DNA of 64,000 nucleotides, from the NCBI GenBank assembly GCA_903813345.2, contig CAIIXF020000010.1, positions 30,312,828 to 30,376,827 of the forward strand. The letters are read 5' to 3'. The translations under genes and the position numbers were made by a program. Of the stretch, positions 1 through 64,000 are shown piece by piece; within the stretch, counting starts at the first letter, position 1, and every line of letters begins with the position of its first letter. The notes under the pieces are model-generated. The model was not told the DNA's origin, did not search any database, and worked only from the letters and a program-made list of their open reading frames with translations. This DNA comes from Owenia fusiformis (taxonomy: Eukaryota; Annelida; Polychaeta; Sabellida; Oweniidae).

Positions 1-464
1 GTCAAAATGCTTGTTTATTTGGTTTTTGGTTTTTCAATTCAATAGCAGGGGTATATATTAAATACCCCTACTTTATTATTTCTTAATCAGTATTATTGGA
101 GACCTATGTGGCCAAGGCATTTCTTTCATGCATTCTGAGACAATAGTTTGCAATATTACTATTATCATTAAAAAGTCAAAATACTTGGTTATTTGGTTTT
201 TCAATTCAATAGCAGGGGTAAGAAATAAAACAAATGTGACTAACTCATATATTTTACCCTAAATTGGACTGGTTTTTTCATCGATTGATTGATTGATGGT
301 AAAATTTGTGAATCATCTTGATTTTCTTGCATCATTGAACATCCGTAACAAACGTAACGCTTTTGGTAATTTCATGTTGTTACACTTTTGTAACCATTCA
401 TGATTACTTATCAGATGGTAAAGATTTGTCACAGTTCTCTAATTCATTGTATTGTACGTTGCAG

Positions 465-539
465 AAAGCAGGCTGCATCCTCAGGTCAGGCAGGTAAAAA
501 GAAACCTGGGCCCCCTTCAACAACTCAGGTCACTAATAA
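465..539 (+). CDS. Penultimate coding exon, unknown gene
   Basis: This is a 75-bp exon between an acceptor ending TTGCAG and a donor GTAAGT at 540. It is read after one leading base and gives a Lys/Gly/Pro/Ser/Thr-rich peptide (starting KQAASSGQAGKKKPG). Joining it to 781..856 keeps one open frame across the junction (AA+G makes Lys) and ends at a stop. The composition looks like a disordered C-terminal tail, so I cannot name the family. Upstream exons lie outside the window; 1-464 looks like intron. Confidence 0.6.
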
Positions 540-780
540 GTAAGTTACTTTTTTATTATTCATTATACTTGTTACATATATTTGTATACACATGTATGTT
601 TACACATTTTGATTAAAATTTTAGTGAAAAAATAGCCAGTTTCATTAAATATGAAAAAGCATGACCAATTGGTCAATTTTCATTAAAACATCACATTTTA
701 AATCAACATACAAATACTTTTTGCAAAAAGTAATAAATTAATTGTTTGTTTGCTATTATCATTATTTGTTTATTTTTCAG

Positions 781-856
781 GCCTGGAAGTGGGCCATCAG
801 CAACAAGAAGTCAACCAACCACTTCACAACCACAATACAAAGCTGTATCTAGGTAG
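781..856 (+). CDS. Terminal coding exon, unknown gene
   Basis: The exon follows an acceptor tract ending TTTTTCAG. Its frame continues from 465..539 and reads PGSGPSATRSQPTTSQ, then QYKAVSR and TAG at 854-856. It is low in complexity and rich in Ser, Thr, Gln and Pro, so it is probably a disordered tail. Support is the pair of canonical splice sites with matching phase plus a downstream AATAAA. The product is not recognised. A degraded echo of this exon end lies about 300 bp downstream (see 868..1205). Confidence 0.6.
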
Positions 857-867
857 CACACATATGT

Positions 868-1205
868 GGTGTGTCATGATGAACTATGTGGTGTCTCATG
901 ATGAATTATGTGGTGTTTTATGATGAACTGTAAGATGTCTCATGATGGACTATGTGTTTTTCATGATTAACTGTTGCTTGTGTCATGATGAACTTTTGTG
1001 TGTGGTGTCTCACCTTAAACTACATGTAAAACCATGAGATCAAGATACAGTTGTTGCATCATACATGTCATACTATCAAGATACAACCAAGTTGAACCAG
1101 CACTCATGAAAAAACTTCTTGAGGACCTCAAAACAAAGCTGTGTCTAGATAGAGAGCACATATGCGGGATATCATGATGAACACTTTGGACTCTCATGAT
1201 GAACT
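868..1205 (+). repeat. Degenerate repeats in 3' UTR, with echo of the stop-codon region
   Basis: Variants of CTCATGATGAACTATGTGGTGT recur about six times between 868 and 1020 and again near 1170-1205. Around 1130-1190 the words ACAAAGCTGTGTCTAG..TAG, CACATATG and TCATGATGAAC occur in the same order as in the last codons, stop and first 3' UTR bases at 835-890. This suggests an old tandem duplication of the end of the terminal exon. Confidence 0.55.
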
Positions 1206-1230
1206 AATTGTTCACTGGACCCCAAATGTT

Positions 1231-1236
1231 AATAAA
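1231..1236 (+). other. Candidate polyadenylation signal
   Basis: AATAAA lies about 375 bp after the stop codon of the first gene, at the end of its repeat-bearing 3' UTR. Position and sequence fit; no transcript evidence is available. Confidence 0.4.
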
Positions 1237-1239
1237 GAT

Positions 1240-2690
1240 GTTACATCTTTAGAACAAAATGGATGAACTTCCGCCAGAGGAATTTTTTATTTTTATCATT
1301 TTCACATATGGGTAAAATACATGTATTTGGATACAAATCGACCTCATTCTTGGAGAAAATCCACCTCTCCCTCTATCTAATATACTCTATATTAAAGCTA
1401 AGAGGGACTTATCATGGGGACTTACTCGCCATGGTAAAAAATTCTCTGACGAAGTTCATCCATTTCTTTATCAAGACGTAACATCTTTATAACCAGGTGG
1501 GGACCAGAGGTATTGGTTATATGGGAATAACACTTATGTTGTGTAATGATGTATATATGGCCCCACTAGTCTAAGACATCAGTCAATTACATGTATTACA
1601 AGCCCTAATACAAAGTTGCCTCTATTCCTAGATTTCTCTTTTATTAAAAGCATCTTGATTGATTGCAAGGGGGATACAGTCTACTTGAAAATTGATGTGA
1701 AGCAAGAGTTACTTTCTCAAAACATTTTTACAACTGAGCACGCAGACCATCCGATTGCATTGAACATACATGTATGCATGACACGCTCTTAAAGCCAACA
1801 TGGAGTTCACGTTTTAATGGTTGTACAGAATTCAAAACGTCCAAGGAGTTTCAAAAAGAGAAAAGTGGAATCTTAGAGCTCAGGAAACTTAAAATAAATG
1901 TGACTTGTACAACAATCAAGTTAGTATGAGATATTGTATTGTTAAAACATACATTCTAGTATTTTCTATTTCTCTGCGCGTGATGTTCAGTCAAGACCAT
2001 TCGTATGTCTATGTTTCAGACAAATGACATTGATTGAGCATCATGTCACTGAAAGTTCTGGGGTAGCGTCAATGCACTCCATGTTTCTGTTATAAATACT
2101 TTAATTAAATGTAAAATTTATTAAATGTTCGATGTGAAAATGTTCCACTACATCGTCCTAAAGTTGCGTATGACGTAACGCCAAAAACGACTCTATTTTC
2201 TTACTTCTCTAGAACTGCTTTATAAGCGATGTGTATCTAATTTAATGGTTACATACATGTATAGCCTTGTCCAAGTCAGTTTCTTTTATTTATCTTGATT
2301 TTCAAATTATATACATACAATATTGATTTCAATCAATAATCATTATATTTTTGGCTCAAGAGAATATTTTCTATTGGCCTATTGTAAACATAATATTGTA
2401 CAATTGCATTAAGTGGAAAATAAATTAACTGTCAAAGAACCAAAAACTGTTTCTATTATCTGTTTTTAATATGCTACTTTTTTCAAACTAACGTAATTGA
2501 CTTTTACTAAATACTGTGCCAACCTGAATATTGCAACTCAAAGTAGTAGTGTCAAAAATTGGACATCAAAATTCTATCCTAATTGAGGAGGGTGGGTATG
2601 ATGATTCTAGATGTAAGCTTACATGTACATATTTAGTTTGAGTTTTAAACTTTGTCAGTTTGTCGAATGGATCTTTATTTGAAACTGTGA
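1240..2690. other. Intergenic, no gene seen
   Basis: AT-rich sequence. Open frames are short and not protein-like, and I see no RNA gene. I noticed no inverted-repeat element or array before the 74-bp repeat begins. Confidence 0.4.
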
Positions 2691-2811
2691 TTCCACTAAG
2701 GCACCCCACTAAGCACGTGTTAATCTCCAGATAACTAGTCATTGGACCAGATAACTAGTTTGATAATCAGACTTTGATCAAATCTAGTAAGTCTAATGTG
2801 TCTCTTTCTGA

Positions 2812-3760
2812 GACTTTCTTGTATAATTGCACCTAGCACATGTTAATCCCCATATCATTGGTTTGATCATCACCCTAATTGATATGGAGACTTTCTTGTA
2901 TCATTGCACTTAGCACATGTTAATCTCCATATCATTAGTTAGATCATTCTAATGGACCAGGAGACTTTCTTGTATCATTGCACTTAGCACATGTTAATCT
3001 CCATATCATCAGTTTGATCATTCTAATGGATCAGGAGACTGTCTTGTATCATTGCACCTAGCACATGTTAATCTCCATATCATCAGTTTGATCATTCTAA
3101 TGGACCAGGAGACTGTCTTGTATCATTGCACCTAGCACATGTTAATCTCCATATTATCAGTTTGATCATTCTAATGGATCAGGAGACTATCTTGTATAAT
3201 TGCACTTAGCACATGTTAATCTCCATATCATTGGTTTGATCATTCTAATGGATCAGGAGACTTTCTTGTATAATTGACTTAGCACATGTTAATCTCCATA
3301 TTATCAGTTTGATCATTCTAATGGACCAGGAGACTGTCTTGTATCATTGCACCTAGCACATGTTAATCTCCATATCATTGGTTTGATCATTCTAATGGAT
3401 CAGGAGACTTTCTTGTATAATTGACTTAGCACATGTTAATCTCCATATCATTGGTTAGATCATTCTAATGGATCAGGAGACTTTCTTGTATAATTGTACC
3501 TAGCACATGTTAATCTCCATATCATTGGTTTGATCATTCTAATGGATCTGGAGACTTTCTTGTATAATTGCACCTAGCACATGTTAATCTCCATATCATC
3601 AGTTTGATCGTTCTAATGGACCAGGAGACTGTCTTGTATCATTGCACCTAGCACATGTTAATCTCCATATCATCAGTTTGATCGTTCTAATGGATCAGGA
3701 GACTTTCTTGTATCATCGCACCTAGCACATGTTAATCTCCATATGATTAGTTTGATCACC
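2812..3760 (-). repeat. 74-bp tandem array A, derived from the channel's 3' coding end
   Basis: There are about 13 units of roughly 74 bp (some 72), each containing AGCACATGTTAATCTCCATA on the plus strand. A degraded lead-in starts near 2700. On the minus strand the unit reads as the end of DEG/ENaC membrane helix 2 and the cytoplasmic tail (IKLIIWRLTCAR). The unit nearest the gene is the coding one, and copy A's stop codon (3673-3675) sits inside the array. Length 74 is not a multiple of three, so successive units change frame. Confidence 0.9.
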
Positions 3761-5583
3761 ACGCCGATTATATAGAGAGCTTCGACAACCGAGACCACAG
3801 ACATACCCAGATAGAAACCAAACACGTTCCCAATGTCCGTCATTACATTGTCATAAGTGTAAGTCCTTTCCTCGAATACAGTCCTCACATCGAGAGACTC
3901 GAAATGAATATTTAGTTTCATGAAGTTTTGATCCATTACCTTGTCCAAAGCGTTTGTTAAAGTAAATCTTGAATTCCCGAACGTGTATCGCATTGATTCA
4001 TGTGTAGGGGGAGGTATATAGATCCTATACCTTTGAGCTCTGGTTGCGACGTGAAAACAAAATTCTATCAATTCAAGTGGAGCATTTTCGCATGAATGTG
4101 ATGTCCTGTAAAACCGTGAACTAGTGTCGAGAAGCTTATACAGAAGATTTTTCGTCTTGGGATGTCGCTGTAGAAATTTGAACAACCCTCTGTGGTGTCC
4201 GCGTTCAACAACTTTTTTTTGGGGCCATGGGATAGTGTTAATTAAATGTGTGTATGTATTTTCCTTGCATGAGCTTTTGCATTTGCACGATGTTCTTTCG
4301 CTCATCAACCCTTGCTCACATCGCAGTCTTTCTATTATGCTGTTTGAGATCTTGAAAAGTTCTTTTATGTCACCTGATATTTTACAATTGGGCCATGTTG
4401 GTTTAACAAAAACTTTCAAGAGTAGCTCAGACATGTTTCCACAAAATGGTGTTTTCGTGAAGTTATGCTTGGTTGGAGTAATGAACATTGGTGAGATGCA
4501 GCCACACCTTTTAGCGATTCTCTCTTGTATATACTGATCAACACATGGATCGTAAGAATACCCATACGTAGTATTTGTAATGTAACCTACATCAGTACAT
4601 CCACCATATGGAGGCAGAAGTCGTGTACGCGTTTCTTGTGTTATCCCGACGGATGAAAATCGGCCAGGGCATATGTAAAATCCTTCATTGTATGGTCTTG
4701 GCATTGTCTCTGGTTTGTGTAGAACAACTTGAACACCATCACTTGGTGTCGCAAATATTGTAGTGAATCCGTCTCTTACCTCCTTATTCGAATTAACTGA
4801 TGACAATGGATTTGCCCGGCCTGTGTACAGAATTAATGCAATGCCCTTATCAGGCCCGATTTCGTTCACATAGTCATTTGGTTCACTCAAAGTCAATGTA
4901 AAACATTGCCCATATACAGTATTGGTTCTTGTGATGTTCATCTGTGATTTGCACGGCTTATTGTTATATGTACATTCGAGGATGAAGTCTTCAAGTTTAA
5001 TAGGAGTTGCAAAAGTCTCATAGTCGATTGGTACATTTTCAACAAGCCATCCACTTGAAATCAGTTTGTGCCGTAACTGAAAAATATCTTGTAAAGGTAA
5101 GCAGCCTCTCTCATATTTGTCAATTTTTCTGATTGTATGGGCATCATAGCTTTCCTCTGGCTGGAATATAACTTTATACGAACAGTCCAGCATGTGCACA
5201 CGTGTCCACAATTTTTCAGTAAAGTTCTTGAGTTTTCCCCGGACTTTTGGGTTAATATCGCGCATGTAGTTAGGTATGAACGGATATAACGTGACTGCAG
5301 GAAATGCTAATGGCTGAGTGGTCACAGATATGCCATCTTCTACAGGGTACGAGTAAAACTTTACAACGACACTGGCTATCAGACTCACTGCCATGGAAAC
5401 CGTTCCAAGGAAAATAATAGTACATGTTATGGTGGACAATTTTTCTTTTGCTTTGAGTATTCTTTTTGGTCCATGTATGGATGTCATTTCAGAACATTCT
5501 GCCAACGATGAACTGATCTTCCTTCGAAATGATTTCATTTGGTCGCTTTGTGTTGCTATGGTTGCAGGCTTGTTGTGAGACAT
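3673..5583 (-). CDS. DEG/ENaC-family cation channel, copy A
   Basis: A trimeric, amiloride-sensitive type Na+ channel subunit of the plasma membrane. The frame is open from 5709, but the first in-frame ATG is at 5583, giving about 636 residues with no intron. Visible hallmarks: the N-terminal gating motif SIHG; membrane helix 1 (LSTITCTIIFLG to KFY); the post-helix motif FPAVTLYPF; a large Cys-rich ectodomain with RCGC and CKCKSSCKENTY; a WP motif; and helix 2 with selectivity-filter GMS followed by VVSVVE. Oddities: the family Cys after FPAVTL is Tyr, and CVDQY replaces the CVDQC of copy B, so two conserved cysteines are gone. The last ~25 codons are the first unit of the 74-bp array. An upstream frame (5709-6023) looks like the true N-terminus, cut off by a one-base deletion. 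The ligand (peptide, acid or other) cannot be told. Confidence 0.85.
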   Translation of the reverse strand: MSHNKPATIATQSDQMKSFRRKISSSLAECSEMTSIHGPKRILKAKEKLSTITCTIIFLGTVSMAVSLIASVVVKFYSYPVEDGISVTTQPLAFPAVTLYPFIPNYMRDINPKVRGKLKNFTEKLWTRVHMLDCSYKVIFQPEESYDAHTIRKIDKYERGCLPLQDIFQLRHKLISSGWLVENVPIDYETFATPIKLEDFILECTYNNKPCKSQMNITRTNTVYGQCFTLTLSEPNDYVNEIGPDKGIALILYTGRANPLSSVNSNKEVRDGFTTIFATPSDGVQVVLHKPETMPRPYNEGFYICPGRFSSVGITQETRTRLLPPYGGCTDVGYITNTTYGYSYDPCVDQYIQERIAKRCGCISPMFITPTKHNFTKTPFCGNMSELLLKVFVKPTWPNCKISGDIKELFKISNSIIERLRCEQGLMSERTSCKCKSSCKENTYTHLINTIPWPQKKVVERGHHRGLFKFLQRHPKTKNLLYKLLDTSSRFYRTSHSCENAPLELIEFCFHVATRAQRYRIYIPPPTHESMRYTFGNSRFTLTNALDKVMDQNFMKLNIHFESLDVRTVFEERTYTYDNVMTDIGNVFGFYLGMSVVSVVEALYIIGVVIKLIIWRLTCARCDDTRKSPDPLERSN

Positions 5584-6023
5584 GTGAGAGGACTCTGTTC
5601 CTGAAGTGGATGCAGAGATGTTTGGATCATCCTGGATCTTATTTTCCACGCTAAGCTCAATCTTGTTCTCAACATGATCCTTATTTCTATGTGAATCTTG
5701 ACCAAGCAAGTATCAATAAGAACGCCTTCACGTAAATGCATATCATTTCTGGTGGTTGATTCTTGTTTTTGAACGTCACAACTGAATTCATTTGTATGTT
5801 CTCTGCGTTGGTCTATCTCAATTGAGGATTTGTTTTCCTCCTGTCGATTTTTATCAAAATCGTTTACCTCCTGGTGGCCAGTTTCTACTACAGAACTTGG
5901 GTAAAGATGTTCTTCTGAGTAACGCTGTTTGTTAGTTTCTGCCCCAGTTTCTACTATGTCAGTCATTTTTGTGTTCTTCACGAAGGAAATGTGTTGCCTA
6001 CTTATATCTTCTTCGAAATCCAT
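5556..6023 (-). pseudogene. Frameshifted N-terminal extension of DEG/ENaC copy A
   Basis: An open frame starts at ATG 6023 (MDFEEDISRQ...) and is rich in Glu, Asp and Asn, as an N-terminal cytoplasmic region would be. Aligning it with copy B (22090-22260) shows the same order of words (ACCACC.AAATGAT, GTTGATACT or ATTGATACT, GTCAAGA, AAATAAGGATCA). Copy A has one base fewer just after GATACT, near 5705-5712. After that point the channel continues in another frame. Either copy A lost its N-terminus or translation now starts at 5583. A sequencing error could also explain it. Confidence 0.6.
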
Positions 6024-6465
6024 TTGGCCAGGATTACAGTGCTTAGAAGTTCTCCGCTGCTTCGTATTTTTGTATTTCCTGTCAGTATATTACAAGGTTA
6101 GTTGTTAAGTCGAGGAGTATTTTCGTGTGAGAGATATTATGACAACTGACTAATATAAAGTGATACCCTTGTCACTGCTGTTTGATACTTTTGACGAAGT
6201 CCATGTATATGCATATTTTATGTGGATTTTATGGCCTGGATGTGGCAACTTTGACATTACATGTACATATGCACCCAAATAGAACTGCAGCTATAAATTC
6301 ATGATTAGAATTTCGTAATTACATCGGTATTTGTAACACGCAAAGAAGACCATACGTGATCATAGGCATATATTCATCTGAGTTAGAAAATTAACAAATG
6401 CCAACTAACTGGCGTCCTCATACCTTTTTAAAACCCCTACCTCTGTTATGTTTCATCCAAATATC
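6024..6465 (-). promoter_or_regulatory. Upstream region of copy A, duplicated at copy B
   Basis: Read on the minus strand, this block matches 20230-20560 over many long words, for example GTTACAAATACCGATGTAAT and TCATAATATCTCTCACA / TTATAATATCTCTCACA. The duplicated unit therefore carried its 5' flank, presumably promoter and 5' UTR. Similarity ends near 6465 and 20230, which marks the breakpoint. Confidence 0.65.
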
Positions 6466-7480
6466 GAATTATCTATTTCTAATCACGAGTATTTAGTTTA
6501 CTTTTCAAGATATCAGTGTCCAATTGTACAAAATTTTCCAGTGTCTAATTTTTTTTGAAATTCATCGCTATTCACTTGCTTTATCAAAATAAGGCAAAAT
6601 ACTCACAAGCATTGCACACTGTCTTATGTCATTTTGCCTAGAAGGCAGCCATTTGCAAAAATGGCCACCATTTTTACGTGTGTCCTTTCACATTTTTATA
6701 TTTTACATTTTAAAACTCAAAGAAGTAGTGGAATGGGTTTGTTGAAATTTTATATGCCGTTACTTAAAGGGTTCCGATTAGCATCCCGTATAAAACAATA
6801 TGGCGGTTCCAGGCGAATCAACTGGATCAGTCCATTTTTAAGAAATAAGGGGAGTTCTGTAAAATCCAGTTTATTGAAATTGTCTTTGAGATAAAGTAAT
6901 CCGTTTATAATGATTTTGAAAACGTTATCCAAAGAGTGATTGCGTTCAAAGAATACATGTACAACAGCCAATATAAATCCTTGTATTAGAAACCGGTTTG
7001 TCTTGCTTTGTTTTATTTGTAGCATATTTCATATGCCAAGCTGTGTGCTATTACGTTATGGGGAAATTTAGATGCCAACTTTACCTTATTGTACACAAAT
7101 AGAAGATCCTGAAACTTCACCCATAAATGTGGAATTGATTTGTCAAAATAAAAATCACCCATTTATAAATGTGTGACGATCTATAATATACTTATGCTAT
7201 ATAACAGTGAGTTAGAGGTGTTGACACAACGACCTCGAACCTGTGAACCCTTGAGTATTATTCCGGGATCGGGCCTTTTATACTAAACGGTGGCAACACC
7301 AGAAACGAGCGTTCGATTTGCTAAACGATATGCGTCACCCTTTAAAAGCACATTATACATTCTTATGATAATTTGACTAGTGAGTGACCATTTTGAAAAA
7401 TGATGGCCATTTTATGTGCGTTATTTTAGAATTTTTGCTATAACTGAAAAAGTAGTAGAGGGATTTCGTAAAACGGACTG
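6466..7480. other. Intergenic, no gene seen
   Basis: AT-rich sequence with only short, unconvincing frames on both strands. The words TTTGCAAAAATGGCCACCAT and TGACCATTTTGAAAAATGATGGCCAT hint at a degraded inverted pair between about 6650 and 7410, but I could not define ends. Confidence 0.3.
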
Positions 7481-7481
7481 T

Positions 7482-7603
7482 CTCCCGTACAGACAATTGT
7501 CGGTACTGGAGACTGCCCAGTGAGTATTTGCTAACGCACCGACAATTGTCGGTACATGGAGACTGCCCAGTCAGTATTTGCTCCCGTACCGACAATTGTT
7601 GTC
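7482..7603. repeat. 50-bp tandem repeat with palindromic core
   Basis: Two and a half units of 50 bp begin at 7482, 7531 and 7581. Each has CTCCCGTACCGACAATTGTC or a variant, then GGAGACTGCCCAGT and CAGTATTTG. The core CCGACAATTGTCGG (7539-7552) is a perfect 14-bp palindrome. Function unknown. Confidence 0.7.
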
Positions 7604-7690
7604 ACTCTATCGTCTTCTAGTAGGGCAAGATAGAGGACCGACATTTTCAAAAATAAATACACTAGTTTCACTTTTGTCTGTATCTTTTAC

Positions 7691-7723
7691 TGATAGTGTA
7701 GTGGTTACCGAGTTCGATTCCCG
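7691..7723 (+). repeat. tRNA-like relic
   Basis: TAGTGTAGTGGTTA resembles the A-box region of a tRNA and GAGTTCGATTCCCGC the B-box/T-arm, but they are nearly adjacent. There is no room for an anticodon arm, so this is a deleted tRNA or tRNA-derived SINE piece and not a working gene. Confidence 0.45.
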
Positions 7724-7860
7724 CTTTCGGATGCATTTTTCTGTGTCTAGACAATACATTTTGCTTTTTTGCGGACCCAGTTTTGAAATTGTTCTTTTTA
7801 TTTCTTTTTATATCAGTATCCAATATTTAATAAGATGAATATCAAAGCACAAACTAAGGG

Positions 7861-8907
7861 GGGAAACGACCCAGTTCTCCATAGAGTGCTAGTGTTGCAG
7901 TTGATGTTTTCACACCGAGAATGCTTTTTAAAAAGGACAAGTGAATAGTTTCAAGTGACTTGATATATTTTTTTACTTGACCATATTTCTAAACCATACA
8001 TCAAAATTTGTTGGACAAGTGAATCGAATAAATGTTAGGAAACTGATATATGGGAATGTCATTGAACTTGTGATATTGTTGCTTTATTTTGAATTAAGCT
8101 TTTCTAGATTGTTCTTTAAGATAGCATATTGTTTATCAAAATTATTTTTCCTGTTGAAAATACACCCTAGATATTTGTAGTCTACAACACATGCAATCAC
8201 TTCACTATTGAATTGAAAAGTTTCACCTAATTTAGAGTTAAAAATAATGGCTTTTGTTTTAACAGTGTTGACAACAAGATGATAGTTTCAGCTAAAATCA
8301 AAGAGAGAGTCTACCATTGACTGAGCACTAGATTTAGAGCTAGCTATTAATACTAAATCATCAGCCCAAGGTAGATGATTGAAAGAAACACTTTCAAACT
8401 CTATACCATGTTCTAAGGGGAGACAATCTTTCAAGTCATCCAAAAAATGGTTTAAAAGATATGTACTGATAACATAGCCCTGCATGACTCCCATTTCAGT
8501 ATTGTTGTAGGTTGGGGGTAAAGCCATCTTTAAGTTTGAGACATGATTTCGATTTTTTGTACATAATTTATAAAGAAGTGCTGTCCTGTTGACATAATCA
8601 AACGCTTTCCTAAAATCTACAATTATACAATAAAGAGGCCTTTTCTGTCTCTTAAAATGTGAAATAATGGTATTTAAAATGAACAAATTATCTGTCGTAC
8701 GGTGACCAGATTTGTAAGCCCCTGTAATGGGTCTTGAATATAGAGCATTTCTGCATTGAACACTAAATCTTGATTGAATGATTGTATCAAAAACATAACA
8801 AGCAAGCACAATGATTCCTGTGTAATCATCTGGATTGAAACGTGATCATTGTTTGTAAAGAGTGGAGAGAATTCCAATACTGAGTATACAGAAACTGTTT
8901 TGCCCAA
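7861..8907 (-). pseudogene. LINE reverse transcriptase remnant
   Basis: Minus-strand frames with stops and frameshifts line up with the RT domain of a non-LTR retrotransposon. In order: FNPDDYTGI (8870 region), FRKAFDYVNRTALLYKL (motif A), MQGYVIS (degraded motif B), LPWADDLVLIA (motif C, with Trp in place of Tyr in YADD), then past an in-frame TGA VNTVKTKAIIFNSK and YKYLGCIF, and in other frames ILMYGLEIWSS and KSILGVKTSTATLALYGELG. The longest open stretch is 8288-8809. There is a deletion between motifs A and B. No endonuclease or ORF1 is seen, so this is a dead 5'-truncated copy. The clade (CR1, Jockey or similar) is uncertain. Confidence 0.8.
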
Positions 8908-9223
8908 ATATGGATATATTTCAGAAAACGTGTAAAAGTGTTAATGTATAAATGTTAATATCAAAACAAAACAGAAAGCTATATCTACATAATATATTGA
9001 AATAATATGAAGTATTCAATTGCATTAAAAGTTTAAGTGATCAGATTGGCTTATTTATTGTGAATATCTTTTTTACAGAATCCATTTAAATACATTCTGA
9101 AGAATCACACGCTTTGATATCGAAGGCATTTTTAAACACCACATACATGAATCCATACAGCATACTCCCCAACTATCATTACATGAAAATATCATTCGAT
9201 GATTTGTCATAAAATACATAATA

Positions 9224-10277
9224 CAAGGGGCGATCCATATATTCTGATAAAAATGCTCTCATTTTGTGATTTTTTCACATATCCCTTTCATTTTTTCAGA
9301 ACATGTAGATTATGTAATTACACATACGATGCTAAAATATTTTAGCTGTATCTTAAAATTAATTTTGAAATAAGGTTGCCATGGTAACTTGTATTTAGGG
9401 TAGGCAGGTCAGTTAAATTATAACGTCTAAAATAGATAAATATGTTAATTTAATCATTCCTCTGTACCTATTTTAAGCAGATCAAACCCATCTTCCAGTC
9501 ATTGTCAACTATTCATTGATCTGTTCCATACCCCTGTTGCCCTTGTTTGATAATTTATACAGTGGGATAGCTATCTTTTCATAAGTAACATCTCAATTTA
9601 TCGTAGTGTTATTCTCTGTCCGCAAGCTCTTCTTGCAACCAGATTGCGGATGATCTTCAACAGTGACCATGCTTTCCTCTTTACAATACCACCTATATAT
9701 TCTTTATGCAGATATAACACCTTGCCCTTGCACTTTATGAGTCCATGTATGTCTCTGACAGTGTCCTCTTACTTATTCTTGAAAGAAAATCAAATCTAAT
9801 GGTATTCCCTAATGTATCCGTTAATGTGACACTCTGCATCTGCCACACTAACCTAATCTGACAATTTGATTTTTGGTGTGTCTCATAACATGTAATGTCA
9901 ATTGGCCCATTCTGTCCTACAATGCTATTGTGATTTGTTGTGATGTTATAGTGAGCACATATAAACATTTGTTTAGCAGCAAACAACGAGTAACAATACC
10001 AAACCTTTTTAGACAAAATGCATGATTTCCACATGCTTTAAAATAATTAAAATAACAAGTTATTTTGATATTTATATGTTATAATTAAATTGACCTGCCT
10101 ACCCTTAATACAGGTTACCATGGCAGCCTTATCTCATTGATAATTTAAGATATAGCTATAATATTTTAGCATTGTATGTGTAATTACACACTCTACATTT
10201 TCTGAAAAAATGAGAGGGATATGTGAAAAAATCACAAAATGAGAGCATTTTTATCAGAATATATGGATCGCCCCTTG
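9224..10277. mobile_element. Non-autonomous Tc1/mariner-type inverted-repeat element
   Basis: The element is 1,054 bp with imperfect terminal inverted repeats of about 205 bp (9224-9430 and 10072-10277), starting CAAGGGGCGATCCATATATT. Both ends are flanked by TA (9222-9223, 10278-10279), as expected for Tc1/mariner insertion. The interior has only an unconvincing 99-codon minus-strand frame and no transposase motif. Each arm carries a palindrome of the form GTTRCCATGGYARC (9375-9388, 10114-10127). Confidence 0.8.
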
Positions 10278-10429
10278 TATATATGGTGCTGTATTTCAGA
10301 TTTTTTATGGTGCTATGTTTTCTTGGTTTTATGCAAATTATTTGTAAATTCCAAGGGAATGATGAATAAGTATGACCAGTGAATACCATCAGGAATTCCA
10401 TGACAAGTGACCTGATTTTGACAAATCAT

Positions 10430-11762
10430 ACAAATAAATTGCTAGCTCGGCAGTAACACAATACTCATACATATTAAGTTGACCTGATTTTGACCAAGCA
10501 TGCAATTAAATTGCTAGCTTGGCAGTGACATAATAATCATACATATTAAGTTGACTTGATTTTGACCAAGCATACAATTAAATTGCTAGCTTGGCAGTGA
10601 CATAATAATCATACATATTAAGTTGACTTGATTTTGACCAAGCATACAATTAAATTGCTAGCTTGGCAGTGACATAATAATCATACATATTAAGTTGACC
10701 TGAATTTGACCAAGCATACAATTAAATTGCTAGCTTGGCAGTGACATAATAATCATACATATTAAGTTGACCTGAATTTGACCAAGCATACAATTAAATT
10801 GCTAGCTTGGCAGTGACATAATAATCATACATATTAAGTTGACTTGATTTTGACCAAGCATACAATTAAATTGCTAGCTCGGCAGTGACATAATAATCAT
10901 ACATATTAAGTTGACTTGATTTTGACAAATCATACAAATAAATTGCTAGCTCGGCAGTGACACAATACTCATACATATTAAGTTGACCCGATTTTGACCA
11001 AGCATACAATTAAATTGCTAGCTTGGCAGTGACATAATAATCATACATTGATTGTGACCAATCATTCAATTAAATTGCTAGCTTGGCAGTGACATAATAA
11101 TCATACATATTAAGTTGACCTGAATTTGACCAAGCATACAATTAAATTGCTAGCTTGGCAGTGACAGAATATTCACACATATTAAGTTGACTTGATTTTG
11201 ACCAAGCATACAATTAAATTGCTAGCTTGGCAGTGACATAATAATCACACATATTAAGTTGACCTGAATTTGACCAAGCATACAATTAAATTGCTTGCTT
11301 GGCAGTGACATAATAATCACAAATATTAAGTTGACCTGATTTTGACAAATCATACAAATAAATTGCTAGCTCGGCAGTGACAGAATATTCACACATATTA
11401 AGTTGACCTGATTTTGACCAAGCATACAATTAAATTTCTAGCTTGGCAGTGACATAATAATCATACATATTAAGTTCACCTGAATTTGACCAAGCATACA
11501 ATTAAATTGCTAGCTTGGCAGTGACATAATAATCATACATATTAAGTTGACCTGAATTTGACCAAGCATACAATTAAATTGCTAGCTTGGCAGTGACAGA
11601 ATATTCACACATATTAAGTTGACCTGATTTTGACCAAGCATACAATTAAATTGCTAGCTTGGCAGTGACACAATAATCACACATATTAAGTTGACCTGAA
11701 TTTGACCAATCATACAATTAAATTGCTTGCTTGGCAGTGACAGAATATTCACACATATTCAG
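10430..11762. repeat. 72-bp tandem array
   Basis: About 18 units of 72 bp follow the pattern TTGCTAGCTTGGCAGTGACA, then a TAATAATCATACATATTAAG stretch, then TTGACCTGATTTTGACCAAG. Units begin at about 10439, 10511, 10583 and onward. One unit near 11041 is shortened. Variants (CTCGG, CTTGG, CAGAATATTCAC) are shared by non-adjacent units, which suggests block amplification. It lies about 475 bp beyond the 3' end of the Toll-like receptor gene. Confidence 0.9.
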
Positions 11763-12055
11763 TTGTGTTCCTCCAATTGTTCAAGTCAGTTGACATTGTT
11801 GGTTATTTCAAAATCAACAAATCAAAATATATGCATGATATATTTTACAAGTATTTTTATATAATTGGTAATTAACTCTAGCAGAATACGTCCAATTTCT
11901 TTAGAATAAGCAAATTATTTTATATTCACTTTTTGATTTTGATAGTGATTATTGGTACCGTAAAAAAGATTTCCACTAACAGAGGTTTTGCATTACGTTT
12001 AGTATATGAAAAACTTGATTTTGGAAAGTAATATTGTTCTACGTAAAGTGTTGTT
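11763..12055. other. AT-rich spacer, no gene seen
   Basis: Sequence between the 72-bp array and the small repeat in the Toll-like receptor 3' flank. No coding or RNA feature is seen. Confidence 0.3.
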
Positions 12056-12205
12056 GTTGTTCCACTTGAAAAGCGTTTGTGTTCCACTTGAAAAATGTTG
12101 GTGTTCCACTTGAAAAATGTTGGTGTTCCACTTGAAATGTGTTTGAAAAATGTAGGTGTTCCATTTGAAAAAGTGTTTGTATTTCACTTGAAAAGTGTTT
12201 GTGTT
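12056..12205 (-). repeat. Minisatellite in TLR 3' flank
   Basis: Seven or so imperfect copies of a 20-24 bp word (GTTCCACTTGAAAAATGTTG on the plus strand) lie 30-180 bp past the stop codon, probably in the 3' UTR. Read on the minus strand one frame gives repeated FKWNT, but with no sign of selection on it as protein. Confidence 0.75.
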
Positions 12206-12236
12206 ACACCTACATTGTTGTTCTACTTTCCAATTT

Positions 12237-14567
12237 TTACTCTGTTAGCGCAAAAAGCATCTCCTCATCCCCATCATTGTTTTGATACAAAAAAGGAGTA
12301 TCGACCTCACCTCTAAATCTAGGTTCCCCCAGAGCATCCTGTAACTTCCTCAAGAACAGTAATTTTCTGTCCTCGTCTTCGCTCCACTCTAGATACACCC
12401 TCGTGTCCAGCAGGGACCGCAGGGTGGGAGATATCAGCTCTGGAGGAAGTAATTCCACTGGCTCTTTGAGAATTAAGATCAAGCAATCTCGTCCCCTTGT
12501 TGCCAACTCACCCCTTGCCAGATTCATTTCAAATTTACACCAGCCACTTCTAAGGAAATTCTGGCTGATAACCAGTATGATTTTGTTGCTCTTGCTGATA
12601 CACTCAACAATAATGTCAGATAAATATGATCCAGGTCTGAAGTTACGGTCATCCACGCAAATGTTATATCCATGCTGAGCTGCTAACTGACCATAGATGT
12701 TATTAATAGCCCAGGTTTTGTCCAAAGAACTGTAACTCAGGAAACCATCAAAGTCATAGTCTATGTCTTGTAACTGATTGCGTCTCAGTAAAGCTCTAAG
12801 GTGTAAGGCTATGTATATAATCCTATACCTCCGCTTATATCCATAGGCGACAACTCCAACGATCACTAGAACGAATCCTACTGATATCCCAGATGCCACA
12901 ATTGCACTCTTCCTACATTCAAACTTCATATAAGATACATCCAAGAGTGTGAATTTGACCTGTGACCCATTTATGTACTGGCAAGACAAATTAGCCCCTT
13001 CGTAAATAATATCTTGATGATCCTTCACCCAGTTTATGAATGGGATCCCGGGGAACGCATCACAGTTACACATAAATGGGTTGCCATTAAGGTCCACAGT
13101 AAAATTGCCATTAGATGTCTCATACGCAGAGTTAATGTTATTTCGTGCAGATTCACCAAGTCTTTGGATAATGTTCTTAGACAAATTCAGCAATTTCAGT
13201 GAAGTTTGTGTTTTTAAGTCTATATTAAGATCGACCAATTTATTTCCACTTAGGTTCACAATCTTTATGGAAGAGGTATCTTTCAAGATATCAAAAGGAA
13301 CATAAGCCAGGTTATTGTACGATATGTCCAAATAAACTAAACTTGAACAGTTTTTAAACAGGGTGAAATTCGAGCTTGAATTAGACAGCAAGATTCTGTT
13401 GTTGGCTAAATCTAGAACTTGTAAACTTTCGAAATAGCCACTTGCACATGTGAAGAATTCAGGTACAATTCTGCAATCATTATTGTTGTAAATGAAATGC
13501 TGCAGATGTACTAGTCCTTTAAGTGGACCTCCAAAGTTAGTTACTATGTAACTGTTTTTAGCATTAAAAACTTTGAGTTTGTTATTTCTTGCAAACTTCA
13601 ATGCACAAGGGATTGAAGTAGGTCTTCGATCTATTGTAGTCAATTCAAAATTGAGTTCTTGAAGTCCCATTGGCAGAGGCAATTCTATATCAATGCAATC
13701 ACTGGTGCGAGGATAACTTAGGTCTTGAATGGCCCGTCTTTCAGATTCATCAAATCGGATAACTCTTAAATGAACCAGTTTTAATAATTGAACAACAAAG
13801 TTCAGATTAGAATTAGGGAAGATTTGGGCTATCATATTTTTCGATAAATCAAGTATTTCCAGTTTTGGAAGATACTTTAAGAAGCCTGTTTCTATAGCAG
13901 AGATCCGGTTCAGTGGCAGATGCAATTCTTTCAGTTGGCAGTTTTTAAAATATGTGAAATGTTTTTCTTTCAATATGAATGGAAATATGACATCTTCATA
14001 AATTATTTTCTCAATGGTAGAATTCTGTAGTCCTCGAAATGCATTCAGCCAAGCATCTCTCTCAGCATGATAACCATTGAAATTTTTACCCGTTCCTGTC
14101 ACATCAATGATTTGTATCTCCTTTAATGGTTTAAGCAGCAATGGATGCATAATACTTCCCTTTCGCCATGTAATGTGAAGATTCCGCAATTTACCAAGTC
14201 CATGAAATGTATACTGACCAGTGGTTGACAACCTGTTTCCACGCATATCCAAAGTCTGTAAGTTTTTATAATAACGACCCAAGATAAAATCTGGGATAGC
14301 TGTTATATAATTGTCATATAAGTTCAATGTTGTTATATTTTGTGGCAGATCCAAAGGTAGTGCTTTGATCTTCCTAGAACTACAGTCTGCAGTCAACAAA
14401 GTACACTTACACGTTTGACATGATTCATCACTTGTTGCAGCATCATCACTTTGTCCATTATAATTGATCTTGTTGAACTCTCCAATTTCTTGGTCTTTGA
14501 CTTCTCCATGCACAGTTAAACTGAAACCCATATTCAGAAATAGTATCATCAAAACGAAGTTTTCCAT
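12237..14567 (-). CDS. Toll-like receptor
   Basis: A pattern-recognition receptor that should signal through MyD88-type adaptors at the plasma or endosomal membrane; its ligand cannot be predicted. It is a single exon of 776 codons from ATG 14567 to TAA 12237. Residues 1-21 (MENFVLMILFLNMGFSLTVH) look like a signal peptide. A Cys-rich N-terminal cap (CQTCKCTLLTADC, about 50-65) leads into leucine-rich repeats (for example LKELHLPLNRISAIE, LEILDLSKNMIAQI, LQVLDLANNRILL). A C-terminal cap starts NPFMCNCDAF. A membrane helix (about 555-577) precedes the TIR domain from about 601: YDFDGFLSYSSLD (box 1), a BB loop RNFRPGSYLSD that keeps the Pro-Gly, then SGWCKFEM and LILILKE. It has one C-terminal LRR cap (single-cysteine-cluster type), as in vertebrate TLRs. 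No stop or frameshift is seen, so it is probably functional. Confidence 0.93.
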   Translation of the reverse strand: MENFVLMILFLNMGFSLTVHGEVKDQEIGEFNKINYNGQSDDAATSDESCQTCKCTLLTADCSSRKIKALPLDLPQNITTLNLYDNYITAIPDFILGRYYKNLQTLDMRGNRLSTTGQYTFHGLGKLRNLHITWRKGSIMHPLLLKPLKEIQIIDVTGTGKNFNGYHAERDAWLNAFRGLQNSTIEKIIYEDVIFPFILKEKHFTYFKNCQLKELHLPLNRISAIETGFLKYLPKLEILDLSKNMIAQIFPNSNLNFVVQLLKLVHLRVIRFDESERRAIQDLSYPRTSDCIDIELPLPMGLQELNFELTTIDRRPTSIPCALKFARNNKLKVFNAKNSYIVTNFGGPLKGLVHLQHFIYNNNDCRIVPEFFTCASGYFESLQVLDLANNRILLSNSSSNFTLFKNCSSLVYLDISYNNLAYVPFDILKDTSSIKIVNLSGNKLVDLNIDLKTQTSLKLLNLSKNIIQRLGESARNNINSAYETSNGNFTVDLNGNPFMCNCDAFPGIPFINWVKDHQDIIYEGANLSCQYINGSQVKFTLLDVSYMKFECRKSAIVASGISVGFVLVIVGVVAYGYKRRYRIIYIALHLRALLRRNQLQDIDYDFDGFLSYSSLDKTWAINNIYGQLAAQHGYNICVDDRNFRPGSYLSDIIVECISKSNKIILVISQNFLRSGWCKFEMNLARGELATRGRDCLILILKEPVELLPPELISPTLRSLLDTRVYLEWSEDEDRKLLFLRKLQDALGEPRFRGEVDTPFLYQNNDGDEEMLFALTE

Positions 14568-15231
14568 TTTTCTTGACAGTATTGTCCTATCTATCAGTAC
14601 TCATTTATTTTGTGGTGTATATGAAATGAAAGTGTGGTTTCTCATAAATTAAATATTTTTGAAACAGGATAAACTTCATAAACAAGGAAGTTATTTCTTA
14701 TTACATTTTATGTGATATACTATATTGAATTCTTAGAAACGAGGAAGTGATGAAACACCTTAAATTAATTCTTTATATTCTTTTTTTGACAATAATGTTC
14801 GCCATAAACATGTTATTGTGTATCACATTAAAGCTGTTGTATTTTAAGTGTGATCGCAAAAAGAGCGGACCCTAACTGAACATATACTAGCTCATGAAAG
14901 TATTGATAATTTGTACTGCCCACATTAATGCAGTTGAGTAGATGTAAAGTATGTACCCTGCGTGCAGAGTCTAGTTAAACTACGAAAAGACGAAGCTCTC
15001 TTTTCAGAAGTGAAGTCAAACGAATGCAAAGGGTATAAAGTATGTTGTGTTATTCAGTGACAATGAATCTGATTGGCCCATGCAATCTGATTGGCCCATG
15101 TAATGTAGATATATTCTGTATGAGTGCATTCAATATGAGTGCATTCTGACATCATACTCTGTCTTGACACATTAGACATATTGTGCCCATTAAAATCATT
15201 TGAAACATCATTTTAAATGTCATTAATACAA
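14568..15231 (-). promoter_or_regulatory. Upstream region of the Toll-like receptor
   Basis: No coding sequence is seen. At 15067-15100 the word AATCTGATTGGCCCATG occurs twice in tandem, each with ATTGG (an inverted CCAAT box), about 500 bp upstream of the ATG. Two GAGTGCATTC words follow. Regulatory use is inference only. Confidence 0.3.
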
Positions 15232-15467
15232 GTTATTGAATGATTTGAAGTGCAATACAGGATATATCCTGCTCGAGAAATTCCGTATTGGAACGAGTGC
15301 CAATACAGAATATCGAGACAGAATATATCCTGTATTGCACGTCAAATCATTCTATAACGTTTTTATCATGTGATCCTCTGTATTGCTACTGAGAATGTCC
15401 CCTCCGTACCAATAATTTCTGTATTGCGACGGAGATGATCAGTGGGGACAATCTCAGTGGCAATACG
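15232..15467. repeat. Two adjacent imperfect hairpins
   Basis: Arms 15232-15271 and 15319-15358 are near-perfect inverted copies (TGCAATACAGGATATATCCT), and the interior also pairs (CTCGAGAAATTCCGTATTGG with CCAATACAGAATATCGAG). A second hairpin pairs 15379-15402 with 15443-15467 (TATTGCTACTGAGAATGTCCCC). This is a fold-back/MITE type structure with no coding. Confidence 0.75.
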
Positions 15468-16359
15468 GATTGGTACAGCACAAGAACTGACCAATCAGAA
15501 GGCTTCATTTTACAGATTATACGATAAATACGGCAAATACTGTTAAATAATTTCTCTTAAAATACAGTAATTATTTTTCACCAAATGGTTAAATATTTAA
15601 AATAGCTTTGTGTTTTCTTTTCATATTAACATTTATGCATTTTCGCTTTTATATCCTAAATTATTCAATGATTCAAGATTTTACAGAAAGCTGTATCTAT
15701 TGGATATATTTAAGCATCATATACTGACATTCTGGACTTGTGCCATAGAACGTGATTGCTTGTTTTTGCTCTTTGTTAAAAAATGAAAAGGCAGTTTGAT
15801 TGAATAGAATGTGGTGTATATGAATAAAATGTAACGTTAAATCTATTAGTCATATGTTGTCCATGAATCATAAAATTTGTTTTTTTCGTACAATTTTATG
15901 AAAAACAAATATTCGCATGAATTCCATGTGTCGCCAGTTGAAGTCATCAATTGTGAATCACATTGTCAATCATCAAATCAAACAACTCTTAAATGAACCA
16001 GTTTTATAATCTTGGCTAAAGCCAATACAGCCTGGGAAAATCACTGACTTCCAAGATCCCTTCAATAGAGTCATCAAATCAATCACATTTGTCTCCCAAA
16101 TATTCCAAATGTTTGTAAATTCTGTCATTTAATTGATTATTTCCCACGTCAACCTAGAGATTGATTCACTAAATTGATAATATTGGATAGCTATCCATTT
16201 TCAATAGTATCAAACCCCAATGGCAACACAATAGAATGAACTGTATTCTATTTAAAAGAATACACAGTTGTAACAAAGGTGGGTGCATTTATTCTATTAT
16301 TTTTAAAGATTTTACTCTTGACAATCAAACTATTCAAAATCAATGTTGCCCAAAAGACG
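15468..16359. other. Intergenic, no gene seen
   Basis: AT-rich non-coding sequence between the hairpins and the 104-bp array. No open frame of note and no RNA gene recognised. Confidence 0.3.
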
Positions 16360-17236
16360 ATTGACTGTCACATGCAGTGCACTAAAGCTGATCTAATTAC
16401 ACCCTATTCACTCATTCAATAGTTGAATAGTAAACACAAATGAAATCAATTTTTAAACTCTAACTGGCTTGTCACATGCAGTGCACTAAAGCTGATCTAA
16501 TTACACCCTATTCACTCATTCAATAGTTGAATAGTAAACACAAATGAAATCAATTTTTAAACTCTAACTGGCTTGTCACATGCAGTGCACTAAAGCTGAT
16601 CTAATTACACCCTATTCACTCATTCAATAGTTGAATAGTAAACACAAATGAAATCAATTTTTAAACTCTAACTGGCTTGTTACATGCAGTACACTGAAGC
16701 TGGACTAATTACACCCTATTCACTCATTCAATAGCTGAATTGTAATTCACAAATGAAATCAATTTTTAAACTCTACCTGGCTTGTCACATGCAGTACACT
16801 GAAGCTGAACTAATTACACCCTATTCACTCATTCAATAGTTGAATAGTAAACACAAATGAAATTAATTTTTAAACTCTAACTGACTTGTCACATGCAGTA
16901 CACTGAAGCTGAACTAATTACACCCTATTCACTCATTCAATAGTTAAATAGTAAACACAAATGAAATCAATTTTTAAACTCTAACTGACTTGTCACATGC
17001 AGTACACTGAAGCTGAACTAATTACACCCTATTCACTCATTCAATAGTTAAATAGTAAACACAAATGAAATCAATTTTTAAACTCTAACTGACTTGTCAC
17101 ATGCAGTACACTGAAGCTGAACTAATTACACCCTATTCACTCATTCAATAGTTAAATAGTAAACACAAATGAAATCAATTTTTAAACTCTACATGTTACA
17201 TGCAGTACACTGAAGCTGAACTAATTACAAGCACTC
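16360..17236. repeat. 104-bp tandem array
   Basis: About eight units of 104 bp start near 16368, 16472 and 16576 with TCACATGCAGTGCACTAAAG and continue through TTCACTCATTCAATAGTTGA. The first three units are almost identical; later ones differ in shared ways (GTACACTGAAGCTGAAC). Each unit holds the short palindrome TTCAATAGTTGAA. The last unit is broken. Confidence 0.9.
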
Positions 17237-18009
17237 ACATCTCAATACACTTACCTTATAGTCAGTACAAACGAAAACAAATCTTCCTTAAATTGGGTCA
17301 TTGGCCATTTTACTTTACATTTGTCTAGGAAGACAAATAGCCTCGGCTCAAGGCCCTCGGCTATTATTTATCCTAGAATCCAGTACTCATAGTTTATCCA
17401 TAACAGAATAAAGGTGCTTATTTAGGACATTGAGCTTGCTTTTTAAACTTTTTTGTTGGCTCTACTAGTGCATGGAATTCTCACAAAAGTGTCCAATAAA
17501 CCCTGCCACCTTTTTGTACATCAAAGAAGCTATAACATGTTTGCTAGTTCTTGGTTTGAACCATTTTGATTCAAACGTTGAACCATTTTGGCTCAAACTC
17601 TTGGATGATTTGGATTTGAAGTTCTGAATTTGAAATGTATAATGTAGGCCTAGTATGATTCGGATCTTCGTGTCTCAAACATTTTTATTGATGTGAGATA
17701 GAAATCGGCGAAAATCCCATCCTTGCAATATAAGATATTTTCAGTGTTTAATAAGTCTTTGATATTTGATATTCTACAATGTTTAATCAAAGTAATATTG
17801 GTCTGATTTGTCTTCTGTCGGTGGCATATGGATCCGTCTATCCACAACTGTTTTGGCTATATAATCGGTCAAAAGAAGAGAAAACAATGTTTAGTTGTTT
17901 ATTGACAGCCGACAGTCGAAAGTTGCATTTGCGAATACAAGCTAATACTTCGTTTCCATCTCAGCCGAAACCATGTGACTAGGTTAGTATGACATTTATT
18001 GCATGTATA
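17237..18009. other. Intergenic, no gene seen
   Basis: No coding exon is recognised. Near 17330-17385 GCCTCGGCTCAAGGCCCTCGGC forms a small GC-rich direct/inverted motif, and at 17540-17600 the word GAACCATTTTGATTCAAACG recurs in variant form. These look like decayed repeats. Confidence 0.3.
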
Positions 18010-18229
18010 TACAGGGTGGGCCAAAAAACCAATACCCAACTTCAAATTAGGATAAAAATATTTACGTTTAATATGGTACATTGACTTACATATCATTTTA
18101 AAGGTAATACATTTAAACAATTTGGTATATTACACTATGTCATATAATCAATAGTAAAGGTGTGTTAGGCCTATACTTATTTGGGAGGCTGGATTGCTAT
18201 TTATGATTTCTAGCTTTTAGGGAGAAAAT

Positions 18230-18972
18230 AGTAAAGGAGTGGTATCGATATGGAGAACTGAATTCAACAATGTTTTTCTCTTAAAAACCAATCATTGAAA
18301 ACATTCTGTAAAAAACACTTCGTGTAATGTTGACTGATTGACAACAATTTAATGCGAAAATTATTTAGAAATACTTTATATAACTGTTTTTGTTTATATA
18401 ACTGTGTTTTTAGTGCAATTGTTTTTGCTCCTTTCTACCAATTTTTGAGAATGAAATAATAAAATGTCTTTCCGAACCTTGTTGGAACAAAATAGCATAT
18501 ACAACGTGTATTTAGACCTCTCAATGTTATAGTTATACAAAGGAATTTTTGGTTGATTTGAAAAAAGTATTCAAAAACTTAAAAACAAAATCCCCCAAAA
18601 TAGATAAAAATCAAGATAAACCTTTTACTTCATTAACAAGATACTTTTTTAAAATCAACCAAAATTTCCATTGTACAATTACAATATTGAGAGACCTAAA
18701 CATGTTGTGTTTTTGTCGTTTTGTTCCAATGAGTTTCGGAAAGATGCTTCATTTCACTCCGGAAACATGATACCAAGAACAAAACAAGTGTTTGATGTGT
18801 TTTCTAAAACAATATAGATGAAAGTATATTTTTTTTTCAAATTATATTATTAACATTCAAAAGATGACCATTAAATTGACGATGTGTTAAATTTTTAGAT
18901 TTTTTAAAAATATTACTTGTTTAAGAGAAACTTGTTATCAAAAAGTTCTCCATATTGATACCACTCCTTTGT
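18230..18972. mobile_element. Nested fold-back element
   Basis: A 740-bp insertion inside the left arm of the mariner-type element. Its ends AAAGGAGTGGTATC(G/A)ATATGGAGAAC are inverted copies, and pairing continues inward (GTCTTTCCGAA...TTGGAACAAAA against TTTTGTTCCAATGAG..TTCGGAAAGATG), so most of it folds on itself. The intact right arm lacks it and reads straight from AATAGTAAATCTGCGGGATTG, which shows the empty site. No coding potential. Confidence 0.7.
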
Positions 18973-19099
18973 GGGATTGTGTTAATTTTTTATTTATATA
19001 ATATCATTTTGTTAGGTGAGTACATGCTTGTATATTTGCATCATTGTGTGACTAAACTTATTGTTTATGAATTTCAGTGTTGTTCAATAGCATTTTACA

Positions 19100-19480
19100 C
19101 TTTAGAGCAATTTTAACAATTGCTCAATATGCCCTCCCCTCTACGTCAACAATAAGCTTCAAGCGGTAGCGCCATCTTTCAATAGCCTTATTGACAGATT
19201 TCTGTTATATTTCATATCAGCAATTTGGGATTTTGTGTTTCAGCTCATCAATACTGTTTATTGGATGCTTGTGATTGTACCATTTCCCCGAGATGGCTCC
19301 ATGTATGGTAATCAACCACATTAGCATTGGGGCTTTTGGGTTGCCAAGCATCTAGATCAATCAAATTGACATCTTGTTCGCAAAGGAATGCCAATGTTTC
19401 CTTTGTTCTATGGTACGAAGCAAGCAATGTCTTGTTGAAAAATAAAATCCTCACCACATATACGTTTTATGTCTTTTACA
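19100..19480 (-). pseudogene. Mariner-type transposase C-terminal fragment
   Basis: The minus strand at 19457-19248 reads RTKETLAFLCEQ, then DAWQPKSPNANVVDYHTW, the region around the third catalytic acid of Tc1/mariner transposases. In a shifted frame just upstream FQQDIA matches the FQQD catalytic motif, and downstream IDELKHKI and NKAIERWRYRLKLIV match the C-terminus with GGHIEQLLK. Frameshifts and stops show it is dead. Confidence 0.8.
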
Positions 19481-19851
19481 GACCCCTTTTGAGTACTCAT
19501 TGATAATAAACAACACTGAAATTCATAAACAATAAGTTTAGTCACACACTTATGCAAATATGCAAGCATGTATTCACCTAACAAAATGATATTCTATAAA
19601 TAAAAATTTAACACAATCCCGCAGATTTACTATTTTTCCCTAAAAGCTAGAAACCCTAAATAGCAATCCGGCCTCCCAAATAAGTACTGTATAATATACC
19701 TTAACTATTGATTATATGACATAGTGTAATATACCAAATTGTTTGAAAATGTATTACCTTTAAAATTATATGTAAGTCAATGTACAATATTGAACGTAAA
19801 TATTTTTATCCTGATTTGAAGTTGGGTATTGTTTTTTTGGCCCACCCTGTA

Positions 19852-20229
19852 AATATAATTATCAGATTTTGTTCTTGTTTTTGCGTGTAAATACTGATCT
19901 AATCTGATTATTACTAATCATATTCATTACTGTTTCATCATTATTATTTCAAACACAATTAGGCCTAATATGATTGTCTACATGGAAGCAGTTTACTGAC
20001 TGGTTATACTGACATATCCAGGGGCTGAGATTATTAATTCTTGTGGACTACTTTTCATTTGGTGATTTAAAGTATAAGCTGACTGCGCTAAAAGATATAA
20101 CCCCTTTTATATATTTTCGAGGAACCAATGTTTGTGATATCAAAAGAAAGAAAACATGTAAATCATTCATCCTAATTAAGAAAATAGCAAATGTATATAA
20201 AAAAGTGACCCATAATGAGAAATATATTA
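19852..20229. other. Intergenic, no gene seen
   Basis: Short AT-rich stretch between the mariner-type element and the duplicated channel flank. No feature recognised. Confidence 0.3.
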
Positions 20230-20686
20230 TTTGATACATAACGGCCGGAGGTAGGGGTTTCAAAAAGGTCAATGACGCCTGTTAGTCGACGTGGGCGCTT
20301 GTTAATTTTCTAACTAAGATGAAAATATGCCCATGATCACGAATGGTCTTCATTGCGTGTTACAAATACCGATGTAATTAAAAATTCTAATCCTGAATTT
20401 ACAACTCTGCAATTTGTCTGCATGCAAAATGTCAGCCCCATCTACAGAATACAAAAGTACCCATAATATATGCATACTACGTCATTGGAATGAAACAGCA
20501 GTGACTATGGTATCACATTATATTAGTTAGTGGTTATAATATCTCTCACAAAATAGCCTGTCGCTCGGATGGATACTACCCCAACAATGGGTAAGAACGA
20601 AAAGTGACATACACAGTGAACATACGAGAACAGGAAAATGTCTGACACTAAAAATCAGTGAAGATATTAATGAAGAACGTGATATA
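20230..20686 (+). promoter_or_regulatory. Upstream region of DEG/ENaC copy B (duplicate of 6024..6465)
   Basis: Shares many long words with the inverse of 6120-6465 (GGTAGGGGTTTCAAAAAGGT versus GGTAGGGGTTTTAAAAAGGT; GTTACAAATACCGATGTAAT). It is the copy B counterpart of the presumed promoter. Similarity decays before the inverted-repeat insertion at 20687. Confidence 0.6.
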
Positions 20687-22043
20687 ACACGGGGGATAAG
20701 CAAAACGAGGGCGAAGCCACGGACTGCGACTCGCGTAACTTTACACCGCAGCCCAGCGCCAAAATGGAGGGACATCCGGCAGTGCCTTCTGCTTCTTCCG
20801 ACAAAATAGAGAAATCCAGGTATTTTAAATGCTATCGTAGTGTCTAATCGGTGACCAAAATATTACTCTGTATCTACTGTTGGTCTGTAGATAAGAAAAT
20901 AAGCAGTTGTCCAGATCAAGCTAAAACAGTAGCAAAGTTCTGATTTTACCTGTAAAATATGTGCATATTATTTAATTTACTATACATTTGAAAGGAGTTT
21001 TAACACGTTTCTGATATCTAAAGGTTAGTTGAGGCTCCGAGTATAATTCGTGAAAATGATTTGATAATAGAATGTGTTCATGAGGAGAAAATTAGATTCA
21101 AACTGCGCATTCATAGTGGACGCAGTCCAGTAAACAAAGCTATTTCAACAACGCAACACAGCCTCCATTGATATTCTAAGCAACGCAGTCCAGCCGCGAA
21201 TACGAAATAAATAAGATAGTGTAAACTATATTCCTATATTCCTACGCTATTATTGTTTCAGGAAGATATCAGGAAAATATCAAATAATTGGAGCGTTGGT
21301 GAGTTAATGTAATTTTGGATGATCTTTCCAACAGTCCATCAATATTGCTAGCTACCATAAATTTTTATGTTTTCAGCTGTATTTGACAGCTTGTATATAT
21401 TTGCAGAATGGATTGAGACACGATGTAGGTCTATTAAAATAGCCCTTTTTATTCAATTTTGTCCAAAGTTGCTCCATTTTGGCCACACCTGTACACACAT
21501 TGTGCTATCTACCTTTGGCTGTGATTGCGTTCAGCTTCAGATATAAAGCAACACTTGAGTCGCGGACTGCGTTGGGCAGATGGATGGACTGCGACTATTA
21601 TAAATTCCAATTTTCTATGTAATTGTACGTTTTCCGCTTAGGCAAATATCACACGAAGATGTAATTGTAACAACAGTTAACATGAATAATTATATTAATT
21701 CGATGTCATTTCTGATTCCTTTGTTTAAATCGGTATATTAGGGACAAGTATTGACAAAATTACACTTTTTGTGGCAGATTTCGAATTCATTTGTGTTCAT
21801 GCTAAACTATTGGACAGCCGAGAATGCCATTGCAGGTGGAGTATGAATATGTTGATCACCGACTGGAACATACTAGCTATTCTGTAGAATATCCAAACCA
21901 ATAATCTACCCCAAATCCTAACATGCCTTCCAAATTAAGTTTGGACTTACCGCCATTGTTCAGCTATAATGCGTTGTAACCTCGTTTTGAATTACGCGAG
22001 TCGCAGTCCGTGGCTTCGCCCTCGTTTTGCTTATCCCCCGTGT
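20687..22043. mobile_element. DNA transposon relic with 52-bp perfect terminal inverted repeats
   Basis: The left end (20687-20738) and right end (21992-22043) are exact inverted copies for 52 bp, starting ACACGGGGGATAAGCAAAAC. They are flanked by ATA on both sides (20684-20686, 22044-22046), a 3-bp target duplication. The 1,357-bp interior has several GCAGTCC words and one short start-like frame at 20764 (MEGHPAVPSASSDKIEKS) ending at a GT that could be a captured exon. No transposase is seen. It sits in the region corresponding to copy A's N-terminal coding. A PIF/Harbinger-like type would fit 3-bp duplications, but this is not established. Confidence 0.8.
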
Positions 22044-22232
22044 ATAAACTGGCCACCAGAACTTAAGCTTCAAAGATTCAGATAAGAATCTACAGGAAGA
22101 AAATATTCAACTGAAAAACTGGAATTAACCACCACAAATGATCGGGTTTCATATGATGACGTTCATGTTGATACTTTACTTTGTCAAGAGTCATCTGGAA
22201 ATAAGGATCAAGCTGTGACGATTGAGGGCAGC

Positions 22233-22527
22233 ATGGATAAGATCCAGGATGATGCAAACATATCTGCTCCCACTTCAGGAGCAGAGTCATCTCAAAACAA
22301 GACCATAAGGACGCAAGGAGGCCAAATGGAATCACTTCAAAGCAATATCAGACCAACATTAGTAGATTTTGCCGAAACAACATCTATCAATGGGCCAAAG
22401 AGAATCTTGAAAGCAAAAGGAAAATTTTCTACCATAACCTGGACTATTATTTTCTTTGGAATGGTTTCTATGGCAGTTAATCTGATAGCCAGTGTCGTCG
22501 TAAAATTTTACTCGTACCCTGTAGAAG
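22233..22527 (+). pseudogene. DEG/ENaC copy B, 5' coding part (interrupted)
   Basis: The first in-frame ATG is at 22233 (MDKIQDDANIS); the frame is open further upstream but holds no ATG. It encodes the cytoplasmic N-terminus and membrane helix 1 (FSTITWTIIFFG to VVKFYSYPVE), matching copy A closely. The gating motif that reads SIHG in copy A reads SING here, so the conserved His is Asn. Coding stops at 22527 where an LTR retrotransposon begins; the first bases of the LTR supply a stop (GTG TAA). The rest of the gene resumes at 27514. Unless the element is spliced out, which nothing here suggests, only a short N-terminal fragment could be made. Confidence 0.85.
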
Positions 22528-23827
22528 TGTAACAACCCACCAAATTCATATATACTTATAACATAATTTCTCTTATTATTTGGTGTGCTGTTACTGTATT
22601 TATCTCTTTATTTAATTAGATTTTGACTTTAATTGTTTATAAGTTGTATGTTTATATGCATTCAGCTGATATTCACTCTATAAGAAGAATGCCAATCTCC
22701 ACATAAATACTTTTCAGTGATGGCGTATTGATATTAAAGGTACAAATAGTGCAGAATATAGTCCCAGGATTTTATCCAGTAATTACCATTAATTATAAGC
22801 AATTTACTTCAATCACAACTTCTGTATTCAGCGTATTTATGTTAATCATATTTTGGTATCTGTGTTAGGTGTGAAATACTTTTATTTGTTAGGTTAGTTT
22901 ATTAATTCGGCGTAAGGTTTTCCTCAGTTGAGAAGTTTGGTTTGTGTTCTGTTTAGATTTCAACTGTAAGGCTGCTAATGGATATATCTCCTACGTTTCG
23001 ATCGATTTTGCAGTATTCCGACTCTATTGGTGTTAGGTAAATATATATTTGTATTAATCAAATGATGATCAACAAATTGATATATGTTTTATGATATTCT
23101 GTTGCGAGATTTGGCATGAAAGATACCTTGAAATGTATATAATGCTCCGGCCCAAAAGTTGCCCAGGAGCCCCTTTACATCTCCTCTAGTCCCAGGACCA
23201 TGTATCCTATTAGAGAGATGTATTTCCCCTTCCCAAAGTACCCCATAGTCCAGCTTTGCCAGTCTCTGGAAATTCCGGCATTCATATTGCAAATTTCCAA
23301 CCATGTAGCTCGTGTTAGTCACTTGCTAGTCACTTGATAGTCACTTGCTAGTCACTTTCTAGTCACTTGCTAGTCACTTGTTAGCTCGTGTTAGTCACTT
23401 GTTATAATTCGTGCTAGTCATTGTTAGTCCATGTTAGTCACTTTATATAGAAACTTCTCCCAGAACACAGTTTGAATATTCATAACTAATTGTTACTGTA
23501 CTATTGTCATTTTTTTATGTTTTATATCTAAACAATATACACATGTAAATATGTTTCTTTATTTAAAACTTTTGTCGTGTTATATTTCTTTAAGATGATA
23601 TTATTCCCCCCTTTCATGAGACAATTTCCAGTATAATCAAGATGTAGAGATTTTTACCAGAACGCCATCTTTCTTTTGACATAAAAGTTTATTTCTTATA
23701 AGACTCATTGTAAAGACAGATGTTTTACACCCCCCATAATTAACTAAGAATAAAGTTCATAATTTTAACCAATAACATCTCCCTCTCTTTTAACCACGCT
23801 ACCACAACGAGTTGAGGGAATGTTACA
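22528..23827 (+). repeat. 5' LTR
   Basis: 1,300 bp, TGTAACAACC...GAATGTTACA. It contains AATAAA at 23749-23754 and a run of about seven TAGTCACTTG(C/A/T) words (23325-23400). A minus-strand frame of 77 codons lies inside but resembles nothing I know. Confidence 0.92.
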
Positions 23828-23850
23828 CTGGCTGGCAGCGGTGGAATTTT
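23828..23850 (+). other. Candidate primer-binding site
   Basis: TGGCTGGCAGCGG starts 1 base after the 5' LTR, and TGGCAGCGGTGG starts 5 bases after it. Either TGG could pair with a tRNA CCA end. I could not assign the tRNA. Confidence 0.45.
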
Positions 23851-26200
23851 GATAGGTCCCGCCCTATCAAGACCCACGATTTTTGTGATTCTATGTCCGT
23901 TTTTAGTTACCTACAATGAAACTATTCAGACCACCCAGTCCCAATAGCCTACCATAGGGACTGTCCCTTTTGATTGATGAAGTAGTTTTCCCTAAATCTA
24001 CTTCCTGTTATAGTGGCCACCTCCATTATACACCATTATGGTATGTTTTCCCCACCTTGCATACCATATTATTCTAATACAGTGAAACCATCGATACTTG
24101 AACGATGCCCATAAAGGCCTTTGTAACACATTTATAGTGATACATTATATCCCTGTCCATACCTTGTTTGTGAGTTTCTCTTTTTGTTTGTCATGATGGG
24201 CATGATGACCATTTGAGAGATAGCTTGGGTACCGCGGACCCATACGAGGCAATGAACGTCCCTGTAAATGTTACCTTTAAGTCCAAGTACGTCGATCACA
24301 GACTGTGTCCAATAATATCAGTCATGAAATGTGATATATTCCACACTGTATCCCAATCTCTAATAGTCCATGATGTCAATACCCCTGGCATCAATTATAA
24401 CTCATTCTGTTGTCTCTCCACCAACAGAACATGGCACATGTCCTAACCAAAGTGCGTACACCAGACCCGACCCGATAAGTTGAGTATTCAGGTGCTCTTA
24501 TTTAGATAATAAATATAATGTATATACCTGTAAGTAAGATCTCATCCCGGCCCACATGAGATCTTTGTAAATAGTCAAGTGGCCGATGATACGAAATTCA
24601 GGTGTATTATTGCCTATAAGTTTAGGTAGTATTGTCTATATGATTAGGCAGTGTTCTCCACTGTTTGGTTCGAAATAGGGGCTAATGTCAGTGTAATCGC
24701 GAATAGCCTTTGCATATAACGAGACCGAGGGTGGTCTAGATCGAGAGTGGTCTAAAAGCCCACATTTAGCGAGGCAGTTTTGGCCATAACTGTCACCAGT
24801 GGCAATCAATGTCCCATCCCAGGGGAAGTTGAGTGTCAAATATCTGTGGGTAGGGGTTAATATCTTATAGTCAATGTATGTTACTTGTATCCAATATCCA
24901 TGCATTCTGGGTCTGGATTCCCTGAATAGTTCAGAGACTGTATTTGATGTGATGAGGGTCCGATATACCCTTTTAATGTTGTTATTGCCCCGGCCGGGTT
25001 AATTGTCCTGAATAAAAGGAAGTCTGTTATTGAGCTTAAATCCGATGTGGATTGGTGTGAAGTCACACTTACAGATTCTATCGTTCCCGTATAAATTAGT
25101 TCTTATTGATGTATATAGGGCAATTTTCCCATTTGAGTTTGTTACTTTTGGGCAAAGAGCTCAAGGTACAAATGTCCTTTTCGCCAGCTGGAGACTGGTT
25201 AGTAAACAGTAGCCCCTTAGACAATGTAAATAATGTATATAGTCCCAGAACAGTCAGACATTGTTCTAATTGAATTAACAAGGTGGATGTTCTTCAAGTA
25301 GACCAAGTCAGACAAGTAATGTTCTAATAAAGACCGAATTAGCGATAGTCCGATAGTCCCCAGCTGTCCCATTATTCCATATAGTTCCAAAAGATGTAGC
25401 CATTTGTCCCGTGGTGAACGAATTTAAATAAAATTCGAAGTGGAAGGTTTCTATGAAACTTGAATATATATTGTTTCTATGAAACACAATCTCATTATCA
25501 ATCCAAAAGTCCAAGTTAGACCAGATAAGAATGGATGTCCCATAGGAAAATCCCAATGTCCCGAGATACCTGGAAATGAATGAAATAATATTTATCCCAA
25601 TGTTACGAGTTATCCAAGATTGATGACCTGTTAAGGTATCCTGATCCCTGTAGAAATGAGTTGATCATTTCAATTGCCCCTGTATATGAGGAGATGTGTC
25701 CCGTGTCCCTTATTTGTAAGAATATGAAAATTTGGCTTATGTACCGATGGTGTGACCCTGTCCCGTTATTGGTTTACTTTTTGGTGAATTGCTACTACAC
25801 GATAGGATGTCTGTGTAGCAATGTTTCAGGGATGCAGAACAGAAGATGTCAACATAATCAGATGCAAGCTGAAGATTCACCACTACAATTTACAGACCTG
25901 TCGACCTCCGACATATTTTTACGGGAATCTACCGAACATTAAAGAACATTGAGCAATAATCTCAAATGCATGAAGTTTGAACATTTGGTGCATTGACATG
26001 AATAATGGCAGATAATAAACTGCAGTGAATGAACTTTTGAACTTTGATATTGCAGATCCAGAGAAGAAGGCAGCGATATATATACTAGTAGTATAATGAC
26101 AGTGTAAATTACTAAAATTTAAGGTGCTGACATTACATGTTATCAAATTAAGGACTTCCATTTTTATTTTTTAAAGCGTGTTCGGGTCGAACACTTATTA
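23851..26200 (+). other. Interior of the LTR element, no coding region
   Basis: All frames are broken; the longest open stretches are under 100 codons and show no RT (YxDD), zinc-knuckle or integrase pattern. Words such as TGTCCC, AGTCCC and CCAATGTCCC recur often from 23930 to 25760. It resembles a LARD-type large non-autonomous derivative. Confidence 0.6.
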
Positions 26201-26201
26201 A

Positions 26202-26213
26202 AGAGGGAAGCTG
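26202..26213 (+). other. Polypurine tract
   Basis: AAAGAGGGAAGC lies directly before the 3' LTR start at 26214, where plus-strand priming is expected. Confidence 0.65.
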
Positions 26214-27513
26214 TGTAACAACCCACCAAATTCATATATACTTATAACATAATTTCTCTTATTATTTGGTGTGCTGTTACTGTATTTATCTCTTTATTTA
26301 ATTAGATTTTGACTTTAATTGTTTATAAGTTGTATGTTTATATGCATTCAGCTGATATTCACTCTATAAGAAGAATGCCAATCTCCACATAAATACTTTT
26401 CAGTGATGGCGTATTGATATTAAAGGTACAAATAGTGCAGAATATAGTCCCAGGATTTTATCCAGTAATTACCATTAATTATAAGCAATTTACTTCAATC
26501 ACAACTTCTGTATTCAGCGTATTTATGTTAATCATATTTTGGTATCTGTGTTAGGTGTGAAATACTTTTATTTGTTAGGTTAGTTTATTAATTCGGCGTA
26601 AGGTTTTCCTCAGTTGAGAAGTTTGGTTTGTGTTCTGTTTAGATTTCAACTGTAAGGCTGCTAATGGATATATCTCCTACGTTTCGATCGATTTTGCAGT
26701 ATTCCGACTCTATTGGTGTTAGGTAAATATATATTTGTATTAATCAAATGATGATCAACAAATTGATATATGTTTTATGATATTCTGTTGCGAGATTTGG
26801 CATGAAAGATACCTTGAAATGTATATAATGCTCCGGCCCAAAAGTTGCCCAGGAGCCCCTTTACATCTCCTCTAGTCCCAGGACCATGTATCCTATTAGA
26901 GAGATGTATTTCCCCTTCCCAAAGTACCCCATAGTCCAGCTTTGCCAGTCTCTGGAAATTCCGGCATTCATATTGCAAATTTCCAACCATGTAGCTCGTG
27001 TTAGTCACTTGCTAGTCACTTGATAGTCACTTGCTAGTCACTTTCTAGTCACTTGCTAGTCACTTGTTAGCTCGTGTTAGTCACTTGTTATAATTCGTGC
27101 TAGTCATTGTTAGTCCATGTTAGTCACTTTATATAGAAACTTCTCCCAGAACACAGTTTGAATATTCATAACTAATTGTTACTGTACTATTGTCATTTTT
27201 TTATGTTTTATATCTAAACAATATACACATGTAAATATGTTTCTTTATTTAAAACTTTTGTCGTGTTATATTTCTTTAAGATGATATTATTCCCCCCTTT
27301 CATGAGACAATTTCCAGTATAATCAAGATGTAGAGATTTTTACCAGAACGCCATCTTTCTTTTGACATAAAAGTTTATTTCTTATAAGACTCATTGTAAA
27401 GACAGATGTTTTACACCCCCCATAATTAACTAAGAATAAAGTTCATAATTTTAACCAATAACATCTCCCTCTCTTTTAACCACGCTACCACAACGAGTTG
27501 AGGGAATGTTACA
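26214..27513 (+). repeat. 3' LTR
   Basis: 1,300 bp, same length and internal features as the 5' LTR at a constant offset of 3,686 (AATAAA at 27435-27440, TAGTCACTTG run near 27011-27086). No difference was noticed. Confidence 0.92.
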
Positions 27514-29172
27514 GAAGATGGCTTATCTGTGACCACCCAGCCATTAGCATTTCCTGCAGTCACGTTATGTCCGTTCATACCATACTACATGCGCGATATT
27601 AACCAAAAAGTCCGGAGGAAAATCGAGGGCTTTACTGGCGAATTGTGGACACGTGTGCACATGCTGGACTGTTCGTATAAAGTTATATTCCAGCCAGAAG
27701 AAAACTATGATGCCAATACAATCAGAAAAATTGACAAATATGAGAGAGGCTGCTTACCTTTACAAGATATTTTTCAGTTACGGCACAAACTGATTTCAAG
27801 TGGATGGCTTGTTGAAAATGTACCAATCGACTATGAGACTTTTGCAACTCCTATTAAAGTTGAAGACTTCATCCTCGAATGTATATATAACAATAAGCCG
27901 TGCGAATCACAGATGAACATCACACGAACCAATACTGTATATGGACAATGTTTCACACTGACAGTGAATGAACCAAATGACCATGTAAGCGAAATCGGGC
28001 CTGATAAGGGCATTGCATTAATTCTGTACACAGGCCGGGCAAATCCATTATCATCAACAGTTTCAAATTGGGAGGTAAGAGATGGATTCACCACAATATT
28101 TTCGACGCCAAGTGATGGCGTTCAAGTTGTTCTACACAAACCAGGGACAATGCCTAGACCATACAATGAAGGATTTTATATATTCCCTGGCCGATTTTCA
28201 TCCGTCGGGATAACACAAGAAACGCGTACACGACTTCTGCCTCCTTATGGTGAATGTACTGATGCAGGTTACATTACAAATACTACATATGGGTATTCTT
28301 ACGATGTATGTGTTGATCAGTGTATACAAGAGAGAATCGCTAAAAGGTGTGGCTGCATCTCACCAATGTTCATTACTCCAACAAAGCATAACTTCACAAA
28401 AACGCCGTTTTGTGGAAACATATCTGAGCTCCTCTATAACGTTTTTGTTAAACCAACATGGCCAAATTGTAAAATATCAGGTGACATAAAAGAACTTTTC
28501 AAGATCTCAAACAGCATAATAGAAAGACTGCAATGTGAGCAAAGGTTGATGAGCGAAAGAACATCGTGCAAATGCAAACGGCCATGCAAGGAAAATACAT
28601 ACACACATTTAATCAACACTATCCCATGGCCCCAAAAGAAAGTTGTTGAACGCGGACACCACAGAGGGTTGTTCAAATTTCTACAGCGACATCCCAAGAC
28701 GAAAAATCTTCTGTATAAGCTTCTCGACACTAGTTCACGGTTTTACAGGACATCACATTCATGCGAAAATGCTCCACTTGAATTGATAGAATTTTGTTTT
28801 CACGTCGCAACCAGAGCTCAAAGGTATAGGATCTATATACCTCCACCAACACATGAATCAATGCGATATACGTTTGGGAATTCAAGATTTACATTAACTA
28901 ATGCTTTGGACAAAGTAATGGATCAAAACTTCATGAAACTAAATCTTCATTTCGAGTCTCTTGATGTGAGGACTGTATTCGAGGAAAGGACTTACACTTA
29001 TGACAATGTAATGACGGACATTGGAAACGTATTTGGCTTCTATTTAGGTATGTCTGTGGTCTCGGTTGTCGAAGGTCTCATTATAATCGGGGTGATGATC
29101 AAATTAATCATATGGAGATTAACATGTGCTAGGTGCAATTATACAAGAAAGTCTCAGAAAAAGATCCATTAG
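27514..29172 (+). pseudogene. DEG/ENaC copy B, 3' coding part (interrupted)
   Basis: Coding resumes with E-D-G-L-S-V directly after the LTR element and runs open to TAG at 29170-29172. It includes FPAVTLCPF (family Cys kept), the Cys-rich ectodomain with CVDQCIQERIAKRCGC and CKCKRPCKENTY, WP, and membrane helix 2 with filter GMS and VVSVVE. One ectodomain Cys seen in copy A (FYICPGRF) is Phe here. With no other break in about 550 codons, the ectodomain appears to have been under constraint until recently. An internal ATG-like start would lack helix 1 and so should not give a channel. The last codons (IKLIIWRLTCARCNYTRK) are the first unit of the 74-bp array that follows. Confidence 0.85.
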
Positions 29173-31425
29173 ACTAGCTAGATTTGAACGAAATGTGATG
29201 ACCAAACTAATTATATGCAGATTAATATGTGCTAGGTGCAATAATGCAAGATAGTCTCAGATCCATTAGAATGATCAAACTGATGATATGGAGATTAACA
29301 TGTGCAAAGTCAATTATACAAGATAGTCTCCAGATCCATTAGAATGATCAAACCAATGATATGGAGATTAACATGTGCTAAGTGCAATTATACAAGATAG
29401 TCTCCAGATCCATTAGAATGATCAAACCAATGATATGGAGATTAACATGTGCTAAGTGCAATTATACAAGATAGTCTCCAGATCCATTAGAATGATCAAA
29501 CCAATGATATGGAGATTAACATGTGCTAAGTGCAATTATACAAGATAGCCTCTAGATCCATTAGAATGATCAAACCAATGATATGGAGATTAACATGTGC
29601 TAAGTGCAATTATACAAGATAGTCTCCAGATCCATTAGAATGATCAAACCAATGATATGGAGATTAACATGTGCTAAGTGCAATTATACAAGATAGTCTC
29701 CAGATCCATTAGAATGATCAAACCAATGATATGGAGATTAACATGTGCTAAGTGCAATTATACAAGATAGCCTCTAGATCCATTAGAATGATCTAACCAA
29801 TGATATGGAGATTAACATGTGCTAGGTGCAATGATACAAGATAGTCTCCAGATCCATTAGAATGATCAAACCAATGATATGGAGATTAATATGTGCTAGG
29901 TGCAATAATGCAAGATAGTCTCAGATCCATTAGAATGATCTAACCAATGATATGGAGATTAACATGTGCTAAGTGCAATTATACAAGATAGTCTCCAGAT
30001 CCATTAGAATGATCTAACCAATGATATGGAGATTAACATGTGCTAGGTGCAATGATACAAGATAGTCTCCTGATCTATTAGAATGATCAAACTGATGATA
30101 TGGAGATTAACATGTGCTAGGTGTAATTATACAAGACAATCTCCAGATCCATTAGAATGATCAAACCAATGATATGGAGATTAACATGTGCTAAGTGCAA
30201 TTATACAAGATAGTCTCCAGATCCATTAGAATGATCAAACCAATGATATGGAGATTAACATGTGCTAAGTGCAATTATACAAGATAGTCTCCAGATCCAT
30301 TAGAATGATCTAACCAATGATATGGAGATTAAAATGTGCTAAGTCAATTATACAAGATAGTCTCCTGTTCCATTAGAATGATCTAACCAATGATATGGAG
30401 ATTAACATGTGCTAGGTGTAATTATACAAGACAATCTCCAGATCCATTAGAATGATCTAACCAATGATATGGAGATTAACATGTGCTAGGTGTAATTATA
30501 CAAGACAATCTCCAGATCCATTAGAATGATCTAACCAATGATATGGAGATTAACACGTGCTAGGTGCAATTATACAAGACAATCTCCGGATCCATTAGAA
30601 TGATCAAACCAATGATATGGAGATTAACATGTGCTAAGTCAATGATACAAGATAGTCTCCAGATCCATTAGAATGATCAAACCAACGATATGGAGATTAA
30701 CATGTGCTAAGTGCAATTATACAAGATAGTCTCCAGATCCATTAGAATGATCAAACCAATGATATGGAGATTAACATGTGCTAAGTCAATTATACAAGAT
30801 AGTCTCCTGATCCATTAGAATGATCAAACCAATGATATGGAGATAAACATGTGCTAAGTCAATTATACAAGATAGTCTCCAGATCCATTAGAATGATCTA
30901 ACCAATGATATGGATATTAACATGTGCTAAGTCAATTATACAAGATAGTCTCCTGATCCATTAGAATGATCAAACCAACGATATGGAGATTAACATGTGC
31001 TAGGTGCAATTATACAAGATAGTCTCCAGATCCATTAGAATGATCTAACCAATGATATGGATATTAACATGTGCTAAGTCAATTATACAAGAAAGTCCCC
31101 TGGTCCATTAGAATGATCAAACCAATGATATGGAGATAAACATGTGCTAAGTGCAATTATACAAGACAATCTCCAGATCCATTAGAATGATCTAACCAAT
31201 GATATGGAGATTAACATGTGCTAAGTGCAATTATACAAGATAGTCTCCAGATCCATTAGAATGATCTAACCAATGATATGGATATTAACATGTGCTAAGT
31301 CAATTATACAAGATAGTCTCCAGATCCATTAGAATGATCTAACCTATGATACACGGAGATTAACATGTGCTAGGTGCAATTATACAAGACAATCTCCAGA
31401 TCCATTAGAATGATCAAGTGGAACT
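29173..31425 (+). repeat. 74-bp tandem array B
   Basis: About 30 units of 74 bp (some 72, lacking GC in GTGCAATTA) carry ATGATATGGAGATTAACATG and TCCAGATCCATTAGAATGAT. It is the same family as array A, in the opposite orientation, and again downstream of the channel stop. In the coding frame a consensus unit reads IKPMIWRLTCAKCNYTR and then stop. It ends about 30 bp before the next gene's start. Confidence 0.92.
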
Positions 31426-31452
31426 TACAGAAAAATAGTTAAAAGTTCTTTT

Positions 31453-32807
31453 ATGGACATGCATACTATTCCGATTAGTACTATTATTGGGACAATGGTG
31501 AAGTTTCTTTTAAAGCCGTGTAGGTTTCTTGGATGTTTTGGGGTCGTCATTTGTGCTATTTTCTGGCCAATCGCTGTCCCCATTTGTTTAGTGTGCTTTA
31601 TCATAAGTTGTGCCCACTGTTTTTTTTATCATTTAGGTTCTTTGTGCACATTCGCAATACCGTGTCCCGCTCCTATTCCGAAGTTCCCAATACAGGCACC
31701 GAGAATCCAATCACCACTGAAGAGAGACCTGATGTCCAGATGGACTGCGGACGGAAAGTCCTTTGTTTCATCTTACCAGTATTGTACTTGATCGGGATTT
31801 GGACCACAATGCTTTTAGTGTCAGAATGTTTTGGTTTTGGCTTTGAAGTGGTTATATTCACAGTAATTGGTCTCATTGTCAACGCCGGCTCCATTTTGAG
31901 ATATCTCTCGATTATGTTTCTCTTGTTCGTATATTCTTACGATTGTTTCCATAATGTCTATCTAAAATACCTCTCCCTTAACAAGCCAATCTTCAAGGAT
32001 GTGTTTGAACGAGTCAAAGATGATGTTACAGAGGTGACCAAGCTTCCAAGTCGTTTACAGGAAAATCGGGGTTTCAAATCAAAGGTCATAACTGAACAAG
32101 GAGATCATGAGGAGCCTGACAAATTATCAAGCGAACGTTCAATGCATTGGAATGTCAATGATTTAGTCCTTTTTGTAACTAAGTATGATCTGCATTATTT
32201 GCCCGTGAAATTGTTTTATGCGATCACAATGATAGAGGTTGCCGGTGCCCCCGGTTCAGTCTATAAAAGTATGCTTCACGCCTGGAGACGCTTTGGACAG
32301 ATCGTCATCTTTCTTGGCTTCCTTGTTATGGCCGTCAACATATTTGGCAGTATCTACAAGGTCGGTTCTATGAGCCAAACACTTGCTACTCTAACTGGTG
32401 GTATATTCCCTTTCATTCTTCGTAACTTCGTGTCCTCCGAAGCTAAGCCAATTGAATTGAATTCAATTACGTTCAGACGCAAAGTCGACGAAGTGATCGC
32501 ACATTACAAAGAAGATTGGCCAATATCCGATCTACCGTTCGAGATTGATGAAGATCAAAGTGGCGTTGAGTCATTGGAGAACGTTGATTTATTCATTGAA
32601 CGTCCAGAGTCAGGAACCCGAAGCAAAAAACAAATATTGATTAACATGGGCTGGAGAGATAAACCTTGCATGCGTGCTGATCAAGCAGAGGATGGTACTA
32701 GTAATACTGATCAAGCAAAGGATACTACTAGTAATACTGATCAAGCAAAGGATACTTCTAGTAATACTGACCAAGCAAAGGATACTATTCGTGAATCACA
32801 AGTTTAG
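31453..32807 (+). CDS. Multi-pass membrane protein, unknown family, apparent frameshift
   Basis: Two overlapping frames seem to be one gene. From ATG 31453 a hydrophobic N-terminus (FLGCFGVVICAIFWPIAVPI, then CLVCFIISC) runs to a T8 tract at 31620-31627. After it the other frame continues through several membrane segments (VLCFILPVLYLIGIWTTMLL, VVIFTVIGLIVNAGS, FLLFVYSY, FGQIVIFLGFLVMAVNIFGS, LATLTGGIFPFILRNF) to TAG 32807. One extra T in the tract would join them; the second frame alone is open from 31533 (424 codons) but starts poorly. An intron ending ATCATTTAG at 31637 is an alternative. The C-terminus has four 10-residue repeats of the type TDQAKDTTSN. I do not recognise the family. Confidence 0.65.
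32676..32795 (+). repeat. In-frame 30-bp coding repeat
   Basis: Four copies of a 30-bp unit (ACTGATCAAGCAAAGGATAC...) encode the acidic 10-residue repeats at the membrane protein's C-terminus. Being a multiple of three, it preserves the frame. Confidence 0.85.
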
Positions 32808-34330
32808 AATATTGACTAGCCTTGCCTACAAGTCAGTCCCTTTTACTTATCGGTAATAATTCAAGATCAGTTAAGTAAAAAAATACCGACTTGGGGAAGG
32901 CTAAATATGGACATTCCCCATAAATTGTAACCCCTCTTTATTGACCATTTCAAGTGCCCATTAGGTAGATATATGATGCCATATTTTACAGGCAGTCAAT
33001 GTGTGTGAACAAAATTCTTAATGTTTTGAAATTGATTTTGACAACCATATAGACTACAGTCGCAGCTAGTATGATTTCACATTGAAATATGAAATGTAAA
33101 ATCTCAAACTGAATGAAAGAATAATACATTTCATTCAAATTATTATCAAAAGTTACTACTCAAACCTGTTATTTTGACATGTAAATATTCTATCCTGAAG
33201 TGGCTATCCTAATCTCTTTCACGCCCAGTGATCGTACAAAATGGATGGAAGGGGAGGGGGGGGGGGATTAGGCGATTTCTGCAAGGAAACTCCACAAATT
33301 TGGAGGATTTATTTTTTCAAGAGAAAATTTACAACTGAATTGCCAAATGAATAGGCGCAGTGCATGGCAAAATATGTTAGGTCATCTAATATTTTTTTTG
33401 AACTGATACCCTTCTAAGATATGAGATCTATTAAAAAAGGCACATCATCACCAACGTGCAAAAGTCAATCTTTTTGCTAGTAATCGGGCAACAATGTAAA
33501 AATAGGTATAAGGGAAGTTATTATCACAATACTAATGACTAAAATGATTGAAATTACGATGTAAAGATAAAACTTCTACGAAATATTTTCTAGATTTCTT
33601 TGAAAAACTAAGAAATATACATTTTTAATCTGCTGATATACTCTCTTATGCGTATCTAGTGCCGACCCTGTCAATATCCCAGATGCGAGTAGAAATAATC
33701 TTGATTTACGTCATTAACAATTCACAATTCAGTCAAACTGATGTCATATTTGGAATCTACATGTAAAATTACATTTAGAAATGTGGTTTTGAAAAGAGTT
33801 GATCAACTTTGAAAATTTAATTTTGTTTGAAAATCTGACTTTTAGGTCGGGGAGATTCCCCATAGACCCAATGTTGTAAAACCACAAAAAGTGAAATATA
33901 TTTTCTTGTGTTGGGTAGATAATATTTTCTTTTACTGGACATATTTAGATTTGTAAAACTATCAGATACATGAAGGTAATATGAAAAGTGAACCACTAAA
34001 ACTGATGCATATTCAAGTTTAAGGGAATTTTGTAATACCCCGCCATGTTAATTCCCCCGAATCAGCCAACTGGTGGCGAATCTGGTAACTACCTACTCGC
34101 ATCTGAGAAATTCATGTTGAACAAAAGTAGTATATATGAATAGCTAAATAAGAATTGTAATTGTTGGACATTTTCAAGCCAAAATTTTCCTAAATCGAAC
34201 ATGAAATTGTCTGGCCAATTGCGTTGTTTTTTTTAACATAAAAGTTTCAAATTATCAAAAGACAAGGCACAGAGTGAACAATATTGTACCTAAACATAGG
34301 AGTATGGGCTTGTTGACCCAGAAAGCAAGA
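32808..34330. other. Intergenic, no gene seen
   Basis: AT-rich sequence with a G tract at 33250-33266 and no convincing open frame or RNA gene. Confidence 0.35.
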
Positions 34331-34336
34331 CAGCCA

Positions 34337-34626
34337 CTAGTTCAACAAGTTAAACCTAGTCTGGGCCTTTTTTCTTATCTGACATATCTTGTGGCCCGCC
34401 CTAGGTTTAACGTCCGTGCCTATTCGGCTCTTGATGCAAAAAATTCAATGGTGGTCTATCATGTCTATGGCAGCGCATTGAATTTTATGCGCGTTTAATA
34501 ATAACTGATAGTGAAAATTTGCAACAAATAAAAGCATAGCACGGAAGTTAAACCCAATCACGGCAACAAGAACATTCAGATTAATAAATGAAAGCCATGG
34601 TATTGGGTTTAACTTGTTGAACTAGA
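34337..34626. mobile_element. Small inverted-repeat element
   Basis: CTAGTTCAACAAGTTAAACC near 34337 is repeated inverted at 34605-34626. It is about 290 bp with no coding. A near-direct repeat of about 60 bp follows (AACTTCTTACCATGTAACAT at about 34645 and 34779), probably an unrelated dispersed repeat. Confidence 0.55.
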
Positions 34627-35186
34627 TAGCCACCAGAAAGTAACTTCTTACCATGTAACATGTGTAAAAATTTGAAGTAAATCCGTTAAGTGGTTTTACA
34701 TGTTTTACTGGAATCGTGCTGACAAGATTTATCGAAGGAATTCCAAGATGGCCACCGAAAAGTTAATCAGCTTAGAACTTCTTACCATGTAACATGTATG
34801 AAAATTTGAACTAAATCCATGAAGTGGTTTTCCTGAAATCATGAATGACAACAAAGGTAAGACGCCATCATGCCACCCGCCGCCAAGCTGACGGCTATAT
34901 TGTACCTTTTTATAGGTACGATAATTCACATATAAAAACAAACTCATTTTTAAACTAATCTTCTTTATATTATATATATATGGCACTGGTTTCTTACATC
35001 TACAAGCATTTGAAAATATAGCTTTAATATCTTAGATACACAGTATCTAATATTCCTAAACAAGGCACTAACATCCAAAATGTCACTACCTGCCATTTGT
35101 TACAGATGCTGACCGACGAATGCTGTTACTGATGTCAAACACCAACTGCTGAATGCCAGCCACAAAAAAGTTTGAGACTATAACTA

Positions 35187-36753
35187 CAGGGTGGGCCAAA
35201 AAAAACCACCCCCCTAGCCGTTACTCCTGATAAATATTTATTTTCTAACATGTACACCAACAATGATATATCATTTTAAGGATAATTCAATTTGCAACAA
35301 AATGATATATAATAGAACAATTTTCAACAACCCTGGCTCGAGATATTACCATTTATGTGACATGGGGGTCAAAAAACACCTTTTCAATTTTCATCGATTT
35401 TGCGAACAATAGCCTATTTCTACCAAAATTTACTGTTCAGTTAAAAATTGCAACATTGTCATCAGTCTTTCATAATTGGCTATTATATATTGTTTTCATT
35501 CAGGTTTTGAACCATTCATGCTCAATAAACATGTGTATGCTTATAAAACAAATTAATTTCTTCTTAAATCTGTCCAAATATGACTCAATAGACCCACCCC
35601 CGGACCAATCCTCTGATTGGATTATTCGCTAAAGAACCGAAAGCCATTCGTATAATTGATGGATCTCTGTGGAAGTACCATCGAACTCGTAATTATTCAT
35701 TCTTTCAGTTTGTCTACATCCCTGATAGGCTAGTGCTCTTCATAGACCAACTGTTCTAAATGCCCCAAGAACTATACATGTAATCAACAGGATAGACTCT
35801 ATATATCAGTAAGCAAGAATAGAGACATTTGCGATAAAAGGCTACTCAAATCGAGATGACATTTTTCTGAAAGGGTAGTGGTGTCCACTCGGTGTTTCCC
35901 AAAAAGGAAAGACCGTATAGGCCCTGTTTTTGTTGAACCAGGAGCAAAAATATACTCTGAATGTTAATGACATGAGGTGTTAAAAAGGACTCCTTAAGGA
36001 TATAAAAAACATGTGATAGAAATTTAATTTCTGATAGGAAAGTGCTTCATCACACAGGTTCATTGCTACCCTGGAGTTTTTGGAGATTCGAAATGAAACC
36101 ATCTCTAGCCCGGACAAATGGCTTACTGGCAGTCCAGATGCCAATAATGTTGATTACCACACCTGGGGGTATCTAGAACAGTTAGTATTTAAAGATACCC
36201 AGCCTATCAGGGATGTAGAGGAACTAAAAGAAAGAATAACTAGCAGTTGAATGGTACTTCCGCATACATCCATCAATTATGCCATCAACCAATGGCTTCC
36301 GCGTCATAAGCGAATAATCTGATCAGAGGATGGGTCCGGGGGGTGGGTCTATTGGGCCATTTTTGAACAGACTGAAGTAGAAATTAATTTGTTTTATAAG
36401 CATACACATGTTTATTGAGCATGCATGGTTCAAAAACTGAATGAAAACAATATATAATATCCAATTATGAAAGACTCATGACAATGTTGCAATTTTTAAC
36501 TGACCAGCAAAATTTGGTAGAATTTGGCTTTTGTTCGCAAAATTGATGAAAATTGAAAAGGTGTTTTTTGACCCCCATGTCACATAATTAGTTATATTTC
36601 TATATGGGGTTGTTGAAAATAGTGCTATTATATATCATTTTGTTGCAAATTAAATTATCTTTAAAATGATATATCATTGTTGGTGTACATGTTAAAAAAT
36701 AAATATTTATCAGGAGTAATGGCTAGGGGGGTGGTTTTTTTTGGCCCACCCTG
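35187..36753 (+). mobile_element. Mariner-type fold-back element with ~600-bp arms
   Basis: Ends CAGGGTGGGCCAAAAAAAAC, inverted, flanked by TA (35185-35186, 36754-36755). Pairing extends inward for about 600 bp (35187-35790 with about 36160-36753). The arms include the 3' part of the transposase gene, so a transposase C-terminus is present in both orientations. Total 1,567 bp. Confidence 0.85.
35865..36252 (+). pseudogene. Mariner-type transposase remnant
   Basis: Plus-strand reading gives PVFVEPGAKIYSE, later FLEIRNETISSPDKWLTG, then SPDANNVDYHTWGYLEQ and QPIRDVEELKERI before a stop. This matches the catalytic core and third-acid region of Tc1/mariner transposases, with several stops and frameshifts. 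The inverted left arm carries a second, more decayed copy of PIRDV.KLKE. Confidence 0.8.
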
Positions 36754-36790
36754 TATATGTCATGACTTTTGATGGTGACATAGTAAAGCT

Positions 36791-38640
36791 ATTTATAAGA
36801 TCCTCGAATATATTGAGCAGTACCATCCAAAGTGGACACTGGACACTCATTAGCAAAATCTAAGGTGTTCCACTTTTAAAATAGATAGGTTTTACTGTTT
36901 TGTCATTTTTTATTAAATTTATCATTAAAATTCGAAGAATTGGACGGAATAATACTTATAAATATTTTAATTTAAAAAAATCATTACACTGGATTCCCCT
37001 CCAAAGGTTTAGCAACATTGACCATCCTTTTTATTTTTTTATCAACTAGTTATGTTGTTATTTTTACCTCAATTATAGCAGGTCAGAAATATGTGACTAG
37101 TGTTTTATTGTAAAAGAATTAATCAGATGTATGTAGAAATTGTAAGCAACAGGCATGTAGAATTAACCAAGCAAAGATCCACAATATGTAATCAACTGTT
37201 GAAGTTATTTACTTAAATGGGAAAAATGTTCAAACTTTCCTGGTGACCACATTTACAGTACAGAAAAATGAATGCATTATTACATGTATTGTAAAAAGCT
37301 TCAGTTTTCATCAAACAAAGTATGCACTTTGGGTATTTTTGGAATGATTAGAGTAAAAAAAATCATAAATTAAAACAATTTTTGTCAAGGTTGTTCACTA
37401 GATCTGATACTACATTTAACTTTAATTTTAAATATAAACATATTTAGCATGTAGTTAATTTGAGTGGTTGATGCTGCCAAATTTTTGAGGGGGTGTGTAA
37501 CATTAACAAATGTATACATATACTGGACGGATGTGTTGTTCTTCTATAAAAATATATACATTGTAGTTTAATGCTGTATAAATAGCAGCAGTACATATGG
37601 CAAAATGCTCACACTAAATAGCAAAACATGAATATAACTAATAATAAAAAGCATTTAATGTGAATAAATAGCAAATTAAATAGAAAAAATACCATATCCA
37701 CTATGGTAGAATAAGAATTAAAATGAATACCTGAATATTGGAATGTATTGAAATGATATCATACACTTGGTTAGATACCTAAATAACAGCATGAAGTAAC
37801 TTGACATAATTTATGATTTTGTTATATGGCTATTTTGTTCGATTTCGTGCATTTTCACATTTAAGTCAACTGCACTGTTAATTTTCATTTTTCTTGTACT
37901 GTTGTAAATAACTGGGAATAAATCTTAAATTTTGGTGAAAATGTAAATTGGCAAAAGCTTCAAATTCACAAATTCACCAAAAAAAAACGCTAGCAAATTC
38001 ACCCAAATTACAGTATTCATGTGTAGTATAGATTCTCATGTGTTTCAACATATAAACTATGATTATGCAGAAATATAAATAAATATCAAAGCAGATTCTA
38101 CAAAGCCCATTCACCTCAAATATTGAACTGACCATGTTAAGGCTGACCAAAAAGAATAAAAATTGGGCAAAACTATAACTTGCATCATTGGAACATGTTA
38201 AAAAATGCCTTTCTTAGTCAACCTTAATTTCGAAATCTAAGACTTTCAAAGGGACCAAGTGGTCTATACCAGATACAAGAATTCCATTGTTCTCTTATTA
38301 TGGCATCATTATATCAATGGTTACAACAATTGATCTAGATATTCTTGTTTTAATTATTAAATTTATGTTAATCTAGGTCAGTACTAATATTTAGACTATT
38401 AGCTCAATCTACCCATCAACAAAATGTTAAGGATATCCAAGGTATTATGTTTTTAGACATAGTAGTCCTCAAACCTTTCCCAAATGATCAACATTTGCAG
38501 AATATAAATTAACATGGCCTATGTAAGGGACCCCATTGAAATATTAACATTTGTGAAAAACATAATCTTTATGAGGGGGTTGGAATAAATGTCAATTTTG
38601 TCTTTAGGAAATTTTGATTTTCTATCTGACAGTGTTAGAA
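36791..38640. other. Intergenic, no gene seen
   Basis: Very AT-rich. No open frame over 60 codons was offered or noticed, and no inverted-repeat element was recognised. Confidence 0.35.
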
Positions 38641-38653
38641 AATCATTTAAATA

Positions 38654-38926
38654 CAGAGTGGCTCAATAAAAATGTTACAAGTATAAGAAGAGATTTCACA
38701 TGAGTCAACGAAATCTGTCCTGTGCCAGTCAACCAATGGAAGGATCTTAAATCTCCTGATGTCAAATTAATCAAATCTCCTGATGTCAAATTAATCAAAT
38801 CTACTGATGTCAAATTAATCGTGAGAGCTTGTTCTTAAAGGACTCAACTATACTTAAGGGTAAATGCCAAAATTATCAAAGATATTGACCATTTTGTACC
38901 TGTTACATTTTTATTGAGCCACTCTG
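38654..38926. mobile_element. 273-bp TA-flanked MITE
   Basis: CAGAGTGGCTCAATAAAAAT at the left end is inverted at the right end (38899-38926), flanked by TA (38652-38653, 38927-38928). The interior has three tandem copies of AATCTCCTGATGTCAAATTA (about 38750-38821). Mariner-type, non-coding. Confidence 0.85.
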
Positions 38927-38988
38927 TATGTTGGGGAGGTTAAAAAAATTATGTTCTTCACAATTGCTGCTGATATTTGAAAACTGTT

Positions 38989-39806
38989 CCTAACCCTACT
39001 ATCACACCAAACTAGTTCTCACTACGTTCTCGAAAACGGGCTTCAACTGTGTACGAACGGACTGGATGTACTAAGAACCGTTTAGGATCTATTTACAAAC
39101 TTCATCGAACGTACTCGAACGGGTAGGTCCTCTAGAACTTAGACAATGCTCAAAATGTTCTCGTGGTCGTCACGTTCTACAATTAGAACGAGTGACAACG
39201 TACTAACGACGAGTTGGACGTACTACGAACGGAACCATCGTACTTCAATCCTACTAGGGACGTTTTAACAACAAGTTGAACTGTCTGAGGAGGTGTTGAG
39301 AACGAGGTAGAACTCATTGCAAACGGGTTTAAACTGATTAAGAACGTATTTAACACTGCTAATGAACGAGTTAGCAAAAATATAGCTATCACACCAAACA
39401 AGTTGCCACTGCGTTCTTCAAAACTGGTTCTAAACTATGTGCGAACGGAATGAACGTAGCTGCAACTTTCTAAGGTCTATTTACGAACTTTATGAACGTT
39501 CTCAGACGGGAATGTGATTTTAGAATTTTGAATCGATTCAAAATTCGATTGCGACCATACCGTTCTGTTATCAGGTCATGATGACCTTCTAGACTAAGGG
39601 ACGCGTTCTACGGCGTTGCACACCGACCTGGTGCGACCTGAACGAACTGCGAACGAGATGGACGTATTGAAGACTGTTTAAGAACGAAGAAGCTAATTAT
39701 TTCAGACATATTTCCCGACCACAGCCAGACTGAGCCCGTTTTACGACGTTTTCGTAGGACTGGCAAGAACGGGTAAGAACGAGTTTGGTGTGATAGGGGG
39801 GTTAGG
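38989..39806. mobile_element. Inverted-repeat element dense in GAACG motifs
   Basis: The ends CCTAACCC..CTATCACACCAAACT and AGTTTGGTGTGATAG..GGTTAGGG are inverted copies. The terminal motif recurs inside at 39386 (TATCACACCAAACAAGTTGC), so the element looks like two joined halves. GAACG or CGTTC occurs dozens of times across 800 bp, and the GC content is clearly above the surroundings. No coding frame. Subterminal motif density like this is usual where a transposase binds. Confidence 0.7.
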
Positions 39807-39919
39807 GAAACAGCATAGGGCCAGGAATATGTATAAAAGATTCGAGTCCTAGTCCCCTAAGAAACTACACAGGGACTTAGTTATCCATATTCCTGGGCCT
39901 ATTGAAAACAGAGTGTCTT

Positions 39920-40099
39920 TTAGTTGATCTCCCAAGACATGCCCTTTCCTTTAGCTGCTGTCTTTGTTGGCCCAACCTTTATCTGGTCAGCTCGACTTTT
40001 TGCAGATTTGGGGGGTGCAACACCTCTCCTGATCCCAGTCTTGCCTGGACCTGCATCAAGGGCAGGACGTGCCCTGGCACGCTTTGCTTCCTCCTTTTG
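39920..40099 (-). CDS. FAM221A-like exon 8 (terminal)
   Basis: Acceptor TTACTTCCAG, stop TAA 39920-39922. Encodes QKEEAKRARARPALDAGPGK, then a Lys/Ala/Gly-rich tail. Phase 0 joins it to exon 7. Assignment to this gene rests on phase, strand and the absence of another exon between; the distance is 7.5 kb. Confidence 0.78.
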   Translation of the reverse strand, partial: QKEEAKRARARPALDAGPGKTGIRRGVAPPKSAKSRADQIKVGPTKTAAKGKGMSWEIN

Positions 40100-43000
40100 C
40101 TGGAAGTAAATCAGGAGATTGTTAAAAACACTGGATGGAAGACGACCAGGAGATTATTCAAGAAACTGGAAGAAAACCAGGGGATTATTTAAGAAAGTGA
40201 AAGTAGAACAGGAGATTATTTAAGAAACTGGAAGAAGACCAAGAGATTATTAAACAGTCAATATGGTACAACGAAAATGGGACTTCTGCGCATGTTAAAA
40301 TTTTTCGTCAAAACTCAACTTTTGTTCAAGTTGATACGATCATAAAAGACTTTATCTATACGGAAAATCTTAGATCCAAACATAGTAGAATACGCCGTCA
40401 GTCCGCATTGATTTTTTGAAGTGAGTTTCAAAGATCGTCAGATTTCTCCGACTGATATCGGGTTATCTCAAACTGGCTCATTTATAAATACGAATTTCTT
40501 TACCGTTGTAAGGCGCATGCGCAAAATTGATTTATAAACCTTATTGGTTGATGTTTTTTCTCCTGCGCATGCGTGAAGTCTGATGAACACTTATGACGAA
40601 GACCGGAGCAAACATTACTAGCTCTCGAACGAAATTCCAAGATTCAGGTCATTTCGCCGTGTTTGCTAAGTGTGTATACGTGAATGACAAGCTGTTTTGA
40701 GTAGATCGGGTGCCTGTTTTAGACACAACATTGATTAAGCTTGACATTGATGTGCACATTGGCACTTTTGAGCATGTTAATACAAGTTTTTAGCACGAGA
40801 CGGGTTTTCAAAAAATCTGTTATCTGATTCACTCGATTATCGTATGGATATGTATTTCTGCTGACATTTCAACACCACATCACATAGAATTACGATGCAG
40901 AATGATAATAAAACACAAAACAACTACTAAATTCCACTTGTTATTTCACAGGAGGTAAAAATGCAAACTGCCTAGATTCCTTGTAAGGGTCGTCAGACAT
41001 CGGATTGGCCGCCATATTTGAAATGAAAATATCACTAAATAGAGGTCTGCGCATGCCTCAACACACTGCGTAAAATATGGGATTCCAACTCTTGACACGT
41101 CTAGAAACTGGTCTTTACACGCCGGGTTTCTAGACGTGCCAATTATTTACACCTCTTGACACGCGATGAATTCAACTCTTTACACCTCTTTGCACTTCTT
41201 GGCACACGCAGTGCAAAGACGTGTAAAGACCATGTCAAAAAGTCTTTACACGCCCTGTGACAATTAATGGAATCTCTTGACACGCTCTTGGCACACTGAA
41301 CAACATAATTATGTGTAAACAACTAACCTAATTACCAATAGCAATACATACAGTATTTTAACGATTGCAAGTATTTTCTCTGATACTTTTAATTGATATA
41401 TTTTTTAATCATTCTTTCGCAGACTGTTTGGAACAAGTACATGTAGCAAATATTAAACAGACTGTTTTGTATGTACGCTGACACATTGACTTATTTAAAC
41501 ATTTTGGCAATTTCATGCCGCCTTTTGAAAATATAAATCAGTTACAGGCAATGCTAATCGACGCATTGATCCTAAGTGAAGGAAATACATATCATGATAA
41601 GAAAAAGAAAGGCATTTCAAGGATAAAACGTGCAATAAACTTTGAAAACACTGATACATCAGGCCTATTTATATATTTATTTTGTATTAGCTTAATATAA
41701 AGATAACCTTACTTTTCGATGAGTATTTGGATTTCGGAGTAATTTGTTTCAAGTTAAGTCAATACAAATTATCGCCGACTTAACTTGTGACCATACATAT
41801 GATAAATGAGGGGCATTTTAATACACAATTGGGCAAAACAAGCATAATAATTCAATCGAATGTTCCATTCTCTCTGCTGTTCCCAGCCTATCCATAAACA
41901 GACAGGTACAAGTTCCCATAGTTTTCGCAACATCTAATTCTATGATCAATTGCTAGACACAGCAAATATACTAATTAATTGTCTGATTGTGATTCGGGAA
42001 CGTAGGGTTTTTACATAAACAGGATACTTGGCTGTACATAGCCTGATAACACTGGATTGACCCCCCCCCCCAATCGACGCCTAGGCGCTGCTTATGTTTT
42101 AATAAGAAACATTCCCTTGTAAAGAATTATCGGGATATGAATTGATACAAGGTCAAGTATTCTGCCCCTTTTGTGTGATAAAAATATGTATTTAATTGGT
42201 GCTTTAACTTTTTGAACAAAGAAATGAAATAATCGCACTGAATGTCTCAACATAAATCAGTGATGTTTAATTAATAAATGACACTATTATGCCAGTCTAC
42301 GCACTTCATGGACATGGACGGGGGGGGGGGGGGGTGTGAGTTACCCATTCTAAAATGGTTAAATTTAGTATTAAAGAGTAATCAATAGGTCGTGAACTCC
42401 GATTGATAACCAACTGTAGCATAGTGCTTAATTTGTTTGACTATTGATATTAAAAAGGAGTGAATTTATGATATTCATAGAGGTACATTGTATTGGTATT
42501 AATATAATAATGATATTGGGGACCATAAACCACTTTGTTTCGCAAGTAGCTTTAGGATCGCGGTTTTATCTTCACATGTTGCCCTTTGTGCAATTCGAAA
42601 ATGAAATATTTTAATCTATAATTTATATATCATTTGCAAAATAAATGTAATTAAGAGACATGGGGGAGGGGGGGGGGGGGGTTAACGGCCAGAATTTGGA
42701 ATGAATTTGGGAATTTCAAGGATTGATTCACTTAATGTTGTTCACTGGAGTCGATACACACACCTGCATAACAATCGGAGACAAAACTGACTTAATCTGA
42801 TATGATAACAAAAGATTAATAACTTAGTCTATGTTTTTGTTTTTATAATTGCGAAAGTGTACCAAAACCACCTTGATTACAGAAGATATCGTCTAGGCTT
42901 TCAGATTTAATGAATAGATTTTTTGCCCTAGTCTCATTTAATAAAACAGGCTATTTGCGTATTTAATTAATATTTGTGACAAAATATTTCAGTTAGACTC

Positions 43001-46000
43001 AAAATCAAAACGAATTTCTCCATTATAGCCCCCCTTGCAACCGTCCCGAGTCTGCATCTGGTTTTCATGCTTCCGATCCACCTTTGGGGTAGAGAGAATA
43101 GATGTAGATTTGTAATTTGGGGGGGGGTGGCATTAAATGTGTTCTCATACAAACTAAAATAAACCCCAAAAAGCCATATCAAATGACACAAGACCAATGC
43201 CATGTCAAACATCCAAATATAGAACCAATGCCATACCCCCGGGTACCAAATATCCAGAATATAAGACCAAGGCCATTCGAAATATCGAATGCCCCGAGAA
43301 GAAGGCAGATCTTTGAGTAAAATGATCATAAAACAACCTCAAATGAAGGATATGTGTAACAACTAGACCAATGCCCCGGGACCAATGCCGTACCACAATT
43401 GAGGGGTAACATATTTTCCACACCGATTCTTATACCAGAAAATGGAAAAATCTGTCTTAAAATGTGGGTCCATTGGCTTGACATACCAAATGTAAAAAAG
43501 GTACCCCACCTGAGCCGAGTGTGAACCCCCGGGGTGAATGGTGAACACACGGGGCAAGGAATTCTTCGATTTTGATTCAAGTAATTTTTTTTATAAAATT
43601 CATACTCATGTTAATAGCGGACGCCTTGGCCAAATAATCTTTCAAATCATGCACTTTCCAAGTGATTTTGTAGCAAAATTGTGATAATATATGAACCCCT
43701 TGGAATTATTCAAAGACGGACCCCGCCACCCCATCCCCCATTCTTACCTATGCTAAACACTAAGATAAACATATAGAATGGTATCTTACACTTTTTTCTA
43801 AATGTTGATATCCAAAAAACATATCTTTTTGGTTTATCAACACATACCGCTCACAATATAACAAGTATACAGATTGTAACATAGATAAGCGAATTGGGGA
43901 AAATTACAATCCCTTTCATCAAATTATTATAAGATTTAATCTCCAGCTGAGGTGCAATCAAAATGTTGATACACATAATTAGCAGTCAGAAAGATGCTCT
44001 TACCACTGTAGTTTTCAATATTCCCTTTGTTGTAACATCTTATTTCAAAAGAATGGATATTGATGGTTGTATGGAAGTATTTATATCAAACATTCACATT
44101 ATAGTTTACAGTGGAATTCCCTCCATAAATGCAACATATTTACCATTTAAGATTTCATATTGGACTTTCCGCATAATGATAAAATGTTGACGATATAGTT
44201 TTCGATAAAACCCCAGGGTCGTAGCCAGCTTTCAGTCGGGGGGAGGGGTGATGCAATCACCAAAATATTTTAGGTTTTCAGTCGGGGGGTGCGATCGTGA
44301 CATAAATGAGGCAAAAAAGATTTGTTTTGAATTTTTACGAAAATGATGCAACTTCCTTCATACCTGAGCTAGAAGCTTCAAACAAAAAATCAATTTAATG
44401 CTCTTTTCTTCCTCTACCTTATGGTACCTTTTATTGCTTGTAGGAGGGGGTGCGAACCCACCGCTTCTCCTCGTTACGCTTATAAAACCAATAACGTATT
44501 CCCAAGGAATCGACTTTATTAATTTATATGTGAAAAATGAGCTTGCATGTACAAATTGCATCGTATGCAAACCTTCCCCTGACCGACCCGGTCATGTTTA
44601 TGTCTTTTGAATGATGTCTACCCCTTGATGCATGCATCCTTTAATAAGTGGTGTTAAGAATATTGGTGTAGGCCCTGGTGAAGGGATATGTCATAAAGAT
44701 TTCACGTTATCGCGATATACATGTAGCCGCGTCCCCTTTGTCTTTATCCTTCCAAACGCAAACGGCAGATAAGAGGGGTTCTTAGTGATTGATCTGATGC
44801 TTAATAAGCCACTTACAAGATACAGTTTTAAATATTGATATTGTGTAAAGTTTTAACACATAGGCGTAACCAGGGGGGGGGGGTGCGATTCGTGAATGAT
44901 CGCACCCCCCCCCTGCTTAACCAATAGAGAAGGAAGAAGAAATGAGCTTTGAATGGCTTTCATTTGAAACTTCTAGTTCAATTTTGAAGGAATTTGCAAT
45001 GTCTGGTTCACATTTGCTCAAATTCATCGTCCGGCCTCCGGCCGATTGAATATTTTGTTTAAAATTGTTTTCATGTTTGAAAAAACACTCAATCGGCCGG
45101 CCCCCGGCCGATGAATCGGAGCAAATATGACCCAGGCATATGAGGTGCAACATTTTAGATATAGTATTGTTTGAAATCCTGGGAAAATGCACTCCCCCAA
45201 TTTTGCAAATCTGGTCTGCGGTGCTAATGAACCCTCTAATTTGTTTTCGTTTACATGAGCAACTAACAGATATGTTTATTCTCATTCTATCTCAGCTTGA
45301 TTTTAATTAAATTTTACCCCCACCCTTCGAACGTCTTTGTCTCTCTCATTTTTGCAACCCTACATTCAGTTTCTTTTTAAACCAAATCAAGAAATATCCG
45401 TCCACATATCAGATATTAAACCAATAGTTGTTCATTATAAGAACAACCATATATTATATTTATAGATCATAAGCTATTTTTAATTTCAGCTATAAAATTA
45501 GCCCTCTCTCCCCTCCTCTATCTCTAGATACGCAGAGTTTCTAGACCGGCTAAGCACGTCTAAAAATTACTAGAAATTCCACAATTTATACAGTGATATG
45601 GATTTCATGTTTCTATTGAATCCCTTATTTTGAAGTCTAGCTAAATAATCGAGTTTGATTTTAAACGTTTTCGGGGATCCGGGCAGAACTCAGGATATAG
45701 TACTTGAGTACATTTGCATTCAAAATAATTCAAAATTCAAAATTGCAAATATCATGGAAGTTGATTGCAATTATGTTCGATGATCGTCAACATGAAAGAA
45801 CAATATGTCTGAATAATTAGCTATTAAATATCTTTATCAAAACTTTCCTACACTTTTAAATGTTGATCTTGTCAAAGAGTACTCTCCATCTGAGATTCAG
45901 ATGTAGATCGAAAATCAAATTGATTTCAAAGGTATTTATAGATGGTTTACATGAGGGGTTCTGTCCATGGTGTATTCCTTTCATAACAAAGAGTTGTTTT

Positions 46001-49000
46001 GCTTCCGGGGTCCTAAATTATTCAATTTTAAATAGTAACTAATAAGATTAAACAGATCAAAAAGACTCGGGGCACTGCCGTCGCCCCATCATGATCAATA
46101 CAGGTGACAATAAGCGACACATGTTTCAGCGTCATGATAGTAAACCATGACATCTCAAATCTTCCCAGCCCTTGATTTTTGAGATCTTTCATCCCAGCTC
46201 ATATTTCATCTAATTGGGGTCATAAAACTTGTGTAACTGTGCCTGTTGCATCCTCGCTGGAAGGGTATTTTACAAGTATAAATGAAGTACTTTGAAGAAG
46301 GATGTGCCTGTTGTTAAATACATGTACAATGCCTTACTACATTATGTAATGTATTGACATTAAGGTAGATGATTACATGATAACAATCACACTTATTGAC
46401 ATTCATAACTCTTCCCATCTGATATGCTCAGATCACAGAATATGCCTCATTATATCAGAGCATGTTTCAGGCGTTTCAGACCCATAGCCAGGATTTGCCA
46501 AGGGGTGGGTTACTTTTTTAAGAAATTCCAGGGGGAGTTTACTTTTGGCAATGTTAGGTCAAAAATGAGCAAAATAATTTAAAAGGTGCTCAGTATGGGG
46601 TAAAAAATGCAATTTTGGTCACGGAGGGGGGGGGGGGGTCGCTAGAACCAATCTATCCCCCCTGTATTCGGGCCTGCATGTGCTATCTACATATTTGACA
46701 ATTTGATTGACAAGGTTCAAAGTGGACTTTGTTAATCATTCAAACTGTTTTAATATCTAGGAATATGCGTCCAAGTTAAAATCACTCGAAATCAGGGTAG
46801 ATAAACCTAAGAAAAACACATTTCTTGTTTTCATTTGATCTTTAACATGATCCTGTAAAAATGTCAGATTTAACAAAATACATAGGCGATCTCCATCTGC
46901 ACACATCTACTCATTTCGACTAAGCTATTGCCTATACTTACACGCACACGAATACTTTTAAATTAATTTTATTTTGATAATGATTTAAAAAACACAAATT
47001 ATTATTAACACGAAATTAAAATGATTGTTATATTCCAATCCTAGTAAAGTATAATTAAGCGCGACTATAGGGCATAACAACATGTGGCCGGTCTAATTAT
47101 ACTGTTTGTTTTGATAAGGCTGTGCAAAGAGATATCAAAACTCTTGACACGCTCTTTACACGCGAGGTCTTTGCACCTCTTGACACGTCTTGGAATCTCT
47201 AGATACGCGGAGTTCCTAGACTATCTTTGCACGTCTAGAAATTGCTTGGAATTTCACATTTGACGCAGTGACATTTCGACTGTAAAGAAGATGATGATGT
47301 AAAATTTGTTGAAAGAGGGACACCTTTTGAGTGGAGAACATTTTTATTGTAACAACTCAAACGTCTAAATAGAGTTAAACCTGTCTAATTTGAAAGCCAA
47401 TGGAACTGGCTAAGCATTAAGATAAGGTGTCCACATTTCAAAGTGATACGTGTTTGTGAATGAAACATCTGTTTGTCCTGTGATAATAACACATACCAAC
47501 TGCCAAAAAACATGAAGAAAATTCATAACTATACATTCCCACTTAGTCTTCATTTGCTACCAAATATTGTCTATTCATTTCACCCTTACCCTACACCCTT
47601 GGTTATGTGATATACATACCTTTTCTTTGTAACGTCTATCATAGTAGTCAAGTTCAGATTCCCCAGGACGCCTCATCTGAGACATTCTCTCCGCCATCTC
47701 CTTGTCAGTACCTTCTATATCATACTCATAATCTGAAATCAATTGAGTGAAAAATTCTTTTAAAATCATGCAGTTTTCACCATTCTGAACACTTTTTCAA
47801 GTGATTTTGGGCCAAAGCTGTCAAATGAGTATCCACCAGGAATCCTTTTAAAATTGAACCCCCTGGCAAAAGCTGGCTATGAGCCTATTGGTATTGATTC
47901 ACTAACAGAATCTAATCCATAGAATGAGAGTGAATGTTAATCAATCTGGCAGTATTCATACCCAATTGAGAGGTCGTCTATCACAGACATATTCTTAGAT
48001 AAAGCTTACCATACTATACAATGAATAGGGACACAGAGAGGTGCCTTTGGATTGAATATACCATCAACTTTTGAGACAACCCCAAAAGTCGAAACATCCA
48101 GCATCAATTTCAAAAGTTCATGTCACAACTGATGAAGGCAAGACAAAATCTTTTATAGTAACTTTTATCTAAAATATGTCTGTAACATATGAACTTTCAA
48201 TGCATAATCAGATGTGAAAATTGAATTTGAATATTTCAAACAGTAAAATGGTCTTGGATCAAGGACAAAATCAATATAGTAGAACCTGCAAAATGGAACA
48301 CCTCTGTCAGCGGAACACCTCACAAGTGGAACACTTTTTGAAAGTCCCATTTTAAAAACCCTCTGTAAGTGGAACACCTTCAAACTTGAATGGTGAACGT
48401 CCCATATTGAAAAATTAACCTGCTAAGTGGAACAGTCAATTTTCCATGAATTTCAATATTGATACTTATGTAAACAGAATTGACCTCCTACAGTGATATC
48501 TGCGTATGAAAACAGGTAATAACGTGGTAGTTGGCAAATCTTTTAACGTATTACCATTTAGCAAATTAGATTGACCTCCTGTAGAGATCAACATGTGATG
48601 TTACCACAAATTAATCATATCAGTAAATTAAGATTTCAATACAAATGAATTATGAGCAGGAAGAACAAGTCTTTAAAACTTAATCGCCAAATCTTTGTGC
48701 CTGAAACTGGCAGACTGAGGAGGATTAAGAATGTCAGAAATCATTTTTGGCGGAAAGACGAGGATTAAGATGTTAGAAAACATTTTTGGCAGAATTGGGA
48801 GGATTAAGAATGTCAGATACCTTTTTTAAACAAACAAATGAATTATAAATGGATTATTGCTACCCTGCAATGAAGGGAGAATCATATTTCCAGTGATACC
48901 CGATTGTGTTCCGACCTTCAGAATTACGCTCTCGGAACGGAACAAGGAACAAAATAAAGAATTTTGGTTCCACCTACCTGGTTTGTCTATTTTCCCACTG

Positions 49001-52000
49001 GCTGTGAAGGGTCTATGTCCTAACAAGCAAGCAAGCAAAACAACCTAACAAGCAAGCTTAATATCCTAAAAACAAGCAAGTGTACTAAAAGACAAGAAAT
49101 CTATAAGTATCTTTATAAAGTAAAACATTCAAATGATAGAAATAGAATACAGTAGCTAAGAACATAAATCTCAATCCTGTTTAACCTGAAATAAAAATTA
49201 TAAAAAAACATAAAAAACAACAAAATATATTTAGCTTTTAATTTTAGTTTTTAATGATGGATAGGGCAAAGGAACCATCTCAATATATCAAAAAATCACT
49301 CAAGAAAATATTATGAATTGTGTTTGGGCAGAAGAAATGCTAATTTTTAAAAGTGAGCAATTTCAACTTGGGAATTAAATCTATGATAAATAATCCATAC
49401 CAATGTATAAATGAAATGAAGTGGTAGGGAGGGGGTGGGTCTATCTAAAATACAATTCATTAGATTTTGAGACAGCGTCAAAATTTTGACCTGGTCCCTC
49501 AATTATGAAAACATGATACCAGAAAGGACAATGATATGTGCCTTGTGACCCCTCCACCCTAAGCACCTCCCCTATGTGAGGTGTGTAGTCAAGTAGTGGG
49601 GGGGGGGGGGTTCACAGGGGCTTGTAGATTAGACTATGTGAGTCATTCCTACTATTCAAATCATATGAATAACTAAAGAATAAGATTCGAAGCAAAATGA
49701 AAATTAAGTGTAAAACTAAAAATTATCTGCTGTACTGTAACTATAGAAGACTCATTTTCCACTATAAAGAAAAAAGTATGAAGTGAAATGAAATCCAATT
49801 ATTTAATCCAATTTAAATTAATTTTCTAAATACCCATAACCTTTAGAATGAAAAAAGCATAAGCTTGCTGATATACCTACATCAAGAAGCATAATATCAA
49901 TACATAAATTGTCCGTCTGCTCATTACATGTTTATTTTACAATTTTGCTCTCTAAAATTTGAAAGAGGCATAAAATTTTCAAACATTTCTATGCACTTTT
50001 GAGTGGGAAGTACATGACTGTTAATTTTATTCCTTGCTAATTCCACTCTTTTCCACTTTATTCTGTATTTCCAAACAAGACCATCAATCATATAGTTTCA
50101 GTACTGTTTTTATTTAAGACAAAAATCTCAAATTTACTCATTGTACCTTAAATAAAAACATGAGCAAAAGGAAATTACGCCTTGAAATTGTGCTGTTCGA
50201 TTTCACCACAAAATGTGCTGTTCAATTTTAATACCTGGTAATGCAGGATTCTTTCCTTTCATGGCAATTTTGTGTGCTCTGATAGATTGGACATTGGCTT
50301 TCAGGAATGCATTGTCATCTGATGTTATAGCTTGGTCTAGCCACTCCTCAGAGGGGGCACCTGTAATACACAAATTATATAAAGATACCATATTCTCTCT
50401 CGAGAGCGCATGACCCAATAGAATGCACCTGCAAGTTTTATGATGAATACGGTCTCAGAAAAATTGAAAATTGACCAGCAATTTTTTTACTCCTTTTCCA
50501 GCAGGAAAAATCTTAAGCTAAATTACATTTGATAAACTGATAAAAAGAAAGTAATTTTGGAGCCATCGATTTATAGAAGAACTAAAATGTTTGAAACAAG
50601 ATTTTCACCTATAATCGGCAACATAAATTTTTGTATGTGTGGTCTTTTGAGTTTCTCACATTTGACTATTTTCAATGTTAATTTTGAGAAGGCACTGTGC
50701 ATTTTTTAGAGAAAATAAGGTATTTAAAATTCACTATTTTTGGGATAGATTTTACCAAATGAAACATTTTTTGATTTTGATATATCTATTATGTAACTCA
50801 AAGAACAAAGACATGTCTGAAATAAAAAAAATTAAGAAATAATAAAAAAAAAGTGAAGACATACCCAGTGGATACTTGTCTTAGCTAATTTTTTTATTAG
50901 TTCTTTGTATTCTACATCTTCATCGTTTTTGCCTTTACCTTTCCCGCTCGGATCCAACCTCATATAGCCATCAGCCAATGAGGAGAATCCAGTAATGCCA
51001 CCCATTGCCTGATATGGTGTTGCCATGCCAACAGGATGCCCTCGTTTCTCACGCTCCTCCTTTGTCTCTACGATTGTTTTGTGACTATAGGTGGGGTTAC
51101 CGCAGCCACACGTGAATGAGCTGTAGAACCCATCACACATACAGGATACAGCTGAAAGGAATGTTATACCTCTTCAAAAAATGTAAATGAGAAAAATGTA
51201 CCTCCACAGTCTGCAGTGTAACTCAAATAATTTTTTTTTCATGCATCATCAACAATGTATAAAACAAAGCATAAAATGTAAAATATCACCACCTGCCATT
51301 TGCTACAGATGCTGAATACCAAACATCAACTGTCAAACACCAACCACCAAATACCATCGATAAAAAAGTTGGAGACTTTAACAATGACACCGCTTCTGGT
51401 GGTGACATAATCAAACTTTACTTCATGTTTTCCTTACCCTTTCTACACTTGTTCGGTTTCCCAGCTAAATGCTCATCAGCGAAGTGTTTACAGCGACATC
51501 TTATTGGCTGTGAACCATTTAACGGGACATAATGGTAGCCTACACATTTACAGCCTTTCACCTTGCATGGTAGATGAAGAGGACGTTGCAAAGGAACAGA
51601 CTCAAAGTCAGTTTTATGTTGTTTATATCTGAAAATGAAACACAAAGATTACTCTTTTTTTTGGTAAAGCCCCATGGGAATTTATTAGAGCAATGATTTG
51701 AATTTAATTTTTGCTTAAATTTAATTATGTTTGTATTTTACAATATTAAATATTATTTCTTATATCACTTTTATAGAACTGACGTCTCTTATCCTTTGAA
51801 AAGTCCCATGAGCATTTGTTAGGGCAAAATTAATATTTAGCTTTTGGTTAAATTAAATACTGTATGTGTTTTACAATATCAAGAATTATTTCCTATATCA
51901 CGTTTGAAGGAGTAATTTTTCTCTTATCCTTTGTATGGCCCCATAAGCATTTATCAGAGCAGCACATATTCACTCACTTTTTCTGCAAGCTGTGGGCAAA

Positions 52001-54198
52001 ATACAATAACCTTCTCTAAACCAGGAATTGAATTTTGAATCAGTTGAACAAAAAGTACATGCTAAACCACATTAGTTATTTGGTAAACTGATCATGAGTT
52101 AAACCTACCTATGGGTACAGAAACAGGGAGTTTCAGGTCCAATCATTTTGCAGTCCATACCATCAGGGTTTGACCAACTTGTAAAAAGCCTGTTTTTCAT
52201 CCTCTGAAAATATTTTGATGTTCATATCAAATTTATAATCATTTTTTTAACATAAGTAATGCAAGAAGAACAGGGCAATAACATGCAAAATGTCACTAAA
52301 TGCCATTTGTTACAAACACCAACCATCAAACACTGACGAACGCAAAACACCAACTGCCAAACACCATTCACAAAAAGTTGGAGACAACAATATGTCACTA
52401 CTTGTGATGGTGACATAAAAATAAATATTTTCATGTCAATCTAAATTTTACTTGGCACTCATATCCAATGTTAATTCTGTAAACACTAAAATTTGATTTG
52501 TAATGTACTGTCTGAAATAGAAGATATGCTATATAACATTATACTCTGGTTGATGATTGGAAAAAATTATTAGATAATAAATAAATAAATAAATAAATAA
52601 AGTCAGTTTCTCCATATGCAGGGATACATTCTAGCCTTACCAAAATACCTCTATTCTATATGTTTTTATTATGAGTATATACTCACCATAGGTAGGACCT
52701 TCTTTTTGTAATTATCATATTCTTCTTGGGTGAAGGTTTTGCCTCCATCGTCATCCCCAACAATTCTACAACACATAAACGATGACATCATTATCCCATT
52801 TAATTCTACAACAATACAATTCTACAACACATGAACAATGACATCATTATCCCATATAATTCTACAACAAATAAACAATGACATCATTATTTCATACAAT
52901 TAAACAACACATAAACAATGACATCATTATCCCATACAATTCTACAACACATAAACAATGACATCATTATTCCATATAATTATACAACACATAAACAATG
53001 ACAACATAATCCCTTACAATTTTGCTTCACATATTAAACAATTATTTAGCATCATCATTTTAAACAATTCTACAACAGAATAGCTTTACTGCACAGTGGC
53101 TGACACAAAGTTTTAGATAAGGTTCTTAACTTCTCAAATTGCATTCACAAACCAAAGTTTTATAAGATGCAATGATTAAAAGAGGATCTTTACCAATGGA
53201 GATTATCATAATCATATTTTTGGGCAGAAAACTTTTTGAATAGAGGAGACATCAGGTGAATGACTCCTTTTGAACCACAAAATCTGGTATGGGCGTATAT
53301 ATCACTAAGAATTCCCTAAATCAACAAGCTCTATAGACGTCATTCATCGAACCTATTGTGCTATTGTTGGGTCACCTATAATAGCACATAAAAGATCAGT
53401 TAAAAACAAATACCATCTTGTTGGCATTTCTGTACATGCAAGATATACTTTTAAGAAGGAGATATATTTATCTTGTTTTAGGTGCAAAATTCTCATTTGT
53501 ATGAAATTCTAATTTTGTGTAATCTGATTGTTAAGAGAAGGTCCAAAAATGGGTAAACATCCCATTTCCATAATTATGGTAATTGAATTTTTAAAGGGGC
53601 GGTTGAATTTTTAAATTGTCAACTTGTTATGGTGATAATAAATGGGAAAGTATCAGCAGCATCATATTAATCTTATATTTCTGCAGCTTCATTCTTCTGA
53701 AACTTTCCCATGTAATTTCTTGACATCTCGATCGTGCATTGCAACATCATAAATCATATGTCATAATGTAATCGTTTTTCTGTCACATACATGTAACAGA
53801 TGGATACTTAAATGGAAGTAAGATTACGACAAGGGTTGATTTCAGTTCCACGAAGTCTGTATATGATGGACATCAGATTATGACTTGGAGCATGACCTCC
53901 TGACAGGTTAATTAATGAAGATTATAGACACAATACTAATACGAGTGTTTCTATTATTATCATCCTACAATATATCAAATGAAGGCATTGCACAGTTACT
54001 CTTCTTAACAATGCAACAAGTGTTAAAGTAATCATAACATTAGATCTACAGTTGCATTGAATCGATTTCCAATTTTGATTTGGCCATTTTGGTTGCCTTA
54101 GTAATTAAGTAAACTAACCTTCTATACTCCAAATATGCATCAACAGATGCGCCTGCATTGGGCTCTGTGAACTTTAGATGGTACTGTCGATCGCCCAT
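39920..54198 (-). CDS. FAM221A-like protein, eight coding exons
   Basis: Complete gene model, 358 residues, all junctions GT-AG with matching phase. Exons: 54198-54119, 52765-52687, 52203-52109, 51628-51438, 51151-50939, 50360-50235, 47732-47620, 40099-39920. The peptide begins MGDRQYHLKFTEPNAGAS and has AYLEYRR, then NRLFTSW and GMDCK, CFCTHRYKQHKTDFESVP, a Cys-rich core (CKVKGCKC, VPLNGSQPIRCRCKHFADEH), SSFTCGCGNPTYSHKTIVET, AMGGITGFSSLADGYMRLD, and near the end DYYDRRYKEK. This order is that of vertebrate FAM221A, a Cys-rich protein of unknown function; the Cys pairs suggest metal binding. It is longer than human FAM221A (about 300 residues) through a basic, disordered tail ending GKGMSWEIN. 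Intron 7 is 7.5 kb. It is divergent from the ABC gene at 57.2 kb. Confidence 0.9.
40100..40255 (-). repeat. 31-bp tandem array beginning at the exon 8 acceptor
   Basis: Five units start at 40100, 40131, 40166, 40197 and 40228 (31-35 bp). Read on the minus strand each is a pyrimidine-rich tract ending (C)TTCTTCCAG or a variant. The first unit's CAG is the real exon 8 splice site. Units 1, 2, 3 and 5 keep the AG; unit 4 has lost it. Confidence 0.8.
40256..41090. other. Intron 7 sequence, no gene seen
   Basis: Two GCGCATGC words at 40512 and 40566 form an inverted pair (AAGGCGCATGCGCAAA / CTGCGCATGCGTGAAG). Otherwise unremarkable non-coding sequence. Confidence 0.3.
41091..41300. repeat. CTTGACACG/TTTACACG motif cluster
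   Basis: CTTGACACG, CTTTACACG and CTTGGCACA words occur about twelve times in both orientations. The first pair (CTTGACACGTCTAGAAACTG with GGGTTTCTAGACGTGCCAA) folds as a hairpin. The same word set recurs at 47140-47265 and, weakly, at 45525-45590. Confidence 0.6.
41301..43100. other. Intron 7 sequence, no gene seen
   Basis: Holds C and G homopolymer tracts (42060-42071, 42319-42335, 42663-42681) and AT-rich sequence. Open frames here (for example 41515-41700) show no protein-like signal. Confidence 0.35.
43190..43400. repeat. Dispersed GACCAATGCC words
   Basis: (A)GACCAATGCC or ACCAATGCC appears five or six times in 210 bp, unevenly spaced, mixed with AT-rich spacer. Probably a decayed short tandem repeat. 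Confidence 0.45.
44216..44310. repeat. GTAGCCAG-type MITE fragment
   Basis: Begins GGTCGTAGCCAGCTTTCAGT with G-rich tracts, similar to the MITE at 55267-55434. TTTTCAGTCGGGGGG occurs twice within it. The right end is unclear. Confidence 0.45.
45001..45139. repeat. GC-rich hairpin of ~49-bp arms
   Basis: Arms 45001-45049 and 45089-45139 are inverted copies (ATTTGCTC, ATTCATCG, CCGGCCTCCGGCCGATTGA) with a 39-bp AT-rich loop. Each arm also contains a small GGCCGG palindrome. It lies inside intron 7 of the FAM221A-like gene. Confidence 0.8.
46478..46676. mobile_element. GTAGCCAG-type MITE copy
   Basis: Starts GACCCATAGCCAGGATTTGC and ends TATTCGGGCCTG with a G tract near the right end. Weak terminal inverted repeats; same family as 55267-55434. 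Confidence 0.55.
47140..47265. repeat. Second CTTGACACG motif cluster
   Basis: CTCTTGACACGCTCTTTACA, CCTCTTGACACGTCTTGGAA and TTGCACGTCTAGAAATTG repeat the words of 41091-41300. The two clusters could be ends of one large element, but 6 kb apart this is not shown. Confidence 0.45.
47620..47732 (-). CDS. FAM221A-like exon 7
   Basis: Acceptor GATTTCAG, donor GTATGT. Encodes YEYDIEGTDKEMAERMSQMR, then RPGESELDYYDRRYKEK. A truncated MITE reaches to within about 15 bases of the acceptor. Confidence 0.88.
47747..47886. mobile_element. Truncated GTAGCCAG-type MITE at the exon 7 acceptor
   Basis: AAATCATGCAGTTTTCACCATTCTGA through AAGCTGGCTATGAGCC matches the inner and right part of the MITE at 55267-55434. 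The homology reaches about 15 bases from the exon 7 boundary (47732), so part of the splice-acceptor context is transposon-derived. Confidence 0.65.
48280..48440. repeat. Degenerate GTGGAACACCT repeat
   Basis: AATGGAACACCTCTGT, GCGGAACACCTCA, AGTGGAACACTTT, AGTGGAACACCTT and AGTGGAACAGTC occur in 150 bp, a decayed tandem repeat. It resembles the word repeated past the Toll-like receptor (12056-12205). Confidence 0.5.
48705..48825. repeat. ~43-bp tandem repeat, three units
   Basis: GGCAGA..GAGGATTAAGA..GTCAGAAAtCATTTTT recurs three times (near 48708, 48750 and 48788). Intronic, non-coding. Confidence 0.7.
49928..50068 (-). repeat. 135-bp dispersed repeat copy
   Basis: Inverted copy of the element at 59372-59512 (TCTCTAAAATTTGAA..TTTCTATGCACTTTTGAGTG..ATTCCTTGCTAATTCCACTC). 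It lies in FAM221A-like intron 6, close to exon 6. Confidence 0.65.
50235..50360 (-). CDS. FAM221A-like exon 6
   Basis: Acceptor ATTACAG, donor GTATTA. Encodes APSEEWLDQAITSDDNAFLK, then ANVQSIRAHKIAMKGKNPAL. Confidence 0.88.
50939..51151 (-). CDS. FAM221A-like exon 5
   Basis: Acceptor TTTCAG, donor GTAAAG at 50938, chosen because its phase fits exon 6 and gives the conserved junction MRLDPSGKG-APSEEWLD. The frame stays open past this donor for 24 more codons to a second GT at 50864 (after CACTGG); using that site would put exon 6 out of frame. Confidence 0.85.
51272..51412. repeat. 165-bp dispersed repeat copy
   Basis: Shares CTGCCATTTGCTACAGATGC, CAAACACCAACCACCAAATA and AAAAAAGTTGGAGAC with the copies at 52258 and 56588 (inverted) and 35056. 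Ends with short inverted words (AAATGTNAC, GGTGACATAA). In FAM221A-like intron 4. Confidence 0.7.
51438..51628 (-). CDS. FAM221A-like exon 4
   Basis: Acceptor TTTTCAG, donor GTAAGG. Encodes the Cys-rich core: YKQHKTDFESVPLQRP, CKVKGCKCVGYHYVPLNGSQ, then RCRCKHFADEHLAGKPNKCR. Confidence 0.92.
52109..52203 (-). CDS. FAM221A-like exon 3
   Basis: Acceptor TTTTCAG, donor GTAGGT. Encodes RMKNRLFTSWSNPDGMDCKM, then IGPETPCFCTH, a conserved FAM221 segment. Confidence 0.9.
52258..52432. repeat. 165-bp dispersed repeat copy (uninterrupted)
   Basis: Contains AAAATGTCACTAAATGCCAT, CACAAAAAGTTGGAGACAAC and ATATGTCACTACTTGTGATG without interruption, so it shows the empty site for the mariner-type insertion at 35187-36753. 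In FAM221A-like intron 2. Confidence 0.75.
52577..52601. repeat. AAAT microsatellite
   Basis: Five to six copies of AAAT/AATA just upstream (plus-strand sense) of exon 2. Confidence 0.8.
52687..52765 (-). CDS. FAM221A-like exon 2
   Basis: Acceptor GTTGTAG, donor GTGAGT. Encodes IVGDDDGGKTFTQEEYDNYK and KKVLPM. Its acceptor is the first member of a tandem array that fills the adjoining intron (52761-53035). Confidence 0.9.
52761..53035 (-). repeat. ~40-bp tandem array beginning at the exon 2 acceptor
   Basis: Six to seven units of AATTCTACAACACATAAACA followed by ATGACATCATTATCCCATA. On the minus strand each unit ends GTTTATGTGTTGTAG and then AATT, the same as the real exon 2 junction at 52766/52765. 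Several units keep the TTGTAG; two have lost it by substitution. Confidence 0.85.
53036..54118. other. FAM221A-like intron 1, no further gene seen
   Basis: Non-coding sequence outside the array. No open frame or inverted-repeat element recognised. Confidence 0.35.
54119..54198 (-). CDS. FAM221A-like exon 1
   Basis: Start ATG 54196-54198, donor GTTAGT after AGAAG; ends with two bases of a codon. Encodes MGDRQYHLKFTEPNAGASVD, then AYLEYR. No other in-frame ATG is nearby upstream. Confidence 0.88.
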
Positions 54199-55266
54199 GT
54201 CGGTTTTAATCGCTCAAATAGCGTGTAAACTATCAGAATGTAAAGAATTCCAAAGAATTTGTGCAAAATTAATGTAGGTCAATTTCGATTTCCAAACGAG
54301 GTTTGTCAACTTCCTGTTTGAAGAGAGGTCAGTTTGAAATGCTCGTTTCTCTCTATTTACTGTTAATATTTAGTCATTAGAATTGTATTCGATATAATGT
54401 AACATAGTTCTACCATTAACCTTTAACTAAAGTACATAGATTTTATATGTAGTTACTCGTAAACAGACGAAATTGTAGGTTTCTTAGGCAAAATTAATTA
54501 GACTATGGTCTCTTCAGTTGTTTTATTTCAAACATGCACTTTCACTTTAGGCCTAGCCTGTACTTACTTCGGTCCAAAGCCTTCTCTATATTCCGGCTTT
54601 GAGGAGGAAGATTGAGCTGCCTTAGTATTATAAATATTGTAAATCATTGTGTCACACGCACAGTAAATATGGCATAATAATATGAAATATACCTTTACAT
54701 GTATGTATAGATTTGAAGAACATCAGCTCACATCCCCGTCTGAATCTATTGTTATATTTGATTTCTTTAAGCGAGAATAATTTCAAATGTTATTCACGTC
54801 CAGAACCGGAAGCCATTTTTAGCTACAGCGAAAAAATTTCACCATGTGTCAAACTCCGAAATGAAATTTTGAAATATCTAAATCCAGACAAGCAACGCTT
54901 CATCCTAAATATGATTAATATTCTTAAAAATATTTATAAAATTTATTAAAAATGAGTTCTAGGTGCGTGTTTTGGTCCAAATAATAATATGGCAATGTTA
55001 AATGAGCGAGGTGTGGCGTAACTGTAAAATTCTCAACTTGGTGGTGCACCATATTACTACAATACTTAAAGTTCACTGGTTTGTTTTATACTTAAAGAGT
55101 GTCAAGTTTAGGTTATATTTGCACCTTGAAAATCAAAATATAATTAATAACCTTAACAGGTTCAGTTAAGTACTTACCTTTGGTTTTGAAGTGCAAAATA
55201 CATTTACAGGCAAACTTGTATTTTCAAATACCTCTTTTATTTGAACACCTCTAAATGTGAACACTT
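54199..55266. promoter_or_regulatory. Region between divergent genes, FAM221A-like side
   Basis: On the minus strand CCGAAGTAAGTAC at 54562-54574 is a strong donor after a possible 5' untranslated exon, and GCTAAAAATGGCTTCCGG near 54815 is a well-placed but very short start (seven codons). Neither can be confirmed. No TATA box is clear. Confidence 0.3.
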
Positions 55267-55434
55267 TCAGGCCCGTAGCCAGGGGGGGTTCGGGGGGTTC
55301 GGGCGAACCCCCCCTGGCCAAAATTTCTTTCAAAATCATGCAGTTTTTCACCATTCTGACTACTTTTTGAGTGATTTTTGGCCATATTTTCCAAAGTGAA
55401 CCCCCCCCTTGGAAAATTCTGGCTACGGGCCTGA
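55267..55434. mobile_element. 168-bp MITE with GGCCCGTAGCCAG ends
   Basis: TCAGGCCCGTAGCCAG and CTGGCTACGGGCCTGA are exact inverted ends; CTT flanks both sides (55264-55266, 55435-55437). The interior has a G/C-tract pair (GGGGGGTTCGGGGGGTTCGG / CGAACCCCCC). It is inserted in the first unit of the 63-bp array. This is the best-defined member of a family with copies at 44216, 46478, 47747, 61840 and 62657. Confidence 0.85.
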
Positions 55435-56430
55435 CTTTCTGTCCTATTTTTATCTGCTATATAGGATTACCATGTAAAATTCCTTGAAATGTGAACACTT
55501 TCTATCCTATTTTTATCTGCTATAAAGGATTACCATGTAAAATTCCTTGAAATGTGAACACTTTCTATCCTATTTTTATCTGCCATATAGGATTACCATG
55601 TAAATTCCTTGAAATGAGAACACTTTCTGTCCTATTTTTATCTGTCATATAGGATTACCATGTAAAATTCATTGAAATGTGAACACTTTCTATCATATTT
55701 TTATCTGCTATAAAGGATTACCATGTAAAATTCCTTGAAATGTGAACACTTTCTATCCTATTTTTATCTGTCATATAGGATTACCATGTAAAATTCCTTG
55801 AAATGTGAACACTTTCTGTCCTATTTTTATCTGCTATAAAGGATTACCATGTAAAATTCCTTGAAATGTGAACACTTTCTATCCTATTTTTATCTGCAAT
55901 ATAGGATTACCATGTAAATTCCTTGAAATGTGAACACTTTCTGTCATATTTTTATCTGCTATAAAGGATTACCATGTAAAATTCCTTGAAATATGAACAC
56001 TTTCTGTCCTATTTTTATCTGTCATATAGGATTACCATGTAAAATTCCTTGAAATGTGAACACTTTCTGTCATATTTTTATCTGCTATAAAGGATTACCA
56101 TGTAAAATTCCTTGAAATGTGAACACTTTCTATCCTATTTTTATCTGCCATATAGGATTACCATGTAAATTCCTTGAAATGAGAACACTTTCTGTCCTAT
56201 TTTTATCTGTCATATAGGATTACCATGTAAAATTCCTTGAAATGTGAACACTTTCTGTCCTATTTTTATCTGTCATATAGGATTACCATATAAAATTCAT
56301 TGAAATGTGAACACTTTCTGTCCTATTTTTATCTGCTATATAGGATTACCATGTAAATTCATTGAAATGTGAACACTTTCTGTCCTATTTTTATCTGCCA
56401 TATAGGATTACCATGTAAAAATCCTTGACC
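55435..56430. repeat. 63-bp tandem array
   Basis: About 16 units of 62-63 bp: TGTGAACACTTTCTATCCTA, TTTTTATCTGCTATAAAGGA, TTACCATGTAAAATTCCTTG. Variants (TGTCATATAGG, CTATAAAGG, AGAACACT) recur in higher-order patterns. Placed between two divergent genes. No long frame stays open. Confidence 0.92.
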
Positions 56431-56587
56431 TTTGTAAATCAGTGTGATGAGAATTAAATAAATGAATCTGTTCGTGATGAGTAATGAAATATTTTTTAAT
56501 ATACATGTATTATAGAAAAATATTTCAAAATCAGAATTATAATTTAATAAATATTATGTTGAATTTACATTTCCTCAATTTCATTTT

Positions 56588-56756
56588 TATGTCACCACCA
56601 GAAGTCAAGTGATATATTGTTTTGGTCTCTGACTTTTTTGGCCGATGTTTGGTGGTTGGTGTTTGATGGTTGGTGTTTGGGATCTGTAACAGCATTCAGT
56701 GGTCAGCATCTGTAACAAATGGCAGGTAGTGACATTTTGCATTAATGCCTTGTTTA
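56588..56756 (-). repeat. 165-bp dispersed repeat copy (inverted)
   Basis: Inverse of the repeat at 52258 (ATGTCACCACCAGAAGTCAA, TGGTTGGTGTTTGATGGTTG, CAAATGGCAGGTAGTGACAT). Confidence 0.75.
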
Positions 56757-56989
56757 TTTTATTTAAAAGGACACAACTAAACATTATAAATCTAGAAAAA
56801 TGTCTATTGAAGAGATTGATTAAATGAAATATTAAGAAAGAGATAGTAATGAGATTAAAAGTTCTTTACTAATGAACTTTGATAATCAATCACTCACTCA
56901 AATGCCGAAACTACAAGTGTATATATAAAGTATAGTTAATCTTTGGAATTTGCATCCTCCCTTGACAAAAATTATCAATAATCATGCCT

Positions 56990-57140
56990 ATTCCACTCAA
57001 TTTCTCTCTAAAATTTGAATAAAGTATCTGATTTTCTTGCATTTCTATACAATTTTGAGTGTTTACTTCCTGTCTGTTTACTTTATTCCTTGCTAATTGC
57101 TCGCTTTTTACGCTGATTCAAATTTTAAAACATAAGGTGT
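56990..57140 (-). repeat. 135-bp dispersed repeat copy near the ABC gene start
   Basis: Inverse of the copy at 59372 (TTTCTCTCTAAAATTTGAAT, TTGCATTTCTATACAATTTT, TTTATTCCTTGCTAATTGCT). It ends about 80 bp before the ABC gene's ATG, so it may supply promoter or 5' UTR sequence. Confidence 0.7.
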
Positions 57141-57220
57141 GGTATTTTTTGTTAAAGGCTGTATGTTATATACAAAGTGTAAATTTTTTTTAAATACTTC
57201 TGCAATTAATTAGATACAAA

Positions 57221-57264
57221 ATGGGTGATCAAACAGTGGAACCACCATATGAGAACATACAGGT
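57221..57264 (+). CDS. ABC transporter exon 1
   Basis: ATG at 57221; the donor GTAAGT at 57265 is used rather than the GTGTAA two bases earlier, because only this phase reads into exon 2. Confidence 0.8.
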
Positions 57265-59312
57265 GTAAGTATCATCTACGGCTGAATGGCTAGTCACATT
57301 AGTCTCAAATGGATCCTAATTATGAGACGAAATAGAAGATTGATTCTTATGATTAACATGTTCATAATTCAGCCAAAGTGGCATCATATTTGTAATTTAT
57401 TCCTTACATGAGTATGGATTATGTCCTTTAGATAAGTATAAAACCTTTCTTTATTTTACAGGACCTTTCCAATGGCAGCCTCTGCAATCCCCAGCGCTCC
57501 AAATGAAGAAAGGGCTATCATAGTAAGAGGGTTAGATAAAGGATATGGCCGCGGGAAAAATCGTATTGATGTCCTGAGAAATTTAAATACAACTGTCAAT
57601 AAAGGAGCCATGTAAGCAAATTAATTATTATAGATGCAACATTTTCGTGGGGGGGGGAGAGGCTGGGAGGGGGTGACTGAACTTTTATTCATCTCTGGTG
57701 AATAGAAAAAGGGTACACTTTATGCAGCTAATAATTTATATGCACAAATAAATGGGAATACTTTGTGGCTTGGTATCATCATAAGTTGCACACATGATGA
57801 GGGCCATGCGGGGGGGGAGGTATGGGGGGGGGGGCATGTCGAACTGCAATGTCTATTTATAGAATAACATGTTGCCTGATCACACTTGTGCTCTGTATCA
57901 TTAAAAGAGAGCTTCATATACATTACTTCTGATCAATCAGATTAGATTGATCAAATTCAATTGTCTAATAAAAATTTTACTAGCAATAGTAGCAATATTA
58001 TTATGAGCCTTTTGGTTCAGTTACTTATATTTACCAAAAATTCATTAATAAATTGTTTTTTCAGTTATGGTCTTCTTGGACCAAGTGGATGCGGGAAAAC
58101 GACACTTCTGAGGTGCATTTTGGGAAGACTGAAAATTGATGGCGGTGAGGTTATCACACTTGGAAAACATCCCGGAAGCCGTGGTCATGGCGTACCAGGA
58201 AAAATGGTTGGCTATATGCCCCAGGTACACATTTCAAGAAAAAAATAATTAAAATGCAATTTTAATGAATTTTTTTTTTAAAGCAATGAATATTTGGTAA
58301 CACAAATGAAATAATCCTATTTTCTGAAACACGGAATGATATATAGAGATTATCCTATATGAGGTTCAGGATATTGGGATTATCCCGAGGCTAATATAAT
58401 ATATTTGCCCGAGGGCCGCAGGTCCCGAGGGAAAATATATTATATTGGCCAAGGGATAATCCCAATATCCTGAATCGACTATAGGATAATATGTTTATCC
58501 CATACCAATCTTGGTCATCTGCTTCACATTGTTCAATTATGAAAATATTTTAGAATTCATGTCCAGTTTTGTTTTCTTGGCCGTGGCGGATTTTCCTGTT
58601 CTCTCAAATATTCCCACATTTATTTTCTCGAATTTTTGATTGATTAAGTGGATGCTCCTTCCCTTTTTTAAACCATCAAACAGATCCCGATTGTCTGTGT
58701 TTTCTCTATTGTCGTTTACAGTCATTACGCGGACGTTACAAATTATGAACAAATATGCGAGCGGCGATTATGACGTAGCGGGCAGATATATTATATCTGC
58801 CCGCTCGGAGCGGGACGTAAAGCTATATCTGCCCGCTGATGAAAATATAAGATTTTACAAACCGGCTTTATGTACCTATAACACGTCCAAGTATGGGATA
58901 AAATCCTCTATTTCTCCAAAAAGAGAAATATAATTTTGATATAGGAATTTTTTTTTGATGTTTAAATTTATTTTCAAATTAGAGCTGATTTGGTGAGTCT
59001 TTTGAATGGAGTAAACAAGTTAGAATTACCTAGAAATGTTAAATGTCAGGATGTTACTTATAAATTACATGCATTTCATCCAAATATTAAAGAAAAATGG
59101 GAGATAAAAGCAGAGAGCAAACGGGATTGGATAAAACCAGATAGCATTCTCTTGCAGGAAACCGCACTATGGAACGAATTTACAATTGGCGAAACATTGA
59201 GTTACTTTGGTCGCTTATACGGAATGAAAAGAAGTGAAGTTGCCGCAAGAACTTCATTTCTTTTGGATTTTTTACATCTTCCCAGTCACAAAAGAGTTGT
59301 AAAGTCACTGAG
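57221..59312 (+). CDS. ABC half-transporter (ABCH/ABCG-like), N-terminal four exons
   Basis: Exons 57221-57264, 57462-57611, 58065-58224 and 59158-59312, all GT-AG and in phase, give about 169 residues starting MGDQTVEPPYENIQV. They form the first part of an ATP-binding domain: AIIVRGLDKGYGRGKN and VLRNLNTTVNKGAIYG lead to Walker A GPSGCGKTTLLRCILGRLKI, the Q-loop VGYMPQ, then ETALWNEFTIGETLSYFGRL and LLDFLHLPSHKRVVKSLR. The next exon should carry the LSGGQ signature and Walker B; it is not in the following 4.7 kb, so the gene leaves the window inside intron 4. NEFTI.ETL.YFGR is typical of the ABCH group of invertebrates (often named ABCG20/23-like), which pump lipids or xenobiotics across membranes. 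The substrate is unknown. Confidence 0.88.
57462..57611 (+). CDS. ABC transporter exon 2
   Basis: Acceptor TTTTACAG, donor GTAAGC. Encodes the lead-in strand of the ATP-binding domain up to NTTVNKGA. Confidence 0.88.
58065..58224 (+). CDS. ABC transporter exon 3 (Walker A)
   Basis: Acceptor TTTTTTCAG, donor GTACAC. Encodes YGLLGPSGCGKTTLLRCIL and KMVGYMPQ (Q-loop Gln is the last codon). Confidence 0.93.
58349..58490. repeat. Near-perfect hairpin, ~70-bp arms
   Basis: ATTATCCTATA..TTCAGGATATTGGGATTATC pairs with its inverse to the right; centre near 58420 (GAGGGCCGCAGGTCCCGAGG). In ABC intron 3. Confidence 0.85.
58492..58905. mobile_element. Inverted-repeat element in ABC intron 3
   Basis: TTTATCCCATACCAATCTTGG near 58492 pairs with CCAAGTATGGGATAAA near 58888. 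Inside, AGCGGGCAGATATATTATAT..CTGCCCGCT (58777-58805) is a perfect palindrome of 14-bp arms, and GCTATATCTGCCCGCTGATG follows as a third copy. Confidence 0.6.
59158..59312 (+). CDS. ABC transporter exon 4
   Basis: The acceptor CTCTTGCAG at 59149-59157 is chosen over the longer open frame beginning 58990, because ETALWNEFTI directly follows VGYMPQ in this family. Donor GTAGGT at 59313. Ends in SLR, just before the expected signature motif. Confidence 0.88.
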
Positions 59313-59371
59313 GTAGGTGGCGCTTTTGTTTACTGATTCATTTGCGACTAAATTTAATGGAAGTCATGTTT

Positions 59372-59512
59372 TAAAATGTAAAATAAAGTGAAAAAGAGTG
59401 GAATCAGCAAGAAATAAGTAAACAGGCATGTAGTTAACACTCTAAATTGTATAGAAATGCAAGAAAATCAGACACTTCATTCAAATTTTAGAGAGAAATG
59501 GAGTGAAACAGG
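59372..59512 (+). repeat. 135-bp dispersed repeat copy
   Basis: AAAATGCAAAATAAAGTGAAAAAG..GGAATCAGCAAG..CACTCTAAATTGTATAGAAA..CAAATTTTAGAGAGAAAT. Other plus copies are at 61033 and 61419, and a split one at 62588-62915; inverted copies are at 49928 and 56990. Confidence 0.75.
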
Positions 59513-61030
59513 CTTTGCTTGGAAAATTCACTCTCGAGTCTCTCAGTAATTTTATTTATTTTTATGGGTCAGTCTTTCTTATTTGCACTATGATTTATTT
59601 TGAATCTTCATGGTTGAGTTGAAACTCAGTTGAACGACCCTTGTAGTTTCACTTTATTTACTGAAAATCTGATTTCCATGAAACTTATTTGCAAATGCAG
59701 ATATCTGAACATGCATATACTGTATCAGTGTTTTCACTTGTATGTTACAGTATAATGGGAAGGTATATGTTCAAATCAATTGTGTTCAAAAGTCTTATAA
59801 AAAGTATTTGATAAAAGAGTTGGGTGTTCATTGGCAAGAAATGAGTTAACAAGAACTATAGGAGCAAGAGACTATTGTAATAGGGATTATTCAGGCTTTA
59901 ACAAAATTGATGTTTTTCCAATAAATAGATGTCGTTTGCAATGGAAAGATACTATACTGTATTTTTACTTATAAAACTTGGATTGTGGAGTTCATATTCC
60001 AGAAAAGATGTTACAAGATGCAAAGTTTTTGTGTAACCAAGAAGTGTTATATTATTTTTAGTGACCATGGTTACTGGTTAGCATTCAGTGTCTCTCTGTA
60101 ACAAATCATTACACTTTTATAACTTTTTGCATGGATGTGGTTTTCATACTCAGAAAAGATGTCACAACGTGCAGTCTATGTTACTAAGATGTCATGTATA
60201 TTCATATTTGTGACAGTTGTCATCATTCAGTGTCTCTGTAACGGATTGTTACGCTTTTATTACAATTTTCAATAACTTAAGAAATAATGTTCAGTTCTAA
60301 TTGATTTACTGTCAACACATATAAACATGGTTGGCTATGTCTGTTACCATAGCAACAAAGTGGACTTCAAGGGATTGAACATTTTTGTAACATTTTGGCG
60401 ACATAGCAATAGCATTTGAGGAGTAATGATCTGTATAACTGAATATGTTAAGGTTAAATTGACCTAAAACTCATACAATGAATGCCTATAGGTATGTTAC
60501 AAGTTTTCAGCATTCTGGCAGTTAACTTGTATGTTACCATGGCAATAAATATTTTAGTATTGTGACTTAAAGCAGTTCCTGTGACAACTTGGAAGACAGG
60601 GTCAGATTTACTGTAAACCCTGGTACAATGATAACCTACTCTAGGTATGTTTTAGACACTTTTGAGTTTAGTCAATATCGGTTACCATGACAACAAATTA
60701 AACGACTTACATTGAAATGTTTTCTCTCTCTAACAGTAGGCAACTTGTTGGTGACATTTCGTCATGTTATGCCTTTTAATAGATAGCTCTCTCTCAACTT
60801 AAGTGAACATCATTAGCACTGAGCAAATACCTACTTAAGTCCTTGTTTCATACAAAAACAGATATTTCAAATGTTTTCTTTAATCCTTAGTTGTCTTTTT
60901 GTGTGCATGTTTGATTATGATTAGACTAGAAAAATGAAAAAAAATAATTTGAGAAACAGGTCTGGAAACATTATTATGAATTACTAGTTCAATATGTTCC
61001 ACCCTTTGAGAATAATTCTTTGAAGGTCAT
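59513..61030 (+). other. ABC intron 4, with ~150-bp direct duplication
   Basis: Segments 59960-60110 and 60115-60260 share AGAAAAGATGT(T/C)ACAA, CAGTGTCTCTCTGTAACAAAT and TTACACTTTTAT in order. No exon is seen. Four motifs of the type GTTACCATNGCAAC lie at 60061-60074, 60343-60356, 60533-60546 and 60681-60694. Confidence 0.5.
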
Positions 61031-61032
61031 AT

Positions 61033-61170
61033 TTTAAAATGCAAAATACTGTAAAACGAGAGAAATCAGCAAGGAATAAAGTAAACAGGCATGAAGAAAA
61101 CACTCTAAATTGTATAGAAATGCAATAAAATCATGCAGTTCAATCAAATTCTAGCGAGAAAACATTGAAA
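61033..61170 (+). repeat. 135-bp dispersed repeat copy
   Basis: AAAATGCAAAATACTGTAAA, AAATCAGCAAGGAATAAAGT and CACTCTAAATTGTATAGAAA match 59372-59512. Confidence 0.75.
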
Positions 61171-61418
61171 AAAGGGATAACTTGAGAAAAGATTAAGAGA
61201 AGCGGATAAACCATTTATTAGAAGAGATCAGTGTAATCTTTAACAAATATCAAATACTTATATATCCCGGGTAGTCAATATTTGTCGAGATGTTTTTAAG
61301 GCATGGACCTTATTGATAAATGTTATGTCATAAAAGGCTTTAACGTGGGATATGTTCTTCTAAAGAACCGATCAGTTACCCTCAAGTCTCATCCATGAAA
61401 TTTCATCACGGCTGTGTT

Positions 61419-61556
61419 TTAAAATGCAAAATAGAGTAAAAAAGTGTGGAATTAACAAGGAATGAATAATTCAGACATGGAGGCAACACTCTAAATTGTA
61501 CAAAAATAGAAGAAAATCAGACACTTTATTCAAATTTTACAAAGAAATTGAACGGA
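61419..61556 (+). repeat. 135-bp dispersed repeat copy
   Basis: AAAATGCAAAATAGAGTAAA, GGAATTAACAAGGAATGAAT and CACTCTAAATTGTACAAAAA match the family. Confidence 0.75.
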
Positions 61557-61811
61557 ATAATCAAGAGCAGACGGATATATTTCAAATTTACGATTACATT
61601 GAATGTCTCTTGTTACCTAATCAGAAGATCATGTTCTTTTTTTCTGCGGTTGTTAAGCTTAATTTTTTCTCACATGACATAACTTAAAATGGCTTTGTGT
61701 CCTTTAGGTACAGGGTCACCTGATTGCTTTGTTGTAAGAAACGTCACGGTCTTATTCACTGCCTTTTCTCTAAATTGAAAAAAGCATTCATGTAGCGACC
61801 CTGTTTGGAAA

Positions 61812-61840
61812 GTTTAGATAGCTCAGTCAGTAGAGCGTAT
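61812..61840 (+). repeat. tRNA-like 5' half
   Basis: TTAGATAGCTCAGTCAGTAGAGC resembles a tRNA D-arm/A-box. The rest is missing; a MITE begins within a few bases (61840). A relic, not a gene. Confidence 0.4.
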
Positions 61841-61973
61841 TCCCGTAGCCAGCTTTTGTTCAAGGACGGAAGGGGGTAAGCTTTTAAAGATTCGAGAAGG
61901 GTCCAAAATATTTGGAAAAGTGCTCAAATTTTTGCCAGGGAACCCCCAAAATGCTCCTTGTTACGGCCCTGGA
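61840..61973. mobile_element. GTAGCCAG-type MITE copy
   Basis: Starts TCCCGTAGCCAGCTTTTGTT and ends TTACGGCCCTGGA, with G and C tracts inside. Family of 55267-55434. Confidence 0.6.
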
Positions 61974-62587
61974 GTATCTGCCTTTGGATCTTAGATCAGT
62001 TTGACCGTCAAACAACGTGTTGAATTATGTACACTTTCTTTCTGTATCTGGCTCATTGTACGCTCTGCATTGGTCATTTCCTTGATGCAACATCAAGTTA
62101 TTACATATTTGATTTTGTGGAATTGTGAGAATGGTAATATATTACAAAAATTTTATTACAAATCCTTATATATGATATGCATCTGCATCAATACAAATTG
62201 TCTCAAAATAGATGGGGCAAATGCATAGGAGAGCCAGGTACAAAATAGGAAACATACCTTTATTTTCTCATTTTCAATTTTAAAAATACTCCGTGTAAAC
62301 CTTTTCTATAAAGTGCTAACATTTATCTTCTTTCTTTATTTTTCCTCGCCTTCATGACAATTCGCAATTTTTTGCCTCACGAGAGGCCATCCAAAGGAAA
62401 TCTGGAGTCCACTATACAATTCACGGTTATTTGATTATCTTATATATTGCTATAACCCTAGGGCATATTACAATATTGATCACATCATTTTAGACTTAAG
62501 AAGCTCTTTATAATTAAAGGCTCATTGTTGATACCTCCCACCTTATGTCTTTTGTGTTAAAATGCAACTGGAAATTTCACCATGGTC

Positions 62588-62915
62588 AATGTTTTGAAAT
62601 ACAAAATAAGGTAAAAAAGTGTGGAATTAGCAAGGAATTATACAGGCCTGTAGTAACAGGCCTGTAGCCAGGATTTACTGGAGGGAATGGATTTACCAAG
62701 GGGGGAGCTTTTGCCTAGGGAGGGAGCTTTTTGACAGTTTTGGCAAAAAATCAAGCCAAAACTGCATAATTTTAAAATAATTTCTAGGGGGGGGGGGGAG
62801 AGTGGCTGCTCCCTCTGCTCCCACCCCCCTTGGCTACGTGCCTAAGTGAACACTCTCTATTGTATAACAATTTGAAAAAAATCAGATGTTTAATTCAAAT
62901 TTTTAGAGAGAAATC
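62588..62915 (+). repeat. 135-bp dispersed repeat, split by a MITE
   Basis: The left half (62588-62656, GGTAAAAAAGTGTGGAATTA) and right half (62843-62915, CACTCTCTATTGTATAACAA) belong to one copy, interrupted by 62657-62842. Confidence 0.75.
62657..62842. mobile_element. GTAGCCAG-type MITE inserted in the 135-bp repeat
   Basis: CAGGCCTGTAGCCAGGATTT and TTGGCTACGTGCC ends, flanked by TAA (62654-62656, 62843-62845). 186 bp with a G tract near 62787. Confidence 0.75.
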
Positions 62916-63213
62916 AGAAGAAAAAATCTTGAGAAGGCCGCTATCATGTGAAGTGCAACTAAGGCTATTTTCATCAATTATACCAGGGATTGAATAAGTG
63001 TTAAGGATGATCAGCTAGAAATTGAAAATATGACTACTTTTTTTGAAGATATGTACAATTTTACGTCTTATTTCATTTGCTGATTAGTCTCAAACAACTG
63101 ACTTATGTAGGTGCTTTGCTTCAAAATATCAAAAACACACATTAGTAACATACCTGACTACAATAAAGCAATTACTATTATATAAGAGTTTTTAGAAAAT
63201 TAATCAAGCTTAT

Positions 63214-63227
63214 GTTGCCATGGCAAC
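63214..63227. promoter_or_regulatory. Perfect RFX-type X-box palindrome
   Basis: GTTGCCATGGCAAC fits the RFX consensus GTNRCC(N0-3)RGYAAC exactly and is its own reverse complement. Located in ABC intron 4. Binding is inference. Confidence 0.4.
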
Positions 63228-63355
63228 CTTATGTCATCATATTGTATTGTTACCAAATTCTAATTCTAATTTGATATATAAAAACCTGTTACTGTCATGG
63301 AGATAAGGGATCACCAGTATATGTTGCTATGATGTAAAGTGTGCCTTCTTTCTTT

Positions 63356-63433
63356 AGCAGGGGTTTCACTGGAATTTCTCACAACAGGCTAAATAAATGA
63401 AAACAACAGCAACAACCTGTTGCCTGTTGCTAA
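63356..63433. repeat. Small hairpin element
   Basis: AGCAGGGGTTTCACTGG and CTAATGAAACCCCTGTTTG are inverted ends around a CAACAGCAACAACCTGTTG core. About 78 bp, MITE-like. Confidence 0.55.
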
Positions 63434-64000
63434 TGAAACCCCTGTTTGAGTCTATATCAGCAAAACTGGCTTTTTCACATATAGGTACACTGTTGAGAAA
63501 GCCTTTAAATGATGCAAACTAATGTTTTTGAATGATCGTCTAAATTCACTTAATGGGATCCAACTTAGATGTAAAAGAAAATTGCATCATGAAGATGCCG
63601 TAGAAAAAATAAATAAGCTGAAACTTGATTTATAAATTGTAATTATCCTTAGTGAAGAAGTAGTAATGTCCCATCACCCCAAAATAAAATTCCACGTTGT
63701 TTGTAATTCATATCCAAAAATAGAGAAATGCGTTTAGAATTGATAAGGAATAGCATGAACAGAAATTAGCCAATGTCAAGAATTATAAGATCTATGGGAA
63801 ATTTAAGCTTGAACATTTTTCTGTCTGTGGGTATCTGATGTTATTTCTGAAATTACAAGGTTGGTTTAAGAGATTGTTTTTAAAATGTCAATCTGATCAG
63901 ACTGATGTCTCATTGCGGCACATAGGCGGAAAACAACAAACTTTCAACCATTGAATTACATGTTGAATTCAGTTGACAAGGGTTGCAAAAATTTCAAATT
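63434..64000. other. ABC intron 4 to window end
   Basis: No exon encoding LSGGQ or Walker B is visible, so the gene continues beyond the window. Confidence 0.5.

Follow-up and report, generated by a model that had tools for sequence, protein, structure and literature searches.

What is the origin of two minisatellites that each adjoin a channel gene, and do they decide how the encoded protein ends? The question is raised by a 64,000-nt stretch of the Owenia fusiformis genome (the window). A sequence-only reading described 74-bp arrays beside two DEG/ENaC genes in opposite orientation and proposed that a piece of a membrane helix had been amplified at its own 3′ end.

Two channel genes and their arrays

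The arrays are real. In the window, TRF reported a period of 74 for array A at 2810-3758 (12.8 copies, 92% matches) and for array B at 29198-31417 (30.1 copies, 93% matches). Each lies directly 3′ of one DEG/ENaC coding sequence, and the two coding sequences have opposite orientation. Both arrays consist of head-to-tail units in the size range of roughly 10-100 bp that defines minisatellites. The features are as follows.

3670..5712 (-): DEG/ENaC copy A, one stop-to-stop open frame (679 codons), with the stop codon at 3670-3672
2810..3759 (-): array A, with units A1 to A13 in gene sense
3686..3759 (-): unit A1, the first 74-nt unit, from codon 652 of copy A
2748..2870 (-): unit A13, of the long type like B1, reading ...CARCNYTRKSQKETH and then a stop
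2674-2747: unit A14, degenerate, after A13
22101..22527 (+): N-terminal part of copy B, matching copy A from 22176; frame examined from 22101 on
22528..27513 (+): LTR-element-like insert in copy B, with terminal repeats at 22528-23827 and 26214-27513
27514..29172 (+): main part of copy B, with a Pfam ASC match and the stop codon at 29170-29172
29095..31417 (+): array B including B1, with units B1 to B31, mostly 73 or 74 nt
29095..29197 (+): unit B1, 103 nt, the end of copy B, with the tail ...CARCNYTRKSQKKIH and then a stop

Copy A matches Pfam ASC across residues 75-647 (E 5.9e-59; profile positions 3-454 of 455), and its best PDB match is FaNaC1 (E 2e-32). A G-x-S stretch is a feature of DEG/ENaC helix 2, and GMS is present in copy A. 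Having an ASC domain with its two membrane helices and this G-x-S stretch, copy A is predicted to be a DEG/ENaC channel.

Over 1641 aligned nt, the main part of copy B shares 94.1% identity with copy A. Copy B as a whole lacks a single open frame, as an insert at 22528-27513 divides it. The insert has identical direct terminal repeats of 1300 bp with the ends TGTAACA...TGTTACA, and GAAG flanks it on both sides as a short target-site duplication. By long direct terminal repeats, TG...CA ends and the duplication it is classed as LTR-element-like. No gag-pol coding region was identified in it; the longest ORF listed between 23400 and 26300 (ATG, GTG or TTG start) has 93 codons. The edge of an inverted repeat at 5341/27513 was considered as a duplication edge and rejected, being the border of this insert. 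The sequence-only reading had overlooked the insert, as it had the recurrence in other genes described below. Interrupted as it now is, copy B is uninformative about constraint.

The first unit is the end of the gene

As had been claimed, the last codons of both channels form one array unit: the first unit corresponds to the last 26-28 codons in each gene. In copy A the unit begins, by alignment, with codon 652, where helix 2 ends, so only about the last helix turn plus the tail is involved. The proposal of an amplified membrane helix piece thus holds in that the unit is gene-derived, and was overstated as to how much of helix 2 the unit contains. Searched with the copy A protein (tblastn), single units of the adjoining array gave E values down to 2.6e-11, far beyond chance.

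We searched the 498-Mb assembly twice for the unit away from DEG/ENaC genes, a search already suggested by the sequence-only reading, and did not find it outside the two arrays. All 42 pattern matches and 15 DNA matches fall within arrays A and B, although a genome search of this kind yields lower bounds for repeats. An abundant satellite that was merely inserted here is rejected, because the matches are confined to the two arrays. The suggested comparison of helix 2 ends and tails was made with paralogues in place of orthologues, and in paralogues without the unit, related coding sequence occupies the 3′ end. Neither an abundant satellite unlinked to these genes nor related channels lacking similarity to the unit, the two outcomes named as contradicting a gene origin, was found. 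At the homologous site, K-L occurs in 10/10 subfamily genes, 8 of which lack the array unit, and KLI occurs in 7/10 in the alignment. The pre-array state is reconstructed from these paralogues, which are about half identical. Since each array opens with the 3′ end of its gene, and a related coding end is present in paralogues that lack the unit, the gene seeded the array. By these comparisons, the array unit derives from a DEG/ENaC gene.

The reverse order would be a pre-existing tandem repeat beside the gene, captured as a new C-terminus after the gene had lost its own end. The tails of A and B do extend beyond the place where 7/8 related genes without the unit differ, and neither tail has a paralogue counterpart after the Cys-rich stretch. 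However, the first codons of the unit share homology with the conserved helix 2 end of the paralogues (the K-L site), which a foreign repeat would not, and the unit was not found elsewhere in the assembly. We consider capture extremely improbable.

Later units are mostly not translated

In agreement with the sequence-only reading, one frame of the later units gives IKPMIWRLTCA or a variant of it before a stop; the in-gene unit reads IKLIIWRLTCARC. The Leu site is proline in 31/41 array units, while the in-gene units keep IKLII; in 13/41 a stop occupies the third codon, one codon before the Leu site. No continuous frame through the arrays was found, the longest stop-free run being 38 codons. 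The CEL repeat is translated; a coding VNTR of that type, with the whole array in frame, is ruled out here by the 38-codon maximum. The arrays differ in unit number in this one assembly (about 13 in A versus 31 in B), and in a tree of the units the signal was too low for branching order.

Extra units could nonetheless be used, as alternative last exons, small reading frames or a regulatory 3′ UTR. ATG opens most units, many of which read MIKPMIWRLTCAKCNYTR before the stop, and a 282-bp unit at another channel gene (C10:35.03) is open over its 94 codons. Given the short stop-free runs, the early stops and the helix-end prolines in units of arrays A and B, we regard such use as very unlikely.

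Two types of tail

The tail and stop of copy A now lie within 74-type units, the stop codon falling inside unit A2. Unit A13, at the far end of array A, and B1, with which copy B ends, both belong to the long unit type, and a comparison of these two shows a common tail, KSQK--H followed by a stop. As judged from these sequences, an older tail probably persists in two places, distal unit A13 and copy B, and A13 is probably a relic of the earlier gene end. Copy A apparently had its tail rewritten, exchanging the older tail for an array-type one, although we infer the direction of this change. In that sense the claim that the array now defines the C-terminus stands for copy A.

It had also been suggested that unit number would alter the tail, 74 not being a multiple of three. 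This does not follow. Translation always enters the array in one phase and meets a stop after no more than about 1.2 units, so gain or loss of whole units further on changes nothing. The tail would change with which unit comes first, not with unit number alone.

Recurrence at other gene ends

Of 91 DEG/ENaC 3′ ends scored, 9 carry tandem copies seeded by the gene end, spread over 5 genomic places; among 60 GPCR genes there is 1 such case (Fisher p 0.09, not significant). L018 and C1:4083727 (profile match ending before helix 2) were left out of the DEG/ENaC scoring. These other copies differ from the 74-bp arrays in period and left edge:

C10:35.03: end-seeded copies, period 282 bp, unit of 94 codons, open
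C11:6.522: end-seeded copies, period 76 bp
C5:14.807 and three C8:19.76 genes: end-seeded copies, period 37-42 bp
GPCR gene L129: end-seeded array, period 29 bp, starting 45 nt before the stop

The array at L129 rejects exclusivity to DEG/ENaC genes; end seeding is recurrent and not exclusive to them. A junction is common to C11:6.513 and 6.522, and the tree places 6.526, which lacks it, next to 6.513. This conflict requires loss or exchange in at least that case.

The neighbourhood of the stop codon might be a favoured birthplace of arrays, in the genome or in the family, for a mutational or selective reason beyond neutrality. In 73 DEG/ENaC genes, 11 arrays lie within -60 to +600 of the stop, and 7 of them begin at -60 to +45 (naive p 0.0005); several separate genomic places are involved. 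Cluster neighbours are not independent, however, and counting once per cluster gives 4/8 (p about 0.03 by hand) in a test framed after the data were seen. GPCR genes gave 1/8 (p 0.75), and the channel and receptor frequencies of end seeding do not differ significantly. A favoured birthplace is, in our judgement, unlikely. The apparent crowding of DEG/ENaC array starts at the stop is not predicted by plain neutrality, although it might arise if arrays spread until they reach constrained sequence. More speculatively, stop neighbourhoods of channel genes in this genome could be a minisatellite nursery, where arrays repeatedly arise from the final codons and their turnover feeds new cytoplasmic tails into the proteins, a slow tail-switching device across the DEG/ENaC family; we hold this to be rather doubtful.

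Proposed mechanism

We favor, with good but incomplete confidence, minisatellites seeded by the gene's own 3′ end, with expansion, turnover and replacement of the copy A tail. The process may have begun in an ancestral DEG/ENaC gene, with a tandem duplication covering its final codons (roughly one turn at the end of helix 2, plus the cytoplasmic tail) together with a stretch of 3′ sequence. Such a duplication is proposed to have been nearly neutral, since the first copy could still be translated and would still supply a stop. Slippage or unequal exchange would presumably have enlarged the arrays to about 13 and 31 units, with turnover as in minisatellites generally. Coding constraint would hold the front of the first unit, and the remaining units would drift. 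Copy A could have gained its array-type tail, in place of the older one, through exchange with the array.

Comparison with known systems

To our knowledge, the seed of a minisatellite has usually disappeared, so that the birth of the array can rarely be traced. In the present case the seed remains as conserved, still translated coding sequence, which allows direction, event order and first-unit constraint to be followed. The 9/91 channel and 1/60 receptor genes are a one-genome set for testing birth, spread and tail effects of such arrays, and show how repeats may arise from, and perhaps rewrite, a gene's end. Searching by titles and the openings of abstracts, we found no arrays derived from coding ends in the literature.

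Copy A resembles DEG/ENaC channels in its ASC domain and is distant in sequence from its solved relatives, of which FaNaC1 is the nearest. The human CEL VNTR is a minisatellite overlapping the last exon, in which single-base deletions in the repeat cause disease. The present arrays are likewise tandem repeats at a coding 3′ end, where repeat changes can change the C-terminus. Unlike in CEL, the unit is 73-74 nt and translation reaches about the first unit only, leaving the others beyond the stop. Satellite DNA can be born from other sequences, such as the rDNA spacer and mobile elements, as described in PMC5615363. As in those satellites, local sequence seeded a head-to-tail array; unlike the seeds described there, the seed here is a translated gene end, still in place as the first unit of local arrays of 13 and 31 units.

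Channel genes and downstream arrays

Two sister DEG/ENaC genes of the window lie in opposite orientation, copy A coded on the minus strand and copy B on the plus strand. Immediately downstream of each is a tandem array of ~74-bp units (A1 to A14 and B1 to B31), of which A1 and B1 are in-gene units.

2810-3758: array A, period 74, directly 3' of copy A (TRF: 12.8 copies, 92% matches)
3673-5712, minus strand: copy A, DEG/ENaC gene, an uninterrupted 679-codon open frame, counted stop to stop (stop at 3670-3672)
22528-27513: insert in copy B, positioned after helix 1, with terminal repeats at 22528-23827 and 26214-27513
29198-31417: array B, period 74, directly 3' of copy B (TRF: 30.1 copies, 93% matches)

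Residues 75-647 of copy A match Pfam ASC (E 5.9e-59), and its best solved relative is FaNaC1, an FMRFamide-gated channel (E 2e-32). The insert splitting copy B has identical terminal repeats of 1300 bp each, which begin with TGTAACA, end with TGTTACA and have GAAG on either side; the longest ORF listed over 23400-26300 has 93 codons. It looks like a recent, non-autonomous, putative LTR element. An 11-bp tandem repeat occurs within both terminal repeats (23316-23443 and 27002-27129).

Source of the unit

Set against three outgroup genes, the subfamily in our tree comprises ten genes: copies A and B and, labeled by contig and Mb position in the same assembly, C10:35.03, C11:6.513, C11:6.522, C11:6.526, C2:5.90, C4:7.33, C3:23.02, and C6:4.28. 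The end of helix 2 reads K-L in all ten and K-L-I in seven. The C-termini of copy A (...VVEALYIIGVVIKLIIWRLTCARCDDTRKSPDPLERSN), copy B (...VVEGLIIIGVMIKLIIWRLTCARCNYTRKSQKKIH), and C11:6.522 (...VVEGVYIIGVMIKLIIYRILCRHN) are each followed by a stop. Sequence comparison thus indicates that the 74-bp unit came from the channel gene. The sequence-only reading had described an amplified piece of membrane helix; the gene origin stands, but the share of the helix was overstated, since the unit starts at codon 652 and the Pfam match ends at 647, so that of helix 2 roughly the final turn alone, together with the tail, is judged to lie inside it. In-gene units begin with IKLII. In the 41 array units compared with them (the 45 minus A1, B1, and degenerate A14 and B31), the Leu site is occupied by proline in 31, and the codon before it is a stop in 13. 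The in-gene unit therefore looks constrained and the remaining units free.

Nor did two genome searches show the unit as an abundant satellite elsewhere, the result that had been named as evidence against an origin in the gene. Throughout the assembly (498.3 Mb, 525 contigs), a 296-base piece of array B had 15 matches and a 23-base core pattern (up to 2 mismatches) had 42, all inside arrays A and B, these counts being lower bounds for repeats as very common words were skipped; neither search found the unit outside the two arrays, and the backward control of the pattern had 0 matches. A 72-bp x 19 array (window 10408-11765) was likewise found at a single place in the genome, so a local, otherwise unseen array is not exceptional in the window.

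Other repeats of the window differ in distribution. The 104-bp array (16366-17229) belongs to a dispersed family, with its best matches outside the window at C8:19781497-19782759, ~9 kb away from the DEG/ENaC genes that form the cluster with end-seeded arrays on C8. The 63-bp array (55434-56428) has weaker relatives elsewhere, including C5:14824271-14824913, ~12 kb from DEG/ENaC genes at C5:14.80-14.81 Mb. An inverted repeat (35185-35601 and 36339-36755) has 417-nt arms, 92% complementary, spaced by 737 nt.

Unit number, first unit and array history

It had been argued that, 74 not being a multiple of three, changes in unit number near the gene would alter the protein tail. This is wrong, because the reading frame always passes from unique DNA into the array at the same phase, and the stop is reached inside the first ~1.2 units in A and inside B1 in B; gaining or losing whole units beyond that point leaves the tail as before. 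The identity of the first unit does affect it, and to that extent the array can set the tail, as proposed: read from the common ATATGG anchor, hypothetical tails have 20 residues in 8/14 A units, 13 residues in 16/31 B units, and 3 to 23 residues across all units.

Units of array B share a mean identity of 0.93 (435 pairs), those of array A 0.86 (78 pairs), and cross-array pairs 0.87 (390 pairs), after a length filter dropped A13 and B1 and with degenerate A14, which pulls the A figures down, included. Variants common to both arrays, such as a 1-nt deletion giving 73-nt units, imply that some diversity predates the split or was exchanged afterwards. Between the gene bodies, identity is 94.1% over 1641 nt (NG86 dN 0.040, dS 0.143), against 80.9% over the N-terminal 351 nt (dN 0.179, dS 0.386); exchange across the 3' part is possible, though the N-terminal stretch compared is a short one. 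A long unit type is represented by B1, at the gene itself, and by A13, at the gene-distal end of array A. In each case a diverged copy is next (B2, A14), and the tails are alike (KSQKKIH and KSQKETH, each before a stop). From this we infer that the long type is the older gene end, and that the 74-type A1 took its place in copy A.

End-seeded copies in other genes

The window pair prompted a survey of other genes, with all loci for comparison taken from C1-C12 (31.9-62.2 Mb each). Within the subfamily, C10:35.03 has a 282-bp (94-codon) unit that starts near residue 580 and runs beyond the stop (3.7 copies, 99% matches). This array (locus L021, 2343-3395) holds the channel's helix 2 end in its unit, and each full repeat is open over 93 codons; the repeats could serve as an alternative gene end or merely be very recent. 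In C11:6.522 the last 76 bp are present twice. The loosest case is C11:6.513, whose 3' part (residues ~486-664) has a second copy, with a 74-bp duplication within that copy. The two C11 genes have in common the junction of ATTGATG with TTGTAGAAGG. The gene end is not repeated in tandem in the remaining five of the ten subfamily genes. In the tree, which leaves three forks open, the window pair, C10:35.03, and the C11 genes fall on separate lines; C11:6.513 groups with C11:6.526 (96/97), in which the duplication is absent, a pattern that requires loss or exchange within the C11 cluster.

Among 73 further DEG/ENaC 3' ends (60 + 13, scored in two batches), there are four in which an array begins within the final codons:

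C5:14.807: 37 bp x 15
C8:19.757: 38 bp x 5.8
C8:19.760: 38 bp x 21
C8:19.773: 42 bp x 19

The C8 units repeat tail codons and stop. None of eight further relatives (L011, L012, L014, L015, L017, L019, L020, L028) has an end-seeded array. Overall, end-seeded tandem copies occur in 9/91 DEG/ENaC 3' ends, at 5 genomic places; the 91 leave out L018 and C1:4083727, and the nine leave out distant partial copies (L055, L057, L072, L161) and a 16-nt match (L082). As a control, 60 GPCR genes were taken in list order from 152 profile matches (match extending to profile position 258-260, free of stops, open frame of at most 421 codons), and one has an end-seeded array:

L129, 169-707 (C3:11566156-11567256): 29 bp x 19, beginning with the last codons and stop

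Neither exclusivity nor enrichment for DEG/ENaC genes follows (Fisher p 0.09 for 9/91 and 0.38 for 4/73, each versus 1/60).

We also considered where arrays start (TRF period at least 20, score at least 50, start -60 to +600 nt from the stop), in a test framed after the data were seen. Starts fall at -60 to +45 in 7/11 such arrays of the 73 DEG/ENaC genes (naive binomial p 0.0005) and in 1/8 of the 60 GPCR genes (p 0.75). The seven include three C8 neighbors and two C5 neighbors (L031, L038); with each cluster counted once, the figure is 4/8 (p ~0.03, hand arithmetic). The crowding of starts at the stop may mark a favored site or mere spread to the edge of constrained sequence.

Possible mechanism and known systems

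A duplication with its left edge in the last codons and its right edge beyond the stop would not alter the protein, since translation reads the first copy and terminates there. End duplications of this kind could persist where in-frame ones would be removed, and could later expand. This mechanism accounts for the position, the first-unit constraint, and the recurrence without special function; we infer both the neutrality of the end duplication and the expansion process. Among the open-licence papers listed in our searches, we found no description of arrays repeatedly born from the last codons of genes. Nearest among known systems are satellites that arose from rDNA spacers or mobile elements (PMC5615363) and VNTRs located in a last exon, as in CEL.
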